Below are positions 1 through 60,783 of a stretch of DNA of 60,783 nucleotides, piece after piece. Each line of letters starts with the position of its first letter. The first letter of the stretch is position 1. A model generated the notes under the pieces. It was given only the letters and a program-made list of their open reading frames with translations. It searched no databases and was not told the origin of the DNA. Source of the DNA: an uncultured Bacteroidia bacterium. Its GTDB lineage: Bacteria > Bacteroidota > Bacteroidia > Bacteroidales > F082. The stretch covers positions 1-60,783 of the forward strand of contig CACXIM010000011.1 of NCBI GenBank assembly GCA_902767725.1, in the 5' to 3' direction. A program made the position numbers and the translations under genes.

Positions 1-93
1 GACACAAGGAACCATCTCGGCTTGACGCAAAGCCTTAGTATCCTTTTTCCCTACGTTCTCGCGAAGAGAACCGCTCAATGATACAGTTTTCAT
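1..93 (-). CDS. rplY: 50S ribosomal protein L25 (N-terminal fragment)
   Basis: Only the first 31 codons lie in the window; the gene runs off the left edge. The visible start reads MKTVSLSGSLRENVGKKD followed by a basic stretch, which matches the N-terminus of Bacteroidota L25/Ctc proteins. L25 binds 5S rRNA in the large ribosomal subunit. The gene follows prs on the same strand with an 85-base gap, and prs-rplY (then usually pth) is a common order in this phylum. No Shine-Dalgarno sequence precedes the ATG, which is normal for the group. Identification rests on a short stretch but a characteristic one. Confidence 0.85.
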   Translation of the reverse strand, partial: MKTVSLSGSLRENVGKKDTKALRQAEMVPCV

Positions 94-140
94 TGTGTTT
101 GAATGTTTAATTGTTTGTAATTTAATTGTTTATTGTTGTT

Positions 141-168
141 GTAGAGAAGCAAAATTTTGCGTCTCTAC
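141..168. repeat. Dispersed 28-bp palindrome, GTAGAGAC family
   Basis: A near-perfect inverted repeat begins gtagaga and ends tctctac around an AAAATTTT centre, lying between prs and rplY. It belongs to the same family as the palindromes at 22224, 22299 and 32975, with related copies at 14262 and 19185. In the prs-rplY transcript it would form a hairpin between the two genes. Confidence 0.8.
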
Positions 169-178
169 GGGTTTTACG

Positions 179-1114
179 TTATTTAAATAATGAACTGATG
201 GATTCGTAGGATTCCACGCGGTGGATGACGTCGGCAAACAAAGGTGCAGAACTGACCACACGGATTTTCTTGGAGGCGTTGGCGGGCAGCGGGATTGTGT
301 CGGTAACCACCACTTCGCTGAATACCGAGTTGTCGAGGCGTTCCATAGCGGGACCGCTACACACAGCGTGGGTGGCGAAGGCGCGAACGCTCTTGGCGCC
401 GTTGTCCATCATCACCTGACCAGCTTTCACGATGGTGCCAGCCGTGTCGATGATATCGTCGAGGATGATGACATTCTTGTCCTTCACATCGCCGATGAGG
501 GTCATGCTCTCCACCACGTTGGCACGTGCACGTTGTTTGTGGCACACAGCCAGGTCACAACCCAAACGTTTGGCATAGGCCGAGGCGCGCTTGGAGGCAC
601 CCAGGTCAGGAGCAGCAATCAGCAAGTTGTCGATGTTCATCTTCTGGATATGGTCGATGAAGATGCTGGAGGCATACAAGGCATCCATCGGGATATCGAA
701 GAAGCCTTGGATCTGGTCGGCGTGAAGATCCATCGTGATGATGCGGTCCACATGGGCGGCGGTCAGCATGTTGGCCACCAACTTGGAACCGATGCTCACG
801 CGGGGTTGGTCCTTACGGTCCTGACGGGCCCATCCGAAATAGGGTATCACAGCGATGACCTTGTGCGCCGAGGCACGCTTGGCGGCATCGATCATGAGCA
901 AAAGCTCCATCAGGTTGTCGGTGGAAGGCATGGTGGACTGCACGATGAACACGTGATGACCACGGATGCTCTCTTCGTATGAAGGTTGGAACTCGCCATC
1001 GGAGAAGACGACGACCTGTGATTTACCTAGTTGAGTACCATAGGCTTCGGCAATCTTAGTGCCTAATTCCTTCGTGGCCCTACCGGCGAAAATGGAAACG
1101 AATTTGCCTGACAT
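179..1114 (-). CDS. prs: Ribose-phosphate pyrophosphokinase
   Basis: This cytoplasmic enzyme makes PRPP from ribose 5-phosphate and ATP, the shared precursor of purines, pyrimidines, histidine and NAD. The 311-residue length is that of class I PRPP synthetases. The N-terminal region carries VFSDGEFQPSYEESIRG, the middle has the WARQDRKDQPR catalytic loop with its Arg-rich segment, MDLHADQIQGFF follows, and the PRPP-binding loop reads VIILDDIIDTAGT. The start at MSGKFVSIFAG fits the family. The gene has its own promoter at 1147-1176 and is followed on the same strand by rplY, so the two are probably cotranscribed. Confidence 0.97.
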   Translation of the reverse strand: MSGKFVSIFAGRATKELGTKIAEAYGTQLGKSQVVVFSDGEFQPSYEESIRGHHVFIVQSTMPSTDNLMELLLMIDAAKRASAHKVIAVIPYFGWARQDRKDQPRVSIGSKLVANMLTAAHVDRIITMDLHADQIQGFFDIPMDALYASSIFIDHIQKMNIDNLLIAAPDLGASKRASAYAKRLGCDLAVCHKQRARANVVESMTLIGDVKDKNVIILDDIIDTAGTIVKAGQVMMDNGAKSVRAFATHAVCSGPAMERLDNSVFSEVVVTDTIPLPANASKKIRVVSSAPLFADVIHRVESYESISSLFK

Positions 1115-1146
1115 TTGGAAGGATTTTACGTTGTTTTAACGGGCTG

Positions 1147-1176
1147 CAAAATTAGGGATTTTATTCGTGCGAACAA
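1147..1176 (-). promoter_or_regulatory. Bacteroidota-type promoter of prs
   Basis: On the minus strand a TTG (1174-1176) is followed after 19 bases by TAATTTTG (1154-1147), matching the phylum consensus TTTG-N19-TAnnTTTG. It ends 32 bases before the prs start codon. Confidence 0.7.
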
Positions 1177-1205
1177 GACAAAAACAGAAATTTTTCTCAA
1201 CTTGC

Positions 1206-1235
1206 TTGCAGTGAATGAAATTTTCTGTATTTTTG
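1206..1235 (+). promoter_or_regulatory. Promoter of tRNA-Leu
   Basis: TTG (1206-1208), a 19-base spacer and TATTTTTG (1228-1235) form a good Bacteroidota promoter 28 bases before the tRNA-Leu gene. Confidence 0.7.
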
Positions 1236-1263
1236 CAGCCGCGTTTGACGCGATGAAGCACAT

Positions 1264-1345
1264 GCCGAAGTGGCGGAATCGGTAGACGCGTCGGTCTCAA
1301 AAACCGATGAGGTAACACTCGTGCCTTCGATCCCGGCCTTCGGTA
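1264..1345 (+). tRNA. tRNA-Leu (anticodon CAA) with an incomplete T arm
   Basis: The acceptor stem GCCGAAG pairs with CTTCGGT. The D arm, the anticodon stem TCGGT/ACCGA with loop CTCAAAA (anticodon CAA, reading UUG), and a long class II variable arm are all present. The T arm reads GCC-TTCGATC-CCGGC. Its 3' side CCGGC needs GCCGG on the 5' side, but only GCC is there, so two G residues just before the TTCGATC loop appear to be missing (near 1325). No CCA is encoded. Identity is certain; whether this copy is functional, or the gap is a sequence error, is not. Confidence 0.85.
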
Positions 1346-1348
1346 CGC

Positions 1349-1384
1349 AAAACCCCTCTTAATCGCTTGATTTTGAGGGGTTTT
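1349..1384. terminator. Bidirectional terminator between tRNA-Leu and glmS
   Basis: AAAACCCCTC (1349-1358) pairs with GAGGGGTTTT (1375-1384), flanked by A-runs and T-runs on the two sides. It can end the plus-strand tRNA-Leu transcript and the minus-strand glmS transcript. Confidence 0.8.
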
Positions 1385-1422
1385 TGTTTTAACCAAGGCG
1401 TAATAAAAGGTGCAAAAAGCAT

Positions 1423-3267
1423 TTATTCCACCGTGACCGACTTGGCCAGGTTGCGGGGTTGGTCAACATTGCAGCCTCGCATCACGGCGATATGGTAGGC
1501 CAATATTTGCAAAGGCACCGTAGCCAACAAAGGCGAATAGAGACATTCCGTCTCGGGAATCTCGATGACATAGTCGGCCATCTTGCGAGCCAGCACGTCC
1601 TTCTCGCTCACCACAGCGATAATCTTGCCGTTGCGCGCTTTCACTTCTTGAATGTTACTGATCACCTTTTCGTAAGTGCTATGGTTGGTGGCGATGAACA
1701 CCACGGGCATATCCTTGTCAATCAATGCGATAGGGCCATGCTTCATTTCAGCAGCAGGATAGCCTTCGGCGTGGATATAGGAGATTTCCTTTAGCTTCAA
1801 GGCACCTTCCAAAGCCACGGGATAGTTCTGTAAACGTCCGAGATACAGCATGTTGTGCACATCCTTGTATCTTTCGGCGATGTCCTTCACATGACCGCTG
1901 TGGTCGAGGGTCCATTGTATCTTTTCGGGAATGCGGTCAAGTTCTTGGATAAATTTAAGACGTTCCTCGTCCTTCATTGAGCCTTTCAGCTCAGCGAGAC
2001 GCAAAGCCAGCATGGCCATCACGGTCACCTGTGAGGTAAAAGCCTTGGTGGAGGCTACGCCGATTTCGGGACCGGCATGGGTATAGATACCTGCATCCGT
2101 GGCCCTTGAGATGGACGATCCGATGACATTGCAGATACCCAAAACCACGGCACCTTTTTCTTTTGCCAGCTGGATAGCTGCCAGAGTATCAGCAGTTTCG
2201 CCAGACTGCGACACCGCAATCACCACATCATGCGGCGTGACCACTGGATCGCGATAACGGAACTCAGAGGCATACTCCACTTTGACACGGATTTTTGCCA
2301 ATTTCTCGATGAGGTAGCTACCCACGAGACTGGCATGCCACGAGGTGCCGCATGCCACAAAAACGATGTTGTCGGCATAAAGTAACTGTTTCTCATACTG
2401 CTGGATACCGCCCAAACGCACTGTATTAGCTTCGGGATGTAAGCGACCACGCATGGTGTCGCGTACGATGGTCGGCTGTTCGTAGATCTCCTTCATCATA
2501 AAGTGATCGAAGCCTGCCTTCTCGATGCTGTCAAGGTTGAGCTTCAGTTCCTGCACGTAAGGCATGGCCTCAACGTCCTGGATGGTCTTGATGTGCAGGT
2601 CTTCGCCCAATTTGATTCTCGCAACCTGCTCATCTTCAAGGTATACCACTTTCTGTGTACGACCCACAATGGGTGTGGCATCAGAAGCAATGTAGTATTC
2701 GCCCTCGCCGATTCCTATGACCATAGGGCTACCTTTTCTGGCGGCAATCAGCTGGTCGGGATGGCCTTTCTCCACGATAGCGATGGCGTAAGCACCCACC
2801 ACATGGTTCAAGGCAATACGCACGGCTTCGAAAAGGTCGACATGCTCGCTGAGTTGCACGTCTTCGATAAGGTTGGTAAGTACCTCCGTGTCGGTCGACG
2901 ACTTAAAGGTAAATCCACGTTTTTCCAATTCCTTACGCAGACTGAGGTAGTTTTCGATGATGCCATTATGAATCAGGGCGAGGTTGCCCGACTGCGAACG
3001 ATGCGGGTGGGCATTTACTTCATTGGGCTCGCCATGGGTGGCCCAACGGGTGTGCGCGATGCCGATATGCCCGCTGACATCCTTGGAAGCAGCAAAGGCC
3101 TCCAAATCGGAGACCTTACCTTTAGCTTTATAGACATTAAGTTCGTTGTTTTCGTTGAGCAGAGCCACTCCAGCGCTGTCGTAACCACGATATTCGAGGC
3201 GCTTCAAGCCCTCAATAAGGATAGGATAGGCCTCTTGTTGGCCTACGTAAGCAACTATTCCACACAT
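1423..3267 (-). CDS. glmS: Glutamine--fructose-6-phosphate aminotransferase (isomerizing)
   Basis: GlmS makes glucosamine 6-phosphate from fructose 6-phosphate and glutamine, the entry step to peptidoglycan and LPS amino sugars. The start MCGIVAYVG places the glutaminase nucleophile at Cys2. The N-terminal glutaminase domain (about residues 1-230) has HTRWATHG and HNGIIENY. Two SIS sugar-isomerase domains follow, with SQSGETADT near residue 350, and the C-terminus ends in PRNLAKSVTVE, the usual isomerase tail. The 614-residue length is typical. It is a single-gene unit between its own promoter (3290-3320) and the terminator at 1349-1384. No glmS ribozyme is visible upstream. Confidence 0.97.
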   Translation of the reverse strand: MCGIVAYVGQQEAYPILIEGLKRLEYRGYDSAGVALLNENNELNVYKAKGKVSDLEAFAASKDVSGHIGIAHTRWATHGEPNEVNAHPHRSQSGNLALIHNGIIENYLSLRKELEKRGFTFKSSTDTEVLTNLIEDVQLSEHVDLFEAVRIALNHVVGAYAIAIVEKGHPDQLIAARKGSPMVIGIGEGEYYIASDATPIVGRTQKVVYLEDEQVARIKLGEDLHIKTIQDVEAMPYVQELKLNLDSIEKAGFDHFMMKEIYEQPTIVRDTMRGRLHPEANTVRLGGIQQYEKQLLYADNIVFVACGTSWHASLVGSYLIEKLAKIRVKVEYASEFRYRDPVVTPHDVVIAVSQSGETADTLAAIQLAKEKGAVVLGICNVIGSSISRATDAGIYTHAGPEIGVASTKAFTSQVTVMAMLALRLAELKGSMKDEERLKFIQELDRIPEKIQWTLDHSGHVKDIAERYKDVHNMLYLGRLQNYPVALEGALKLKEISYIHAEGYPAAEMKHGPIALIDKDMPVVFIATNHSTYEKVISNIQEVKARNGKIIAVVSEKDVLARKMADYVIEIPETECLYSPLLATVPLQILAYHIAVMRGCNVDQPRNLAKSVTVE

Positions 3268-3289
3268 ATTTGTGTTGTTTTAAAAGGCG

Positions 3290-3320
3290 CAAAAATAGTG
3301 GATTGAAAAAAACGATGCAA
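3290..3320 (-). promoter_or_regulatory. Promoter of glmS
   Basis: On the minus strand TTG (3320-3318) and, after 20 bases, TATTTTTG (3297-3290) lie 23 bases before the glmS ATG. The short leader leaves no room for a ribozyme. Confidence 0.7.
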
Positions 3321-3334
3321 GATTTTTTTTGTTT

Positions 3335-3925
3335 TTATTCAAATAGTCCCTTCACATCGGGAGCTTTCTCGGCACCTTGGGAAGCCTCGAAATATGGTTT
3401 CTGATGGAAGCCGAACAGCTTGGCAATAAGATTGGTGGGGAACATGCGAATGAAGGTATTGTAGTCCTGCACCGCTTCGTTGAACTGCCTACGTGCGTTG
3501 GCAATGCTGTTTTCACAGCCTTCGAGTTGCGACTGCAAGTCTAGGTAGTTCTGGTTGGCCTTCAAGTCAGGATACTGCTCTACGGTGACCAACAAACGAG
3601 ACAATGCGCCCGACATTTCGTCTTGGGCGGCCTGGAAAGCCTTCAAATTCTCTTCGGTGAGGTTTTCGGCATCGAGGGTGACTTGTGTGGCTTTAGCACG
3701 GGCTTCCACCACGGCGGTCAGTGTGCCGGATTCATACTCGGCATAATTCTTCACAGTGGCGACCAGATTGGGAATCAGATCGGCACGTTTTTGGTAAGCC
3801 GTCTGCAGATTACCCACCGCTGCTGAAACTGCTTCTTCCTTGGAAACCATGGTGTTATAGCCACAAGAGGAAAAACACATGGCCATGAACAAAGCCGCAA
3901 TGGCAATAATGACAATTTTCTTCAT
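3335..3925 (-). CDS. LemA family lipoprotein
   Basis: The 196-residue product starts at MKKIVIIAIAALFMAMCF, a short signal sequence ending in a lipobox-like FSSC, so it is probably a lipoprotein; the upstream in-frame ATG at 4015 would add a non-signal extension. The rest is the helical LemA fold, with YQKRADLIPNLVATVKNYA and the typical NTFIRMFPTNLIAKLFGF segment near the C-terminus. LemA proteins are small membrane-associated helical bundles of unclear function. It is transcribed alone from a TACCTTTG box at 3980-3973. The usual TPM-domain partner is absent here. Confidence 0.9.
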   Translation of the reverse strand: MKKIVIIAIAALFMAMCFSSCGYNTMVSKEEAVSAAVGNLQTAYQKRADLIPNLVATVKNYAEYESGTLTAVVEARAKATQVTLDAENLTEENLKAFQAAQDEMSGALSRLLVTVEQYPDLKANQNYLDLQSQLEGCENSIANARRQFNEAVQDYNTFIRMFPTNLIAKLFGFHQKPYFEASQGAEKAPDVKGLFE

Positions 3926-3972
3926 AATTATAGGATTTAGGATTAATTCATCAGCTTCATTAAATTCGGCCA

Positions 3973-3980
3973 CAAAGGTA
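3973..3980 (-). promoter_or_regulatory. -7 box of the lemA promoter
   Basis: TACCTTTG on the minus strand, 47 bases before the LemA start chosen here. It lies between that ATG and the longer in-frame ATG at 4015, which supports the shorter start. No clear -33 TTG is seen. Confidence 0.5.
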
Positions 3981-3993
3981 AACATATTTTTCG

Positions 3994-4001
3994 TATTTTT
4001 G
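3994..4001 (+). promoter_or_regulatory. -7 box of the ricT-gldH-pbp1A-obgE promoter
   Basis: TATTTTTG lies 35 bases before ricT, divergent from the lemA box. It is the likely start of the plus-strand operon 4037-9636. Confidence 0.55.
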
Positions 4002-4036
4002 CGTTTTATATACACTTACAAATTTGGATTTGACAA

Positions 4037-5155
4037 ATGATTGATAATCAACATAAAAACACTGACAACAACATTGAGAGACAATTAATTAATAGAGGTT
4101 GTCGGTTAGAAGAGACCTATACTACCGGCCAGCGCGTGCTTTCGTGCGGCCGCTGCAAGCTCAGCCAGTTTGATTGGTTGAAAGACTATGAAAACCAAGA
4201 GATTACTGGTAATGTATGTTTGGCTGAGGTGCGTTTCAAAAACGACCGCAAGGACTATTTCACTTATGCCGAGGATTTGGAACTGGAGGTGGGCGAATTA
4301 GTGGCTGTGGAGACTGCCATTGGACACGACATCGGCATTGTCACCCTCTTGGGCGAAATTGTGAAGCATCAGTTGAAGCGCAAGAAATATCGCACGCCGA
4401 TTGACGAGCTGAAGAAAATCTATCGTCGGGCACGTCCCAACGACGTAGAGAAGTGGCTTTCCGCCATCAAATTGGAGGACAGCACTTTGGCACGCACCCG
4501 CACTATCGCTGAGAACCTCGGATTGGAGATGAAACTCAACGACGTGGAATACCAGGGTGACAAGACCAAGGCTATCTTCTATTACACTGCTGACGGGCGT
4601 GTCGACTTCCGTGAACTCATCAAGAAACTGGCCGAGGAGTTCCACATCAGGATCGAAATGCGACAGATTGGTGTGCGTCAGGAATCGGCCAAATTGGGCG
4701 GTATAGGTTCCTGTGGTCGCGAATTATGCTGTGCCTCATGGATTTGCGACTTCCAGTCGGTGACGACAGGTGTGGCCCGTGTGCAGCAGCTCTCGCCCAA
4801 CCCTCAGAAGCTGGCGGGGCAATGCGGCAAGCTGAAATGCTGCCTCAACTATGAATACGAAGCCTACGTTGAGGCGTTGAAAGCCTTCTCTGACCCCAAC
4901 ATCGTGCTGCACTTTGAGAGTGGCGACGCCGTACACCAAAAAAACGATGTCTTCAAAGGCATCATGTGGTATTCCTACACCACCGACAAGAGCAACATCA
5001 TGGCCATCCCCGTCGACAAAGTGAAGGACATCATCGCCATGAATAAAAAAGGACAGAAACCCAAGAAACTGGAGGACTTTGCCGTCACGCAGGAAGCCCA
5101 CACCAATACCAACGAAGGCTATGGCGAGGCAGACCTTAAAAAGATGAGTGATTAA
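4037..5155 (+). CDS. ricT: PSP1 domain protein, RicT-like
   Basis: A 372-residue cytoplasmic protein with the PSP1 C-terminal domain. Conserved cysteine clusters GSCGRELCCASW (about residue 218) and GQCGKLKCCLNYEY (about residue 258) match the Fe-S-binding cysteines of the RicA/RicF/RicT (YaaT) complex, which in Bacillus influences RNase Y-dependent RNA maturation. Its role in Bacteroidota is not established. It lies directly before gldH (2-base gap) and pbp1A, an arrangement repeatedly seen in this phylum. An N-terminal extension of about 45 residues has a further cysteine pair (SCGRC). Confidence 0.9.
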   Translation: MIDNQHKNTDNNIERQLINRGCRLEETYTTGQRVLSCGRCKLSQFDWLKDYENQEITGNVCLAEVRFKNDRKDYFTYAEDLELEVGELVAVETAIGHDIGIVTLLGEIVKHQLKRKKYRTPIDELKKIYRRARPNDVEKWLSAIKLEDSTLARTRTIAENLGLEMKLNDVEYQGDKTKAIFYYTADGRVDFRELIKKLAEEFHIRIEMRQIGVRQESAKLGGIGSCGRELCCASWICDFQSVTTGVARVQQLSPNPQKLAGQCGKLKCCLNYEYEAYVEALKAFSDPNIVLHFESGDAVHQKNDVFKGIMWYSYTTDKSNIMAIPVDKVKDIIAMNKKGQKPKKLEDFAVTQEAHTNTNEGYGEADLKKMSD

Positions 5156-5157
5156 TC

Positions 5158-5763
5158 ATGAGACCACTTATGAAAAACAACATAACCCACACAAGAAAGC
5201 CTCATGGCGGAGGAACCGTCATTCCGCACAGGCGGAACGCCATCTCCCGAACCAAAGGACAATTCCTTCTGCTCGGGAGATTGCGGGTCGCCTCATTCCG
5301 CAGAGGTGGAACCGCAATGACGGCGTTTCTGTTCGTTCTTTTGTTTCTTTCGGCCTGTTCAAACGACTCATTCGACAAGCGTATTGTCATTCCTGAAGCC
5401 GAGTGGAAGCAGGAAAACCATGTGGCATTCGATGTCGACATCAACGACACCATTAGCCCCTACGAGTTCGGCATCGGGTTGCGTCATCTGGAGAACTATC
5501 GTTATAGCAATCTCTTTGTGTTCCTCCACACAACCATGCCCAACGGTAACCACACCCACGACACCATCGAATGCACCCTGGCCACGCCCGAAGGTAAATG
5601 GATTGGCAAGAGTAGTGGTAGCATGCGCGACCTGACGGTGCCGCTCAATGAGAATCTCCTCTTCCCCCTTTCGGGAACCTACCATTTCGAAATCGAACAA
5701 GCCATGCGCGAACCCGTGTTGAAAGGCATCTCCGACATCGGGCTTTACGTCGAAAAACAATAA
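5158..5763 (+). CDS. gldH: Gliding motility lipoprotein GldH, signal peptide interrupted by a repeat
   Basis: The mature part (VIPEAEWKQENHVAFDVDI, then FVFLHTTMPNGNHTHDT, and a C-terminal FEIEQAMREP with GISDIGLYVEK) matches GldH, a lipoprotein tied to gliding and T9SS function in Bacteroidota. The hydrophobic core FLFVLLFLSAC ends in a lipobox cysteine. Codons 14-56 derive from a 129-bp repeat (5198-5326), so the basic n-region MKNNITHTRK is split from the hydrophobic core by about 45 foreign residues. Starts are possible at 5158, 5170 (MKNN) or 5317, inside the repeat, which gives a signal peptide with no positive charge. The start is therefore uncertain, while the family call is firm. Confidence 0.85.
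   Translation: MRPLMKNNITHTRKPHGGGTVIPHRRNAISRTKGQFLLLGRLRVASFRRGGTAMTAFLFVLLFLSACSNDSFDKRIVIPEAEWKQENHVAFDVDINDTISPYEFGIGLRHLENYRYSNLFVFLHTTMPNGNHTHDTIECTLATPEGKWIGKSSGSMRDLTVPLNENLLFPLSGTYHFEIEQAMREPVLKGISDIGLYVEKQ
5198..5326. repeat. Mobile palindromic element, copy 1 (inside gldH)
   Basis: It begins AGCCTCATGGCGGAGG and ends near CCGCAATGACGGC. Inside is ATCTCCCGA pairing with TCGGGAGAT, followed by GATTGCGGGTC and CCTCATTCCGCA. The same start, the GGAGATTGCGGGTC core and the CATTCCGCA segment recur in the intergenic copy at 17569-17677, with different loop sequences. It looks like a small non-autonomous element or REP-type unit. Confidence 0.75.
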
Positions 5764-5767
5764 TACC

Positions 5768-8017
5768 ATGAACAATAAAAAGAAAACTGGATCAACCCCA
5801 TCACATGCCATCAGGAACCTGTGGATCATTTTCGGGTCGCTGTTACTGCTCGTCATCCTTTTCTTCATCGGCGTCGCCACTGGCGTCTTCGGCACCATGC
5901 CCACCTTCGAGGAACTGGAAAACCCAAGAACTAATCTGGCCACTGAAATCTATTCGGCTGACGGCAAGATTTTGGGTACTTATTATGTGGAAAACCGCAG
6001 TAATGTGCGCTATGCCGAACTCTCGCATTATATGCCTGAAGCCCTTATCAGCATTGAGGACGAACGCTTCACCGAACACTCGGGCATCGACACAAAAGCC
6101 TTGTTCCGTGTGGCATACGGCGTGTTGACGGGCAACAAGAAAGGTGGCGGATCGACCATCACGCAACAGTTGGCCAAAAACCTCTTCCCACGTGGAGAAA
6201 ACCTCAGCGCACCAAAACTCGTGCTGCGTAAGTTCCAGGAATGGATCACGGCCACTAAGTTGGAGCACAACTACTCCAAGGAAGAAATCGTGGCCATGTA
6301 TTTGAACACCGTCGCTTACGGTCACAACGCTTTCGGCATCCGATCGGCAGCCAACACTTTCTTCGACAAGAAACCTAGCGAGATGACTATCGAAGAATGC
6401 GCCTTGATGGCAGGTGTAGTCAATGCTCCAACGCGTTACAGCCCGATACGTAACCCCGAACGTTCCTTGGAACGCCGTAACTTGGTGCTCAAAAAGATGA
6501 CCGAAAATGGTTACCTCACCCAAGCCGAATACGACTCCGTCTCGCAAATCCCGTTGGACATGTCGCATTTTAGCATCAAAGACCACAACACAGGACAAGC
6601 CACTTATTTCCGTGAATATCTTAGAGGCGAGCTGATGAATTGGGCTAAAAACAACACCCATGCCGATGGGACCCATTACAACATCTACACTGACGGCTTG
6701 CGCATCTACACCACCATCGACTCACGCATGCAAAGCTATGCCGAAGACGCCGTCAAGGAGATTCTGGGTAAAGATTTGCAACCTCTGTTCTTCAAGCACT
6801 GGAAAGGCGTGAAAAACGCACCTTTCTCCAACCTCACCCCCGACCAAATCGACGCGCGCCTTGAATCGGCGATGAAACAGTCGGACCGCTATCGCTCGCT
6901 CGTGAATGAAGGTATGCCATACGACTCCATCAAAGCAGAATTTGAGCGTCCGGTGCACATGACCGTATTCTCATGGAAAGGTCCCATCGACACAGTGATG
7001 TCGCCCATGGATTCCATCCGTTATTACAAATGGTTCCTGCAAGCTGGCCTCGTCTCCATTGAGACGCACACGGGGCATGTGAAAGCATACGTAGGTGGAT
7101 TGGATTTCCGTTTCTTCAAGTATGACCATGTTACGCAGGCACGCCGTCAGGTGGGCTCCACCTTCAAGCCTTTCCTATATTCATACGCCATGGGTGACAG
7201 CGAATTCACGCCTTGCACCAAGATTCCCAACATCCCCTACACCATCGAAGTCTCCAAAGGGCGTTTTTGGTCGCCAAGCAACGGCGGTGGCGGTGGCGGC
7301 GAAATTACCTTAAAGAGCGCCTTGGCACAATCCAACAACTGGATCTCGGCCTATCTAATGAACCACTACGGCCCAGAGGCCATCATCACCCACGTTCGCC
7401 GTTTGGGTGTGGAGTCACCCATCGAAGCCGTTCCTTCCATCTGTCTGGGTGCCTGCGACTTGAAACTGATTGAAATGGTCGGCGCCATGAGCACCTTTGC
7501 CAACCAAGGAGTCCACGTCAAGCCCGTGTTTATCACCCGCATCGAAGACAAGAATGGTAATGTCATCTACCGCAACACACCTGAAGAGAACGAGGCCATG
7601 AGTGAACTCGCTGCCTACAAGACAGTGGAATTGATGAAAGGCGTGGTGCAAAGCGGTACCGGTACTCGCTTACGCACAAAATTCGGTTTCAAAAACCCCA
7701 TCGCGGGCAAGACAGGAACCACACAAAGAAACAGCGACGGTTGGTTTATGGGCATCACTCCCGACCTGACCACAGGCGTGTGGGTGGGCGCTGACGACCG
7801 TAATGTGCACTTCCGCTCTACAGCATTAGGACAAGGTGCGCGTACCGCATTGCCCATATGGGGTACCTATATGCAGAAAGTGTATGCCGACAAGAGCCTA
7901 AATATAAGCCAAGGCGACTTCACCAAACCTTATGCCCCTGGGGTCGACTTGGACTTCAACTGTTACCGTTATGACGAGGAAGACTGGGATGGTATTGAAT
8001 ATATCGATGAGTTTTAA
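5768..8017 (+). CDS. Penicillin-binding protein 1A (transglycosylase/transpeptidase)
   Basis: A bifunctional class A PBP that polymerises and cross-links peptidoglycan outside the inner membrane. One N-terminal membrane helix (about residues 18-40) anchors it. The GT51 glycosyltransferase domain carries [12 protein letters not shown] and [18 protein letters not shown]. The transpeptidase domain has the nucleophile motif STFKPF (SxxK), the SNN motif (SxN) and KTGTT (KTG). The 749-residue length is normal. It starts 4 bases after gldH and is followed closely by obgE, so it belongs to the same operon. Confidence 0.95.
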
Positions 8018-8028
8018 CATCCATAACT

Positions 8029-9039
8029 ATGACATCAAACTTCGTTGATTACGTCAAGATATTCTGCCGCTCGGGCAAGGGCGGTGCGGGGTCGTTGCAC
8101 TTCCGCCGTGAGAAATACATCCCCAAAGGCGGTCCCGATGGCGGTGACGGTGGTCGCGGTGGCAACGTCATCCTGCGTGGCAACGCCCAGCTTTGGACAC
8201 TGCTTCACCTACGTTATACCAAACATATTTTTGCTGGCGACGGCGTGCCTGGCGGCAAAAACCAACTCACGGGTGCCGCTGGCAACGACATCTACATCGA
8301 TGTGCCTTTGGGCACGGTGGCCTACCGTTCGGAAGACCATACCTTGATGGGCGAAATCACCGAAGACAAACAGGAAGTCATCTTGCTGAAAGGTGGTCGC
8401 GGCGGTAAAGGTAATGCCTTCTTCAAGACGGCCACGCTGCAAGCCCCAAAATTTGCCCAACCTGGTGAGCCCAACCAAGAGGAATGGATTACACTGGAGC
8501 TCAAATTGCTGGCAGATGTCGGTCTTGTCGGCTTCCCCAACGCAGGCAAGTCCACTTTACTATCGGTCGTCTCGGCAGCCAAGCCTGAGATTGCCGACTA
8601 CCCCTTCACCACCTTGGTGCCCAACCTCGGCATCGTCAGTTATCGTGGCCATAAGAGCTTCGTCATGGCCGACATACCTGGAATCATCGAAGGTGCCGCC
8701 GAAGGCAAGGGGCTGGGCATCCGATTCCTGCGCCATATCGAGAGAAACTCCACCCTATTGTTCATGGTGCCTGCCAACACCGAAAACGTCAAAGCAGAGT
8801 ACGACATCCTGCTCAACGAGTTGAAGAAATACAACCCCGAGCTGATGGACAAGGACCGCATCCTGGCCATCACCAAGTGTGACCTTGTTGACGACGACAC
8901 CATTAAGGACATCAAGAAACACCTACCTAAGAAAGTGCCGCATGTCTTCATCAGCTCCGTGGCCCAGCAAGGCATCGATGAGCTGAAGGACTTGATTTGG
9001 CTGACGCTGAACAAAAACGACGAGGAGGAAGACTGGTAA
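8029..9039 (+). CDS. obgE: GTPase Obg
   Basis: Obg is a ribosome-associated GTPase needed for late 50S assembly. The glycine-rich N-terminal Obg fold (about residues 1-158) contains [12 protein letters not shown] and [13 protein letters not shown]. The G domain follows with GFPNAGKST (G1), DYPFTT (switch I), DIPGIIEG (G3) and TKCD (G4). At 336 residues it ends after the G domain with an acidic tail and has no C-terminal OCT domain. It is 11 bases after pbp1A. Confidence 0.96.
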
Positions 9040-9051
9040 GCTTTTCTAAAG

Positions 9052-9636
9052 ATGGAAACCCTCTCCCACATCGACTCCGACCTTTTCCTATTCCTCAACG
9101 GCTTGCATGCCAGTTGGTTGGATAAGGTCATGATTCTCGTCACCGATATGTGGGTCTGGCTTCCGCTATACCTATTATTATTATATTGGACGATTAAACA
9201 ATACGGCAAGCGTTGCTGGTGGGTCTTTTTGGCCGTCATCATTGTGGTACTCTGCACCGACCAATTGGCTTCCCATGTCTGCAAGCCTGTTTTTCAACGA
9301 CTGAGACCTTGTTACAACCCTGATTTTCAAAGTTTAATCCATCTCCCAAAAGGCATGGCGGGCGGACAATACGGTTTTGTTTCCTCCCATGCCGCCAACA
9401 CTTTTGGAGTTGCCGTCTTATTACCCCCCCTCTTAAACCGTTTCCGTCCTTGGACAGCTATCGCGCTTTATTTTTGGGCCTTTGTTTCGAGTTATAGCCG
9501 TATCTACATCGGCTACCACTACCCAGGCGACATCCTATGCGGTGCAGTTATAGGTGTATTGGTTGGGCTGATCCTTTGGAAAGTGTTTCAGCTTGTTGTA
9601 GTAAGAAAAATCTGGAAATCAGAACAAGGAAGGTGA
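9052..9636 (+). CDS. PAP2 family membrane phosphatase
   Basis: A 194-residue integral membrane protein with about five to six hydrophobic segments. The three phosphatidic acid phosphatase type 2 motifs are present: KPVFQRLRP, SSHAANTF (in place of SGH) and SRIYIGYHYPGD, with the last His and Asp as catalytic and stabilising residues. Family members dephosphorylate undecaprenyl pyrophosphate, phosphatidate or lipid A; the substrate here cannot be told. It is the last gene of the plus-strand run, and its 3' end overlaps the opposing SAM hydrolase gene by 18 bp. Confidence 0.88.
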   Translation: METLSHIDSDLFLFLNGLHASWLDKVMILVTDMWVWLPLYLLLLYWTIKQYGKRCWWVFLAVIIVVLCTDQLASHVCKPVFQRLRPCYNPDFQSLIHLPKGMAGGQYGFVSSHAANTFGVAVLLPPLLNRFRPWTAIALYFWAFVSSYSRIYIGYHYPGDILCGAVIGVLVGLILWKVFQLVVVRKIWKSEQGR

Positions 9637-10431
9637 AGAAGCCTTGTCCCTGTCATAAAATACCACTTTGATTGTCGAAGAAGGCTCGATGCCGCAAAGT
9701 GAGGCCAGTTTGGCTTTGTTCAAGGCCAATTCAAGATAGCCATGAGTGCCAAATATGGCCACCAAATCCACCACGTCGACATCGAGATAGCTGTCCGAAA
9801 TCTCGTCAACGGTATAGAGGTCGCCTTTTACTTGGATAATGAAGTTGCGACCACGGCGCTCTTGCTCAAACAACTCCTTGGAGATATTGGTAATCAAGTT
9901 GTCGTATGAGTCAATATGCATCACCACGCCTTCGATAGTGTCCTCGCGGGCCACGGCACAGAAGGCGCCGCCTGGGTTCAGCTTCAGGCGTGGCTCACCG
10001 ATACTGGAAAGTGGCTCACCTTTGGCCAGCATAACGGCTACCTTGGCAAAACGGTCACGCGTGGCGAAGGTGAAGAAATCGGAATCTTGCATCACGTCGA
10101 TGCAAACCGCCTCATCAAATTTGCCATCAAGAATATGACTGAAGATGCCGTTATCCGTGGAGATGAAATACTGTCCCTCGGCCTTCACCACCACGTGCGG
10201 ACACTCCATCGATTCAATCGTGTCGACACCAATAATGTGAATCGTTCCGGGAGGAAAACAACGATAGCAATTCTTCAGCGTAAAACCTGCTTGCGAAACA
10301 TTAAACGGCTCGATTTCATGGGTGACGTCAACGATGGTCGCATCAGGAAGCATCGACAAGATGGTGCCTTTTACCGCAGCCACATAGTAATCCTTTGTGC
10401 CCCAATCGCTTGTTAATGTGATAATTGCCAT
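9619..10431 (-). CDS. SAM hydroxide adenosyltransferase (DUF62 family)
   Basis: A 270-residue cytoplasmic protein of the fluorinase/chlorinase-related family that splits S-adenosylmethionine to adenosine and methionine. LTSDWGTKDYYVAAVKG at the start and VDVTHEIEPFNVSQAGF are the family's signature N-terminal strands, followed by HIIGVDTIES and STDNGIF, with the C-terminal barrel after residue 170. It is converging and overlapping with the PAP2 gene, and divergent from phoH with a 211-bp gap that holds both promoters. Confidence 0.9.
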   Translation of the reverse strand: MAIITLTSDWGTKDYYVAAVKGTILSMLPDATIVDVTHEIEPFNVSQAGFTLKNCYRCFPPGTIHIIGVDTIESMECPHVVVKAEGQYFISTDNGIFSHILDGKFDEAVCIDVMQDSDFFTFATRDRFAKVAVMLAKGEPLSSIGEPRLKLNPGGAFCAVAREDTIEGVVMHIDSYDNLITNISKELFEQERRGRNFIIQVKGDLYTVDEISDSYLDVDVVDLVAIFGTHGYLELALNKAKLASLCGIEPSSTIKVVFYDRDKASSPSLF

Positions 10432-10483
10432 GGTCAGTGAGCGTATCGAACTGTCGTTTGCTATAAGTGGTATAGAGATTTTG

Positions 10484-10546
10484 CAAAGGTATATTATTTA
10501 TGTGAAACTTACCATAGGTTTTAGAAAAAAAATATCACTATCTTTG
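10484..10546. promoter_or_regulatory. Divergent promoter region between SAM hydrolase and phoH
   Basis: TACCTTTG on the minus strand (10491-10484) serves the SAM hydrolase, 52 bases from its start. TATCTTTG on the plus strand (10539-10546) serves phoH, leaving a leader of about 90 bases that contains the doubled segment TCCCGCGTCC. Only the -7 boxes are clear. Confidence 0.5.
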
Positions 10547-10642
10547 CGACCAAAAAAAAGAACTAGAGGCGGCGAAACACGTGACTACAGGACAACCATC
10601 CCGCGTCCATAAGTCCCGCGTCCCGAGTCAAAAGGATAGAAT

Positions 10643-11632
10643 ATGGCAGAACAGATTCTTCAGATAGAAAACGTTGACCCTAAAGAACTACACGGACCCA
10701 ACGACAAATACTTGGAGTTGGTGAAGAGCATGTTTCCCAAGCTGAAAATCATAGCCCGCGGCGACTTTGTGAAAGTGATTGGCGACGACGAAGAGATTGA
10801 GTATTTCACCAACCGCTACGAAACCTTGATGGTGCAGCTGGAGCGTTTCGGCAAACTCACCGCCCAGACTGTGGAAGACGTGATGATGGCCAGTACTGAT
10901 AGTGAGTTACAACGTAAGATGTCAGAGAGTGATGTGCTCTTGTTTGGCCGCAGCGGTGTACCCATCAAGGCCATCACCGCCAACCAAAAGCGCATGGTGA
11001 TGGCTTCGGAACAGAAGGACTTGATTTTCGCCATCGGTCCCGCTGGAACGGGAAAGACCTATACTGCCGTGGCTTTGGCCGTCCGTGCCCTAAAAGCCAA
11101 ACAAGTGAGACGCATCATCCTGACTCGTCCTGCCGTCGAAGCCGACGAACATCTCGGTTTCCTTCCTGGCGACCTCAAGGACAAGCTCGACCCGTATCTG
11201 CAACCGCTCTATGACGCTTTGCGTGATATGATACCCTCTACAAAATTAGAGAGTTACATGGAAGACCACACCATTGAGATTGCGCCCTTAGCTTTCATGC
11301 GTGGCCGTACCTTGGACCACGCCTTCGTCATCCTCGACGAGGCGCAAAATGCCACGCGCAGCCAGCTGAAGATGTTCCTCACCCGTATGGGACGCTCGGC
11401 CAAGTTCATCGTCACTGGCGACATCACCCAAATCGACCTGCCGCCCAAGACGCCTTCGGGATTGCCACAGGCCATGGAGGTGTTGAAAGATGTGAAAGGC
11501 ATTGAATTCATCTATTTGGACGACAAGGATGTGGTGAGGCATAAATTGGTGACGGATATCATCAATGCATATAAGAAACATCACGAAGAGGAAAAAGAAG
11601 ATAACACAGAGGACACACAAGGCATCCCGTAG
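10643..11632 (+). CDS. PhoH family ATPase
   Basis: A 329-residue P-loop ATPase related to the C-terminal half of superfamily I helicases. Walker A is GPAGTGKTYTA (about residue 133) and Walker B is VILDEAQNA. TGDITQIDLP follows, as is typical of PhoH. It has been linked to RNA processing in other bacteria, but its role here is unknown. The last codons (GIP, stop) are formed by a CATCCCGTAGGGATG palindrome of the REP family associated with the next gene. Confidence 0.93.
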   Translation: MAEQILQIENVDPKELHGPNDKYLELVKSMFPKLKIIARGDFVKVIGDDEEIEYFTNRYETLMVQLERFGKLTAQTVEDVMMASTDSELQRKMSESDVLLFGRSGVPIKAITANQKRMVMASEQKDLIFAIGPAGTGKTYTAVALAVRALKAKQVRRIILTRPAVEADEHLGFLPGDLKDKLDPYLQPLYDALRDMIPSTKLESYMEDHTIEIAPLAFMRGRTLDHAFVILDEAQNATRSQLKMFLTRMGRSAKFIVTGDITQIDLPPKTPSGLPQAMEVLKDVKGIEFIYLDDKDVVRHKLVTDIINAYKKHHEEEKEDNTEDTQGIP

Positions 11633-11689
11633 GGATGCAACGTTCGGTAAAACAAAACCTAAGGAGCCATCTGCATCCCATAAGGATGC
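11622..11689. repeat. Two REP-type palindromes upstream of the transposase
   Basis: GCATCCCGTAGGGATGC (11622-11638) overlaps the phoH stop codon, and GCATCC-CATAA-GGATGC lies at 11673-11689. Further members of the family follow the transposase at 12178, 12297 and 12348. Confidence 0.85.
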
Positions 11690-11705
11690 GCCATAAGAAG
11701 AAAAA

Positions 11706-12167
11706 ATGCCAAACACATACACACAGATACATATACATACCGTCTTCGCGGTCCAAAACAGGCTCTGTCTGATTGATAAAAGCTGGAGAGATAGGCTATA
11801 CCAGTATATTATTTCTATTATACAGAACAACGGTCACAAGGTGCTTGCTATCGGCGGTATGGGCGACCATGTACATATCTTGTTTGGTTTTCGTCCATCT
11901 GAATCGTTATCTCATCTAATGCAAGAGGTGAAACGAGATTCGTCTGCGTGGATAAATGCCAATCATTTTGTCAAAGGAAAATTCTCATGGCAAGAAGGAT
12001 TTGGGGCGTTTTCTTATAGCAAGAGCCAAATCCCAAATGTGTGCAGCTACATTGAAACACAAGAGGAACATCATAGGAAAAAGAGATTTACAGAAGAATA
12101 CATTGACTTTTTGGAAGAATATGGAATTGAATATGATAAACGATACATTTTTAAACCTATTGAATAA
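11706..12167 (+). CDS. IS200-like REP-associated tyrosine transposase (RAYT)
   Basis: A 153-residue single-domain HUH transposase of the Y1 family. GDHVHILFGF carries the HUH metal-binding pair, and the catalytic tyrosine is in FSYSKSQIP, preceded by KFSWQEGFGAF. The gene is flanked by five copies of a CATCCC-palindrome and by a 10-bp inverted repeat, which is the arrangement expected of RAYT proteins that act on REP sequences, rather than a full insertion sequence. The gene is AT-rich compared with phoH and purC, so it may be acquired. The frame is intact, so the protein could be active. Confidence 0.88.
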   Translation: MPNTYTQIHIHTVFAVQNRLCLIDKSWRDRLYQYIISIIQNNGHKVLAIGGMGDHVHILFGFRPSESLSHLMQEVKRDSSAWINANHFVKGKFSWQEGFGAFSYSKSQIPNVCSYIETQEEHHRKKRFTEEYIDFLEEYGIEYDKRYIFKPIE

Positions 12168-12177
12168 CATAATGGCA

Positions 12178-12362
12178 CATCCCGATGGGATGTAATGGAT
12201 TCATAACCGCATTTTTCTACCGAGCGGTTTTCCCTACGGGAAAAAGATTCGTCCCATCGGAATTCACCACTCGGTAGAAATAAACAAGACAAAACACATC
12301 CCGTAGGGATGGGCCCTCGGTAAAAACAACACAAAAGAGGACAAACACATCCCATCGGGATG
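12178..12362. repeat. REP-type palindrome cluster downstream of the transposase
   Basis: Three CATCCC palindromes lie here: CATCCCGATGGGATG (12178-12192), CATCCCGTAGGGATG (12297-12311) and CATCCCATCGGGATG (12348-12362). Between the first two, TTCTACCGAG (12215-12224) is perfectly inverted at 12270-12279 and encloses TTTTCCC-TAC-GGGAAAA. Together with the copies at 11622 and 11673 they bracket the transposase. The stretch contains no gene and ends 34 bases before purC. Confidence 0.85.
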
Positions 12363-12396
12363 CACCAATTGAAAAACAACAACAAACTCAATAGAT

Positions 12397-13305
12397 ATGA
12401 AAGCTCTAACAAAAACAGATTACCAATTCCCTGGCCTGACCAAGGTGTATCACGGCAAGGTCCGCGATTGTTATTTCATCAACGACGAATACATGGTGAT
12501 GGTCGCCACCGACCGCATCTCGGCTTTCGATGTCATCAACCAGATTGCCGCCATGTTCCTCGATGCCACCGCCGACATCGTTCCCAACTGGAAGCTCGCC
12601 TCCCCCGACCCGATGGTCACTGTGGGTCGCCTCTGTAAGCCCTTCCCTATTGAGATGATTATTAGAGGTTATTTGACGGGCAGCTCTTGGCGCACCTATA
12701 AGAGCGGTCAACACACCATCTGCGGCGTGCAGATTCCCGACGGCATGAAGGAACACCAGCGCTTCGCCGAGCCTATCATCACCCCAACCACCAAGGCTGA
12801 GGAAGGCCATGACGAAGACATCTCACGCGAGGAAATCATCAGTCGTGGACTCATCAGCGAGAGCGACTATGTACAGATTGAAGACATCACCCGTAAGCTC
12901 TTCCAACGCGGTACCGAAATCGCCGCCAAGCAGGGCTTGATTCTCGTCGATACCAAATACGAGTTCGGCAAGATTGGCGACCAAATCGTACTGATGGACG
13001 AAATCCATACCCCTGACTCGTCGCGTTACTTCATTGCTGACCAATACGAGGAACGCTTTGCCAAGGGCGAGCCACAGGTGCAACTTTCGAAGGAGTTCGT
13101 CCGCGAATGGCTGATGGCCAACGGCTTCCAAGGCAAGGAAGGCCAGCAAGTGCCCGAGATGACGCCCGAATATGTCAATAGTGTTTCAGAGCGCTACATC
13201 GAACTCTATGAGAAAGTCACGGGACACAAGTTTGAGAAGGCTCCTGAATCGGAAGACTTGGTGAAACGGATTGAAAAGAACGTGATGAACTATTTGAAGC
13301 TGTAA
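12397..13305 (+). CDS. purC: Phosphoribosylaminoimidazole-succinocarboxamide synthase
   Basis: SAICAR synthetase joins CAIR and aspartate using ATP in purine synthesis. The sequence GKVRDCYFI begins the nucleotide-binding part. [12 protein letters not shown] and [14 protein letters not shown] are family signatures, and VDTKYEFG and [11 protein letters not shown] lie in the catalytic half. The 302-residue length fits the longer SAICAR synthetases. The start [13 protein letters not shown] is preceded by an A-rich stretch without Shine-Dalgarno. It is transcribed alone and ends at a strong terminator. Confidence 0.96.
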
Positions 13306-13329
13306 GATTAACTATGGCTTATGGCCTAT

Positions 13330-13374
13330 GACTATGGCCGCTCTCACTTTTGTAAGAGTGGCCATAGTCTTTTT
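13330..13374 (+). terminator. Terminator of purC
   Basis: GACTATGGCCGCTCT (13330-13344) is an exact inverted repeat of AGAGTGGCCATAGTC (13355-13369) apart from one mismatch, and is followed by TTTTT. The inverted repeat could also act on the opposing PHP gene, which ends at 13376. Confidence 0.85.
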
Positions 13375-13375
13375 G

Positions 13376-14245
13376 TCACAGGCCTATTTCAATAAAATGC
13401 CCATCCTTGAAATTCACCACACTGCGATACCCCGCTCTCTTCAAAGCTTCCTCGGCAGCAGCAAATTCAAGGGTGATTTCACTGAAATGGTGCGCATCAG
13501 CTGAGATAATGGCGGGAACACCCATCTTGCAAGCCTCCTCCATCAGCCAAGGCGAAGGATAGAAGCCGTTGTAGCGTTTCTTGTAGATGCCGCGTGTGTT
13601 GATTTCCATCACAAGACCTTTCTGTCGGATGAGGTCGAGAGTTTCGAGGGCGAGTTTGCGGTACCATGGCTCGTCCTCGTGGAAATAGCGGTCGCGGTTG
13701 TGCATCTTGATTTTGTCGAAGTGGGCTATGATGTCAAACTGTTCGTTTTCAATCATTTCGTTCGACTGCTCGAAGAAACGGCGCACGGCACGACGGATGT
13801 CGCCATTGAAGAACTTTTGCAAGCCTTCGTCATAGACTTCCCACTTGGGGCCATCGATGAACCAGATTTGTTCTGAAAGTGCCGGCCCTTCGACAGGCTC
13901 AGGGACCTTGTCTACTACTAAATGCACCCCACCAATCAGATAATCAAGATGATACTTTTCCTTGGTCACGGCAAAAGGCTCGGAAACACCCGTGAGGTAG
14001 TCAGCCTCCAAGGCGCAGTAGATATCGATTTTGTCCTTGAATTCCTCTTTCAATTGGGCGATTTCAGCCACATAACGCGGCATGTCAGCCGATTTCACCG
14101 AGAATGTGTTGTCGAAAGGCAGTGGACTGTGCTCCGAAAAGCCAAGCGTGGTCAAGCCCTGACGGACAGCCTCTTCCACAATTTCGCGGGGCTGGGATTT
14201 GCCGTCGGAATAAATGCTGTGGGTATGTAAATTGAAATTCTGCAT
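13376..14245 (-). CDS. PHP domain phosphatase, HisJ-like histidinol-phosphatase
   Basis: A 289-residue PHP-fold metal-dependent phosphatase. NLHTHSIYSDG gives the first HxH motif, GFSEHSPLPF the second metal-binding His, and IGGVHL and SADAHH further ligands. This matches the HisJ class, which removes phosphate from histidinol phosphate in histidine synthesis, though other PHP substrates are possible. The start at MQNFNLHTHS is preferred over the ATG at 14269, which adds eight non-family residues. Residues of about 112-124 contain VPEPVEGP, the translation of a dispersed DNA repeat at 13881-13906 inserted in frame into a surface loop just before WFIDGP. Confidence 0.88.
   Translation of the reverse strand: MQNFNLHTHSIYSDGKSQPREIVEEAVRQGLTTLGFSEHSPLPFDNTFSVKSADMPRYVAEIAQLKEEFKDKIDIYCALEADYLTGVSEPFAVTKEKYHLDYLIGGVHLVVDKVPEPVEGPALSEQIWFIDGPKWEVYDEGLQKFFNGDIRRAVRRFFEQSNEMIENEQFDIIAHFDKIKMHNRDRYFHEDEPWYRKLALETLDLIRQKGLVMEINTRGIYKKRYNGFYPSPWLMEEACKMGVPAIISADAHHFSEITLEFAAAEEALKRAGYRSVVNFKDGHFIEIGL
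13881..13906. repeat. 26-bp dispersed repeat (CTTCGACAGGCTCAGG type) inside the PHP gene
   Basis: The 26 bases are matched at 25 positions by the reverse complement of 58168-58193 inside the MMPL exporter gene. In the PHP frame it encodes VPEPVEGPA. The sequence belongs to a widespread class of bacterial repeats with a CCTTCGACAGG core. Confidence 0.85.
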
Positions 14246-14261
14246 AATTGAAACAAATTGC

Positions 14262-14280
14262 GGACGCATTCGATGCGTCC
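14262..14280. repeat. Short palindrome GGACGCAT-TCG-ATGCGTCC
   Basis: Perfect inverted repeat between the PHP gene and the U32 gene, followed by CTAC. It resembles the GACGCAT-centred palindrome at 19185 and may be a partial member of the GTAGAGAC family. Confidence 0.6.
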
Positions 14281-15519
14281 CTACAAGGTTGAAATTACTT
14301 TATAAACCTTGTCGCCACGACGCACCAGCGACTTCACGGGAATCGAGCAATACTCGCCCTTGACGGTTTGCTGGACATTGTCCAAGTCCACGCGGATTTC
14401 GGTGAGTGTGTCCTCGTAAACGCCTGTCGTCGGACCGATAATCATGATCTGTTCGCCGAGCTTGAGGTCGTTGCTGTCCATGCGGATTTCTGCAACACCT
14501 AATTTGCTGTAATAATTGGTGATCAGTCCAATATACTCCTTGCTTTGGGTGGCGTGAGAGCCATACTGTTTCGACCACTCAAAGGTCCTGCGGCCCAAAT
14601 AATAGCCATCCCAGAAGCCTCGGTTATAAACGCTCTTCAACCGTTCCATCCATGCATCGATCTTCTCTTGCGTGAAGGTGCCTTCCTGAATGGCTTTCAC
14701 CGCCTCGCTGTATACCGACACCGTCAGTTTGGTGTACTCTGGCGAACGACCACGACCTTCAATTTTCAGCACTTCCACACCCGCATCCAACACCCTGTCC
14801 AAAAAAGGCAGCGTGCAGAGGTCTTTGGGCGACATAATGTATTCATTATCTAGCGTCAATTCATAGCCTTCCTCGCGCTCGCGCACGTCATAACCACGAC
14901 GGCACAACTGCATGCAGGCGCCACGGTTGGAGGATGAGTTGTAGATGTCCTGACTCAAGTTGCATTTGCCCGAAATGGCCATGCAAAGGGCACCATGGCA
15001 AAACACCTCGATTCGCACCAAGTCACCATGAGGGCCGCGGATTTGTTGTCGTTCAATCTCCTCAGTGATATGGCGTACCTGGTCGATGTTTAACTCGCGG
15101 GCGGTCACCATCACGTCGGCAAATTGGGAATAGTAGCGCACCGCTTCGAGATTGGTGATGTTACATTGGGTCGACATGTGTACCTCAATGCCAATCTGTC
15201 GGGCATATTGGATCACGCTTTGGTCGGAGGCGATGATGGCCGAAATGCCATTAGCCTTAATGGCATCAAGCAGTTGGTGCATCTCCTTCATCTCCTCGTC
15301 GTAAATAATCGTATTGACCGTGACATAACTCTTTACGCCATACTCGTTGCATGTTTCAGCCAGTTGGCGCAGGTCGTCCAAATTAAAGTTTTTCGCTGAG
15401 CGCGAGCGCATGTTGAGTTTGCCGATGCCGAAGTATACGCTACCAGCGCCGGCTTGTATGGCGGCTGCGAGGGCTTCGTAGGAGCCCACGGGAGCCATGA
15501 TTTCGATGTTTCGTTTCAT
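14281..15519 (-). CDS. Peptidase U32 family protein
   Basis: A 412-residue protein of the U32 (collagenase-like/TrhP/RlhA) family. The start KRNIEIMAPVGSYEALAAA and VYFGIGKLNMRSRSAKNF are the family N-terminus. EVFCHGALCMAISGKCNLSQ followed by GACMQLCRRGY carries the conserved cysteines thought to bind an Fe-S cluster, and VLKIEGRGRSPEY follows. Bacterial members act in tRNA or rRNA hydroxylation with prephenate, so protease activity is doubtful. Which branch this is cannot be told. The -7 box at 15532-15525 lies only 6 bases from the ATG, so the message may be almost leaderless. Confidence 0.9.
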   Translation of the reverse strand: MKRNIEIMAPVGSYEALAAAIQAGAGSVYFGIGKLNMRSRSAKNFNLDDLRQLAETCNEYGVKSYVTVNTIIYDEEMKEMHQLLDAIKANGISAIIASDQSVIQYARQIGIEVHMSTQCNITNLEAVRYYSQFADVMVTARELNIDQVRHITEEIERQQIRGPHGDLVRIEVFCHGALCMAISGKCNLSQDIYNSSSNRGACMQLCRRGYDVREREEGYELTLDNEYIMSPKDLCTLPFLDRVLDAGVEVLKIEGRGRSPEYTKLTVSVYSEAVKAIQEGTFTQEKIDAWMERLKSVYNRGFWDGYYLGRRTFEWSKQYGSHATQSKEYIGLITNYYSKLGVAEIRMDSNDLKLGEQIMIIGPTTGVYEDTLTEIRVDLDNVQQTVKGEYCSIPVKSLVRRGDKVYKVISTL

Positions 15520-15524
15520 GACTG

Positions 15525-15532
15525 CAAAGGTA
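15525..15532 (-). promoter_or_regulatory. -7 box of the U32 gene
   Basis: TACCTTTG on the minus strand, 5 bases upstream of the U32 start codon. Either the transcript is nearly leaderless or translation begins at a later codon such as the Met at 15498. Confidence 0.45.
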
Positions 15533-15552
15533 CGACTTATTCCAAAAGCAAC

Positions 15553-16629
15553 TTACTGCTTCATGAACTTTTGTGTGACCACACAACCATTCTTCGTAGT
15601 TGCTTTCAACAAATAGTAACCAGTCGCCAAACCTCTCATATTAACTGATTCTAAACTATTTACAATTGTCATAATGCATTTTCCGTCCAAACTGAAGATT
15701 TCTATTTGTTGCAATTCCTCTGCTTCAATATAAAGCACTTCATCAACGGGATTTGGCCAAATATTCAATAGGATTTCAGGCATTTCGTCAATTCCTGTAA
15801 TAGTCGAATAATAGAATATCGTTTGACTTCTTTCAGATTGACCATCATGTTTTCCCCGCCCATCATCGCTATACAATAATTTGTTGCGGCAAAACTTATT
15901 GATGCCGTTGATATTATACAAATTGTAAAAATAGAAATCAAGACCCGCAATATTACTGCTAAGAATTGTCGTATCATAATAATAACTGAATTCATTTTCA
16001 AGCCACCATTCCTCAGCATCATAATAGTATTGTTTTGAAACTATACAGTTTTGATGATTGTCATAGGTGTGTACAATTTTACTTTCAGGAATCCAAACCC
16101 CAAGCGAATTAGTACCCCAAAAAACAATTTCATCAATATCAAGTTGGTCATCATAAAAAAACTCTTTCTTACTCTCTTCTCGCCAACTTCCATTATTAAG
16201 AAACGATTCCTTTACAATTGAAACATTGTTATCTTCATTGTATTCATATACGGTTTTCGCTTCATCAGTTACGGCTCCGTTTTCCAAAAAATAAAGCAAT
16301 GCTTCCGACCTCCTACCTAAACTGTCATAAACATATTTTGTATGATAACTATAATCAGGATCGATATCTGTTTGAGTAGCACTACTAAGTCTATTCAGAC
16401 TATCATACGTAAACTCAAAATAGAATAAATCACCGCTTTCTTTAATTTCCATCTTTTCTACATTGTATTGATTGTCATACACAAAATGGTATTTAAACCT
16501 TCCAGCATCAATACTATCAAGTTTTTCGGTATATGCATTCATTTGTTTTGAAAAACCCTCGTTTGGCATCTGTGCCATTGCCGAAATCATGCAACATAAA
16601 ACGGCTGCAACAAGTAAATGTTTCTTCAT
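15553..16629 (-). CDS. Secreted protein with T9SS type A sorting domain
   Basis: A 358-residue protein starting MKKHLLVAAVLCCMISAMAQ, a signal peptide. The upstream ATG at 16707 would add 26 residues before it. The middle has repeated YD-like segments (FTYDSLNRLSSATQT, YVYDSLGRRSEALLYF, YEYNEDNN) resembling Rhs/YD repeats. The last 75 residues (NIWPNPVDEVLYIE, FSLDGKCIMTI, GLATGYYLLKATT) form a type A T9SS C-terminal domain, so it is exported across the outer membrane. Function is unknown. The gene is clearly more AT-rich than its neighbours, which suggests recent acquisition or fast evolution. Confidence 0.85.
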   Translation of the reverse strand: MKKHLLVAAVLCCMISAMAQMPNEGFSKQMNAYTEKLDSIDAGRFKYHFVYDNQYNVEKMEIKESGDLFYFEFTYDSLNRLSSATQTDIDPDYSYHTKYVYDSLGRRSEALLYFLENGAVTDEAKTVYEYNEDNNVSIVKESFLNNGSWREESKKEFFYDDQLDIDEIVFWGTNSLGVWIPESKIVHTYDNHQNCIVSKQYYYDAEEWWLENEFSYYYDTTILSSNIAGLDFYFYNLYNINGINKFCRNKLLYSDDGRGKHDGQSERSQTIFYYSTITGIDEMPEILLNIWPNPVDEVLYIEAEELQQIEIFSLDGKCIMTIVNSLESVNMRGLATGYYLLKATTKNGCVVTQKFMKQ

Positions 16630-16709
16630 GGGATTATCTTTAGAGTTAATACAAAAGCAAAAGTAAACAAAAAAACAGCTCGACTGATATTCAAGCTGTT
16701 TTTTCAAAG

Positions 16710-16783
16710 TCGGGATGACAAGATTCGAACTTGCGGCCTCTTCGTCCCGAACGAAGCGCGCTACCGGGCTGCGCTACATCCCG
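16710..16783 (-). tRNA. tRNA-Pro (anticodon CGG)
   Basis: On the minus strand the acceptor stem CGGGATG pairs with CATCCCG. The anticodon stem CTTCG/CGAAG encloses TTCGGGA with anticodon CGG, reading CCG. A normal T arm has loop TTCGAAT. No CCA is encoded. Confidence 0.93.
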
Positions 16784-16844
16784 AACCGTTTTGCGCTATA
16801 GTGTGCAATTTGTTGGCCAGTTTTTTTGAAAAATGGATAAAACT

Positions 16845-16911
16845 GCTTTTTGAAGGCATGTCATTCCTACGATGATTGGTGCGGAGGCTGGAATCTATGC
16901 CTTCAAAAAGC
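16845..16911. repeat. 15-bp inverted repeat at the 3' end of mntP
   Basis: GCTTTTTGAAGGCAT (16845-16859) is the exact reverse complement of 16897-16911, with 37 bases between them. The right arm includes the mntP stop codon and last codons. It may serve as a terminator or 3' stabilising hairpin for the minus-strand mntP message. Confidence 0.75.
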
Positions 16912-17475
16912 AATGATGCCCAAATGCTCCAAAAGGATTTTCAAACCAATGAGAATCAGTATGATACCACCAATAATCCCAGCCGACTTCTCATATTTCG
17001 AACCGAAGACATTACCAATCTTCACGCCTAGGACGGAGAAAAGGAAGGTGGTGATGCCGATAATGAGCACCGACGACCATAGCTGCACTTGAATACAGGC
17101 AAACGAAACTCCTACTGCCAAAGCATCGATGCTGGTGGCGATGGCCAAAAGCAGCATGGTTTTGAAATCAATGGCACCGTTTTCTTTGCCTTCTTCTTTC
17201 TTTCCCCAAATGGCTTCCCGAATCATGTTGGCACCAATGAGAAAGAGCAATCCGAAGGCAATCCAATGGTCGTATGCCTCTATCATTTCCTGAAACTGCG
17301 CGCCCAAGAAATAGCCAATCGTGGGCATCAAGGCTTGGAACCCTCCGAACCAGAGACCACAGACCAAAGCCATACGCCATGAAAACCGCTTGGTGGTCAG
17401 GCCTTTGCAGATGGAGACCGAAAAGGCATCCATGGAGAGGCCAATGGCAATCAGTAGCAGTTCTAGGAAAGTCAT
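16903..17475 (-). CDS. mntP: Manganese efflux pump MntP
   Basis: A 190-residue inner membrane protein with six hydrophobic segments in two repeats. The paired motifs LSMDAFSVSICKG near the N-terminus and SIDALAVGVSFA in the second half carry the conserved Asp residues used for Mn2+ export. The promoter TATTTTTG (17502-17495) leaves a leader of only about 13 bases, so there is no room for a yybP-ykoY manganese riboswitch, which controls mntP in some other bacteria. It is transcribed alone. Confidence 0.94.
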   Translation of the reverse strand: MTFLELLLIAIGLSMDAFSVSICKGLTTKRFSWRMALVCGLWFGGFQALMPTIGYFLGAQFQEMIEAYDHWIAFGLLFLIGANMIREAIWGKKEEGKENGAIDFKTMLLLAIATSIDALAVGVSFACIQVQLWSSVLIIGITTFLFSVLGVKIGNVFGSKYEKSAGIIGGIILILIGLKILLEHLGIIAF

Positions 17476-17494
17476 TTGCTTATGGTTTATGGCG

Positions 17495-17502
17495 CAAAAA
17501 TA
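17495..17502 (-). promoter_or_regulatory. -7 box of mntP
   Basis: TATTTTTG on the minus strand 19 bases before the mntP start. A plus-strand TATTTTTG lies at 17535-17542 and may start transcription of the Omp85-type gene. Confidence 0.55.
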
Positions 17503-17568
17503 GCACTATTTTTCGCTAATGTTGATAAAAAACCTATTTTTGCACGATGAGTAGAACCTCAAGCCTAT

Positions 17569-17677
17569 AGCCTCATGGCGGAGGGACATCCGCCATCTCC
17601 TATGCGTGAGGGTGCCCCCTATCGCTTAGGAGATTGCGGGTCACCTCATTCCGCAAATGCGGAACCGCAATGAGGCT
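17569..17677. repeat. Mobile palindromic element, copy 2 (intergenic)
   Basis: A 109-bp unit bounded by AGCCTCAT and ATGAGGCT, exact terminal inverted repeats. Internal ATCTCCTA pairs with TAGGAGAT, followed by TGCGGGTC and CATTCCGCAAATGCGGAA. It shares ends and core with the copy at 5198-5326, and lies 48 bases before the Omp85-type gene. Confidence 0.8.
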
Positions 17678-17724
17678 GTTGGATAAGGTTTACTCTTGGC
17701 AAGAAGTATATCAACATCATCAAT

Positions 17725-19059
17725 ATGAAAAAGACCATATTAATTATGCTCGCCCTGCTGCTGGCTGCGGGCGGCTTCGCACAAGAAAAGAAAGCCAAGA
17801 AAGAAAAGACCTACAACGAAAAAGGTGAAATCATCAAGAAGGGCTGGAACTTTGGTCCGCTGCCCGTGGTGGGCTTCGATGCCGACCTGGGCTTCCAGTA
17901 CGGCGTGTGCTGCGATATCTTCAACTACGGCGACGGCTCACGCTATCCCCGCTACGACTACAAGTTCAACGTGGAGGCCTCGCGTTACACGAAAGGCTCG
18001 GGTGTGTTCCGCTTTTACAGCGATATGCCCTATGTCGTGAAAGACACGAAACTCTTCTTTGATGTGACCTATTTCTACGCCAAGAAATACGAGTTCTTCG
18101 GCTTCAACGGCAATTTTGCAAGTTCTTTTGACCCCTACGCTGACTTGGAGGACGTGAAGAGTGGTTACTTTTATCTCAACAGAAACCAATTCCGTGTTGT
18201 GGGAAGCATGCAGCGGCCTTTCTTCAATGTACCCGGTCTTTATTGGGCAGCGGGATTGGCCTATTACGGAACCAAAATCGCTTCTTTGGATACCATCAAA
18301 ATGCCTGACTTTGCAGGCCAGTCCACATTATACGAAAACTATGTACGGACTGGGCTTGTCAATTCCGATGAGGCTTCGGGCGGTAATACGATCCAAATCC
18401 GCCTCGGTATGGTTTACGACAGCCGCGACCACAATAGCGATCCAACGAGAGGCATCTACACTGAGGGAACTTTGGTTGGAGGTTCGGATGGCCGCAATAG
18501 TCACTTCTCCTACACCTTCCTTTGGAGACATTTTGTGCCCTTGTATAAGGACAAGCTGACTTTCGCCTACCGCTTAGGTGCCCAAAACTGCCTCTCTGGA
18601 GAGACCCCGTGGTATATGATCAACAATTTGAACACGATGTTCTTCCAAAAGATGTACACCGAAGGCTTGGGAGGCAGCACAACTTTGCGTGGCGTGAACC
18701 GCAATAGTGTCATAGGCGAAGGCTTCGCATTTGCCAACTTGGAGTTGCGTTGGCGCATTGTGGGTTTCCAGTTCATCAACCAGAATTGGCAGGTGGGCTT
18801 GAATCCCTTCTTTGATGCTGGTTTGGTGACACAAAACTACCGCGATGAAAAGATGAAGGAGATTGATGAAAGGACGCTTTTTCCACCTGTTCCTCAATTG
18901 TGTAGCGGCGAAAAAGAAAGGCTTCACATGAGCGCAGGCCTGGGCCTGAAACTCATTATGAACCGTAACCTTGTTGTCTCGGTCGACATGGGCAAGGCCC
19001 TCGACAAACGCGATGGAGAGAAATTAAAGACATTTATTGGATTCAATTATATTTTTTGA
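17725..19059 (+). CDS. Omp85/BamA-type outer membrane beta-barrel
   Basis: A 444-residue outer membrane protein. MKKTILIMLALLLAAGGFAQ is a signal peptide, followed by a lysine-rich segment, then barrel strands without POTRA domains. GLGGSTTLRGVNRNSVIG (about residues 309-326) has the RG-containing loop-6 motif of the Omp85/TamA surface antigen family, and the chain ends in GFNYIF with a C-terminal aromatic as barrels do. The substrate or role is unknown. Many Bacteroidota have such short surface-antigen barrels. It is transcribed alone and ends before the hairpin at 19110. Confidence 0.85.
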   Translation: MKKTILIMLALLLAAGGFAQEKKAKKEKTYNEKGEIIKKGWNFGPLPVVGFDADLGFQYGVCCDIFNYGDGSRYPRYDYKFNVEASRYTKGSGVFRFYSDMPYVVKDTKLFFDVTYFYAKKYEFFGFNGNFASSFDPYADLEDVKSGYFYLNRNQFRVVGSMQRPFFNVPGLYWAAGLAYYGTKIASLDTIKMPDFAGQSTLYENYVRTGLVNSDEASGGNTIQIRLGMVYDSRDHNSDPTRGIYTEGTLVGGSDGRNSHFSYTFLWRHFVPLYKDKLTFAYRLGAQNCLSGETPWYMINNLNTMFFQKMYTEGLGGSTTLRGVNRNSVIGEGFAFANLELRWRIVGFQFINQNWQVGLNPFFDAGLVTQNYRDEKMKEIDERTLFPPVPQLCSGEKERLHMSAGLGLKLIMNRNLVVSVDMGKALDKRDGEKLKTFIGFNYIF

Positions 19060-19109
19060 TTTTTCAGAAACAAATCTTACATAAATCTTACATAAATAGG
19101 CTACAAAAC

Positions 19110-19142
19110 AATCGGTCGGCGATGAACATTCGCCGACCGATT
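19110..19142. terminator. Hairpin after the Omp85-type gene
   Basis: AATCGGTCGGCGA (19110-19122) is exactly inverted at 19130-19142 around a 7-base loop. There is only a weak T-run (TTATTTG), so it may be a 3' stabilising hairpin rather than a classic terminator. Confidence 0.65.
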
Positions 19143-19184
19143 CTTATTTGTAACAGATTTGTGGTAGATTTGTTTCCCTTTTCT

Positions 19185-19208
19185 GAGACGCATGCAATGC
19201 GTCTCTAC
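19185..19208. repeat. Palindrome GAGACGCAT-GCA-ATGCGTCTC
   Basis: Perfect 9-bp arms followed by TAC, directly after the 3' end of gpmA. It shares the GACGCAT/ATGCGTC core with 14262 and the GTCTCTAC end with the 28-bp palindromes. Confidence 0.75.
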
Positions 19209-19218
19209 AAAGCCACAT

Positions 19219-19965
19219 TTATTTCGCTTTACCTTGGTTAGCGACAGCGGCCATCAGCGCGGCCACCTTCTCGGGATCTCCCAAGAAGAAGTCCTTTTGG
19301 AGCTTCATGTTGTCGTCAAACTCGAAGACATACGGGATGCCCGTCGGGATGTTGAAGGCGATGATCTCATCGTTGCTCATGCCTTTCAGCACCTTCACCA
19401 CACCACGCAAGCTGTTGCCGTGGGCCACCACCAGCACTTGGTCGTGGGTCTCGAAGGCCTTCATGATGTTGTTTTCATAGTAAGGCATCACACGCTCGAT
19501 GGTGTCGCAAAGAGCCTCGGTGAGCGGGATCTGCTCGTCGGTGAGCTCGGCATAGCGCGGGTCCATACGGGGGCTCTTGGGGTCGTTCATCTCCAACGCT
19601 GGTGGACGCACATCGAAGGCGCGGCGCCACAGACGCACTTGCTCGTCGCCGTATTTCTCGGCGGTCATCTTCTTGTCAAGGCCTTGCAGCTGGCCATACG
19701 ACTTCTCGTTGAGTCTCCATGACTTGTACACCGGCAGCCAGTCCATGTCCATGGCTTCGAGAGCGAGGTTCAAGGTCTTGATAGCGCGTTTCAGATAAGA
19801 AGTGAAGCAGATTTCAGGCTTGTAGCCATTCTCTTTCAGCGTTTTGCCTGCTTCGATAGCTTCTTGGACGCCTTTCTCCGAAAGGTCAACGTTGGTCCAC
19901 CCCGTGAAGAGGTTCAATTTGTTCCATTCACTTTCTCCGTGACGGATTAAAATCAGGTTTTTCAT
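19219..19965 (-). CDS. gpmA: 2,3-bisphosphoglycerate-dependent phosphoglycerate mutase
   Basis: This glycolytic enzyme interconverts 3- and 2-phosphoglycerate through a phosphohistidine. LIRHGESEWN at residues 5-14 carries the catalytic His, and VVAHGNSLRG near residue 183 the second His. The 248-residue length and GWTNVDLSEKGVQEA agree with the cofactor-dependent class. It follows the toxin-antitoxin pair on the same strand, with 10 bases between the restored toxin stop and the gpmA ATG, so some gpmA transcript may come from the antitoxin promoter. Confidence 0.96.
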   Translation of the reverse strand: MKNLILIRHGESEWNKLNLFTGWTNVDLSEKGVQEAIEAGKTLKENGYKPEICFTSYLKRAIKTLNLALEAMDMDWLPVYKSWRLNEKSYGQLQGLDKKMTAEKYGDEQVRLWRRAFDVRPPALEMNDPKSPRMDPRYAELTDEQIPLTEALCDTIERVMPYYENNIMKAFETHDQVLVVAHGNSLRGVVKVLKGMSNDEIIAFNIPTGIPYVFEFDDNMKLQKDFFLGDPEKVAALMAAVANQGKAK

Positions 19966-19975
19966 TTTATTCTAT

Positions 19976-20325
19976 TTATTTGATTTTCCTTAGTTTCTTT
20001 GGATTGGTGGCTTGATGGATGATTGTAAGAACCTTAATGGTTCTGCTTGTAACAGAGTACACTACATAGAATTTCTTGTATAGAATCACTTTGTATTCTT
20101 TTTATCAGTACTCGGCACAAACCTAAACTTTGGATTGGCTTTTGGCAATGATGGCAGAGCAGTAATGCATATCATTATCCCTTTGTGGAATTGTTCAGCA
20201 ACTTTTTCACCAAACAAAGTTGCTCCATACATTTCAATCGTATGAAGATTGTCAAAAAAGCGTTGTTGGATAAGCAACCGTGGTTTCACAAGAGGTTTTT
20301 TGCCTATATATTTTCTGCCCACCAT
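19976..20325 (-). pseudogene. RelE/ParE-type toxin, frameshifted
   Basis: The frame starts MVGRKYIGKKPLVKPRLLIQ, overlaps the antitoxin by 22 bases and runs to FRFVPSTDKKNTK, where it stops at 20086. Directly after, another frame continues with KVILYKKFYVVYSVTSRTI and HQATNPKKLRKIK, ending at 19976, which is the expected C-terminal strand pair of RelE/ParE toxins. One extra A in the A-run on the minus strand (plus strand T5 at 20099-20103) would join them as STDKKEYKVILYKK. So the gene has a one-base deletion in a homopolymer: a dead toxin, a phase-variable one, or a sequencing error. The family call rests on size, context and the C-terminal pattern. Confidence 0.65.
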
Positions 20326-20471
20326 TGCGAATGCCTTTCGTTAAACTCTTCTAAAGTCATACTTCCCGATCTTTCAGCTCTCCTTATTTCAGCCTGAATA
20401 TCTTCCTCTGTTACCTCAACATTGGGATCGGGGAAAAGCCAATTGATTTGTTTTGTCTTGGTAGTTGCCAT
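20304..20471 (-). CDS. Putative type II antitoxin
   Basis: A 55-residue hydrophilic protein starting MATTKTKQINWLFPDPN, with helix-rich TEEDIQAEIRRAERSGSMTL and FNERHSQWWAENI. It precedes and overlaps the toxin-like frame, as antitoxins do. It lacks a recognisable DNA-binding domain, so it may be mainly the toxin-binding part. The start at 20471 is preferred to the ATG at 20498 because the promoter box at 20495-20488 lies between them. Confidence 0.6.
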   Translation of the reverse strand: MATTKTKQINWLFPDPNVEVTEEDIQAEIRRAERSGSMTLEEFNERHSQWWAENI

Positions 20472-20487
20472 TGTCCTCATTTTTCTG

Positions 20488-20495
20488 CAAAAATA
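20488..20495 (-). promoter_or_regulatory. -7 box of the antitoxin-toxin operon
   Basis: TATTTTTG on the minus strand, 16 bases before the antitoxin ATG. Confidence 0.5.
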
Positions 20496-20518
20496 CAAAC
20501 TTTTCTGGATTTGGGTAA

Positions 20519-22168
20519 CTATTCCATTTTCTTTCTCTCCCGATGTCGTTTCGGCTGCACTTCTTGGACTTCCTCTTCAGCAGCAGCCTCTTTCGGGGTC
20601 TCCTTAGGTGTCTCTTCCACTTTTGGCATCTCCACTTCAACGCGACGGAAGATGTCGTCCTTGTCCTTGGGACGAGCCTCATCGTGCCACTTGAAGCCGG
20701 GTAAAAATCGGTTGCTCTCACTGAGGTCTTTTTCGGGATACATGGTTTCGTCGATGTCCTTGAACGACTTGATGATGGAAACGCTTTGTTTCTCCATCTC
20801 AATGACCATGGTCTCCGACTTCGACACATCTATTCCTATGGCTCCTCCATCATCGTCACGAATCCAATAGATGGTCTCAGCCTTGTCGCCGTCCACGTTC
20901 ACCCGATGAATGTCACCATTTCTGAACCGGGATGTGATGTCTTTTCCCTTGATTTGATTATAGCCTTCAATGGAGTCCTTCGAGATGATGAAGGCGTTTC
21001 CTTTTTGCAGCACCCAATCCACGTTATGGTCCTTGAGTTTGATGTCGATATCAACGCCCGTCAGTTGGCTGTCCTCTGCCCACAAGACCGGTGCCACGCG
21101 CATCTGGATGATGGAATCGGCTTTCAGATAGGTCAAGGTGTCGCATTTACCTTGTAGGTCCGACTTGAAGAAACGTACATTGCGGCGGGCGATGAGCTTC
21201 TCGGCCTCCTCTCTTTGCTTATTGAAATACATGAACAGCGTGTCGCCGTGGATATAAAGCGAGTCGCCACCGTCGTAGCTGATGGCGTAGGCACTATCGG
21301 TAGCAAAGGATAGGCCTTTATTTTCCCACATCTCCACATAGTCGCCGCGCATGATGACTTGATAAGAGGTGTCGATCATGTCTACTTGGCTGAAAGCCTG
21401 TGCCAAGCCTCGGTTACGGTCGTAAAAGATGGAGTCGGAACGCATTTGTTGCGTCTCATTGTGCATGTATGGCCTCCTATCGAGAAACACATGGTCTTCA
21501 TTCACAAGATAATAGCCATGCTTACCCTCCAATATGTTTTCCTTGTTGATGATGGTTGTAGGCCCTTCAAACCACATTTTTTCGATGTCGGTGTTATAAA
21601 ACAGAGTGTCAGTATACATCTGGTATTTAGGGCTATAGACCTCAACATTCTCGAAAAAAGAGAATTCCTTCAATCGGTCGCGGTAAAAGCCATAATGGCT
21701 TTTCAAGGTCTTGTCGCCACGTACAGTGGTAGCACTGTCGGGATAGCTCGCCAGATGCAGGTTGCGATCGTAGGTCAAGTACTCTGTGTAAAGGTTGGTG
21801 GAATCGTCACGCAAATGCACATTGTCGTGGAACTCGGCAAAACGGCGATCACCATCGTAGTTCAACAAGTCGCTGAAAATCTCCACGCTGTCGTTGACGA
21901 TGATGTGAACGTTCTGATAGGCGTCGAAGCTGTTGTTCTTCTGGTAATAATAGGCGCTGTCGCAGAAGAAATAAGCCGAGTCGTGACGCATCTTTACGTT
22001 GCCGATGAGACGTTGCACGTCACCCATGCTCTTCGAGTAGGTGGCCTTGTCGTAATGCAAGATGTTGATGCGGGTCTTCTTGCGTTGCACGGTGTCCTGC
22101 TCCTGTGCCACAAGCGTTTGCGACAACAGAAGGAAAAACGATACTATGAGCAACAATTTGGCTTTCAT
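20519..22168 (-). CDS. OstA/LptA-like periplasmic protein
   Basis: A 549-residue protein with signal peptide MKAKLLLIVSFFLLLSQT. It is built of repeated short beta-strand units (NVKMRHDSAYFFCDSAYYY, NVHLRDDSTNLYTEYLTYD, NVEVYSPKYQMYTDTLFY), the beta-jellyroll repeat of the OstA family that carries LPS across the periplasm. The C-terminal 50 residues are charged and rich in Pro, Glu and Lys (MPKVEETPKETPKEAAAEEE). Large OstA-like proteins of this type are common in Bacteroidota. The start at 22168 or 22177 fits the promoter at 22186-22216; the ATG at 22267 lies upstream of that promoter and is rejected. Confidence 0.85.
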   Translation of the reverse strand: MKAKLLLIVSFFLLLSQTLVAQEQDTVQRKKTRINILHYDKATYSKSMGDVQRLIGNVKMRHDSAYFFCDSAYYYQKNNSFDAYQNVHIIVNDSVEIFSDLLNYDGDRRFAEFHDNVHLRDDSTNLYTEYLTYDRNLHLASYPDSATTVRGDKTLKSHYGFYRDRLKEFSFFENVEVYSPKYQMYTDTLFYNTDIEKMWFEGPTTIINKENILEGKHGYYLVNEDHVFLDRRPYMHNETQQMRSDSIFYDRNRGLAQAFSQVDMIDTSYQVIMRGDYVEMWENKGLSFATDSAYAISYDGGDSLYIHGDTLFMYFNKQREEAEKLIARRNVRFFKSDLQGKCDTLTYLKADSIIQMRVAPVLWAEDSQLTGVDIDIKLKDHNVDWVLQKGNAFIISKDSIEGYNQIKGKDITSRFRNGDIHRVNVDGDKAETIYWIRDDDGGAIGIDVSKSETMVIEMEKQSVSIIKSFKDIDETMYPEKDLSESNRFLPGFKWHDEARPKDKDDIFRRVEVEMPKVEETPKETPKEAAAEEEVQEVQPKRHRERKKME

Positions 22169-22185
22169 CTTGTTCATTAATGCCG

Positions 22186-22216
22186 CAAAAATACGATTAT
22201 TGTACGAAATGGGCAA
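22186..22216 (-). promoter_or_regulatory. Promoter of the OstA-like gene
   Basis: On the minus strand TTG (22216-22214), 20 bases, then TATTTTTG (22193-22186), 17 bases before the MKAKL start. Confidence 0.65.
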
Positions 22217-22223
22217 AAAAGAT

Positions 22224-22251
22224 GTGGAGACGGTGTGCACTCCGCCTCCAC
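22224..22251. repeat. 28-bp palindrome, GTAGAGAC family (degenerate copy)
   Basis: GTGGAGACGGTG and CTCCGCCTCCAC form imperfect arms. It sits 47 bases from the perfect copy at 22299, and both lie between glnS and the OstA-like gene. Confidence 0.75.
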
Positions 22252-22298
22252 AAAACAATGCATTCAAGATGATTACAAATTACATTGTCGGTTTTTCG

Positions 22299-22326
22299 GT
22301 AGAGACGGTGTACACACCGTCTCTAC
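22299..22326. repeat. 28-bp perfect palindrome, GTAGAGAC family
   Basis: GTAGAGACGGTG-TACA-CACCGTCTCTAC, 9 bases beyond the glnS stop codon. The minus-strand glnS message would end in this 12-bp-stem hairpin. Confidence 0.85.
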
Positions 22327-22335
22327 AAATGTAAA

Positions 22336-24081
22336 TTACATGGTTTTCGCCCACGTGTCCTTCAATGCCACGGTGCGGTTGAAGACCAGATGTCCTTCCT
22401 TGCTGTCCTTGTCGACCGTGAAATAACCGATGCGTTGGAACTGGAAGTGGTCGAGCGGCTTGGCGTCGGCCAGGTATTCTTCCACGTAGCACACGGGACG
22501 TACCTCCAACGAGTTGGGGTTCATCATCTCCTTCATGGCTTCGAGCGGAGTCTTGCCTTCGCCTTGCAGGCGGGCCAGCTCGTCGCGCGGGTTCTCCACC
22601 TTCCAGAGTCGGTCGTACATGCGCACCTCGGCTTGGAGACAACGCTCGCAGCTCACCCAGTGGATGGTACCTTTCACCTTGCGGTTGGCACCCGGCATGC
22701 CGCTCTTGGTGTCGGGGTCGTATTCGGCATAGACCTCCACGACCTCGCCATTCTCGTCCTTCTTGCAGCCCGTGCACTTCACGATGTAGGCGTTCTTAAG
22801 ACGCACCTCGTTGCCAGGGGTCATGCGGAAATACTTCTTCGGAGCGTCTTCCATGAAGTCTTCCTTTTCGATCCACAGCTCACGGCTGAAGGCAATCTTG
22901 TGGCTGCCTGCCGTTTCGTCTTCAGGGTTGTTGATGGCTTCCATCTCCTCAATTTCTCCTTCGGGATAGTTGGTGATGACGAGCTTCACCGGGTTGACCA
23001 CAGCGGCCACACGGTTGGCGGTGGCGTTGAGGTCCTCACGGATGGCACTCTCCATCAAGGCAAAGTCGTTCAAGGCATCGTAGGTGGTGTAGCCAATCTT
23101 GTCGATGAACTTATGGATGCCACCAGGGGTGTAGCCACGACGACGGAAGCCGCAAATCGTGGGCATACGCGGGTCGTCCCAACCGCTCACCAAACCCTCG
23201 TTGACGAGGACAAGCAGATTACGCTTGCTCAGCAGGATATAATTAAGGTTCAACTTGTTGAATTCGGTCTGACGCGGACGGTTATCATCCATGTTATCAC
23301 CCTCGCCACGGATCTCCTTGAGCCAATCGACGAAGAGGTCGTAAAGCGGACGGTGCACCACAAACTCCAAGGTGCACAGCGAATGCGTGACACCTTCGAA
23401 ATAGTCGCTTTGTCCGTGGGCGAAGTCGTACATCGGGTAGGCGTGCCACTTGGTGCCCGTCCGGTGGTGCGGGGTGTCGACGACACGATAGATGATTGGG
23501 TCGCGGAAATGCATGTTGGGGTTGGCCATGTCGATTTTGGCACGTAGCACCATCTTGCCCTCTCCGATTTCACCGTTGTTCATCTTGTGGAACAAATCGA
23601 GCGATTCCTCGATGGGACGGTTGCGATAGGGACTTTCGATGCCAGGCTGCGTAGGCGTACCTTTCTGGGCAGCAATCTCTTCCGAGCTCTGCTCGTCGAT
23701 ATAGGCTTTACCTCTTTTAATTAATTCTATGGCAAAATCCCAGAGTTGCTGGAAGTAATCGGAGGCGTAGTATTCGTTGCCCCACTGGTAGCCAAGCCAT
23801 TGGATGTCCTCTTTGATGGCGTCGACATACTCCATATTCTCCTTGGTGGGGTTGGTGTCGTCGAAGCGCAGGTTGCACACGCCGCCGTGTTGTGCGGCGA
23901 TGCCGAAGTCGAGACAGATAGCCTTGGCATGGCCGATGTGGAGGTAACCGTTCGGCTCTGGGGGGAAGCGCGTCTGTACGCGTCCGCCGTTCTTGCCGTT
24001 GGCGAGGTCTTCTTCCACTTTCGCTTCAATGAAATTGAGCGACTTCTTTTCCGTTACTTTTTCTTCTTCAGGGTTTGTCAT
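22336..24081 (-). CDS. glnS: Glutaminyl-tRNA synthetase
   Basis: A 581-residue class I synthetase that charges tRNA-Gln. PPEPNGYLHIGHAKA holds the HIGH motif, and the KMSKS-type motif reads LLSKRNLL. The Rossmann domain has DDTNPTKENMEYVDAI, and the C-terminal anticodon-binding barrels follow residue 345. The presence of GlnRS means that Gln-tRNA does not have to come from the GatCAB route. The ATG is followed by an acidic/basic leader MTNPEEEKVTEKKSLNF. A -7 box TAATTTTG lies at 24116-24109. Confidence 0.97.
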   Translation of the reverse strand: MTNPEEEKVTEKKSLNFIEAKVEEDLANGKNGGRVQTRFPPEPNGYLHIGHAKAICLDFGIAAQHGGVCNLRFDDTNPTKENMEYVDAIKEDIQWLGYQWGNEYYASDYFQQLWDFAIELIKRGKAYIDEQSSEEIAAQKGTPTQPGIESPYRNRPIEESLDLFHKMNNGEIGEGKMVLRAKIDMANPNMHFRDPIIYRVVDTPHHRTGTKWHAYPMYDFAHGQSDYFEGVTHSLCTLEFVVHRPLYDLFVDWLKEIRGEGDNMDDNRPRQTEFNKLNLNYILLSKRNLLVLVNEGLVSGWDDPRMPTICGFRRRGYTPGGIHKFIDKIGYTTYDALNDFALMESAIREDLNATANRVAAVVNPVKLVITNYPEGEIEEMEAINNPEDETAGSHKIAFSRELWIEKEDFMEDAPKKYFRMTPGNEVRLKNAYIVKCTGCKKDENGEVVEVYAEYDPDTKSGMPGANRKVKGTIHWVSCERCLQAEVRMYDRLWKVENPRDELARLQGEGKTPLEAMKEMMNPNSLEVRPVCYVEEYLADAKPLDHFQFQRIGYFTVDKDSKEGHLVFNRTVALKDTWAKTM

Positions 24082-24108
24082 AGTTCAATTAGGATTAAAA
24101 ACAAGTTG

Positions 24109-24116
24109 CAAAATTA
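24109..24116 (-). promoter_or_regulatory. -7 box of glnS
   Basis: TAATTTTG on the minus strand, 27 bases before the glnS ATG. No good -33 TTG at the right distance. Confidence 0.4.
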
Positions 24117-24222
24117 ATAAATTGTTCAATACATTGAAAAGGCTTTTATGTTTTTTGATTAGGTTATGGGACGTGCCGAGGCACGTTATTCTATTTCCCT
24201 CACATACGCAGTTTCGCTGCTG

Positions 24223-24660
24223 TAGCGTGTCTCCGACAGGCCGAGTACCAGCATCGGTTGGGGCATTAGCACCTCCAGTAGTGGAGAGCATGACCTGACG
24301 ATGTAGCGTGTCTCCGACACGTTGAGTACTAGCATCGGCTGGAGCACTAGCACCTCTAGGAGCGGGGAGCCATGACCTGGCACAGTAGCATGTCTCCGAC
24401 ACGCTGAGTACCAGCATCGGCTGGGATACCAGACACTCCAGTAGTGTGGAGCCATGACCTGACGATGTAGCGTGTCTCCGATAGGCCGAGTACCTGAGTC
24501 AGCTGGGGCACTATCTCCTCCAGTAGTGGGGAGCATGACCTGTCGATGTAGCGTGTCTCCGACACGCTGAGTACCTGAGTCAGCTGGGGCACTATCTCCT
24601 CCAGTAGTGGGGAGCATGACCTGTCGATGTAGCGTGTCTCCGACACGCTGAGTACCAGCA
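24223..24660. repeat. 81-82 bp tandem repeat array, five full copies and a partial sixth
   Basis: Units start with TAGCGTGTCTCCGACA at 24223, 24304, 24386, 24468, 24549 and 24630. Each has a CGTGTC-TCC-GACACG hairpin, then GAGTAC, a variable middle, CTCC..AGTAGT..GGAG and CATGACCTG. Units 4 and 5 are nearly identical, and units 1-3 are more diverged. The array fills the 670-bp gap between glnS and tRNA-Cys, which holds no gene. Some units are open on the minus strand as a 27-residue repeat (SVSETRY...), but 82-base units shift the frame, so coding is unlikely. Related hairpins flank it: ACGTGCC-GA-GGCACGT near 24172 and TGTGTC-TTC-GACACA near 24707. Confidence 0.88.
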
Positions 24661-24723
24661 GTGGCTGCGTCTCAGCCCCACACTGCATGTGGGGTAAATA
24701 GGATAGTGTGTCTTCGACACACG

Positions 24724-24751
24724 AAAAAAGCCTGCTGAGTTTCAGCAGGCT
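24724..24751 (-). terminator. Terminator of tRNA-Cys
   Basis: On the minus strand AGCCTGCTGA, loop of 3, TCAGCAGGCT, then TTTTT. It lies 4 bases beyond the tRNA-Cys 3' end. Confidence 0.85.
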
Positions 24752-24754
24752 GGT

Positions 24755-24827
24755 GAGGTACCTGGCGGACTCGAACCGCCGTCCCCGGTTTTGCAGACCG
24801 ATCCCTAACCACTCGGGCAAGGTACCC
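24755..24827 (-). tRNA. tRNA-Cys (anticodon GCA)
   Basis: The acceptor stem GGGTACC pairs with GGTACCT (one G-U). The anticodon loop is CTGCAAA with anticodon GCA. The T arm GGCGG-TTCGAGT-CCGCC is perfect. No CCA is encoded. It is immediately followed by its terminator. Confidence 0.92.
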
Positions 24828-24886
24828 TTTTGCGGCTGCAAAGATACAACTTTTTGGTGAACCACAAGGCTTTTCCGTGAAATTTT

Positions 24887-26296
24887 TTAAACCAGGCCTC
24901 GTGCCGATAACTTTAGCCAGTTCCAAAAAAACAAAGCCAAGACAAGAAAACCACAATATACATAGAAGATTTTCAGGTCTTTATGCCGCAGATGGGTCAT
25001 CGCATAGGCGGCCATGAGTATCAGTAAAGGTATGGCTGGTTCGTGAAAGCGCTCAGAGTTGGCTGCAAAGGAAAACATAATCAGAGCCAAATATGATAGT
25101 TCGTATGTACCTATCAGACTGAAATCACGCCATTTTCTTTGCCGAATAGCAATTACGATGGCCAACATGGCAAAAAATGCCAAGAAATTCTTCACGTAGG
25201 TGCTGCCATGGATCATCTTGTTGTGGTCGGGACTTTCTTCCACCATGGGTGCAAATGGCAAAACAAAAGCTCCAGGAGCTAAATAATAACTCTTGGCCAG
25301 TTCGCTGTGTTTCAAGCCCATTGACTCGTATCTATCGGACTGATAATTCAAATCCATGAATTTTTGTTTATAAATAATCGTCATTTCGCGCCCAATTGGT
25401 GAGAGGAGGAACAGGAAAAAAACTACTACAGCACTCGCCACAGTGATGATTTTGCCTTTTTTGCCCACCAAATCCTTTGATGACAATACTACAAAAACCA
25501 AAAAAGCGAAAATCAGGCACATCCCAATAATCGTCCTGAAACCGAATGTCAGACCTGTCAATAAAATTGGAACGAAAATGTTCCAGAAGGTATATTTCTT
25601 GCTGCGGATAAGATAATCCATGCGTTCAAGGGCGAAGATGGAAAGAAATACCATCTCGGCTTCCTTGGTGTGAAGCCCACACATCTGTATCAGAATAGGC
25701 ATGAAGACACACATCACCGAGGCAAGTCGACCCGTGCGTTCACCGAAAGTGCGTTTGCCTAATTTGTAGACCACAACACACAAATAGGCATGCATCAAAG
25801 CCTTGAAGATGCGTGGAGTCAACAAATTGCGACCAAAAATGGTGTAAATTAGCGTTAACCAAAGCGTGTAGCCTTGGTCGGAATAACCCATCGTGTAACA
25901 ACGCAAATACTTGAAAACATTGGATACATATCCTTCCCTAACCCACCTGGAACACAATACAGCCGTACCGTGATACCATCTGCTGTCACCTGCTCCATAT
26001 TCAAAGGCTCTGCCTGTCTCATAGTAATAGTAGAACCCTATCCCGATAGCATAGGCCACGCGCAGTAACAAAGCAACAAAAAACACCTTCAGAAGGAATT
26101 GTTTCTGATCATTGTCTTTCCAACGAGGATAGAACACCGCGGTCAAGACAAAGAAAAACAGCACCTCCCCTATTCCCCACAGCATCCATTTCAGCTGTAG
26201 GGCATGCTCACGAAATGCCACACTGATGACCAGTAGCGCCAACAGATAAATGCCAATGCCGTAAAACGCAATATATCTGGTCAGTTTTTTCGACAT
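24887..26296 (-). CDS. Multi-pass membrane protein, GT-C glycosyltransferase-like
   Basis: A 469-residue integral membrane protein with about ten to twelve hydrophobic segments. The first long external loop contains EYGAGDSRWYHGTA, an acidic motif placed where GT-C enzymes (GT39-like protein mannosyltransferases and relatives) have their catalytic Asp, followed by GYSDQGYTLWLTLIY. These enzymes use polyprenyl-phosphate sugars on the outer face of the inner membrane. Substrate and family assignment are inferred from topology and this motif only. Its ATG overlaps the stop of the preceding small gene (TGATG), so the two are translationally coupled. Confidence 0.65.
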   Translation of the reverse strand: MSKKLTRYIAFYGIGIYLLALLVISVAFREHALQLKWMLWGIGEVLFFFVLTAVFYPRWKDNDQKQFLLKVFFVALLLRVAYAIGIGFYYYYETGRAFEYGAGDSRWYHGTAVLCSRWVREGYVSNVFKYLRCYTMGYSDQGYTLWLTLIYTIFGRNLLTPRIFKALMHAYLCVVVYKLGKRTFGERTGRLASVMCVFMPILIQMCGLHTKEAEMVFLSIFALERMDYLIRSKKYTFWNIFVPILLTGLTFGFRTIIGMCLIFAFLVFVVLSSKDLVGKKGKIITVASAVVVFFLFLLSPIGREMTIIYKQKFMDLNYQSDRYESMGLKHSELAKSYYLAPGAFVLPFAPMVEESPDHNKMIHGSTYVKNFLAFFAMLAIVIAIRQRKWRDFSLIGTYELSYLALIMFSFAANSERFHEPAIPLLILMAAYAMTHLRHKDLKIFYVYCGFLVLALFFWNWLKLSARGLV

Positions 26297-26691
26297 CAGT
26301 CCATAAATATCGGCCCTTCACCTTTACGTTTTATGGCCTTTTGCTTAATGATAGCCTTGGCATCTGGATTGATTGTACCAATCTTACGCATATCGGCACG
26401 TTCCCACCAGTGGTCCTTATATTCGTGGATGAAACGGAACAGCGAGTCGCTGGCCGTCAACACCTGTGGAGCGTAGTTTTCAGGTGCATCGTTGACCGTT
26501 TCAAACTCGATATGTAGAATTTGGTTGATGGGGTCATACTCGTACCTAAAAGCATAATACGCTACCGTATCTTTGTGATGGTCCATCTGCACCCCTGTAC
26601 CGTCAGCAAGGAAATACATGGTATAACCCGTAGCCGTGTCGTATGGATCATATATCTTATGCTTATATGAATCCTCAATCATCTGATCCAT
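26296..26691 (-). CDS. Hypothetical protein, possibly the second half of the BACON lipoprotein
   Basis: A frame of up to 131 residues starting MDQMIEDSYKHKIYDPY, with strand-like segments GYTMYFLADGTGVQMD and YAFRYEYDPINQILHIEFE that recall small lipocalin-like barrels. It has no signal peptide of its own and overlaps the end of the BACON lipoprotein frame by 17 bases. It is either translated by coupling or is the C-terminal part of that protein separated by a frameshift near 26675-26710. The frame is open further upstream to 26787, which is compatible with a frameshift. It is followed directly by the GT-C-like gene. Confidence 0.6.
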   Translation of the reverse strand: MDQMIEDSYKHKIYDPYDTATGYTMYFLADGTGVQMDHHKDTVAYYAFRYEYDPINQILHIEFETVNDAPENYAPQVLTASDSLFRFIHEYKDHWWERADMRKIGTINPDAKAIIKQKAIKRKGEGPIFMD

Positions 26692-27052
26692 ATAGTCTAT
26701 CCAACTTGTTTTGCGAAACGAAGACCGTGCGATAGACGTGTCCGCCAGGTGAATTGATGACAAAGGAGGAACCACGGAAATCTGCATCTCCCAATTCCTC
26801 TACTGTAACGGTGATGGTGGCATCGTTTTTGCCACTCATCGTGCTGATGGTGTACCAATCGGCATCGTCGTTCTTGGTGATGGTCCATTCGCAGTTGGCG
26901 GTGAATTCAAACGTCTGAGAGCCAGCATCTAAGTTAAACCATAGGTTGTTGGTGGGTACTTGGATTTTGTAAGTCTTCACGCATCCCGTGAATCCGGCTG
27001 CCATAATGAGCAGCATGGCTGCCACGGCCAAAAGATGAATATGCTTTTTCAT
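26675..27052 (-). CDS. BACON domain lipoprotein
   Basis: A 125-residue lipoprotein. MKKHIHLLAVAAMLLIMAA precedes a lipobox FTGC. The rest is one BACON (Bacteroidetes-associated carbohydrate-binding often N-terminal) domain with FEFTANCEWTITKND, WYTISTMSGKNDATIT and a C-terminal FVSQNK strand. A lone BACON domain is unusually short, and the chain ends abruptly at LDRLYGSDD, where another frame takes over. The start at 27052 is preferred because the promoter box at 27079-27072 lies before it and after the ATG at 27082. Confidence 0.75.
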   Translation of the reverse strand: MKKHIHLLAVAAMLLIMAAGFTGCVKTYKIQVPTNNLWFNLDAGSQTFEFTANCEWTITKNDDADWYTISTMSGKNDATITVTVEELGDADFRGSSFVINSPGGHVYRTVFVSQNKLDRLYGSDD

Positions 27053-27071
27053 TTCGGTTAGATTTAAAGTG

Positions 27072-27079
27072 CAAAAGTA
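27072..27079 (-). promoter_or_regulatory. -7 box of the BACON lipoprotein gene
   Basis: TACTTTTG on the minus strand, 19 bases before the lipoprotein ATG and just after the rnr stop codon. Confidence 0.5.
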
Positions 27080-27089
27080 CATAATTTTT

Positions 27090-29297
27090 TCAATATAAGC
27101 GTTTTTTCTGCTTTGACTTCTTCGCGGGAGGCAGTGTGTTGGCCAGCATCTCGAAGTCCATCTTGTGCTTGAACAGGTCGACGGCTTTCACGCGGATGCG
27201 CACTTCGTCACCCAATTGGATGACGCGCCCCGTGTCTTGTCCAATAACACGGAAGTTGTCGTCGTCAAGGTAATAATAGTCTCCAGGAAGGTCCTCATAG
27301 CGTACCAATCCCTCGCATTTGTTGCCTTTCAGTTCCACGAAAAGGCCCCACTTGCTGACGCCTGAGACCAAGCCTTCAAACACCTGTCCAATCTTATCTT
27401 GCAGATATTCGGCCTGCTTGTATTTAATGGATTGGCGTTCCATCTCCTCGGCTTGTTTTTCCATCTCGCTTGAATGTTGGCACATTTCCTCGTATTCTTT
27501 TTTGTTGACCGAACCTTGACCCTCAATGAGATACCTTTCTATCAATCGGTGCACCATCAGGTCGGGATAACGACGGATAGGCGAGGTGAAGTGGGTGTAG
27601 TAGTCGAAGGCCAAGCCATAGTGTCCGATGTTCTCGGTGCTGTAGACAGCCTTGGCCATGGTGCGCAGGGCGACGGTCTGGATCAGGTTCTTCTCGCCCT
27701 TGCCTTCCACGTCTTCGAAGAGTTTGTTGTAGGAATTCACCAAAGCGGTGCGGCTGCTGAGGTTCATGGTATAGCCCAAACGCGAGATGAGTAGCATGAA
27801 CTTGTTTAGCTTCTCTGGGTTGGGCTCATCGTGTACACGATAGACGAAGGTGTAGTTGCTCCACTTGCTTCCAGCCATGCCGAAGGTCTCGGCCACGGTG
27901 CGGTTGGCTAAAAGCATGAAATCTTCGATTAATTCATGCGACTCGTTCTGCACACGCACATAGGTGTCAATAGGTTTCTTGTTCTCATCGAGGATGAAAC
28001 GCACTTCTTCCGAGTGGAAATTGATACTACCTGCATCCATGCGTTTTTCACGAAGTTTGGTCGCTAAGCTGTTGAAGGTCAGGATTTCGTCCTTGTAGTC
28101 ACCATCTCCACCTTCAATCATGGTCTGTACTTCCTCGTAGGTATAGCGGCGGCACGACTTGATGATGGTCTTGCCAATCCACTTGTCGTAAATCTTGGCA
28201 TCATCGTCCATCTCGAAGACCACGCTGAACGTCAGCTTCTCCTCGTCGGGGCGAAGTGAGCAGACGTTGTTGCAGAGCTTTTCAGGTAGCATAGGGATGG
28301 TACGGTCGACGAGGTAGACCGAGGTGCCACGGTCGAGGGCTTCCTTGTCGATGGCGGAGCCTTTCTGCACATAGTGCGACACGTCGGCAATGTGGACGCC
28401 CACCTCCCAATGGCCGTTTTTCATCTTTTGCAAACTGATAGCGTCGTCAAAGTCCTTGGCATCAGCTGGGTCAATGGTGATGGTGAAGGTTTCGCGGAAA
28501 TCACGGCGTTTTTTGATCTCAGCCGCGCTGATTTTGACCGAAATCTGGGCGGCTTCACGCTCCACGTCTTCCGGGAACTCGATGGGATAGTCGTGGGCGG
28601 CCAAGATGGACTCCATCTCCACGTCGTTCTCGCCAGGCTTGCCGAGCACACGGACAATCTCGCCAAAGGGATTGCCCGAGCCATCGGGCCAATCAGTGAG
28701 GTGGACGATGACCTTCTGTCCGTCTTTGGCACCGTTGAGGTCGCCACGCGGGATGAAGATGTCAACAGGCATCCAATCCACATCGGGGCGGACGAAGACA
28801 TAGCCATGCGAAATACTCAACACGCCAACAAATTCGGTATGCTTGCGTTCGAGCACCTCCACAATCTCGCCTTCGGGTTTGCTGTTGTTGCGTTTCGGGA
28901 ACATGGCCACGCGCACACGGTCGCCATGTAGCGCCTTGTAGGTATCTTGGGCAGCGATGAAGATGTCCTCGCCATCGCCATCGTCGCGCACCACATAGGC
29001 CTTGCCCGTTGACTTCATCTCCACCGTACCTTCCACATACTTCGTCTTAGGCCCAAACTGCGCCATACCCTCGGGACCCATCACATAGCTGTAAGGACGC
29101 ACCTCTTGCAGCAAGCCTTTGTCTTTCAGGTCAATGAGGAGGTTATACACCACATCCTTTCCTGCTTGGTCCTTGATACCCATGATTTTGCAAACCTGTT
29201 TGTAGTTTTTCGGACGAAAAGGCTGGTCGGCGAAAATGCCTAAAATCACACTTGTGAAAGTGCTGAGTTTATTCTCGATTTTTTTCTTTTTTGCCAT
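27090..29297 (-). CDS. rnr: Ribonuclease R
   Basis: A 735-residue 3'-5' exoribonuclease that degrades structured RNA. An N-terminal winged-helix segment (residues 1-80) and cold-shock domains precede the RNB catalytic domain, which has IDPADAKDFDDAISL with the metal-binding Asp cluster and VGVHIADVSHYV, YTHFTSPIRRYPDLMVHR. A C-terminal S1 domain (GLVSGVSKWGLFVEL) and a basic tail KKSKQKKRLY end the protein. Transcribed from TATCTTTG at 29325-29318. Confidence 0.95.
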   Translation of the reverse strand: MAKKKKIENKLSTFTSVILGIFADQPFRPKNYKQVCKIMGIKDQAGKDVVYNLLIDLKDKGLLQEVRPYSYVMGPEGMAQFGPKTKYVEGTVEMKSTGKAYVVRDDGDGEDIFIAAQDTYKALHGDRVRVAMFPKRNNSKPEGEIVEVLERKHTEFVGVLSISHGYVFVRPDVDWMPVDIFIPRGDLNGAKDGQKVIVHLTDWPDGSGNPFGEIVRVLGKPGENDVEMESILAAHDYPIEFPEDVEREAAQISVKISAAEIKKRRDFRETFTITIDPADAKDFDDAISLQKMKNGHWEVGVHIADVSHYVQKGSAIDKEALDRGTSVYLVDRTIPMLPEKLCNNVCSLRPDEEKLTFSVVFEMDDDAKIYDKWIGKTIIKSCRRYTYEEVQTMIEGGDGDYKDEILTFNSLATKLREKRMDAGSINFHSEEVRFILDENKKPIDTYVRVQNESHELIEDFMLLANRTVAETFGMAGSKWSNYTFVYRVHDEPNPEKLNKFMLLISRLGYTMNLSSRTALVNSYNKLFEDVEGKGEKNLIQTVALRTMAKAVYSTENIGHYGLAFDYYTHFTSPIRRYPDLMVHRLIERYLIEGQGSVNKKEYEEMCQHSSEMEKQAEEMERQSIKYKQAEYLQDKIGQVFEGLVSGVSKWGLFVELKGNKCEGLVRYEDLPGDYYYLDDDNFRVIGQDTGRVIQLGDEVRIRVKAVDLFKHKMDFEMLANTLPPAKKSKQKKRLY

Positions 29298-29317
29298 GAT
29301 GATTTTGAAATTTTCTG

Positions 29318-29325
29318 CAAAGATA
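29318..29325 (-). promoter_or_regulatory. -7 box of rnr
   Basis: TATCTTTG on the minus strand, 20 bases before the rnr ATG. Confidence 0.5.
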
Positions 29326-29383
29326 AATAAATCACTCGATTAGAATGTTGATAATTTTGTTGACAAAAAAAATGAGAATTAAT

Positions 29384-29415
29384 TTGTACGGAAATATCAA
29401 AATACTCTACCTTTG
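29384..29415 (+). promoter_or_regulatory. Promoter of the nrdDG operon
   Basis: TTG (29384-29386, within TTTG) and TACCTTTG (29408-29415) spaced by 21 bases. Predicted transcription starts around 29420, exactly at the first helix of the riboswitch. Confidence 0.7.
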
Positions 29416-29420
29416 CAAAA

Positions 29421-29580
29421 CAAGGTTCTTCGGAGGAGATTAATAGGGAACCCCGTGAAAATCAGGGACTATACCCGTAGCTGTGAGCTTCAGAAAACGC
29501 CGAACAACCCCCGCCACTGTCGTGGGATGACCTCGACGGGAAGGCAGTTTGAGCGGGAGCGAGTCAGAAGACCTGCCTTG
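29421..29580 (+). ncRNA. Cobalamin riboswitch
   Basis: The P1 helix pairs CAAGG (29421-29425) with CCTTG (29576-29580). Conserved aptamer parts appear in order: TTAATAGGGAA, CGTGAAAATCAGGGAC, CCCGTAGCTGTGA, GCCACTGTC (about 29513-29521), ATGACC..GACGGGAAGGC, and the B12 box AGTCAGAAGACCTGCC (29562-29577). Between the aptamer and nrdD is a small TGCGTT-TTAAT-AACGCA hairpin (29600-29616) that could be part of the expression platform. Known B12 riboswitches repress their genes when adenosylcobalamin or related forms are abundant. Here it would repress the B12-independent anaerobic ribonucleotide reductase. Confidence 0.92.
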
Positions 29581-29640
29581 TGAACGATGAGCAATATTCT
29601 GCGTTTTAATAACGCAACAAATTGAAAACGAGCACATTAT

Positions 29641-31752
29641 ATGAGCAACGGAGGATTGTACATTACCAAAAGGGACGGCAAGCAGGAAGCCTTCTCCCTC
29701 GACAAGATCAAAGTAGCTATCAGTAAAGCTTTTCTCGCATCCGGCTTTTATGCCACCGACGAGGACCTCAACGGCATCTTGAGCCGTGTCCGCGTGACCA
29801 ACGGCATCACTGTGGAGGAAATCCAAAACCAGGTGGAGACTGCCCTGATGGCGGAGCAGTATTACACTGTGGCAAAAAACTACATCCTGTACCGTCAGAA
29901 GCACACTGAAGACCGTGAGATTCGTGAGAAAATCGACTTCTTGAGCAACTATGTCAATGCCTCGAACGCCGCCACGGGCTCGAAGTACGACGCCAACGCC
30001 AATGTGGAAAAGAAGAACATCGCCACATTAATTGGCGAGCTGCCCAAGTCGAGCTTCATCCGCATCAACCGTCGCCTGCTGACGGACCGCATCAAGTCGG
30101 TATACGGCAAGGAACTTGCCGACCGTTACCTCTACTTGCTCAACAACCACTTCATCTACAAAAATGACGAGACCTCACTGGCCAACTACTGCGCCTCCAT
30201 CACCATGTATCCCTGGCTCAACGAAGGCACGGCTTCAATCGGCGGCAACAGCACCGCCCCCACCAAGCTGCGCTCGTTCTGCGGTGGCTTTATTAATATG
30301 GTGTTCATGGTCTCCTCGCAATTGTCGGGTGCCTGCGCCACGCCGGAGTTCCTGATGTACATGAACTACTTTATCGGGCTCGACTACGGCAAGGACTACT
30401 ACAAGCGTGCCGATGAAATCGTCGACCACTCGCTCAAACCACGCACCATCGACAAAGTCATCACCGACTGCTTCCAGCAAATCGTGTATTCCTTGAACCA
30501 ACCTGCGGGTGCAAGGAATTACCAGTCGGTGTTCTGGAACATCGCCTACTACGACAAGTATTATTTCGAGTCGCTGTTTGGCAACTTCTACTTCCCCGAC
30601 GGCTCACAGCCCGATTGGGAGTCGTTGAGTTGGCTCCAGAAGCGCTTCATGAAGTGGTTTAATGCGGAGCGTTTGAGAAGCGTGCTCACCTTCCCGGTGG
30701 AAACGATGGCGTTGCTTTCGAAAGATGGTGACGTCATCGACCAAGAATGGGGCGACTTCACCGCCGAGATGTACGCTGAAGGACACTCCTTCTTCACCTA
30801 CCTCAGCGACAACGCCGACTCGCTGTCGTCGTGCTGCCGCCTACGCAATGAGATCCAAGACAATGGCTTCAGCTACACCCTCGGTGCTGGTGGCGTCAGC
30901 ACAGGCTCCAAGAGCGTGCTGACCATCAACCTCAACCGCTGCATCCAGTATGCCGCACGCAACAACATGCACTACCTCACCTTCCTTGAGGAGATTGTCG
31001 ACCTCTGCCACAAAGTGCAGATTTGCTACAACGAGAACCTGAAGGACCTGCAAAGCAAAGGTATGCTGCCGTTGTTCGATGCCGGCTACATCAACCTGAG
31101 TCGCCAGTACCTCACCATCGGCGTGAACGGCCTCGTAGAAGCTGCCGAGTTCCTTAAGATCAAGATTTCGGACAACCCGGACTACGAGAAGTTCGTGCAG
31201 GATGTGTTGGGCCTCATCGAGCGCTACAACAAGAAGTACTACTCGAAACAAGACGGCCTGATGTTCAACTGCGAGATGATTCCCGCCGAGAACGTGGGCG
31301 TCAAGCACGCCAAGTGGGACAAGGAAGACGGCTACGAGGTGCACCGCGACTGCTACAACAGCTACTTCTACATCGTGGAAGACCCCAACACCAACGTGTT
31401 GGACAAATTCCGCCTCCACGGCGAGAAGTACATCAAGCACCTTACCGGTGGCTCGGCGCTGCACTGCAACCTTGAGGAACACCTCACCAAGGAACAGTAC
31501 CGCCAGCTGCTGCGTGTGGCTGCTCGCGAAGGCTGCAACTACTTCACCTTCAACATCCCGAACACGATTTGCAACGACTGCGGCCACATCGACAAGCGTT
31601 ACTTGAAGGAATGCCCCGAGTGCCACAGCCACAACATTGACTACCTGACCCGCATCATCGGATACTTGAAGCGTGTCAGCAATTTCAGCGAGCCGCGCCA
31701 AGAGGAAGCCGCCCGCCGTCACTATGGAAAAATGGAGATGGACAGATGTTAA
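29641..31752 (+). CDS. nrdD: Anaerobic (class III) ribonucleoside-triphosphate reductase
   Basis: A 703-residue glycyl radical enzyme that makes dNTPs without oxygen. The N-terminal ATP-cone (YITKRDGKQEAFSLDKIK, about residues 7-95) binds allosteric nucleotides. The catalytic barrel follows with NQPAGARNYQSVFWN and TLGAGGVSTGSKSV. Near the C-terminus CNDCGHIDKR and CPECHSHN form the zinc site, followed by RIIGYLKRVSNFSEPRQ, the glycyl radical region with its Gly. It is overlapped by nrdG and controlled by the upstream cobalamin riboswitch. Confidence 0.95.
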   Translation: MSNGGLYITKRDGKQEAFSLDKIKVAISKAFLASGFYATDEDLNGILSRVRVTNGITVEEIQNQVETALMAEQYYTVAKNYILYRQKHTEDREIREKIDFLSNYVNASNAATGSKYDANANVEKKNIATLIGELPKSSFIRINRRLLTDRIKSVYGKELADRYLYLLNNHFIYKNDETSLANYCASITMYPWLNEGTASIGGNSTAPTKLRSFCGGFINMVFMVSSQLSGACATPEFLMYMNYFIGLDYGKDYYKRADEIVDHSLKPRTIDKVITDCFQQIVYSLNQPAGARNYQSVFWNIAYYDKYYFESLFGNFYFPDGSQPDWESLSWLQKRFMKWFNAERLRSVLTFPVETMALLSKDGDVIDQEWGDFTAEMYAEGHSFFTYLSDNADSLSSCCRLRNEIQDNGFSYTLGAGGVSTGSKSVLTINLNRCIQYAARNNMHYLTFLEEIVDLCHKVQICYNENLKDLQSKGMLPLFDAGYINLSRQYLTIGVNGLVEAAEFLKIKISDNPDYEKFVQDVLGLIERYNKKYYSKQDGLMFNCEMIPAENVGVKHAKWDKEDGYEVHRDCYNSYFYIVEDPNTNVLDKFRLHGEKYIKHLTGGSALHCNLEEHLTKEQYRQLLRVAAREGCNYFTFNIPNTICNDCGHIDKRYLKECPECHSHNIDYLTRIIGYLKRVSNFSEPRQEEAARRHYGKMEMDRC

Positions 31753-32246
31753 AGTACGCCAATTTTGATATCGTCTTCCAGGAAGTTCCGGAAGAGGTTA
31801 CGCTTGCTATTAATATCACTAACTGTCCCAACCAATGTCCTGGTTGCCACAGCAAATACTTGTGGGAAAACAGCGGCAAACAATTGGACACCAACGAGTT
31901 GTATCGTCTTGTGGATCAATACAAGACGGGCATTACCTGCGTATGCTTCATGGGTGGCGACAACGAACCGGAGTCGGTCGCCCAATTGGCCAATCAGGTG
32001 AAGAAGGACTATGGCGTCAAGGTGGCCTGGTATTCGGGCAAGAACGAATTGCCGCAGAACGTTTCGACCGATCATTTCGACTACATCAAAGTGGGACGTT
32101 ACGTGGCTGAGCTAGGTCCTCTGGACAGCGCGACCACCAACCAACGCATGATGAAACGCCTGGCCGACGGCCGCGTGAAAGACATCACGGAATGGTTCCG
32201 AAAGAACAAGAAAGTTGTTGAGGTAGAAAAAAATCCCGTAGAGTGA
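31746..32246 (+). CDS. nrdG: Anaerobic ribonucleotide reductase activating protein
   Basis: A 166-residue radical SAM activase that abstracts hydrogen from the NrdD glycine. NCPNQCPGCHSKYLWE carries the CX3CX2C cluster motif, and CVCFMGGDNEPE follows the SAM-binding loop. It starts inside the last codons of nrdD (7-bp overlap). Its stop codon TGA lies in the loop of the transcription terminator. The C-terminal tail KKVVEVEKNPVE partly reads through the terminator's left arm. Confidence 0.93.
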   Translation: MLKYANFDIVFQEVPEEVTLAINITNCPNQCPGCHSKYLWENSGKQLDTNELYRLVDQYKTGITCVCFMGGDNEPESVAQLANQVKKDYGVKVAWYSGKNELPQNVSTDHFDYIKVGRYVAELGPLDSATTNQRMMKRLADGRVKDITEWFRKNKKVVEVEKNPVE

Positions 32247-32261
32247 TCTGCGGGATTTTTT
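32228..32261 (+). terminator. Terminator of the nrdDG operon
   Basis: AAAAAATCCCG (32228-32238) is inverted at CGGGATTTTTT (32251-32261). The nrdG stop codon (32244-32246) is in the 12-base loop. Confidence 0.88.
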
Positions 32262-32281
32262 AATCCGTAACACTGTCCATC

Positions 32282-32953
32282 TTATTCCTTTACAAATCCT
32301 TTGCCATTCCAAAGGTATTTCAAGGTTTTGTCGCCGTTGTAACTATTCAATCTGCTTTCTTCCATGCCTGCATAGGTTTCCTCGCAGTCATAAGGATAAA
32401 GTTCTACAGTCAAAGATTTTGGAGGATTGAAGTAGAATTGTTGATAGTACCGAGGGACTTCGTCATACATCTTTTTGAAATCGGCAATTTCTTTTTCATA
32501 TTGGTCTGTTTTCTCTGGATTGAGCAACAACTCCAATTTAGGCGAAGGCAAAATGCCTGTGATGGTATCGCGAACACCGTCCTTATAAGTCCACGTTCCA
32601 TAAGAATAATTTCCTGCGCAACCTGGTCCTGCAAAAACAGAAGCGGAGACCACAAGGTATCCGCCGTCGTCTAAAGGATAGCAATGAAACTCTTCAGCGG
32701 AATAGCAACCTTCACAACCAGGGTCGTAACTGCATTCATACGAAAGAGGATTGTTGCTAGAGCCTTCATAGTCGCCGTCAGGATGCCATTCTTTGAAGAT
32801 TTGTTCCGCAACGGGCACTGTGTCTACTTCCACGGCAATCGCTGGTGTTTCAACATTAATATTAAGGTTGTCGATGTTGATTTGCGTTTCTCCCCCGCAG
32901 GAGAACAAGGCCACTGCCAAGAAGGAAACAATGGGAATGATGTGTTTTTTCAT
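32282..32953 (-). CDS. Hypothetical lipoprotein
   Basis: A 223-residue protein starting MKKHIIPIVSFLAVALF with a lipobox ending at SC, so a predicted lipoprotein. The mature part is acidic and has a cysteine-rich segment (YECSYDPGCEGCYSAEEFHC) around residues 70-90, then SASVFAGPGCAGNYSYGTW. I do not recognise a family. No partner is obvious: it lies between the nrdDG terminator and the palindrome after proS. The start at 32953 gives a proper signal sequence, unlike the ATG at 32989, which lies inside the palindrome. Confidence 0.65.
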   Translation of the reverse strand: MKKHIIPIVSFLAVALFSCGGETQINIDNLNINVETPAIAVEVDTVPVAEQIFKEWHPDGDYEGSSNNPLSYECSYDPGCEGCYSAEEFHCYPLDDGGYLVVSASVFAGPGCAGNYSYGTWTYKDGVRDTITGILPSPKLELLLNPEKTDQYEKEIADFKKMYDEVPRYYQQFYFNPPKSLTVELYPYDCEETYAGMEESRLNSYNGDKTLKYLWNGKGFVKE

Positions 32954-32974
32954 ATCGGTTGTTTTTTTTAAACA

Positions 32975-33002
32975 GTAGAGACGGTGCATGCACCGTCTCT
33001 AC
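32975..33002. repeat. 28-bp perfect palindrome, GTAGAGAC family
   Basis: GTAGAGACGGTG-CATG-CACCGTCTCTAC, 13 bases beyond the proS stop codon, almost identical to the copy that follows glnS at 22299. Confidence 0.85.
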
Positions 33003-33014
33003 ATAGGTTAATCA

Positions 33015-34742
33015 TTAATCCTCAGGCGTCAAGGCTGCAATCATCTCGGCAATCTTGGCCTTTACCTCATCGACCACATTGTCGGGACTGAGGTCGGCCT
33101 TGAAGCTCTTGTCGCGGCTGGCAAACTCGATGGCGTTGCGTTCCAGCGTCTTCGGGCTGACGACGATGCGCAGCGGCACGCCAAGCAGGTCGGCGTCGGA
33201 GAACATCACGCCTGCGCTGATGTTGCGGTCGTCATAGATGACCTCCACGCCCGCCTTCTTCAGGTCTTCGTAGAGTTTGTCGGCCACGCGGCGCACGTTC
33301 TCGTCGGCGATGCGCAAAGCGCAAATCTGCACCTGCCAAGGAGCGATGGTGATGGGCCATATCGGACCATAGTCGTCGTGGATCACCTCGCAGACCGAGG
33401 CAATCAGACGACCCACGCCGATGCCGTAGCATCCCATGATGGGGTATTTCAGCGTGTTGTCACTGTCGAGGTACTGCATGTTCATCGACTCGGTGTATTT
33501 CGTGCCGAGTTGGAAGATGTTACCCACCTCAATGCCACGGCTGATGGTGATGCTGTGCTTACCGCACACGGGGCAGATGCCGCCGGCGGTGGCTTTGGCC
33601 ACGCTGTCGTATTTCACCTCGCCGAGGTCGCGGGCCATGTTCATGCCCTTGTAGTGATAGTTTTCCTTGTTGGCACCTGCCACAAAGCTGTTCAAAGTCT
33701 TCAGCGACTCATCGTAGACCACGGTGATGCCTTCCGGCAAACCTTTGGGACCGATGAAGCCAGCGCAGACACCCATCTCAGGGGTGACGGTGGCGGCATG
33801 CACCTCGGCACACAGCAGGTTGCGCAGCTTGGTTTCGTTCACCTCAAGGTCGCCACGCAAGAAGACGATGACCAAGGAGTCGTCCATGTTACGCTGATAG
33901 AGCACGGCCTTGCAGGACTGCAGGGGTGACTTGTGCAGGTAGTTGCACACATCTTCGATGGTCTTTTGGTCGGGGGTGTAGACCTCTTCCAAAGGCTCGA
34001 AGGGATACTCCTCGTTATGGACGATGCAGTCAGCGGCCTCACTGTTGGAGCGGTAGCCACATTCGGGGCAAATCACAATGGTGTCCTCGCCAATGTCGGT
34101 GAGCAGCATGAACTCATGCGAAATGCGGCCACCCATCATGCCCGAGTCGGACTTGACGGCCACCACTTGAGGCACGCCAGCACGGGCAAAAATGCGGTCG
34201 TAGGCATGGTAAGCCTTGGCGTAGTATTGCTCCAAGTCCTCTTGCGAGGTATGGAAGCTATAGGCATCCTTCATCGTGAACTCACGGGTACGAATCAAAC
34301 CGCCGCGCGAACGGGGTTCGTCACGGAACTTGGTCTGGATCTGATAGATCATAAAGGGATACTGCGTGTAGCTCTTCGCGGCGTCGCGGGCCAGCTGCAC
34401 GGCGGCTTCTTCGTGGGTCATACCCAGCACCATATCGATGCCATTGCGGTCCTTGAAGCGGAGCAGCTCCGAGCCAATGCTTGTGTAACGCCCCGACTCC
34501 TGCCACAATGTGCCTGGCATCACGACGGGGAACATCACTTCCTGACCATCGATGCGGTCCATCTCCTCACGGATGATGTTTTCGATTTTTTTCGCGATGC
34601 GCTTGGCCGGCATGAAGAAGGAAAATAGACCTGTTCCCACCGACTTGATATATCCACCACGCACCATCAGCGCCTGACTGTCGAACACGCAGTCGGCTGG
34701 TGCCTTTTTGAAACGTTCGCCTAATAATGTTGCAACTTTCAT
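33015..34742 (-). CDS. proS: Prolyl-tRNA synthetase, bacterial type with editing domain
   Basis: A 575-residue class II synthetase. Motif 1 lies in RGGYIKSVGTGLFSFFMP, motif 2 in QTKFRDEPRSRGGLIRTREF, and motif 3 in GCYGIGVGRLIAS. Between motifs 2 and 3 (about residues 225-395) is the long INS/YbaK editing insertion that hydrolyses Ala-tRNA-Pro (LHKSPLQSCKAVLYQ, then FIGPKGLPEGITVVYD). This is the Escherichia coli-like architecture. Bacteroides and Porphyromonas, as I recall them, use the shorter eukaryote-like form of about 490-500 residues, so this gene may be a lineage-specific or transferred type. It has its own -7 box at 34785-34778. Confidence 0.95.
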   Translation of the reverse strand: MKVATLLGERFKKAPADCVFDSQALMVRGGYIKSVGTGLFSFFMPAKRIAKKIENIIREEMDRIDGQEVMFPVVMPGTLWQESGRYTSIGSELLRFKDRNGIDMVLGMTHEEAAVQLARDAAKSYTQYPFMIYQIQTKFRDEPRSRGGLIRTREFTMKDAYSFHTSQEDLEQYYAKAYHAYDRIFARAGVPQVVAVKSDSGMMGGRISHEFMLLTDIGEDTIVICPECGYRSNSEAADCIVHNEEYPFEPLEEVYTPDQKTIEDVCNYLHKSPLQSCKAVLYQRNMDDSLVIVFLRGDLEVNETKLRNLLCAEVHAATVTPEMGVCAGFIGPKGLPEGITVVYDESLKTLNSFVAGANKENYHYKGMNMARDLGEVKYDSVAKATAGGICPVCGKHSITISRGIEVGNIFQLGTKYTESMNMQYLDSDNTLKYPIMGCYGIGVGRLIASVCEVIHDDYGPIWPITIAPWQVQICALRIADENVRRVADKLYEDLKKAGVEVIYDDRNISAGVMFSDADLLGVPLRIVVSPKTLERNAIEFASRDKSFKADLSPDNVVDEVKAKIAEMIAALTPED

Positions 34743-34777
34743 ATCTTGTTGATTTTATATTCTCGTTTTTCAGGCTG

Positions 34778-34785
34778 CAAAAGTA
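34778..34785 (-). promoter_or_regulatory. -7 box of proS
   Basis: TACTTTTG on the minus strand, 35 bases before the proS ATG and downstream of the terminator of the preceding operon. Confidence 0.5.
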
Positions 34786-34810
34786 CGGAATTTTTCGGTA
34801 TGTTATAAAA

Positions 34811-34839
34811 AATCCCCTTGCTTACAAAGCAAAGGGATT
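34811..34839 (-). terminator. Terminator of the susC-susD-PNGase operon
   Basis: On the minus strand AATCCCTTTGC pairs with GCAAGGGGATT (one G-U) around a 7-base loop and is followed by TTTT. It separates the operon from proS. Confidence 0.85.
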
Positions 34840-34860
34840 CTTACATGATTTATTGTGACT

Positions 34861-37530
34861 TTAATTCTGGATCATCACCTTTCTAGTCACCACCTTGCCA
34901 CCGATGACGTGGACAAAGTACATGCCCGAAGGCAGGTCGCTCACGTCGATGGTACGCTGGCCGTCCACGCTGAAGCCTTTCACCTTGACACCTTGCGGGT
35001 TGATGATAACAACGCTGGCTCTACCCTTTTCGTAGTCCGTGGTGATGGTCATTTGACCTCTAGCTGGATTAGGAGTGATGCTCACTTGGAAGGGCTCTGC
35101 ATCCACATCGGGAAGTTCAGGAACTTCGGTCAGGATGTCGGTATTGTGGCTGTAAGTCACCACCTTACCAGAGACTCTCAAAATCGGGTTGCTGGAATTG
35201 TCGCAATCCGGGCAGGCGTTCTGGCCGCTCACGCAGTCGGGATAGTTGGGGTGGCATTGGTCGACATAGGTTGGGTCAAACTCATAGAGCACGTCGGCGT
35301 GGCCATTGGCGAGGTAGTCGTCGAGGCTGTAGTCCCATACCAAAGTCATGCTTCCAGGGCACCAACCAGCCCTATTATGTGGCCATGTACCGTTTTGAGG
35401 CTGACATCCAGCGGGATTGGGGCTACAGGTTTGCCAGAGATCCTGAGTGTATGTCGTGCCACCGTTGATATTGATATTGTGGTGGGCATGATAGAACTCA
35501 GCGGCGTTGCCCGTGTTGTAAGCACCGTTCTGCGTATCGCTCCAGTTATGTCCCGATGTCGTGATTTGTAGCTTGGCCTTTTCGACACAAGGATCAAACT
35601 TTACTGTACGGGTGGGAATGGGACACGGGTCTGAATAATCGCCAAAGGCATAGTTACCATACCAAATCTCCTGCATATCTACGTATGGATATTCCGGAGC
35701 GCCTTTGGAGTACTCAAAGATAGCGGTGGGGTTGTAGCCGTCACCTGTTGCATATTGTTCGCTATAGTACTCAAATTCCACAAGACCCTGCAGCACGGAG
35801 GTGAAGTCGGTCACATCGAGATCGTCAATGCATTCCACACCAAACGGAGTGATGTAACGGCAGAGCTCTACCCATTCGCCACGGTAGTTCTTCACGCGGA
35901 CGTAACTAATATGGTCGTAGGTGTTGCAGTTACCGTTAACGCAGTTGTGTTCATAATGCAAGTTGATGTAGTTGAAAGCATTGACATGGGTCGGGAAGGC
36001 GTATTCGCCATGGTCGGTAAACTGTGAGGTAGTGGCCACCATCTCGCCATTCATTGCAGAAACCACCATGTCATCGTAGTCGGTAGTCACCTCAAAGGTG
36101 TTGGATGCCGTGGTGACTTTGCCACCCGTTTGGGTAATGCTTACCGTCAAGTTATAAGTGCCTACGCCTGAGGGGGTCCAGGTGGTGTACCAATAACCGT
36201 TCTCTGGTTTGTTGGGATAGTCGGTCTTCAAATACAACTCTTGTCCGTCCACCTCACATTTCACTTGTTCAAACTTGATGGCATTGGCATGATCAATATA
36301 GGCGCTCAGCACCACCATCACAGGATTCTCGAAATCGGGCATATACACCTTAGTGCCTTCGTAAGGACGACGGATGGTGATTTCGGGTTCATAGTTTTCG
36401 GGATCCACCACATAGAAGGTGCGTGTCACCGTGGGAGCAGGTTGCCATTCTGTGCCGTCGCCAGCTTGGATGGCTTTCACCTTCACAGTGCCTTCCTCAC
36501 CCGTGAGGGTCAGGATGTTGCCCTCGACGGTGGCGGGGCCTTGGGCGACTTCAAAGGTCACAGGTAGTCCTGAAGTAGAAGTGGCCTGAAGGGTAATGGG
36601 CGCATTATAGACCAACTGGTCGGGGATTTCGGCGAAGTCGATGAACTGTGCTGCCAGTCCGCCAGGGAAATGACGCACGGTAAAGTTATCGAAACCACCC
36701 CAGCCGCTGTTGAGCATATAGATGTAGTGCCACATGGCAGGATCATATTTGTCGCCACTACCAGGAGTGAGACCAGCATTGACGCCTTGGCATTCCGGTA
36801 CGGCTTCCCATTCGGCGTCGAGATCGTCATACTTCATAAAGAGGGTGACAGCACCTTGACCATTGTTGGCATCGAGGTCGATGGAGACCTTCCAACGGTA
36901 CCAATGGCTTTCCGATCCGATAGGCTGGATATTGCTGGTGATGGTGTTGTTGGGCAGCACCACGCCGTTCATGAAGAGCGGATTGCTCGGGTTGACGCCC
37001 GTCATCATCAGATAGATGCCGCCATCGGGAATCGTGCTGTTCTCATCGGGATAGACAGGTTCGCAGATAGCGTTGGAAGAAGAGGCCTTACGCAAAGGAG
37101 GAAGGACTGAGCCATCGCCGTCGCCGTCATAGCCGATGCCGAAGAAGTCGCCCCACCACTGACGCAAGATGTCGCACTCAAACTCGATGATACCGCCATT
37201 TGAGAAGTCGAAACCATATTGGGTGATGTCGTGGGTGGCGATATCACCAAAAGCGGTACCGGAGGCATCCGAGAACACACCGATGGTCTCATCGGCCGTC
37301 GGAATAGGCGGGGTAGTGCCCCAGAAGTGACCCATGTAGTCGGTGTACAAGGGAGTGAATGCTCCGTTGCCTGCGTGGTGCACGCGAACATACCAGCCGT
37401 CCTGGCCATTGAGGAGATGGTTGGGGTTATCTCCATACTCATAGTCGTTGAAGTCGAAGGTCTTTTCGACTTGGGCATTCATCCCGAAGGAGAAAGCCAA
37501 AAGCATAAGAATTAGTGATAGTTTTTTCAT
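34861..37530 (-). CDS. Secreted PNGase F-like peptide-N-glycosidase with T9SS sorting domain
   Basis: An 889-residue secreted protein predicted to release N-glycans from asparagine. MKKLSLILMLLAFSFGMNAQ is the signal peptide. Residues 25-290 look like a concanavalin-type jellyroll (NGGIIEFECDI, SGWGGFDNFTVRHF), then Ig-like segments (290-480). Residues of about 480-770 match Elizabethkingia PNGase F over both jellyrolls: CNTYDHISYVRVKN, RYITPFGVECIDDLDVTDF, NGTWPHNRAGWCPG. The catalytic acids D60, E118 and E206 of PNGase F align with D539, E591 (YYSEQY) and E678 (GNAAEFYHAHH). The last 75 residues are a type A T9SS domain (SITPNPARGQMTI). It is the third gene after susC and susD. Activity is inferred, not shown. 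Confidence 0.85.
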   Translation of the reverse strand: MKKLSLILMLLAFSFGMNAQVEKTFDFNDYEYGDNPNHLLNGQDGWYVRVHHAGNGAFTPLYTDYMGHFWGTTPPIPTADETIGVFSDASGTAFGDIATHDITQYGFDFSNGGIIEFECDILRQWWGDFFGIGYDGDGDGSVLPPLRKASSSNAICEPVYPDENSTIPDGGIYLMMTGVNPSNPLFMNGVVLPNNTITSNIQPIGSESHWYRWKVSIDLDANNGQGAVTLFMKYDDLDAEWEAVPECQGVNAGLTPGSGDKYDPAMWHYIYMLNSGWGGFDNFTVRHFPGGLAAQFIDFAEIPDQLVYNAPITLQATSTSGLPVTFEVAQGPATVEGNILTLTGEEGTVKVKAIQAGDGTEWQPAPTVTRTFYVVDPENYEPEITIRRPYEGTKVYMPDFENPVMVVLSAYIDHANAIKFEQVKCEVDGQELYLKTDYPNKPENGYWYTTWTPSGVGTYNLTVSITQTGGKVTTASNTFEVTTDYDDMVVSAMNGEMVATTSQFTDHGEYAFPTHVNAFNYINLHYEHNCVNGNCNTYDHISYVRVKNYRGEWVELCRYITPFGVECIDDLDVTDFTSVLQGLVEFEYYSEQYATGDGYNPTAIFEYSKGAPEYPYVDMQEIWYGNYAFGDYSDPCPIPTRTVKFDPCVEKAKLQITTSGHNWSDTQNGAYNTGNAAEFYHAHHNININGGTTYTQDLWQTCSPNPAGCQPQNGTWPHNRAGWCPGSMTLVWDYSLDDYLANGHADVLYEFDPTYVDQCHPNYPDCVSGQNACPDCDNSSNPILRVSGKVVTYSHNTDILTEVPELPDVDAEPFQVSITPNPARGQMTITTDYEKGRASVVIINPQGVKVKGFSVDGQRTIDVSDLPSGMYFVHVIGGKVVTRKVMIQN

Positions 37531-37570
37531 AATAATAAATTTTGGATATTGAATATAAATCTTCGAATTG

Positions 37571-39259
37571 CTATTCATTCCACCAAACTTTGGTCTGCCT
37601 CGTGTCGCCATGCGACATCCTTGCCAATTCTTTGGTGTAGTTTTCATAATTGTATTCGATTTCTTTCTGAGGATATTCCATGCGGAATGAAGTCAGCTTG
37701 GCATGGTCGGTAGTAGTCGGAGTCGCCATGGTGCGGCGTACCAAAGCCCAAGCTTCCCAAGGCTGACGGAAGAGATTGAGCCAACGCTGTTGATAGATGA
37801 GCTCCAGATAAGCCTCGTTAGAATAATCGAAGTCGAAGTTCATATACACAACATTGTTCATCACGTTGGCTGCCATGTTGTTACAGTACGACCAAATATC
37901 CAAACTTCCGATATAGCTGGTATACGCTGGATAGAAATAGGTCCAACGGCTTGTGTTTTGAGGCATGTGTGCCCAGAAGAGACAAGACTGGTAGATGCCT
38001 TGGAAGAGCATCTGGTCAAGGTCCATGCCCGAGAGGGTGATGCCACCGATGCCACGAGCGCCAATTTCAGCCTTCATGAAGAGCACATCGGCGTAGGTGA
38101 CTAAAATCTGCGGTACATATTTCTCGTCACGGGTAAGATAGTAATTGAAGGGAGAGAAGAGGCACGAGGGGCCTTTGAAGGTATAGTTACCATCGCGGCT
38201 CTGAGCATAGGGAGAACCGCCTTCTGTGGGCGTTTCAAGGGTGCGGATCTGCGGGTAAGGCCGCCAGGCGCCGTCGGGACAACTGTCGTTCTTGTGGCTT
38301 GTATCGAAGAAGAGGTAAGCGCGGTAATCATAGATGCCGCTACCATCCAAGTCATCGGTTGAAGAAAGGCAACTCCATACGGTTTCGCCCATACGGAGGT
38401 GCTTGTGCTCACGGAACGACCAGTTGTTGTCCCAACTTGTACCCAACACACTGGGCCACAAGCAGATGCCTCCTCCTAAAGAGGAACCTCCCGAAGAACT
38501 CAGCTTTGAATACATGAAGTTGTAGGCATCCACCAACAAAGGCGTGGCATAGTCGGGATCCTTGTCATACATGCGCAGGCCGTGACGCAGAATGAGGGAG
38601 TTGGCAAACTCGGACCAAAGCGTGTAGTCGTTGTTGAGCAACACGTCGTACGGCAGCTTGTAATAATCATTGCCTCCGGTAGTGGTGACGGAGTCGGCAT
38701 GCAAGAGGTCGCGCGACCAAACCAGCTCTTCCAAAAGCGATTTGTAGATGCTCTCTTGGGTATCCCATTCGGGTTTCATCGTGGCTTGCGAAGAGGCGTT
38801 TTCCCAAATACGGCCAGCTTGCGTGTAAGGCATGTCGCCAAAGACGTCGGAGACCTTGAAAGTCTGGTAAGCTTTCATAATGTTAAGTTGGGCGCGCGCT
38901 TTGTCGCATACGGCATCGTCGGCCTGCTCCTCACAGTAAGCATCGAAACGTCTTTCCAGCTCACGTATGTTGGACAGCATCAGGTAATAGCTCGACCAAA
39001 GTTCCGTAGTTCCTATCTGCGAGTTACCCCAGGACTCTGACGTCAAGGCGCCAAGTTCCGTTTCGGGATACCAAATCTCGTTTTGCAGGTAGAACTGCTC
39101 GTTCATGCTTTGTTGCAACGAACCCACTACACCGTTAAACAACGCTTCGATAGTCGTTTCCGGCGGCGAGAACGGGTCTTTGTTCATCTCTTCGAAGCCT
39201 TTCGTACATGAGGCAAAAGCTATTGTTGCTGCACAAATAATAAATATGTTTCTTTTCAT
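37571..39259 (-). CDS. SusD/RagB-like outer membrane lipoprotein
   Basis: A 562-residue surface lipoprotein that caps the SusC channel and binds the ligand. MKRNIFIICAATIAFASC is the lipoprotein signal, and CTKGFEEMNKDPFSP is the characteristic N-terminus of the SusD-like_2 group. TPR-like helices follow (ARAQLNIMKAYQTFKVSDVF, PYTQAGRIW) and the family's late motif ALVRRTMATPT. The ATG at 39394 would put 45 unrelated residues before the signal, so it is rejected. It lies between susC and the PNGase gene in one operon. Confidence 0.93.
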   Translation of the reverse strand: MKRNIFIICAATIAFASCTKGFEEMNKDPFSPPETTIEALFNGVVGSLQQSMNEQFYLQNEIWYPETELGALTSESWGNSQIGTTELWSSYYLMLSNIRELERRFDAYCEEQADDAVCDKARAQLNIMKAYQTFKVSDVFGDMPYTQAGRIWENASSQATMKPEWDTQESIYKSLLEELVWSRDLLHADSVTTTGGNDYYKLPYDVLLNNDYTLWSEFANSLILRHGLRMYDKDPDYATPLLVDAYNFMYSKLSSSGGSSLGGGICLWPSVLGTSWDNNWSFREHKHLRMGETVWSCLSSTDDLDGSGIYDYRAYLFFDTSHKNDSCPDGAWRPYPQIRTLETPTEGGSPYAQSRDGNYTFKGPSCLFSPFNYYLTRDEKYVPQILVTYADVLFMKAEIGARGIGGITLSGMDLDQMLFQGIYQSCLFWAHMPQNTSRWTYFYPAYTSYIGSLDIWSYCNNMAANVMNNVVYMNFDFDYSNEAYLELIYQQRWLNLFRQPWEAWALVRRTMATPTTTDHAKLTSFRMEYPQKEIEYNYENYTKELARMSHGDTRQTKVWWNE

Positions 39260-39316
39260 AGTGATATTCTTTTTTGTCACAAAACCTACAAAACTGCCAA
39301 AACTATTTTCAGGGTT

Positions 39317-39368
39317 GGAAAGCGACCAACCGGTCCGCTTTCCGGCGGCGACGCGGTTGCGCGCCGCC
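39317..39368 (-). other. Two adjacent hairpins between susC and susD
   Basis: GGAAAGCG (39317-39324) pairs with CGCTTTCC (39336-39343). Immediately next, GGCGGCG (39344-39350) pairs with CGCCGCC (39362-39368). Both are perfect, sit in the 155-bp susC-susD gap, and have no T-run. They may stabilise or process the mRNA rather than end it. Confidence 0.6.
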
Positions 39369-39414
39369 CTGCTGTTTACTTTAAGGTTTTGCATTGTTTT
39401 GAATGTTTTGTGAT

Positions 39415-42400
39415 TTATAAATTGACTTTAAGTGTGACCATAAACGACCGTGAGCCAGGATAGGAGGCATATTCGAGGCCTTGGGCGTTGCCCGAGCCTT
39501 GGGTGCCTTCAGGATTGATGTTGTCGGGCAGGGTCTTGTAGAAATAGAACAAGTCGCGACCTACGAGGGAAATAGAGGCCTGCTTGAAGAGGTTCTGCTT
39601 ATCGAGCCACTTGCGTGGGAAGTCGTAAGTCAACGAGAGTTCACGCATTTTGATCCAGGTGTTGTTCACAATACCAGGAGTGCTGAGGATGTTGCCCCAT
39701 CCGCCGAAGTTAGGCATGTACTTGTAGAGGTAATGCACCACATTATCATTTTCGACGGCCTCACCTGTCTCAGTGTTGATGCAATAACCCGGCAAGATGA
39801 TACCATAATTGCCCAGCAGTTCTCCGTTTTCGTAATAGGGCAAACCGTTGCCGTCGCGTTCATAGAGTGTTTCGAGGCTTTGTCCTGTCTGCATAGCTAC
39901 TACATAAGAAGCGCAATAGATTTGACCGCCCAATTTGGCATCGACCAAAGCATAAAGTGACCAGTTTTTATAGGAAGCCCTCAGGTTGATACCACCTGTC
40001 ACCAAAGGAGCACAGTTGCCAATCGGCACGCGGTTGTCGGTCTTCAGATAGGTGGTGCCTGTTTCGTTCAGCAGCGGCATCGGTTTGCCGTTTTCATCGT
40101 AGAACGGACCGACGACAGAGCCATCAGGCATAGTGTACTCATAGACATAATCCCATCCGTAGATGGTGCCGTACTCCTCCCCTTCTTCCACGGCGATGGC
40201 GGGACCGTTGGAGCCCCAAATCTCGGAAAGCAGGTACATATTGGCACCCGACAGGTCGACAATCTTATTCTTGTTGCGTGCCAAGTTCAAGCCCACTTGA
40301 ACGCCGTAGTCTTTGCCTTGAGCGATGTCGTAGGTTAAGATGGCCTCGATACCCTTGTTGGTCACCACGCCTGTGTTGATGGTCACTTGATCGGCACCCG
40401 ACGAGGGAGCTAGCGGCGAGTGAAGAATCTGGTCCCAAGAATAGATGTTGTAGTAGGTGAAGTCCATGTTAAACCTTGCACCCAGTCCGAGGTCGAAGCC
40501 CAATTCGTAGGAGCGTTGTCTTTGGGGTTTCAACTCCAAGGGCGGCACAGTGGTTGGCAAAGTGGCCGACAGCTGATGTCCGAAGGAACCTGTATTGTAG
40601 GTGTAGGTCAACTGGTAGGGCTCGGTGTCACTTGCGGTTTGTGCCCACGAACCACGCAATTTCAGGTAGTTCACCGGACCCCAGTTCCAATTTTTAAATG
40701 CTGAAGTCGGGATAAAGCTCAAAGTGGCCGAAGGATAGAAATAAGAGTTGTTGGTGATGGGCAGGGTCGACGACCAGTCGTTACGTCCGGTGATGTCCAA
40801 GAACAGCCAATCGCTGTAGCTCATGTTGAAGAAGGCATATATTGAGTTGACTTGTTTCTCCCAGCGCGATTCACCGAAGGTGCGTTCTGTGGCGTTGGAG
40901 TAGTTGCTTATAGCATACAGGTTGGCGTATGCCCATTTGCCCGAGGTGCCGTTGAGGCCATCGCGGTAGCCATAATACTGTTCGCCACCAGCCGAGAGGC
41001 GCACGTTGAATTTAGAGCCGAAAATCTTATCCTTATAGGCAGTGAGCAGGAAGTCCATGTCACGAGTCACCGAGTTCGACTTGCTCTTGTAATAATAACC
41101 GCCCGCTATGCCGTCGATGGTGGTGGGTTTGTGCTTGGTAGTATAGTTGTCAGCTGTCCAGTCCAAAGCCACCTTTGCAGAGGCACTCAGCCAAGGCGTG
41201 ATATCGTACATCAAACGGACGGAGCCGTACATCTTGTCGCGGTCGAGGGTGGTATTGTTGTTGTAGAACGTCCAGAAGGTGCTATTGTAGATGTATTGAT
41301 AAGGATAGCCGTCAAACTGATTCATCGTGCCGTCAGGATTCTCGTATGAAGTGACTTCGAGGCCTTTCCAGCTACGGGGCCAGCTGTAGAGCAAACCTTT
41401 GTTGAAGTTGCTGTTCGATTCACCGATTTCAGGCGAGTTAAGACGATAGTAGTCCAAATAGTTGAACGACACATCGACCTTGATCTTCTCCGACACATTA
41501 ATCAAGGTACCCACATTGACCGTAGTCTGCCTCAAATTACAGTTGTCAATGATGGCGTCGGTACGCGAGTCAGTGAACGAGACGCGGACACTACCGAAGT
41601 CGCCGGCATTCTGGAAAGCCACGTTGTGGTTCATCGTGTGGCCGTTCTTGAAGAGCATCTTCAGGTTGTCGGGCTGGGGGTCATATTTTCTCACCACGCC
41701 GTCCCACCAGAGGACGCTCTCGCCGTTCATCTCGGGACCCCAGCTCTGGGCGCCACCATAGTAACCAAAGGTGGTGTTGGTGGGCTCGCCAGCAGGACCA
41801 TTGTCGACGCTGTAGATACCCGGATATTCATAGACTTGGTTGCCATTCTCATCCGTCATGCCATCGATGGGCGTCAAAGTGGGTGTATGGAAAGTGATGG
41901 GGCCACCTGCACCATATTTGTTCTGCACCGTGCGGTAGAGATAAGGTGTCGTAATCTTGAAACCAGCCGAATAGCTGATGCCGAGACCGCGTTGTTTCGA
42001 GCCTTTCTTGGTGGTGATAAGCACCACACCGTTGCCGCCACGCGAACCGTAAAGGGCTGCCGCCGTGGGGCCTTTCAAGATGTCGAGGCTCTCGATGTCC
42101 TCTTGGTTGATGTTGTTCAAAGCCGTACCCCAGTCGCGGCCACCGCTCCAGGAGGTGATACCACCTTCGTTCGACATCGGCACGCCGTCGACGACGATGA
42201 GCGGTTGGTTGTCGCCTAAGATGCTGTTGTTACCACGGATGGTGATACGCGATGAACCGCCATCGACGCCATTGGGGTTGATGATCTGAACACCTGCCGA
42301 GCGACCACTCAGGGCACTGATGATGTTGCCCGAAGCAGACTTGGCAAGCAATTCACCGCCGATTTCCTCGGTGGCATAACCCAATTCACGTTTCTGACGC

Positions 42401-42741
42401 TTGATGCCGAGGGCAGTGACCACCACATCGTCAAGGGTCTGTGAGTCCAATTCGAGAGTGACATTGATTTTGTTCTTGCCTTTGATGGCCACCTCTTTGG
42501 TCTTATAGCCTACAAAGCTGAACACCAATGTGCCTTTGCTGTCGGCATTCAGGCTGTAGTTGCCGTCCATGTCGGTCACCGTTCCGGCAGAAGTGCCTTT
42601 CAACTGGATGGTGACACCAGGAAGGCCATAACCGTCATCGCTTGAGACGACTTTACCCGTCACCGTCAGGTTTTGAGCAAGCACGGCAAGAGGTGAAACC
42701 ATCAGAGCGAGAAAAAGAAAAAGTAGAGTTTTCCTGTTCAT
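39415..42741 (-). CDS. SusC/RagA-like TonB-dependent transporter
   Basis: A 1108-residue outer membrane importer. A signal peptide (MNRKTLLFLFLALMVSPLAV) is followed by a CarboxypepD_reg-like domain (TVTGKVVSSDDGYGLPGVT, about residues 25-105), then the plug with DDVVVTALGIKRQKRELGYA, GRSAGVQIINP and ILKGPTAAALYGSRGGNGV, and a 22-strand barrel ending in FMVTLKVNL. It pairs with the SusD-like protein, and together they take up oligosaccharides or peptides. The neighbouring PNGase suggests N-glycans or glycopeptides. It is the first gene of the operon, transcribed from the promoter at 42768-42797. No ECF sigma factor or hybrid sensor is next to it. Confidence 0.95.
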   Translation of the reverse strand: MNRKTLLFLFLALMVSPLAVLAQNLTVTGKVVSSDDGYGLPGVTIQLKGTSAGTVTDMDGNYSLNADSKGTLVFSFVGYKTKEVAIKGKNKINVTLELDSQTLDDVVVTALGIKRQKRELGYATEEIGGELLAKSASGNIISALSGRSAGVQIINPNGVDGGSSRITIRGNNSILGDNQPLIVVDGVPMSNEGGITSWSGGRDWGTALNNINQEDIESLDILKGPTAAALYGSRGGNGVVLITTKKGSKQRGLGISYSAGFKITTPYLYRTVQNKYGAGGPITFHTPTLTPIDGMTDENGNQVYEYPGIYSVDNGPAGEPTNTTFGYYGGAQSWGPEMNGESVLWWDGVVRKYDPQPDNLKMLFKNGHTMNHNVAFQNAGDFGSVRVSFTDSRTDAIIDNCNLRQTTVNVGTLINVSEKIKVDVSFNYLDYYRLNSPEIGESNSNFNKGLLYSWPRSWKGLEVTSYENPDGTMNQFDGYPYQYIYNSTFWTFYNNNTTLDRDKMYGSVRLMYDITPWLSASAKVALDWTADNYTTKHKPTTIDGIAGGYYYKSKSNSVTRDMDFLLTAYKDKIFGSKFNVRLSAGGEQYYGYRDGLNGTSGKWAYANLYAISNYSNATERTFGESRWEKQVNSIYAFFNMSYSDWLFLDITGRNDWSSTLPITNNSYFYPSATLSFIPTSAFKNWNWGPVNYLKLRGSWAQTASDTEPYQLTYTYNTGSFGHQLSATLPTTVPPLELKPQRQRSYELGFDLGLGARFNMDFTYYNIYSWDQILHSPLAPSSGADQVTINTGVVTNKGIEAILTYDIAQGKDYGVQVGLNLARNKNKIVDLSGANMYLLSEIWGSNGPAIAVEEGEEYGTIYGWDYVYEYTMPDGSVVGPFYDENGKPMPLLNETGTTYLKTDNRVPIGNCAPLVTGGINLRASYKNWSLYALVDAKLGGQIYCASYVVAMQTGQSLETLYERDGNGLPYYENGELLGNYGIILPGYCINTETGEAVENDNVVHYLYKYMPNFGGWGNILSTPGIVNNTWIKMRELSLTYDFPRKWLDKQNLFKQASISLVGRDLFYFYKTLPDNINPEGTQGSGNAQGLEYASYPGSRSFMVTLKVNL

Positions 42742-42767
42742 ACACTAATTGTTTGTTACTTTGGGGA

Positions 42768-42797
42768 CAAAATTAGGAATTATTCCCATTGGTCAAA
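42768..42797 (-). promoter_or_regulatory. Promoter of the susC operon
   Basis: On the minus strand TTTG (42797-42794), 18 bases, then TAATTTTG (42775-42768), 26 bases before susC. Confidence 0.65.
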
Positions 42798-42839
42798 CAC
42801 CTTTTTTCCGTTTTTCTTGACCGATAACATCATAACTTT

Positions 42840-42847
42840 TATTTTTG
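42840..42847 (+). promoter_or_regulatory. -7 box of the zinc-ribbon gene
   Basis: TATTTTTG 29 bases before the ATG at 42877. The earlier in-frame ATG at 42817 is upstream of this box, and that at 42859 would leave only a few bases of leader. Confidence 0.55.
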
Positions 42848-42876
42848 CACTCAAATTAATGTCAAAACTAACGCTT

Positions 42877-43974
42877 ATGTCAGAATACAACCCTGAAGAA
42901 CAATACTATTCGGAAAAAACCGAAAAAGAAACCGATAAGAAATGTCCCAACTGCGGCGCTACGGTCTTCTTCGACCCCGCTTTAGGCAAGATGCATTGCG
43001 ACTATTGCGGCTACTCCTGTGAGCTGCCAAAACCAGAAGAAGGCGGCGAAATCTGCGAGATGGACTTCGAATCGGCCCTGCACACTGAAAGCTTCGACTG
43101 GGGTGAGAAAAAGAAAGAGGTGCAATGCAAGCAATGCGGTGCGGTGACGGTCTACGACGCCCTCGAAACCGCTGCGGTGTGTCCCTTCTGCGGCTCCACA
43201 AGCGTAATGCCTGCCTCTACCGAAAACACCATCGCTCCTGGCGCAGTCTGTCCTTTCTCCGTCACCAAAGACCAAGCAGGAGAACGTTTCACCAAATGGC
43301 TCAAAGGCAAGCTGTTTGCACCTAGAAAAGCCAAACAGAACGCCCGACCCGATGCCTTCCAAGGCGTGTATCTCCCCTATTGGACCTATGATGCACAGAC
43401 CACGTCCAACTTCACGGCACGTGCTGGTTACGACCGCACCGTAAAAGACAGAGACGGAAATCGAAAAACGGTTACCGACTGGCGGCATGTCAGCGGCATC
43501 TATCAGGAGTTTTTCGACGACGTGACCGTCATGGCCTCGAAACGTCAAGCCGACTCGGGTGTGCGTGCTTGCGAGCCTTTCGATTTCTCGAAACTGGTGC
43601 CCTATTCCCCACAAGTGGTGGCAGGTTTTGTCGCCGAACGTTATTCAATCGGCTTGAAAGACGGTTGGGCATCGGCTCAGAAGACCATACAGTCGCGGCT
43701 GTCGTCCAGTATTTCATCCTACGTCCGCAGACATTGGAATGCCGACCGCTCCGATTCCGTTCGTTTCTCGACGCTTTATAGCAACATCACCTACAAATAC
43801 CTTCTCGTCCCGACTTGGATCTCTTCGTTCAAATACAAGGACAAGGTGTATCAGTTTGCGGTGAACGGACAAACAGGTAAGGTGGGCGGCAAAGCACCCG
43901 TCTCGGCATGGAGAGTCATCCTCTTCATCCTTGCCATCATTGGGGTCATCGCAGCTTTGGCTTATCTGCTGTAA
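42877..43974 (+). CDS. Zinc-ribbon membrane-anchored protein
   Basis: A 365-residue protein with several CxxC pairs at the N-terminus: KCPNCGATVFFD with MHCDYCGYSCEL, then QCKQCGAVTVYD with VCPFCGSTSVMP, that is two TFIIB-like zinc ribbons. The middle (FQGVYLPYWTYDAQT) is the conserved block of bacterial zinc-ribbon proteins of unknown function. A single C-terminal helix (VILFILAIIGVIAALAYLL) anchors it with the ribbons in the cytoplasm. Function is not known. It converges on gpsA with a 12-base gap. Confidence 0.8.
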   Translation: MSEYNPEEQYYSEKTEKETDKKCPNCGATVFFDPALGKMHCDYCGYSCELPKPEEGGEICEMDFESALHTESFDWGEKKKEVQCKQCGAVTVYDALETAAVCPFCGSTSVMPASTENTIAPGAVCPFSVTKDQAGERFTKWLKGKLFAPRKAKQNARPDAFQGVYLPYWTYDAQTTSNFTARAGYDRTVKDRDGNRKTVTDWRHVSGIYQEFFDDVTVMASKRQADSGVRACEPFDFSKLVPYSPQVVAGFVAERYSIGLKDGWASAQKTIQSRLSSSISSYVRRHWNADRSDSVRFSTLYSNITYKYLLVPTWISSFKYKDKVYQFAVNGQTGKVGGKAPVSAWRVILFILAIIGVIAALAYLL

Positions 43975-43986
43975 ACTATCTAGAAA

Positions 43987-44997
43987 TTATTCCAAAAGGT
44001 TCTCAAGGTCTTTCATGGCCTTGCGAGCCGACATGCCCTGATGCATCACCTGGTAAGCTTTTTCAGCAATGGGAAGCTGCCTGCGCTGCTCCTCGGGCAA
44101 GGATGGCAACATGGCGGAGGAATAATACCCTTCAGCCACCATGGTCATCTCGTTGAGGGCAGTCTTCACGGTGTTGCCACGACCAATCAACACGCCCAAC
44201 TGACGGTTGCGGCTGTGACTCGAATAACACGACACGAGCAAGTCGCCAAAGAAATTGGACGGGTTGAACTTGGTGAGGTCGTTGACGCTTTGGGGAGACA
44301 GCAGGAAATACATTTCCTTGATGCAGTTGGAGACCAACACGGCGATAAAGTTGTCGCCATAGCCCAAACCCATCGCAATGCCCACCATCACGGAATAGAT
44401 GTTTTTCAGCACAGAGGAATGCTCCAAATAACTCATGTCCCTCAAGCAATTCACCTTGACGAAGGGCGCCTTCAATTTCTCACCTATGACGCGGGCGTTG
44501 CCTATGTTGGAACAGGCGAAAGTCATGTAGGTCAGTCTTCCGTGACTCACCTCCTCGGCATGCGTCGGACCGCTGATGCAGCACAACTGCGCATCCGTCA
44601 AACCATAGTTTTGCTTCAGATAATCCGTGACAAACAGATTGTCCTTGGGTATGATGCCCTTAATGGCTGACACCACCATCTTGTCTTTCAAAGGGGTCTT
44701 CAAGTCGGAGAGATAGCACTTCAAGTAAGGAGCAGGGGTCACCAAAAAGATGATGTCGGCCCATTCCACGGTCTCGTTCACGTTGTCGGTAAGGTGGATG
44801 CGGCTCATGTCGAACTCGACATCGGAGAGGTAACGACAATTGCGGCCTTCGGTGCGCAACGACTCAAGCACTTCCTGGTTGCGGACGTACCAACAGACCG
44901 ATGATTCGTTCATAATCAACACCTTGGTGATGGCTGTAGCCCAACTGCCATGTCCGATAACGGCGCAACGCGATGTCTTTTGGATGAGCGGACCCAT
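43987..44997 (-). CDS. gpsA: NAD(P)-dependent glycerol-3-phosphate dehydrogenase
   Basis: A 336-residue enzyme that makes sn-glycerol 3-phosphate for lipids. The Rossmann motif VIGHGSWATAI replaces the usual GAGNWGTA but is normal for Bacteroidota. VSAIKGIIP, SGPTHAEEV, and the catalytic Lys in SVLKNIYSVMVG are present, as is SRNRQLG. It follows the BtrH-like gene on the same strand with a 20-base gap, so it is probably cotranscribed with it. It may be the general gpsA and also feed the neighbouring lipid-modifying cluster. Confidence 0.93.
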   Translation of the reverse strand: MGPLIQKTSRCAVIGHGSWATAITKVLIMNESSVCWYVRNQEVLESLRTEGRNCRYLSDVEFDMSRIHLTDNVNETVEWADIIFLVTPAPYLKCYLSDLKTPLKDKMVVSAIKGIIPKDNLFVTDYLKQNYGLTDAQLCCISGPTHAEEVSHGRLTYMTFACSNIGNARVIGEKLKAPFVKVNCLRDMSYLEHSSVLKNIYSVMVGIAMGLGYGDNFIAVLVSNCIKEMYFLLSPQSVNDLTKFNPSNFFGDLLVSCYSSHSRNRQLGVLIGRGNTVKTALNEMTMVAEGYYSSAMLPSLPEEQRRQLPIAEKAYQVMHQGMSARKAMKDLENLLE

Positions 44998-45017
44998 GAC
45001 GTTATTCTCTGTTTGAT

Positions 45018-46073
45018 TTATGCATATTTACGCACCATGTCGGAGTGCAAGAATTCTGTGTCGATCTTTTCGAAAATCCGTTTCTCTTGCTGACCTATCA
45101 TCTCCAGCAACTCTGACATCTCCCTCAAGGTGATGTTGTCACTTTTCATGTAACGGCGACTGTCGAGCGAGAACTGACGCCATGAGTCGGCATCGGCAGT
45201 CATCAGATTGGCACAGTCGGCCAACACTTCACTGCCAAACAACTCGGCGGCTTCTTTGAGAAAGTCGGCATACATGTAACGATGGCCTGCACCACCAGTG
45301 CCTGTCGTCTCAATCAACCGATAAATCCAAAGCAATATGAAACCTATCAGATTTTCGGAGAACCACACCTTCCACATCTTGAGGCTTCTGGCAAAACAAT
45401 GCAGACCTGTCCAACCATAAAAAGGCACAGGCACCCGAAGCATCCGTCGGCACGACTCTTCAAGACCTTGTATTATGGCAGGCTTGAGGTCCATATTCTC
45501 GCCAAAGCCTTTAGGAAGCGGATCTATATAGAACATTTTGCCATGAGGGGCTGCCAAACCTGATACAAAACGGCTCTTGCGCATGACATCTTCTGTCAAG
45601 AACACGTAGTCGTCGGTGGTTAAACGCGTGTCGGAGTCGGCGATGGTGTAATTCGAGCCCTCTTTGCCGATGACCGTGAGCACATGTCCGTTGAAATTTG
45701 ACTCGTTGACTACAGGCGAAAAATAGTGCAGACGAGCCACATTGACCACAAGGCCAACCGGTATCTGCTGGTCGACCAATTCATCAAGGGCCTTCATTGA
45801 CTTGTTGACGCGGTTACCGAATTCCTCATAATGGAAACCTATTCCCATCCTTTCGCAATAGTTCTTTGCAATCAGTCCGGGACGAATACGAAACATCGGC
45901 AATTTCACGCCACGCATCCTCAAGAAAGGTGAGTAAACAAAATTGAATCCCGAACCTATGCCGAAGGCCATGGTCTCGCTCATCCCTTCGTAGCCATAGT
46001 ATTTCAGCATATTCAGAAGCGTACCTGTCTCGCAATGCTTCTTACGCTGATTAGGATAATTTTCTAAGGCCAT
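45018..46073 (-). CDS. BtrH N-terminal domain acyltransferase-like protein
   Basis: A 351-residue protein of the butirosin BtrH N-terminal (papain-like/C39-like) family followed by a DUF4872-type C-terminal helical domain. KKHCETGTLLNMLKYYG has the probable nucleophile Cys14, FNGHVLTVIG has His130, and IADSDTR an acidic partner at about 146-148. BtrH moves an acyl chain from an acyl carrier protein to a substrate amine. Relatives occur in aryl-polyene and flexirubin-type clusters of Bacteroidota. The start MALENYPNQRKK is chosen because the promoter box at 46110-46103 lies between it and the longer ATG at 46202. Confidence 0.8.
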   Translation of the reverse strand: MALENYPNQRKKHCETGTLLNMLKYYGYEGMSETMAFGIGSGFNFVYSPFLRMRGVKLPMFRIRPGLIAKNYCERMGIGFHYEEFGNRVNKSMKALDELVDQQIPVGLVVNVARLHYFSPVVNESNFNGHVLTVIGKEGSNYTIADSDTRLTTDDYVFLTEDVMRKSRFVSGLAAPHGKMFYIDPLPKGFGENMDLKPAIIQGLEESCRRMLRVPVPFYGWTGLHCFARSLKMWKVWFSENLIGFILLWIYRLIETTGTGGAGHRYMYADFLKEAAELFGSEVLADCANLMTADADSWRQFSLDSRRYMKSDNITLREMSELLEMIGQQEKRIFEKIDTEFLHSDMVRKYA

Positions 46074-46102
46074 GACTTTTGACGATTTAGGATAATTTGG
46101 CG

Positions 46103-46135
46103 CAAAAATACGACTTTTTCTTGTTATTAATTCAA
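46103..46135 (-). promoter_or_regulatory. Promoter of the btrH-gpsA unit
   Basis: On the minus strand TTG (46135-46133), 22 bases, TATTTTTG (46110-46103), 29 bases before the BtrH-like start. It is divergent from the ligase promoter 80 bases away. Confidence 0.5.
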
Positions 46136-46190
46136 TTGCTGCTTTTTTCCAACGAAACCATGCCTTTTTTAAACTTTTAAGAAGTTTTTG

Positions 46191-46198
46191 TATCTTTG
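46191..46198 (+). promoter_or_regulatory. -7 box of the AMP-binding ligase gene
   Basis: TATCTTTG on the plus strand, 14 bases before the first ATG (46213). The very short leader makes the later in-frame ATGs at 46225 and 46237 plausible starts. Confidence 0.55.
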
Positions 46199-46212
46199 CC
46201 ACTCATTTTGAT

Positions 46213-47841
46213 ATGACCTCGCTCATGTCCGCCAATATGAAAGAAAACCTAGGCTTATACGAAACGTTCAGAGAGGCTGCAAAAAAGTATTCCGACAAGG
46301 TTGCTTTATGCTATTTCAAGAATGAGACGACGTTCGCACAACTGTTGGAGCGCATCGACATCACCGCCTTGGCTTTCAGGAAACATGGTGTGCAGCGTGG
46401 CGACATCATTTGTCTGGCTTTGCCTTCCATGCCCGAGTCGCTGATGTGTTTCTTGGCGCTGAACAAAATTGGCGCCATTCCTTGCATGATCGATGTCAGG
46501 TACACGCCCGAAGAGTTTTGCAAAATCGTCGATAGGACACATTCGAAGATGTTATTCGTCATGGGGCTTTATGCGGCTCACTTGGCCACGGCCGATGCCC
46601 AACTCAACGTGGAGAAAGTCGTGGTGTGCTCAGGTGCCGATTCCATCCCAGTAGCCTCTTTTTGGTTCGGCGTAGGCGAGTGGTTCAACGGAAGGAGAAA
46701 GGTGTTCTGGAAACACAAGAAATTCTGCCATTGGAAAGACTTCATCAAGACTGCTCAAGGCAAGGACGAGACTGAGCCTTACCATTGGATTCACGACGAG
46801 ATGGCGGCCCTGTTCCAGACCAGCGGCACCACGGGTACGGTGAAAAGCGTGATGCTCTCCACCGAGAACATCATGCACTCTGTGTTCCCCAACCCACCTG
46901 TTCTCAACAACCTTTCGAGCGACGACACTGCACTTTGTATCCTGCCTATTTTCGCTTTCTTTGGAGCCAACACCCTGATGCTTCCCTTGTTTCAAGGCAT
47001 GCGCGTTGTCGTCATCCCTATTGCGCCTCGTGAGGAATTCCTCAAACTCCTAACCCAATACAAGCCTCAACATGTTTTTTCTGTACCAGCCTATTGGGAT
47101 TTCGTTAACACAGAAAAAGAAGTCAAGGTAGACTTCTCTTACCTCAAATCCATCAATGTGGCGGGAGACATCCTGAACACCGCCTTCGAGAAACGTATCA
47201 ATGAATGCCTGCACCAAGGTGGCTGCCGCTACGACGTAACGAAAGCCTACGGCATGACCGAGACGGCTGGCGTCATCTCGTTCACCCCGCAAGGCAGCGA
47301 AAAACAATACGTACAAGGCTTCTCCGGAAAACCTGTGACATGCTATGAAGTCAAGACCTTCGACGATGAGATTTGCGTCCGCTCGGAGCTGAAGTTTCTC
47401 GGGTACTATAAAAACGAAGAAGCCACCAAAAACCTCATACAGACTCATGTTGATGGTAACCCATGGCTCCACACGGGCGATATGGGCTATTTGGATGACG
47501 AGGGCAATATCTTCGTCATTGGTCGCAAGAAGCGCATGATCGTCCGCCACGACGGCTCCAAGGTGTTTCCCGTTGAGATTGAAGACTGCCTGATGCAGCA
47601 TCCCTCGGTGGTAGCCTGTGCCGTGGTACCCATGCAGGACCCCGACCATTCGGAAAGTCATTTGCCCAAGGCGTTTGTGGTGCTGAAGGAATCCGGAACC
47701 CAAGTCACCATAAAAGAACTGATGGCCTACTGTGAGGCGAACTTACCAGTACACCTCGTTCCAGCGGCCATCGAGTTTATTGATGCCTTGCCGATGAACG
47801 GCAACGGAAAGGTTGATTACAAGAAACTGATCAAAGACTAG
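46213..47841 (+). CDS. Adenylate-forming acyl-CoA/acyl-ACP ligase
   Basis: A 542-residue ANL-family enzyme that activates a carboxylic acid with ATP and passes it to CoA or an acyl carrier protein. FQTSGTTGTVKSVMLS is the P-loop, YGMTETAGVISF the A5 motif, HTGDMGYLDDEG the A7 motif, and GNGKVDYKKL carries the catalytic C-terminal Lys. The substrate is unknown. It is the only plus-strand gene of the cluster, divergent from the BtrH-like gene, and its stop codon shares the CTAG tetranucleotide with the stop of the opposing gene at 47838. Confidence 0.88.
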   Translation: MTSLMSANMKENLGLYETFREAAKKYSDKVALCYFKNETTFAQLLERIDITALAFRKHGVQRGDIICLALPSMPESLMCFLALNKIGAIPCMIDVRYTPEEFCKIVDRTHSKMLFVMGLYAAHLATADAQLNVEKVVVCSGADSIPVASFWFGVGEWFNGRRKVFWKHKKFCHWKDFIKTAQGKDETEPYHWIHDEMAALFQTSGTTGTVKSVMLSTENIMHSVFPNPPVLNNLSSDDTALCILPIFAFFGANTLMLPLFQGMRVVVIPIAPREEFLKLLTQYKPQHVFSVPAYWDFVNTEKEVKVDFSYLKSINVAGDILNTAFEKRINECLHQGGCRYDVTKAYGMTETAGVISFTPQGSEKQYVQGFSGKPVTCYEVKTFDDEICVRSELKFLGYYKNEEATKNLIQTHVDGNPWLHTGDMGYLDDEGNIFVIGRKKRMIVRHDGSKVFPVEIEDCLMQHPSVVACAVVPMQDPDHSESHLPKAFVVLKESGTQVTIKELMAYCEANLPVHLVPAAIEFIDALPMNGNGKVDYKKLIKD

Positions 47842-48419
47842 AAATTGACGCTGAACGTCATTCCGTACGCCATATTGCCCTGTGATTGCGGAACATTCAC
47901 GGGCATAATGGACGGCGAGAGGCGATAGGAGACAGTCGTGGTTGGGTTGTTTTCGTTGTATTCCTCGGCTATTCTGCTGATTTTTCCTCTACCTATACCT
48001 TGAAAAGCAAATCCTGCTGGAAGCATCATCATGCTTCCATAAACACATAACCCAATACCTATCACAAGCACCTCACTACCCATAACTTTCTGGTCATAAT
48101 TGCCTTCGCTAGTCCCCATATAATGTGTTCCAAGCGCAGCTACACCCACTCCTGCCGCAGTAACACCGATTCCGCCACAGATGAGTCCTGTTCCAACTTT
48201 GAAGAACCTTCTACCGTGGCCATACGAATCATAAGTCTCTTCGTCAAGAAGTTGCATTAATTCGGCTTCCGGGATGACCACCTTTTCGGTGCCGTTAAGA
48301 AAACATAATTTTGATCTTTTGCGCACCATTTCGCCTTGTTCGGCAACGGTACCAGTTTCCTGTGCTATGGCTGCAAAACTAACAACCATAAGCATCAATG
48401 TTAATAACAATTTCTTCAT
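47838..48419 (-). CDS. Hypothetical exported protein
   Basis: A 193-residue protein of unknown function. MKKLLLTLMLMVVSFAAIAQ is a signal peptide, followed by a polar segment and two glycine-rich hydrophobic stretches (FFKVGTGLICGGIGVTAAGV and VLVIGIGLCVYGSMMML). The last residues (MAYGMTFSVNF) end in Phe after alternating strands, hinting at an outer membrane location. It is the last gene of the minus-strand cluster, 18 bases after the acyltransferase gene. Confidence 0.6.
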   Translation of the reverse strand: MKKLLLTLMLMVVSFAAIAQETGTVAEQGEMVRKRSKLCFLNGTEKVVIPEAELMQLLDEETYDSYGHGRRFFKVGTGLICGGIGVTAAGVGVAALGTHYMGTSEGNYDQKVMGSEVLVIGIGLCVYGSMMMLPAGFAFQGIGRGKISRIAEEYNENNPTTTVSYRLSPSIMPVNVPQSQGNMAYGMTFSVNF

Positions 48420-48437
48420 AATTATTGATTTTTACGG

Positions 48438-49559
48438 TTAGTATTTTGATTTCACGTCTATTGGATTAGCATAAATCCCTAAGAAAATCTCCTCCAATTC
48501 CGAACGGTTCATGTCGGGATAGTCGTTCATCCAATCCATATATTTTATGAACGTTTCTTTTTGTTCCTTGGTATAATGCTCAGCGTATGTTTCGCTGCCG
48601 CTTCGCAGGTCGTGGGCGATGTAATTGTTCGGATGGAGATAGAAATGCGGATTGATGCGGCTGTCCATCAGCTCGGCTACACGCTTGTAGAATTCGCCCG
48701 AAGGGCAGTCGTTCAAAGCCTTTAAATCGTCTTCTGAAACCATCGGACAGATATGGAAATGCACATGACCCTTGGGCTGCATGATGCCCGTCAAGATACT
48801 GTTGAGGTCTTCGTTGGGCTGCTTTTCGTAATGGCCGTTTTTCTTGGTCAGGTACAGTTCCAAAGTCTTCAACTTGTCGCACGACTCCCATTCGTAGGAA
48901 ACTGCAACGGGCACTATGTTCAATTCGGCCAATGAAACCACACGGTCGTCGCGACGACTCATGCCGAACATCTTGATGATGGCCGGATCGGTCGCATCGA
49001 TGCCGTTTTTGGTGCGGCCGTTGCGTTGGGCAATCCATACCGACTCGTGTACCTCGGTGATGACATGACGCATGTATTCCGACATGTGCATCATGCTGTT
49101 ATAAAACTCCTTGGGTGAGCCTCCACGCTCAGTGCGGAACATCTTGTTGACCTTGCCAAAGTCGATGACAAAAGGATGCGACATCAAATTGCTGCCAAAG
49201 GTAATCTGGCAGGTGTTTTGCCCGGCTTTAGTCAGGATATATTGCAAGAACATGGCATCGAGCACGATGTCGCGGTGGTTGGAGACGAAAAGATAAGGCT
49301 TTTTCTCGTCGATGTTTTCCAAGCCTGACCAGTCGAATTGTGTGGTGGTCTTTTTCAACAGGGTCTCTATCACCTCTTTCAGCAATCCCAATTGGAATTC
49401 CTTCAAGGTTTTGATATTACGGATCCTTTCGCGAAGCGCCTCGGCGGGTACACCGAGATATTGGGCGATGGCAGGAATCACGCTGCTGTCGGCCATGCGT
49501 TGCGTGGCAGCAGGGATTTCATCGGCGTTGAAAGGTCTGATATCGTCGAAATTGCTCAT
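48438..49559 (-). CDS. Acyltransferase, glycerolphosphate acyltransferase-like
   Basis: A 373-residue protein with the acyltransferase block FVSNHRDIVLDAMFLQYIL near residue 93. The His-Asp motif is HRDIVLD, with five residues between His and the last Asp, where PlsC-type enzymes have four. FRTERGGSPKEFYNSM is the likely second block (substrate phosphate-binding in PlsB-like enzymes), followed by SVWIAQRNGRTKNG. It has no signal or membrane helix. Its ATG overlaps the stop of the PaaK-like gene by 4 bases (ATGA), so the two are coupled. It probably transfers an acyl group to a lipid or sugar acceptor. Confidence 0.75.
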   Translation of the reverse strand: MSNFDDIRPFNADEIPAATQRMADSSVIPAIAQYLGVPAEALRERIRNIKTLKEFQLGLLKEVIETLLKKTTTQFDWSGLENIDEKKPYLFVSNHRDIVLDAMFLQYILTKAGQNTCQITFGSNLMSHPFVIDFGKVNKMFRTERGGSPKEFYNSMMHMSEYMRHVITEVHESVWIAQRNGRTKNGIDATDPAIIKMFGMSRRDDRVVSLAELNIVPVAVSYEWESCDKLKTLELYLTKKNGHYEKQPNEDLNSILTGIMQPKGHVHFHICPMVSEDDLKALNDCPSGEFYKRVAELMDSRINPHFYLHPNNYIAHDLRSGSETYAEHYTKEQKETFIKYMDWMNDYPDMNRSELEEIFLGIYANPIDVKSKY

Positions 49560-50857
49560 TGCCTATTCCTTAAGTCAATGAATTTGATGGGTTTGCGACT
49601 CTTGGCGGGATAGTTGATCTGCCTGATTTCGTCCACGGGATGGATTTCAATGGCAGGAGCCACGCGGATGCGGGAGCGGAAGCTGTCCTTCAGCACCTTG
49701 ACGACATCGAAGTCGGGTTGGTACTTCAGGCCTATCTTTACCACCACATCGTCGGTGCCGGCCTCGCTTTGGCGCACTTCGATGACATAGTTCTCCACAT
49801 AATCGGTATTGTCCAACACATCGTTGATCGCAGGCGGATAAAGCGTGGTACCCTTCAGCTTGATCATGTTGTTTTTGCGGCCCACAAGCGGCGTGAGGCG
49901 GTAGGAATTGCGCCCACACTTGCATTGGTCGACAATCTTGGCAGCGATGTCGCCCGTGCGGAAACGCAACAGCGGCATGGCTTCCACGCCAAGGGTGGTG
50001 ACCACAATCTCGCCCGGCTGACCATCAGGAACGGGCAAACCATCCTCACCGATGATTTCGACGATAATCAGCTCAGGATGCACGTGACCGCCAAGGCCAT
50101 ACTCGCATTCCGAGAAGGTGGCGCCCATCTCCGTCGAGGAATAGGTGGCAAAGAGTTGCACATCCCATTTCTCCTTGATCTTCTTGCCCAAGAGGTTGAG
50201 GTTGAAGTCCTGGTCGCGCAGGCCTTCGCCGATGCCGATGATGCGACGGATGCTGCTGTTCTTATAGTCGATGCCGTGTTCTTCGGCATATTGGATCAGT
50301 TTGAGGATGAACGACGGCACACACATGATGGTGTCAGGCTTGATACGACGGATGGTGTCCCACTGCAGTTCGGGGATGCCGTTGCCCACGCGGATGACAC
50401 CCGCGCCCAACTCACGCAGACCGAGAAAATAAGCCAAGCCCGCCATGAAACGCTTGTCCAAAGTGGTCATCAACTGCACTACATTGCCTGCATGTACGCC
50501 AGCGCACTCAAACGATTTCTTCTCGTTGAAAGCCAGACGTTGCAGGTCCTTCTCGGAACAGCCAAAGGTGACAGGGTCGCCTAGGGTGCCCGAAGTGGTG
50601 ATATAGTCGATGATCTTGTCCTTCGGACAGCATAGAAACTCATCGTTGAAAAGCTGCAGGTCTTTTTTTTCGGTAAAGGGAATCTTCACCAAGTCCTCGA
50701 TATGCTTAATTTTGTTTATCTGGATGCTGTAACTCTTGAACATCCTTTGATAGTAGGGTGAATGGGCTTCCAAATAGACCAAAGCATCGTGTAGCAAGCC
50801 TTCCTGAAAGGCCTTAATCTGTTCTACAGACTGGTATTCTATGTCGTTGTTAATCAT
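49556..50857 (-). CDS. Phenylacetate-CoA ligase-like adenylate-forming enzyme
   Basis: A 433-residue PaaK-type AMP ligase. TTSGTLGDPVTFG is the P-loop-like motif, YSSTEMGATF the adenine-binding motif, RFRTGDIAA the ribose-binding motif, and GRKNNMIKLKGTTLYPPAI the hinge. PaaK enzymes activate aromatic acids, so an aryl starter unit is a reasonable guess for the cluster. The CKCGRNS segment is a zinc-like cysteine pair common in the family. The start MINNDIEYQSVEQ replaces the longer ATG at 50920. It is coupled to the acyltransferase downstream and follows the esterase gene after 17 bases. Confidence 0.85.
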   Translation of the reverse strand: MINNDIEYQSVEQIKAFQEGLLHDALVYLEAHSPYYQRMFKSYSIQINKIKHIEDLVKIPFTEKKDLQLFNDEFLCCPKDKIIDYITTSGTLGDPVTFGCSEKDLQRLAFNEKKSFECAGVHAGNVVQLMTTLDKRFMAGLAYFLGLRELGAGVIRVGNGIPELQWDTIRRIKPDTIMCVPSFILKLIQYAEEHGIDYKNSSIRRIIGIGEGLRDQDFNLNLLGKKIKEKWDVQLFATYSSTEMGATFSECEYGLGGHVHPELIIVEIIGEDGLPVPDGQPGEIVVTTLGVEAMPLLRFRTGDIAAKIVDQCKCGRNSYRLTPLVGRKNNMIKLKGTTLYPPAINDVLDNTDYVENYVIEVRQSEAGTDDVVVKIGLKYQPDFDVVKVLKDSFRSRIRVAPAIEIHPVDEIRQINYPAKSRKPIKFIDLRNRQ

Positions 50858-50874
50858 CGGTTTCAAATTATTGA

Positions 50875-51762
50875 TTAAAACTTGATTTCGGCGAGCCATT
50901 TGAGGAACTCTGTTTTCCACTCACGGCATTCTGCGCTGCCTCGTTTCTCGCTAGCGCCAAAACTATGACCACCTGTTTTATATTGGATATAGCGATGCTC
51001 CACTTTTGCTGCGGTCAAGGCCGAGTCGAGGACCACCGAGTTGCGGTAGTCGACCACAGAATCGTCGACGCAATTGACAAGGAAAACCGGCGGACAGTCG
51101 GCAGGGATATGGCGTTCCAGCGAAAGTGAGTCGCACATCACCGGGTCGCGGTGGTGTTTCTCGCTCAGCAGTCCACGGCGCGAACGCTTGTGAACGTATG
51201 GTTTCACCATCGTCACCACAGGGTAAATGGCACCCACAAAAACGGGGCGTAGGTTAGTTTCGTTGTCGATACCAGCATCTTTCAGAAAATCATGTTCATG
51301 GAAAAACGCCGTCGACAAAACCAGATGTCCGCCTGCTGAAAAGCCTAACATTCCTACTTTGTCGGGGTTGATATGATATTCGTCGGCATGGGTGCGCACC
51401 CATTGCAGTGCCCGTTGCGCATCGGTAATCATATCGGGGTGTTGACGACCTCTAAAAATGGCCCTGTGGCGGTAAGCAAACGCACCGATACCTGCAACAC
51501 GGTATTCAAGCACAAAGGCCGAGATGCCATTGCTTTGCAGCCACATCGCAACGGAATCGCCTTCGTTTTTCTTGTCAAGCCAATAATAGCTGCCTCCGGG
51601 ACAAACGATGACGGCAGTGCCTGTGAGATTTTCATCGGCCAAGAAAGACGTCAATTTGACCCTCCTACCATGGCTGATATCCAATCCTTCCCAAATCTTC
51701 ACTTGTGCCTTCGTCATCCCTGTTATCAATAATAGACTGAATACGAGTATTATTTTTTTCAT
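50875..51762 (-). CDS. Secreted alpha/beta-hydrolase (esterase)
   Basis: A 295-residue hydrolase with signal peptide MKKIILVFSLLLITGMTKAQ. IVCPGGSYYWLDKKNEGDSV supplies the oxyanion hole, MLGFSAGGHLVL the nucleophile elbow GxSxG, VNCVDDSVVDYRNSV the Asp, and TGGHSFGASEKRG the His, so the triad is complete. It resembles BD-FAE/acetyl-esterase enzymes. Its start overlaps the next upstream gene by 4 bases. In the cluster it may deacylate or transfer the product in the periplasm. Confidence 0.85.
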   Translation of the reverse strand: MKKIILVFSLLLITGMTKAQVKIWEGLDISHGRRVKLTSFLADENLTGTAVIVCPGGSYYWLDKKNEGDSVAMWLQSNGISAFVLEYRVAGIGAFAYRHRAIFRGRQHPDMITDAQRALQWVRTHADEYHINPDKVGMLGFSAGGHLVLSTAFFHEHDFLKDAGIDNETNLRPVFVGAIYPVVTMVKPYVHKRSRRGLLSEKHHRDPVMCDSLSLERHIPADCPPVFLVNCVDDSVVDYRNSVVLDSALTAAKVEHRYIQYKTGGHSFGASEKRGSAECREWKTEFLKWLAEIKF

Positions 51763-52121
51763 CTACCTAGGATTTTCATCACTTCTTCCTTCGAGAGCTG
51801 ACGGTATTTGTGCTGCATGTCGGCAAAGAAATCCACTTGGAAATACTCCTCGTCGTAAAACGACAGCTTCGAATTGGTGTTAGGAGTACATTCCAAATAA
51901 ACGATGTCTTCCAATTGCAGGTTTTTTGCTTCACAAATCTGGTCGGCGAGCTTGCGACCGGCGTAGGTCACGGAAGTACCTGGGTTGTCTTGATACAATT
52001 CGGTCACGATGACGTATGTCTTGCCTTCCACTTCCCTGATCTTCAATCCGCAAGTCGATTCCATGTCCCATTCGCCTTTAAAGGGAAATATCTCGTCGTA
52101 ATATTCTGGTGATACTTTCAT
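51759..52121 (-). CDS. Small conserved hypothetical protein of the cluster
   Basis: A 120-residue, mostly polar cytoplasmic protein of unknown function. MKVSPEYYDEIFPFKGEWDM starts it, YVIVTELYQDNPGTSVTYAG and DIVYLECTPNTNSKLSFYD are strand-rich, and the C-terminus is KYRQLSKEEVMKILGR. There is no signal peptide or membrane helix. It is coupled to the esterase gene by a 4-base overlap, which suggests a direct role in the same pathway. Confidence 0.6.
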   Translation of the reverse strand: MKVSPEYYDEIFPFKGEWDMESTCGLKIREVEGKTYVIVTELYQDNPGTSVTYAGRKLADQICEAKNLQLEDIVYLECTPNTNSKLSFYDEEYFQVDFFADMQHKYRQLSKEEVMKILGR

Positions 52122-52127
52122 GAATTC

Positions 52128-52163
52128 AAAATTGATAATTGAAAATTGATAATTGAAAATTCA
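52128..52163. repeat. 14-bp microrepeat in the intergenic gap
   Basis: AAATTGATAATTGA occurs twice in tandem (52128-52141, 52142-52155) followed by AAATTCAA. It fills most of the gap between the radical SAM gene and the 120-residue gene. Confidence 0.75.
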
Positions 52164-52177
52164 AAGATCCGCATTCC

Positions 52178-53512
52178 TCATTCAGCATTTCTGACTATAA
52201 GCTTTTGGCTTTCCGTTCTCACGTTGACATTGCGTTTGCTGCGGTCCACATCACGGCCAAATGATTTGTTGATCAAACGGCGGTCACGTTGACGGTAGGT
52301 ACCGTCCTCCATCTCACGCAAGGCCACATTGCAGAACAAGCGGAACATCTTTGCCTCTTGACTCTCGCTGGCATAGAAACTCTTCCATGCGTATTCGTAA
52401 AGATCCTGCAACTTCTCCGGCGTCATGTGCTTGGGCTGATATACCACCTGACCGGCATTGTAGTGGTCCCAATCGAAGTCGAAGATGCGGCCCTGACGCA
52501 ACAAGTCGTCGTGACCTTTGGTGTGCGGGAAAGGCGCAAAAATGGTGAACTCGGCCAGATCGAGATCGATTTCACCTAAGAAATCAATCAAGCGCTTGAT
52601 GTCATCTTCGGTTTGGTTGTCAAGGCCAAAGAGGATGGTGCCTTCCACACCGATGCCATAGTCATGATAGCGCTTCACACGCTCCTTGATGTAGTCGGAG
52701 GTGTCATAAACAGCTTGATACACATACCAGGCACCTGCCTTGGCGGCCAGGTCGAGCACTTCAGGGTCGTCTTCGATGGTGTGGCTGATCCATTTCTTTT
52801 TCAGTGGTGCAATGGCACGGAAGAGGTCCATTTCCCACTGTTTGTCTTGCGCCAATGAGTTGTCGACGATGAATAGGCGGTTGTTATCGATGCCCGCCAT
52901 GTCTTCCACCACCTTGTCGACAGGACGCGGACGGAACTTACGGCCTCCTAGATAGGAAACTGCGCATGGATAGCAGCTGAAACGGCAGCCACGACTTGCA
53001 TTGAAGAGGTCGACCATCTGCACACCCTTATGGTTGTATAGGTCACGCTTGTAAAGGTCGCGACGGCAGGGGCCCACCGTTGCAATATCCGGCATGTTGC
53101 CGATGTAATTGTATATCTTCTTCAGGCAGCCGTTCTTCCAGTCTTGGATGACTTGCTCCGAACGACCTTCCGACTCACCCAAAAACACGCTGTCGACATG
53201 GTTCACCATCTCCTCGGCGTGCAACATGGTAGAGATGCCACCAGCTAAGACGGTTTTACCGCGTTTGTGGTATTCGTCTGCAATGGCCCAGCCACGTTTC
53301 ACCTGCGTGGTAAGCATCATGGAAAGGGCCACAAGATCGCACTCCTCGTCAAAATCGATAGGTTCCACATTCTCGTCGGTGAACGAAATGTCGACATATT
53401 CAGGCAAAGTGGCAGCAAAAGCCACAGGGCCATGAGGCGGTAGGTTGAATGTCGTTTGGCCCGGTAGTTTGTTCCACTTCGGATAAATAAGTTTCAGTTT
53501 TATCGTTTCCAT
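52178..53512 (-). CDS. B12-binding-type radical SAM protein
   Basis: A 444-residue protein. The N-terminal 130 residues form a Rossmann-like B12-binding-type domain (CDLVALSMMLTTQVKRGWAI, GGISTMLHAEEMV) without the DxHxxG motif. NASRGCRFSCYPCAVSYLGG then gives the CX3CX2C cluster (C176, C180, C183) in place at the start of the radical SAM barrel. EGTILFGLDNQTEDDIKRLI is a typical later strand-helix. Members of this group perform methylations and rearrangements in hopanoid, bacteriochlorin and natural-product synthesis. The start METIKLK follows the promoter box at 53538-53531; the ATG at 53533 lies within it. Confidence 0.85.
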   Translation of the reverse strand: METIKLKLIYPKWNKLPGQTTFNLPPHGPVAFAATLPEYVDISFTDENVEPIDFDEECDLVALSMMLTTQVKRGWAIADEYHKRGKTVLAGGISTMLHAEEMVNHVDSVFLGESEGRSEQVIQDWKNGCLKKIYNYIGNMPDIATVGPCRRDLYKRDLYNHKGVQMVDLFNASRGCRFSCYPCAVSYLGGRKFRPRPVDKVVEDMAGIDNNRLFIVDNSLAQDKQWEMDLFRAIAPLKKKWISHTIEDDPEVLDLAAKAGAWYVYQAVYDTSDYIKERVKRYHDYGIGVEGTILFGLDNQTEDDIKRLIDFLGEIDLDLAEFTIFAPFPHTKGHDDLLRQGRIFDFDWDHYNAGQVVYQPKHMTPEKLQDLYEYAWKSFYASESQEAKMFRLFCNVALREMEDGTYRQRDRRLINKSFGRDVDRSKRNVNVRTESQKLIVRNAE

Positions 53513-53530
53513 TTCATATTGTTGAATCTG

Positions 53531-53538
53531 CAAAAATA
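53531..53538 (-). promoter_or_regulatory. -7 box before the radical SAM gene
   Basis: TATTTTTG on the minus strand in the 41-bp gap after the FAD enzyme gene, 18 bases before the radical SAM start. It may be an internal promoter for the distal half of the cluster. Confidence 0.5.
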
Positions 53539-53553
53539 CAAAAAAAATATATG

Positions 53554-56544
53554 CTATTCAGTTTTGTTGATTTTGCGGACTATGGCATTGGGCTCCAAGA
53601 AGGCCTCCGCCGTCTGTATCGCGGTAAGTGAAACACCGCATAGACCATGAATATTAACGTTTTGTCCCGTCAAAAACAGGTTTTTAACTTTCGTGAAGAC
53701 AGACATTTGCGAGAGCATGATGTTGTGGCTGTCTTTCAGGAAACCGTAGTTGGAGCCTTCCTTGTTGCCGTAATAGTCGCGGATGGTGAGCGGCGATGAG
53801 GCCATTACGAAATCAATGCCGTCGCGGAATCCAGGATGACTTTTTTCCATGAAATCGAGCACCTGCTCGGTCATCTGCTGTTTCCATTTTTCGTAGGCCT
53901 CTCCCCTATGACCCACCTTGGTATCATCCCACTGTTTAACCCATCCGTAGTCCATCTCGCCGATGATCACCATGGTCTCGGCAAACGCACCTTGGTTTTC
54001 AACGGCTGGGGTGTAATACATCAGGCTATTAGGCCAGTCTTCCTGCCGCAACACTTTGAGGTTGAATTGCGAATCGTACCTTGAAAGACAATAGTTGGTG
54101 TGGTTGACGTAGGGAAAAGCTTTTTCCTTGAATTTCACGTAGACCTTGAAACTGGAATACGTTTCGGGAATCGATTGCAGCCTTTTCCTGAACGAAATCG
54201 GGAAAGCCTTATCGCCCACCAGATGTAAGAGCACGTCGGGGTGCACATCCGAGATGTATCCATCGGCACGATAAGTGTGGCCTTTTCGGGTGACCACTTT
54301 CTTCACTTCGTGGTCTTCCACCTCGATTTGAATGACTTCTTCGTTGGCAAGCACTTGTCCACCAGTCTCTTCTATGACCCCTTTCAACAAATCCGCCATC
54401 TGTTGACTGCCACCGACAAACTGGTAGGTGCCACCGATGTGCAGTACACCGAGCAAGGCAGCCATGAAAGCAGGTGTCGTGCCAGTCACCCCACCGAAGA
54501 GCGGACTGATGTAGGACAACAAGCCTTTCAGTTTCGGGTCTTTGATGTAACGGTCCATCAACTCATCGTAAGGCAAAATGGCGTCTTCCGACACCGACAT
54601 GAACATCTGTGAGGGTCTTTCTCGCAAATAGAACAGATCTTCTTCTTCCGAAAGGGCATACATCTTCTCGACGTATGCTTTGATGTTGTCTTTTTCACTG
54701 GGGAAAAGTTCAGCCAAATAGTTGATATATTGTTCTTTGCCTCGAGGAAGTCGATAGGAAGTACCATCCTCAAGCACCGTCACCACATCGTAGCCGTCCT
54801 CGTCCATGGCGCGAAGCGAGAGATGATCCATAATACCGAGATAGGAAAAGAGTTTGCGCAACTGTCCCACCTCGTTGAAACCACCAAACACGTGCATGCC
54901 CGTGGGGAAACTGACGCCTTTTCTCTTGAAGTTCTGCAAGCCGCCACCGATGATGGTGTTTTTCTCCAACACGGTCACCTTAAAGCCTTCTTTGGCCAAC
55001 AAGGCACCCGAAACGAGTCCGCCCAAACCGCCGCCAATAACGACAACGGTCTTTCGGTTGGCTTCCACCATCTGTTGCCGCACCTTTTCTTCGCCCAACA
55101 GGTGTTGACACACCGTCATCGTGCCCACCAACACGCCTAACATACCGTGCGAATTGATGTTTTGCCCCACCAGAAGCAGGTTGGAGACTTTGGTCTTGAA
55201 CGACACCCTGTCGGCAATGTTGTTCACTTTTTTGGCAAGGCCGTAGATGGAGCCTTCGGGCGTCAGCGTATAGTCGCGATAAGTCAAGGGGGTGGCGGCA
55301 TAATAATCGGCCAAGGATTCACGGAATCCAGGAAAGTCTTGTTCAACGGCATCGATAAGACGTTCGGCCATGTCGTGTTTGAACTGTTCGTAGTCCTTGC
55401 CCCTGTGGCCAATGGACGTTTCGCTCCATTGCTTCATCGCATCCATTGACATATAAGCCAAAACGACGCCTCCGCGGGCGGTCTTGGGATGAGGCTCATG
55501 GCAATGGTGCATATAGAGATAACCTTGGGGCCAAGTGTCGTCGATCGTTCCGCTCATCTTCCAAGGCGAATCGGTGTGGAAACCATAGAAATTGGAGTTG
55601 TTGTAAGGCATCGCCCCCTCCTTGAAACGAAGGAAGAGCGAAAACACCGAGACGGTGTCGGGAATGCCCTTAATCCGTGATTTGTAAGCCTCAGTGAAGA
55701 TGCTAGGCTCCACCAAATTCACCAACTGCTTAGGATTGACATCCGAAATGACCACATCGGCAGCGAAGGTCATGCCGTTTTCAGTAACCACACCCGTAGC
55801 TTTTTTTCCTTCCACCAGAATTCGGCTCACCTTGTGACGAGTTAGGATGGTGCCGCCATATTGCTCAAGCACCTGACGCAAGGCCTTCACTATGGCGTCG
55901 CTGCCACCCACGATGCGAAAGGCGCTTTTGTTGTAGAAATCGAAGATGAAAGCATGGGTGGCAAAGGGTGTATTGTCTTTTTGGGCCGCATAAAGCGAAA
56001 GGTTGCCTACCAATACCTCACGCAGCAATGGGTCGGTGATGGTTTGATCGATTACCTCGCTTAAACTTTGATACAGCAACTTGTCGTCTATAAAACGGCT
56101 CTCGGCAACGCACTTCTGCAAGTCTCGAAAAGGTGACAAACCGGCCACATGCTCCACCAGGTCGCAATAGCGCTCAAGGTTCTCCCTTTGCGAAGAAAAA
56201 CGCTGTGCAAACTTTTCAATGAAAGCCTCGCGACCATTGGGAAAAGCGAAACGCTCACCATTCAACGCTACTACATCGTAAGCTTGCGTATCCAACCGAT
56301 TGAATTGGACTTTATCCTTGATTTCGAGATAATTGAAATAATGCGAAAGCACCTGGTCGTCGTCGAGACTGCCAATGAAATGCATCCCCGTCTCAAACTT
56401 CACTCCGTCGCGAGTGAAGCATTGCAGACAGCCGCCCACCTGTGAGGCCTGCTCCAAAATAGTAACTTCATAGCCGTTTTTCGCCAAGATGACACCTGCC
56501 GAAAGACCGCCTAAGCCGCTCCCTATGATGATGCATTTCTTCAT
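53554..56544 (-). CDS. Double FAD oxidoreductase (phytoene desaturase/retinol saturase-like tandem fusion)
   Basis: A 996-residue fusion of two complete CrtI-type FAD enzymes. Domain 1 (1-490) starts with IIIGSGLGGLSAGVILAKNG and ends with LLLVGQNINSHGMLGVLVG. Domain 2 (about 499-996) starts with VVVIGGGLGGLVSGALLAKEG (GxGxxG at 504-509) and ends with LFLTGQNVNIHGLCGVSLT. Both halves carry the GMHFIGS/GMHVFGG segment and a TYRDYTLTPEGS/TIRDYYGNKEGS block. Relatives desaturate, isomerise or saturate polyene chains. Family members are normally about 500 residues, so this is a tandem duplication with fusion. Its start overlaps the MMPL gene by 4 bases. Confidence 0.88.
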   Translation of the reverse strand: MKKCIIIGSGLGGLSAGVILAKNGYEVTILEQASQVGGCLQCFTRDGVKFETGMHFIGSLDDDQVLSHYFNYLEIKDKVQFNRLDTQAYDVVALNGERFAFPNGREAFIEKFAQRFSSQRENLERYCDLVEHVAGLSPFRDLQKCVAESRFIDDKLLYQSLSEVIDQTITDPLLREVLVGNLSLYAAQKDNTPFATHAFIFDFYNKSAFRIVGGSDAIVKALRQVLEQYGGTILTRHKVSRILVEGKKATGVVTENGMTFAADVVISDVNPKQLVNLVEPSIFTEAYKSRIKGIPDTVSVFSLFLRFKEGAMPYNNSNFYGFHTDSPWKMSGTIDDTWPQGYLYMHHCHEPHPKTARGGVVLAYMSMDAMKQWSETSIGHRGKDYEQFKHDMAERLIDAVEQDFPGFRESLADYYAATPLTYRDYTLTPEGSIYGLAKKVNNIADRVSFKTKVSNLLLVGQNINSHGMLGVLVGTMTVCQHLLGEEKVRQQMVEANRKTVVVIGGGLGGLVSGALLAKEGFKVTVLEKNTIIGGGLQNFKRKGVSFPTGMHVFGGFNEVGQLRKLFSYLGIMDHLSLRAMDEDGYDVVTVLEDGTSYRLPRGKEQYINYLAELFPSEKDNIKAYVEKMYALSEEEDLFYLRERPSQMFMSVSEDAILPYDELMDRYIKDPKLKGLLSYISPLFGGVTGTTPAFMAALLGVLHIGGTYQFVGGSQQMADLLKGVIEETGGQVLANEEVIQIEVEDHEVKKVVTRKGHTYRADGYISDVHPDVLLHLVGDKAFPISFRKRLQSIPETYSSFKVYVKFKEKAFPYVNHTNYCLSRYDSQFNLKVLRQEDWPNSLMYYTPAVENQGAFAETMVIIGEMDYGWVKQWDDTKVGHRGEAYEKWKQQMTEQVLDFMEKSHPGFRDGIDFVMASSPLTIRDYYGNKEGSNYGFLKDSHNIMLSQMSVFTKVKNLFLTGQNVNIHGLCGVSLTAIQTAEAFLEPNAIVRKINKTE

Positions 56545-59500
56545 TTCAAAAAATCTTGTGTTTCAATAACATACTCACATTGCGGAACCGCTTCGCCATG
56601 CTGCACAAAATGCAAGTTCTCGGGGATATGGCTGCAATGCGAGGCTAACAGGAACTTGTCTTCATCCGCCTCAATAGCATAGACCTGGGCATCGCGATGC
56701 ACCAAAGCCACGGTCCATGCTAATTCGCCATAGCCGCTGTTTTGGATTATAATGGACTTCTGTTCCATGGCATCGATTTCTGAAGCCTGTGCCTTGATTT
56801 TCTTCAAGTTGCGGCGACATACTCGTTCCACTTCCGGACCTTTGTAGATGTATTTGTAACGCACGAATGGAAGCACATATTCCGTGTTTTCCAATTGGTT
56901 TCTGAGTTCGGCAAAATGCTGGGTATAGTAAGCGCGGAACTGCGACGTCAAAGCGCGAGTTTCCATTGTGGCTAATTCTTCGTATGGCTTACGTTGTTCG
57001 ATCACCACATGCAATTGTCCTTCGCGCAAAACAACGTCCTTTTTGGGCATCACATGGTTGGCACCGTGGATGAAAACAGGCAGAATATCCAGTTTGAGTG
57101 ACTGTGCCAGTTGGAACGCACCCTTATGGAAACGAAGGATTTCACCCGTCTCGGAGCGCGTGCCTTCGGGGAAGACCACCACGGAATAGCCGCGTTCCAC
57201 CAAGTTCTGCAAGCGTTCCAGGTTTTTGTCGTAACCGTCCGAAACGGGATAATACTCGGCATAGCGAATGACGAGGCCGTAAATTGGGTTTTTCCACACC
57301 CAGTCGGTCGTCAGCAACACTACCTTGGGATTCAACATGATAGTGCACAACAGGTCGAGGTGTGACTGGTGGTTAGCGATGATGACGGCAGGTTTTTCAA
57401 AGGTTTCGCCATATTTGTTGTCCAAATGGAACTTCACGCCAGGTAGCAGTTTCAAAGCGATGCGCATGAAAGCCGCTATCAACCGATGGAAACAATAGCG
57501 TTTCTTCTCGGTATTGGGGCCCAATATCATGTAAACCAAGGTAAACGGCGTAAAAATAAAGAACACGAAAACGACGAAGACCAACAAGGATAATAGGGTA
57601 TAAATGAGTCGTTTCAATGTCAATGGTACCTCACGGAGTTGGCCTTTTTTCTTGGTTAGCCAGCCGAAGACGATGGGCGGAAGGTAGCAGGCCATCAGGA
57701 CCACAGTTGCCATGCCGATGATGGCAACCTCGGCCAAGGAACGCATGGCGGGATGCTTGGCGAAGATTAAAGTGCCTATACCGATAAACATCAGGATACC
57801 ACTGAGGATAACACTATTGCGGTAGTTCTTCAGCATCCGCTTGCCGTAGGCGTATTCGTAGAGCAAACCCTCGGTAATGAAGATGGTGTAGTCGTCGCCC
57901 TGGCCGAAAATGAAGGTGGCCAAGATGATGTTGATGATGTTGAACTTGATATCGACCAGATTCATGATGCCCAAGATCCAGGCCCAGCCGACTGTCAGCG
58001 GCAAAAAGGCTAACAAGGCCAATTCCAGTCGCCCAAACGAGAGACAGAGGAAGAAAAACACCAAGATGCTGCACACATAAAGGATGTAGTCGAAATCGCT
58101 TGACAGTGCACTCACCAAATTGTTGCCCACATCGCTGATACTGAAAGCGAAGCCATTAGAAACCGAGGTCCCTGAGCCCGTCGAAGGGCCGGCTTGAAGG
58201 GTCGTCATTTCTGGATTGCTTCGTCGTCCCTCCTCGCAATGACGCGAAGCGACCACAAGCCTGATCTGTTCCTTCACCGCCTCCGATTCCTCCATCGGCA
58301 CCCGCACAAAATTCACCACCCGAGCCACCGAATCGTGCTGCAGCATATAGTTGCCACACAAGGGGAGCAGCGGCTCCATCTCGGTTTCGGCCAAAGGCTG
58401 ATAGTCCTTGGTGATACCCTCAATAAATGGGGCAAAAGCGTTTTCTGTGAAACCTGCTTTCACCGCTTCAATCTTGACTTGCTCGGCCAAGTCAGCATGG
58501 CGTTGCCAGAACGCTTGCCACAACTCCAACGACTTCTCTTGTCTTTCCACAGAAGGCAACAAACCATCCATGCCTGAGATGCTGTATTCCACACTATCGG
58601 GAATCGAGTGTTTCAGTTGGGCAATGATGCTTTCGTTTTGCTTGATGGCTTCTTGAAAATCTGTGGCTTCCGAAACCACATAGATCAAGTCAGTCTCCCC
58701 TTCTTTTTGCAACGATTCGCTCAGCAAGGCCAAGTCTTCCTGCTCTTGGCGGGTCATATAGTTGATGTTGTGAAGGTCGGCATCAAAAGCGGCTTCTTTA
58801 CCGAAATAACCGAGTATCAGTGTGATGATTACCAAAGGCCAGAAAGCGTAGAGCTTGACTTTGCGCCACCATTCCGAAGGGGCTTTGCCGTCATCGACGA
58901 AGAGTTTCTTGGTCTTTTTCGGCACCACGGCAAACAAAGGCAGGAAGACCATCACGAAGAGTATCGTACCCACCAAGGTCAAAGCACCAAAGAGCCCCAA
59001 GTCGCGCATGGCTTCGGCTTTCACGAAGACAAGGCAGGCAAAGGCCGCTACGGTGGTGATGTTGCCGATGACCAAAGGCTGGATGACATCCTTCAAGGCC
59101 TCGCGTTTGTTGGGCTCCTGCTTGATGTGGTCGAGGTAATGCAAGGGATAGTTGACCGCGATGCCCACGATGACCGAGCCGATGCCCACCACGATGATGG
59201 AGATGCTCGTCTTGAACAAGGCGATGACCGCCAAAGCAAAGATCCATCCGAAAAGAATGGCGATGCCGAGCCACAACAGGTTGCGCTTGCGCGCCATGGT
59301 AAACATCAAAATGCCAAAGATGAGCACCAAAGCCAAGGCAATGGAGAGATAGCTGTCGTGCTTGATTTGTCGCGCATTGGTGACGGCAATGGTAGGCGCG
59401 CCGACAGCTGAAATCTTTACCTCTGGATGCTCGCTCTCGGTCAGTTCAGTCACCTTATCGATCAAATCGACGATTTTGGCATTGCCTTGGGTGTCGCTGC

Positions 59501-60176
59501 CCGAGAAAGGCGACGAGAAGAAGGCAAAGCCTTTGTCGCCGCTTTCGTTGAAGAGGTATTCATCCTCCAAGCGGTAGTTTTGTGTGGGATTGAGCGCATT
59601 GAGCCGTTGTAAAGCGGGCGAATAGAGGTTGAGTGGATCTGCCTTGACACCATCCACCACAAAACCAGCCGTGGGCATGGAGAGCATCCGCTTGATGTTG
59701 GCCATGCTGGTGGCTACATGCTCGGGATTAGCCAACAAGGAGTCCATGCGTTGGTAGTCAGCTTCGGTGAGAAACAAGGCTTGGTTTTCGCGGATGAAGT
59801 CGATGGCGTCAAACACTTGGCTGCCGTCGACACGACATTGCAAGTCGCTGACGATTTGGGCGGTATCTGTTTCTTTCCAATGGCTCTCAAAGGCATCCAT
59901 GGCCTCCATGATGGCGTCAATGGCCTCGTCGCCAGCTAATTGGGTGGTATCGGCAGAGAAAATGACTGTGATTTGGCCTTGGTTGCCCAAGTCGTTGTAG
60001 ACCGAGGTGTAGCGTTCCTTTTCGGGGTCGGTGGGCAGGAAGTCGGCGATATTCTCCTTATAGTCCAGACGCAGTGCCGAAAACACGCACAGGGCTGTGA
60101 CAACCAGCAATAGGGCTATCGAGAAGGCCTTGTGTTTCGACAGGTAGTCATAGATATTGAGGAAGAACTTGTTCAT
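56541..60176 (-). CDS. MMPL/RND exporter fused to a PlsC-type acyltransferase and a C-terminal Rossmann-like tail
   Basis: A 1211-residue inner membrane protein. Residues 1-900 form a two-repeat MMPL/RND transporter: an N-terminal helix, a large periplasmic loop, a block of helices from about 285 (LSIALALVLIFGILMF), a second loop, and a second helix block from about 690 (FDYILYVCSILVFFFLCLSF), with GQGDDYTIFITEG as a family motif. Residues 930-1100 are a PlsC-like acyltransferase with NHQSHLD (HX4D, 935) and VVFPEGTRS (about 1002). The last 90 residues (IIIQNSGYGELAWTVALV, VYAIEADEDK) look like a partial methyltransferase-type Rossmann fold. Residues of about 644-670 come from an inserted DNA repeat. 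MMPL exporters are standard in aryl-polyene clusters. Confidence 0.88.
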   Translation of the reverse strand: MNKFFLNIYDYLSKHKAFSIALLLVVTALCVFSALRLDYKENIADFLPTDPEKERYTSVYNDLGNQGQITVIFSADTTQLAGDEAIDAIMEAMDAFESHWKETDTAQIVSDLQCRVDGSQVFDAIDFIRENQALFLTEADYQRMDSLLANPEHVATSMANIKRMLSMPTAGFVVDGVKADPLNLYSPALQRLNALNPTQNYRLEDEYLFNESGDKGFAFFSSPFSGSDTQGNAKIVDLIDKVTELTESEHPEVKISAVGAPTIAVTNARQIKHDSYLSIALALVLIFGILMFTMARKRNLLWLGIAILFGWIFALAVIALFKTSISIIVVGIGSVIVGIAVNYPLHYLDHIKQEPNKREALKDVIQPLVIGNITTVAAFACLVFVKAEAMRDLGLFGALTLVGTILFVMVFLPLFAVVPKKTKKLFVDDGKAPSEWWRKVKLYAFWPLVIITLILGYFGKEAAFDADLHNINYMTRQEQEDLALLSESLQKEGETDLIYVVSEATDFQEAIKQNESIIAQLKHSIPDSVEYSISGMDGLLPSVERQEKSLELWQAFWQRHADLAEQVKIEAVKAGFTENAFAPFIEGITKDYQPLAETEMEPLLPLCGNYMLQHDSVARVVNFVRVPMEESEAVKEQIRLVVASRHCEEGRRSNPEMTTLQAGPSTGSGTSVSNGFAFSISDVGNNLVSALSSDFDYILYVCSILVFFFLCLSFGRLELALLAFLPLTVGWAWILGIMNLVDIKFNIINIILATFIFGQGDDYTIFITEGLLYEYAYGKRMLKNYRNSVILSGILMFIGIGTLIFAKHPAMRSLAEVAIIGMATVVLMACYLPPIVFGWLTKKKGQLREVPLTLKRLIYTLLSLLVFVVFVFFIFTPFTLVYMILGPNTEKKRYCFHRLIAAFMRIALKLLPGVKFHLDNKYGETFEKPAVIIANHQSHLDLLCTIMLNPKVVLLTTDWVWKNPIYGLVIRYAEYYPVSDGYDKNLERLQNLVERGYSVVVFPEGTRSETGEILRFHKGAFQLAQSLKLDILPVFIHGANHVMPKKDVVLREGQLHVVIEQRKPYEELATMETRALTSQFRAYYTQHFAELRNQLENTEYVLPFVRYKYIYKGPEVERVCRRNLKKIKAQASEIDAMEQKSIIIQNSGYGELAWTVALVHRDAQVYAIEADEDKFLLASHCSHIPENLHFVQHGEAVPQCEYVIETQDFLK
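58168..58244. repeat. Compound repeat inserted in the MMPL exporter gene
   Basis: The first part (58168-58193) is the 26-bp CCCGTCGAAGGGCC-type repeat also found inverted at 13881-13906. The second part (58203-58244) is bounded by CGTCATT and AATGACG and contains GGATTGCTTCGTCG and CCTCGCAATGACG, another widespread bacterial repeat. On the coding strand it gives RHCEEGRRSNPEMTT and AGPSTGSGTS. The reading frame is kept. Confidence 0.85.
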
Positions 60177-60243
60177 CAGGATTTCTTGTTATTGATCAAG
60201 AATGTAGAGAATTTGAGATTTAATTATTGAAAATCATTTGGAA

Positions 60244-60783
60244 TTAGAGAAAAAATCGCAAGCGATTTTTGGGTTTAAACAATTTGTGGATCAATCGCGA
60301 AGGCCAACCATAAACAATAGCCACAAGGCAAAGGATAGTATTGAGCACGCTGATGCGGAAGAAGTCCCAAAACGGACGGAAGTGCGTAACACGGTCTTCG
60401 GGATATAAAACATTGACCTTGATGGGCACCAAGTCTGTGCCGCGCCAGGCGGAGAAGACTAAGAGCGACAGTTCGGCCTCATAGCGGGCGCTAAAAATTT
60501 GGGGCAACCTTTTCAAAGGATACAAGCGATAACCCGTTTGTGTGTCGGGCAAATCGATCCAAGTTTGTATCTTAAACCAAAAGTTCGAGAATTTGTTGGC
60601 GAAGCTGTTCTTGCCGGGCATGTTCTCTTGTTTCAGGTTGCGGCTGCCCACAATCAAGGCGCCGGGGTGTTGCTCCAAGGCCTTGACAAACAGCGGGATG
60701 TCTTCAGGATAATGCTGTCCGTCGCTGTCGATGGTGATGGCATAGTCGAAGCCCATGGCTTTGGCTTTCTTGAAGCCTTGCTT
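60244..60783 (-). CDS. Family 2 glycosyltransferase (C-terminal part, cut by the window edge)
   Basis: The frame is open to the window end, so at least 179 C-terminal residues are seen and the N-terminus is missing. AITIDSDGQHYPEDIP carries the DxD-type metal and nucleotide-sugar binding motif of GT2 enzymes of the dolichyl-phosphate mannosyltransferase kind. GALIVGSRNLKQENMPGKNS and DTQTGYRLYPLKRLP are typical later blocks. A short hydrophobic segment (VLNTILCLVAIVYGW) near the end suggests membrane association. Glycosyltransferases of this type accompany MMPL exporters in aryl-polyene/flexirubin-type clusters. Confidence 0.85.
   Translation of the reverse strand, partial: KQGFKKAKAMGFDYAITIDSDGQHYPEDIPLFVKALEQHPGALIVGSRNLKQENMPGKNSFANKFSNFWFKIQTWIDLPDTQTGYRLYPLKRLPQIFSARYEAELSLLVFSAWRGTDLVPIKVNVLYPEDRVTHFRPFWDFFRISVLNTILCLVAIVYGWPSRLIHKLFKPKNRLRFFL

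Follow-up and report, generated by a model that had tools for sequence, protein, structure and literature searches.

Gene content at the contig end

The window, the whole stretch of 60,783 nucleotides analysed here, is one entire contig (C11 of genome G000), so a run of genes at its right edge is cut at the contig end, position 60783. For the same reason the GT2 glycosyltransferase gene is incomplete, at 179 aa versus 249-263 aa in five relatives (G052, G011, G044, G021 and G071). All twelve genes listed in the preliminary description were recovered in their places from open reading frames and from Pfam or NCBIfam matches (Table 1). Because the picking of open reading frames misses any gene overlapped by a longer frame on the antisense strand, gene presence in other genomes was scored by tblastn; gene fusion was judged from frame lengths.

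Table 1. Genes at the right end of the window, from the contig end inward
Feature	Position	Strand	Evidence
GT2 glycosyltransferase, cut by contig end, 179 aa	60244..60783	-	Pfam PF00535, 25.7 bits
MMPL/RND-type lipid exporter fused to lysophospholipid-type acyltransferase, 1211 aa	56541..60176	-	PF03176, PF01553
Tandem CrtD/CrtI-like FAD oxidoreductase fusion, 996 aa	53554..56544	-	TIGR02733 (CrtD), 253.8 bits
Radical SAM enzyme with putative B12-binding domain, CxxxCxxC, 451 aa	52178..53533	-	PF04055, 30.3 bits
Small partner protein, 120 aa	51759..52121	-	no Pfam or NCBIfam family
Alpha/beta-hydrolase esterase (BD-FAE type), apparent signal peptide (by eye)	50875..51762	-	PF20434, 78.5 bits
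FlxY, putative 4-coumarate-activating acyl-CoA ligase (PaaK-like)	49556..50857	-	NF053551, 698 bits (cut-off 520)
Acyltransferase, 373 aa	48438..49559	-	PF01553, 36.3 bits
Small exported protein (export by eye), 193 aa	47838..48419	-	no family above cut-off
ANL acyl-CoA ligase, 542 aa	46213..47841	+	PF00501, 197.8 bits
BtrH-type acyltransferase, DarH-like	45018..46202	-	PF14399, PF16169
GpsA-like glycerol-3-phosphate dehydrogenase	43987..44997	-	NF000942, 224 bits (below cut-off 257)

The preliminary description had read a single pathway from four-base overlaps between neighbouring genes. Three of these join genes on the same strand (MMPL-acyltransferase with FAD gene, 56541-56544; small protein with esterase, 51759-51762; FlxY with acyltransferase, 49556-49559), while the fourth, at 47838-47841, is a tail-to-tail contact with an opposite-strand gene. 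That gene encodes the ANL ligase, whose orientation places it outside the operon, and it is found in some loci only. The ligase, the BtrH-type gene and gpsA are absent beside the clusters of many relatives that retain the remaining genes, gpsA being missing there in G052 and G011, for example. The ligase and gpsA, earlier counted among the pathway genes, are accordingly treated as variable neighbours and dropped; the GpsA-like gene is perhaps a housekeeping gene. The BtrH-type protein scores 247 bits against the DarH model NF053550 (cut-off 300). The 193-aa exported protein is variable and fast evolving, with 27-72% identity among the relatives that have it. By comparison with the clusters of relatives, the last gene of the conserved block is the 373-aa acyltransferase.

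The long frame of FlxY is open to 50920, overlapping the esterase by 46 bases; an alignment (A1) places the conserved start at 50857. Among 80 FlxY loci from named genomes, the esterase lies upstream of FlxY in 71, and an acyltransferase lies downstream in many. The order radical SAM gene, small-protein gene, esterase, FlxY is kept in 29 of the 80, and is therefore far from chance. The MMPL-acyltransferase fusion also occurs in relatives.

Putative chain-building genes on a second contig

The preliminary description had proposed that the window holds half of a cluster of the aryl-polyene or flexirubin type and had predicted ketosynthases, acyl carrier proteins, an ammonia-lyase and a dehydratase for the remainder. 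All were found in the same genome on contig C32, the dehydratase by a weak 29-bit FabZ match that has no Pfam counterpart. The C32 core comprises the tyrosine ammonia-lyase FlxA (NF053541, 843 bits, cut-off 700), the reductase FlxB (414 bits, NCBIfam cut-off 340), four ketosynthase matches, carrier proteins, the methyltransferase FlxJ (594 bits, cut-off 560) and the chaperone LolA2 (167 bits, cut-off 125). The outcome that would have refuted the preliminary reading did not occur: the window contig stops at 60783, and cluster-type ketosynthase genes are present in the genome.

In three relatives (G052, G011 and G044) core and window genes are contiguous, forming one run. A direct comparison of the ends of C32 and C11 found no overlapping sequence. 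The window is read as holding the attachment, export and tailoring half of an aryl-polyene (APE) cluster of the flexirubin type, with C32 as the putative chain-building half; the two halves are seen contiguous in the three relatives. Against such a joining count, besides the missing overlap, G071, with 15 kb free of core genes upstream of GT2, and G002, where about 6 kb of other genes separates LolA2 from the genes that precede GT2.

Such clusters are a known type; in gut bacteria they make polyene pigments, yellow in colour, that serve the outer membrane. The order LolA2, GT2, MMPL/acyltransferase, FAD gene and, further on, FlxY is shared with G292 and G356. The flx cluster of Chitinophaga pinensis and Flavobacterium johnsoniae (PMC3992019) likewise has FlxA, FlxB, FlxJ, FlxY and LolA2 equivalogs, several ketosynthases, carrier proteins and a dehydratase-like protein, whereas the present cluster adds an esterase, a second acyltransferase, a doubled FAD enzyme, a radical SAM enzyme and its small partner. 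The aryl-polyene cluster of E. coli CFT073 (PMC8253772) shares ketosynthases, carrier proteins, a dehydratase, a methyltransferase, a thioesterase, a LolA-like chaperone, an RND transporter, and glycosyltransferase and acyltransferases. It starts from 4-hydroxybenzoate, rather than from tyrosine via an ammonia-lyase as here, and its gene table lists neither an FAD desaturase nor a radical SAM gene.

The preliminary description had set both the double desaturase and the radical SAM enzyme outside the classic core. For the desaturase this holds only in part. In four of the ten FlxY genomes fetched from the wider phylum (G292, G356, G418 and G491), a CrtD-like FAD gene sits between the MMPL/acyltransferase gene (on its upstream side) and FlxY (on its downstream side), none being seen near FlxY in the other six. 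Relatives carry the FAD gene singly, as two tandem genes or fused; it is the second copy and the fusion that are variants. The fused protein itself does not reach the TIGR02733 cut-off of 549.7. The double FAD enzyme was thus dropped as the novelty of the cluster, its fusion being a local variant. The radical SAM enzyme, by the distribution given below, does stand as an addition. What is new here is the B12-type radical SAM gene together with the adjoining gene for a 120-aa protein.

A cassette of two linked genes

A radical SAM orthologue occurs in 43 of 392 Bacteroidales genomes but was not found in any of 33 genomes from other orders that carry FlxY, so that the orthologous group appears, so far, to be confined to Bacteroidales. 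FlxY is present in 99 of the 392, including 39 of the 43 radical SAM genomes as against 60 of the 349 others; counted by genus, the comparison is 22 of 24 versus 35 of 180. The sixty FlxY genomes without the enzyme, out of 99, mark it as dispensable. Some observations weigh against the link. In four radical SAM genomes there is no FlxY match (G118, G601, G662 and G678), though two of these, G662 and G601, retain the pair beside APE-type genes. Radical SAM gene and FlxY fall on separate contigs in 14 of the 39 genomes with both, some at contig ends (G015, for example); in G098 the neighbours of the radical SAM gene look unrelated.

The small protein is found in 40 of the 392 genomes, every one of them among the 43 radical SAM carriers, three of which lack it. 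Across the 80 FlxY loci both genes are present in 29 and neither was found in 51, with no locus holding one alone. Where the pair is present, 1706-1955 bp separates the FAD gene from the esterase (28 loci); where it is absent, the interval is 18-249 bp (18 loci), except in L089, which lacks the pair and has 1485 bp. Estimates of dN/dS against L067 are about 0.02 and 0.03, by which both cassette genes are under purifying selection; in a comparison of ten gene products, those of the cassette rank with the best conserved.

The radical SAM enzyme, which passes the cut-off of PF04055, has cysteines C183, C187 and C190 of its CxxxCxxC motif invariant in seven sequences. Its putative cobalamin-binding domain scores 23.2 bits against PF02310, below the cut-off of 32.1. 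In all ten NCBIfam families that it matches, the enzyme falls below cut-off; the best is TIGR04013 (57.6 bits, cut-off 251) and the second HpnJ (45 bits), and scores sufficient for HpnJ, BchE, HpnR, AprD4 or TIGR04013 were not reached. Among solved structures AprD4 comes closest, with a weak match (E 5e-5). The 120-aa protein has no Pfam or NCBIfam match at E 0.001 and one invariant cysteine, C24, in an alignment of 17 sequences (A4). A profile search against solved structures gave a single chance-level match (E 0.15), so no fold is claimed.

Two ideas about the enzyme were rejected. That it replaces an oxygen-dependent enzyme of an aerobic-type cluster found no counterpart in G292, where no Pfam oxygenase domain occurs in ten unassigned cluster proteins, five of which match no Pfam family. 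That it is tied to resorcinol fails on DarB, above cut-off in just 10 of the 39 radical SAM genomes searched (of 43), with two matches just below cut-off in G761.

Type of pigment

A true flexirubin is an aryl polyene ester of a dialkylresorcinol. DarB gave no match above 43 bits (cut-off 550) in this genome, which is 79.6% complete, or in nine others of the genus, and none in a tenth, G806; it is above cut-off in G292 and G426 and reaches 499 bits in G356. The C45-type acyltransferase, taken by inference to be a defining feature of flexirubins and to join their two halves, was found in none of the 80 FlxY loci when up to 10 kb on either side was included; it occurs in four of the ten fetched phylum FlxY genomes and in 6 of 24 radical SAM neighbourhoods. 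Both results argue against a true flexirubin and set the present cluster apart from the flx cluster (PMC3992019). Since DarB was found neither here nor in ten genomes of the same genus, the product is probably not a true flexirubin. A Bacteroides xylanisolvens arylpolyene cluster is also reported to resemble flexirubin (PMC12940132), and a study of Clostridium thermocellum flavoaffinins (PMC11839114) describes an aryl polyene from an obligate anaerobe growing on cellulose; the candidate cluster there has a type I PKS.

Proposed pathway and alternatives

From published flexirubin and APE work we infer the following order. FlxA would convert tyrosine to 4-coumarate, which FlxY would activate; ketosynthases, carrier proteins, FlxB and the dehydratase would build the polyene, FlxJ would methylate it, and desaturation or isomerisation of the chain may be the work of the CrtD-like FAD enzymes. 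Attachment of the polyene to its anchor, a lipid or a sugar, would fall to GT2 and the acyltransferases, and transport of the product to the outer membrane to MMPL and LolA2. One optional cassette, made up of the radical SAM enzyme and the small protein beside it, would modify a C-H position of the aryl-polyene lipid independently of oxygen. We put at roughly 0.7 the probability of this overall reading: a flexirubin-type APE half-cluster (no dialkylresorcinol ketosynthase found), completed by the C32 core and carrying an optional radical SAM cassette that modifies a C-H position of the lipid. The pair probably modifies the pigment, and a new product is possible. C-methylation is the single most likely reaction, at about one in three; the sequence does not separate it from other radical chemistry.

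The enzymes AprD4 and HpnJ catalyse deoxygenation or ring rearrangement. A reaction of that kind on the sugar or lipid anchor of the same cluster, instead of on the polyene, is an unlikely but serious alternative, whose odds are not exclusive of those above. AprD4 is the closest solved structure and HpnJ the second family match, the cluster has a GT2 gene, and in three genomes (G117, G704 and G793) a sulfotransferase-type gene immediately precedes the radical SAM gene, with BtrH near by and, in G704 and G793, a carrier protein as well; such neighbours are attachment-type genes. The sulfotransferase domain was tested for in G117 and recognised by eye in the other two. Against this, all the family matches are at superfamily level, far under cut-offs.

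Less probable again is that the cluster makes an ordinary aryl-polyene pigment, chemically not novel, with the pair a bystander. The backbone is of known type, aryl-polyene clusters are abundant in rumen bacteria (2,800 reported in 8,160 rumen genomes, PMC8241843), the enzyme is missing from so many FlxY genomes, and five close FlxY loci (L071, L073, L083, L089 and L094) retain the cluster without the pair. The genus-level co-occurrence, the strong conservation of the pair and its recurrence next to aryl-polyene genes in several families speak against this alternative, and the failure to find DarB (11 genus genomes) or the C45 acyltransferase (80 loci) speaks against a true flexirubin. Very improbable is that the polyene undergoes radical cyclisation or coupling, as proposed for ladderanes: candidate clusters of Kuenenia (PMC2649909) do combine a B12-binding radical SAM enzyme, phytoene-desaturase-like enzymes and several ketosynthase paralogues, but the passages considered name neither tyrosine ammonia-lyase nor FlxY, the match here to the ladderane family TIGR04072 is far too weak (37.2 bits, cut-off 360), the core is of the tyrosine-primed aryl-polyene type, and 20 of the 80 loci have FAD enzymes but no radical SAM gene.

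Significance

We read the pair as a candidate module of two proteins that would tailor aryl-polyene lipids independently of oxygen. More tentatively, and with odds well short of even, the pair would be a new two-component cobalamin-type radical system dedicated to the aryl-polyene lipids of Bacteroidales, giving this genus resorcinol-free membrane pigments with a modification unprecedented among flexirubins and the other aryl polyenes. In the open-licence literature no paper was found that pairs a radical SAM enzyme with flexirubin or a cobalamin radical SAM enzyme with an aryl polyene, nor, judging by titles and the openings of abstracts, any on an arylpolyene radical SAM enzyme in Bacteroides and related taxa. 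The cassette is compact and conserved, and loci that otherwise resemble one another either carry it or lack it at a single position. This makes for a clean comparison by genetics, because a single chemical step should separate species that have the cassette from their relatives that do not. The radical SAM enzyme and its partner are, moreover, a pair that we call new because the small protein matched no Pfam or NCBIfam family.

Gene content and distribution of the cluster

The region 43987-60783 contains twelve genes, all but one of them on the minus strand (Table). The G000 assembly comprises 3.06 Mb in 153 contigs and is 79.6% complete; because the window is the entire contig C11, the cluster is truncated by assembly, not by biology.

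Table. Genes of the region 43987-60783 and the basis of their assignment
Gene product	Coordinates	Strand	Basis
GT2 glycosyltransferase		-	Pfam/NCBIfam
MMPL exporter fused to acyltransferase (MMPL-AT)		-	Pfam/NCBIfam
Fused pair of CrtD/CrtI-like FAD enzymes		-	Pfam/NCBIfam
B12-domain radical SAM enzyme	52178-53533	-	Pfam/NCBIfam
120-aa protein	51759-52121	-	no family in Pfam/NCBIfam
BD-FAE-type esterase	50875-51762	-	Pfam/NCBIfam
PaaK-like ligase, FlxY		-	NCBIfam flexirubin acyl-CoA ligase family, 698 bits (cut-off 520)
Acyltransferase		-	Pfam/NCBIfam
Small exported protein		-	
ANL ligase		+	Pfam/NCBIfam
BtrH/DarH-like protein	45018-46202	-	Pfam/NCBIfam
GpsA-like protein		-	Pfam/NCBIfam

In close relatives the BtrH gene falls into two classes by identity, approximately 62-68% (loci L063-L067 and L070) and 83-96% (L062, L068 and L069), amid acyltransferase, ANL ligase and GpsA genes that mostly retain at least 86% identity, a pattern that suggests gene replacement.

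The ketosynthase and aromatic ammonia-lyase genes sought for this cluster in the preliminary description are present in G000, on a second contig, C32. The terminal 12.5 kb of C32 encodes first FlxA, FlxB, a ketosynthase, FlxJ, an ACP and an LpxL-type acyltransferase, next a FabZ-like dehydratase (a weak match, 29 bits), a thioesterase, a ketosynthase and a protein with a C-terminal ACP, and last a double ketosynthase, a small EamA protein, LolA2 and a gene that is lipoprotein-like by eye and is interrupted by the contig end. FlxA, FlxB, FlxJ and LolA2 all score above their curated NCBIfam cut-offs. In three relatives (G052, G011 and G044), core and window genes form a single run: FlxA to LolA2, a 125-133-aa protein, GT2, MMPL-AT, FAD enzyme, radical SAM enzyme, small protein, esterase, FlxY and acyltransferase. 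The G044 radical SAM gene, missed by the ORF picker, was shown by a separate search and by locus L065. In G002, however, approximately 6 kb of other genes separate LolA2 from the genes preceding GT2 (itself seen in locus L068), the 15 kb upstream of GT2 in G071 lacks core genes, and comparison of contig ends found no overlap between C32 and C11, so contiguity of the two halves in G000 can be called only likely. Contig C32 also carries a reverse transcriptase gene (C32:2976-4250; L011:2976-4250) that scores under cut-off both for the group II intron type (125 bits) and for Drt3a (64 bits); it could be a defence-type or domesticated enzyme.

A FlxY-profile scan of named genomes confirmed 157 loci, of which the best 80 were kept. 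These come from assemblies titled Bacteroidales, Bacteroidia, Prevotella and similar, many of them from ruminant gut samples according to record titles; this set is not independent of our genome set, as some contigs are common to both (L075, for example, is G052). Among 392 genomes sampled across the phylum, 36 have FlxY above its cut-off, as do 99 of 392 Bacteroidales genomes and one of the 14 controls (Bacteroides ihuae). A rumen study reports 2,800 aryl-polyene clusters in 8,160 genomes (PMC8241843); such clusters being common there, the backbone of this one is ordinary.

The FAD enzyme and the product anchor

The double FAD enzyme had been placed outside the aryl-polyene core. Of ten genomes from the phylum sample whose FlxY neighborhoods were fetched, four (G292, G356, G418 and G491) have a CrtD-like FAD gene in the same place, after MMPL/acyltransferase and before FlxY; G236 has an MMPL gene near FlxY with no FAD match, and in G426, G443, G387, G217 and G135 the MMPL block does not adjoin FlxY within the fetched stretch. 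The best 80 of 157 FlxY loci include fused, tandem-split and single FAD genes as well as loci without one; by our own count, 19 of the 80 have a single frame of 986-1035 aa. The fused double enzyme is thus a local variant of a part also present in other such clusters.

In true flexirubins, an ester links the aryl polyene to a dialkylresorcinol (PMC3992019). A search for DarB in G000 and nine genus relatives did not find it (best score 42 bits against a cut-off of 550), nor did a search of G806; it exceeds the cut-off in G292 and G426 and reaches 499 bits in G356. A C45-type acyltransferase adjoins FlxY in G292 and G356, and was found in none of the best 80 of 157 FlxY loci (flanks of up to 10 kb). 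The likely product is an aryl polyene carried by an anchor other than that of flexirubin.

Co-occurrence of the radical SAM enzyme and small protein with FlxY

Of 392 Bacteroidales genomes, 43 match a profile built from seven orthologues of the radical SAM enzyme, with scores of 570-902 bits. FlxY, counted at its curated cut-off, occurs in 39 of these 43 versus 60 of the 349 others (Fisher p 3e-22), the two samples of 392 being taken as the same from equal settings and agreeing handles; the count by genus, fairer because genomes are related, is 22 of 24 with the enzyme versus 35 of 180 without (p 4e-12). In the 39 genomes, the distance between the two genes is up to 6 kb in 17 and 6-50 kb in eight; in the remaining 14 they are on different contigs. 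The proposal that the radical SAM enzyme is an unusual addition to this cluster type is borne out: 60 of the 99 FlxY-containing Bacteroidales genomes have no orthologue, and outside the order none was found in 33 genomes with FlxY, three of which have paralogues at 178-198 bits. In one genome of the same genus, the gene appears as two adjoining pieces (G016:C42:23666-25005), through frameshift or assembly error. G736 and G601 carry a second, distant radical SAM gene (28% identity) a few genes downstream of the small-protein/radical SAM pair (L239:4745-5878, minus strand, and L240:9083-10117).

The 120-aa protein is found by profile in 40 of the 392 Bacteroidales genomes, all among the 43 radical SAM carriers; the same search did not find it in G098, G118 and G581. 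In G761, the small gene adjoins FlxY on C216 and the radical SAM gene is on C1. Among the best 80 of 157 FlxY loci, the pair is present in 29, both members were not found in 51, and neither ever appears singly, with less than 6 kb available upstream of FlxY in 18 loci, 14 of these among the 51. The gap between FAD and esterase genes measures 1706-1955 bp in 28 loci that carry the pair and 18-249 bp in 18 that do not; L089 also lacks the pair but has a 1485-bp gap occupied by another frame of 442 aa, and in L107, L109 and L116 the FAD match lies elsewhere, not flanking the site. All-or-none presence and two gap sizes argue that in these loci the pair behaves as a cassette at one site, and by its distribution the small protein is the predicted partner of the radical SAM enzyme.

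The pair accompanies aryl-polyene genes in many cases even where gene order is altered. It is preceded by FAD and C45 acyltransferase genes in G110, G662, G736 and G601; in G110 it is followed by a crotonase and a KAS III-type gene (StlD/DarB-like, far under those cut-offs), and in the other three by genes of similar length. In G704 it comes after BtrH-like and ACP genes, in divergent orientation to the FlxA core; in G638 and G758, BtrH-like and ACP genes are found about 5 kb downstream of it and FlxY 8-9 kb downstream. The neighbors in G098 look unrelated, which makes this genome a counter-example, although it does encode FlxY on a separate contig. Several rearranged genomes encode a large outer-membrane-type protein just downstream of the cassette (L061:4917-7310, minus strand; L056:5855-8236; 791-815 aa in G793, G758 and G638), with a CarbopepD_reg domain in that of L056, the one tested, and a similar appearance by eye in G117, G793 and G638; this protein may receive or transport the product.

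Conservation of the pair

Comparison with locus L067 gives dN and dS of 0.014 and 0.81 for the radical SAM gene, 0.028 and 0.97 for the small gene, and 0.287 and 1.81 for the esterase gene; with dN of 0.014-0.037 for the other four genes tested, the esterase is evolving much faster than its neighbors, as if facing a changing substrate. For L075 and L104, dS is mostly saturated. Across 16 loci at middle distance, the radical SAM enzyme averages 94% protein identity, the small protein 93% and FlxY 91%, versus 55-74% for the FAD halves, esterase and MMPL. By mean identity the radical SAM enzyme ranks first in all three distance groups among ten gene products, a set that does not include the C32 core genes.

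Proposed function

Following models outlined for flexirubin (PMC3992019) and the E. coli aryl polyene (PMC8253772), we infer that G000 would convert tyrosine to an outer-membrane aryl-polyene lipid. The radical SAM enzyme retains the CxxxCxxC motif in the orthologue alignment, matches the B12-type domain at 23 bits (Pfam cut-off 32), and falls far under the cut-offs for NCBIfam radical SAM families; its closest solved structure is AprD4 (E 5e-5). C-methylation is the single most likely reaction, at about one in three, followed by modification of the sugar or anchor instead, while formation of rings of the ladderane kind (cf. PMC2649909) is unlikely. Our search of open-licence papers found none that links radical SAM or cobalamin with flexirubin or aryl polyenes. 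The cluster is a variant of the known aryl-polyene type, and its unusual part is the radical SAM cassette, which would modify C-H positions of the aryl-polyene lipid in an oxygen-independent reaction.
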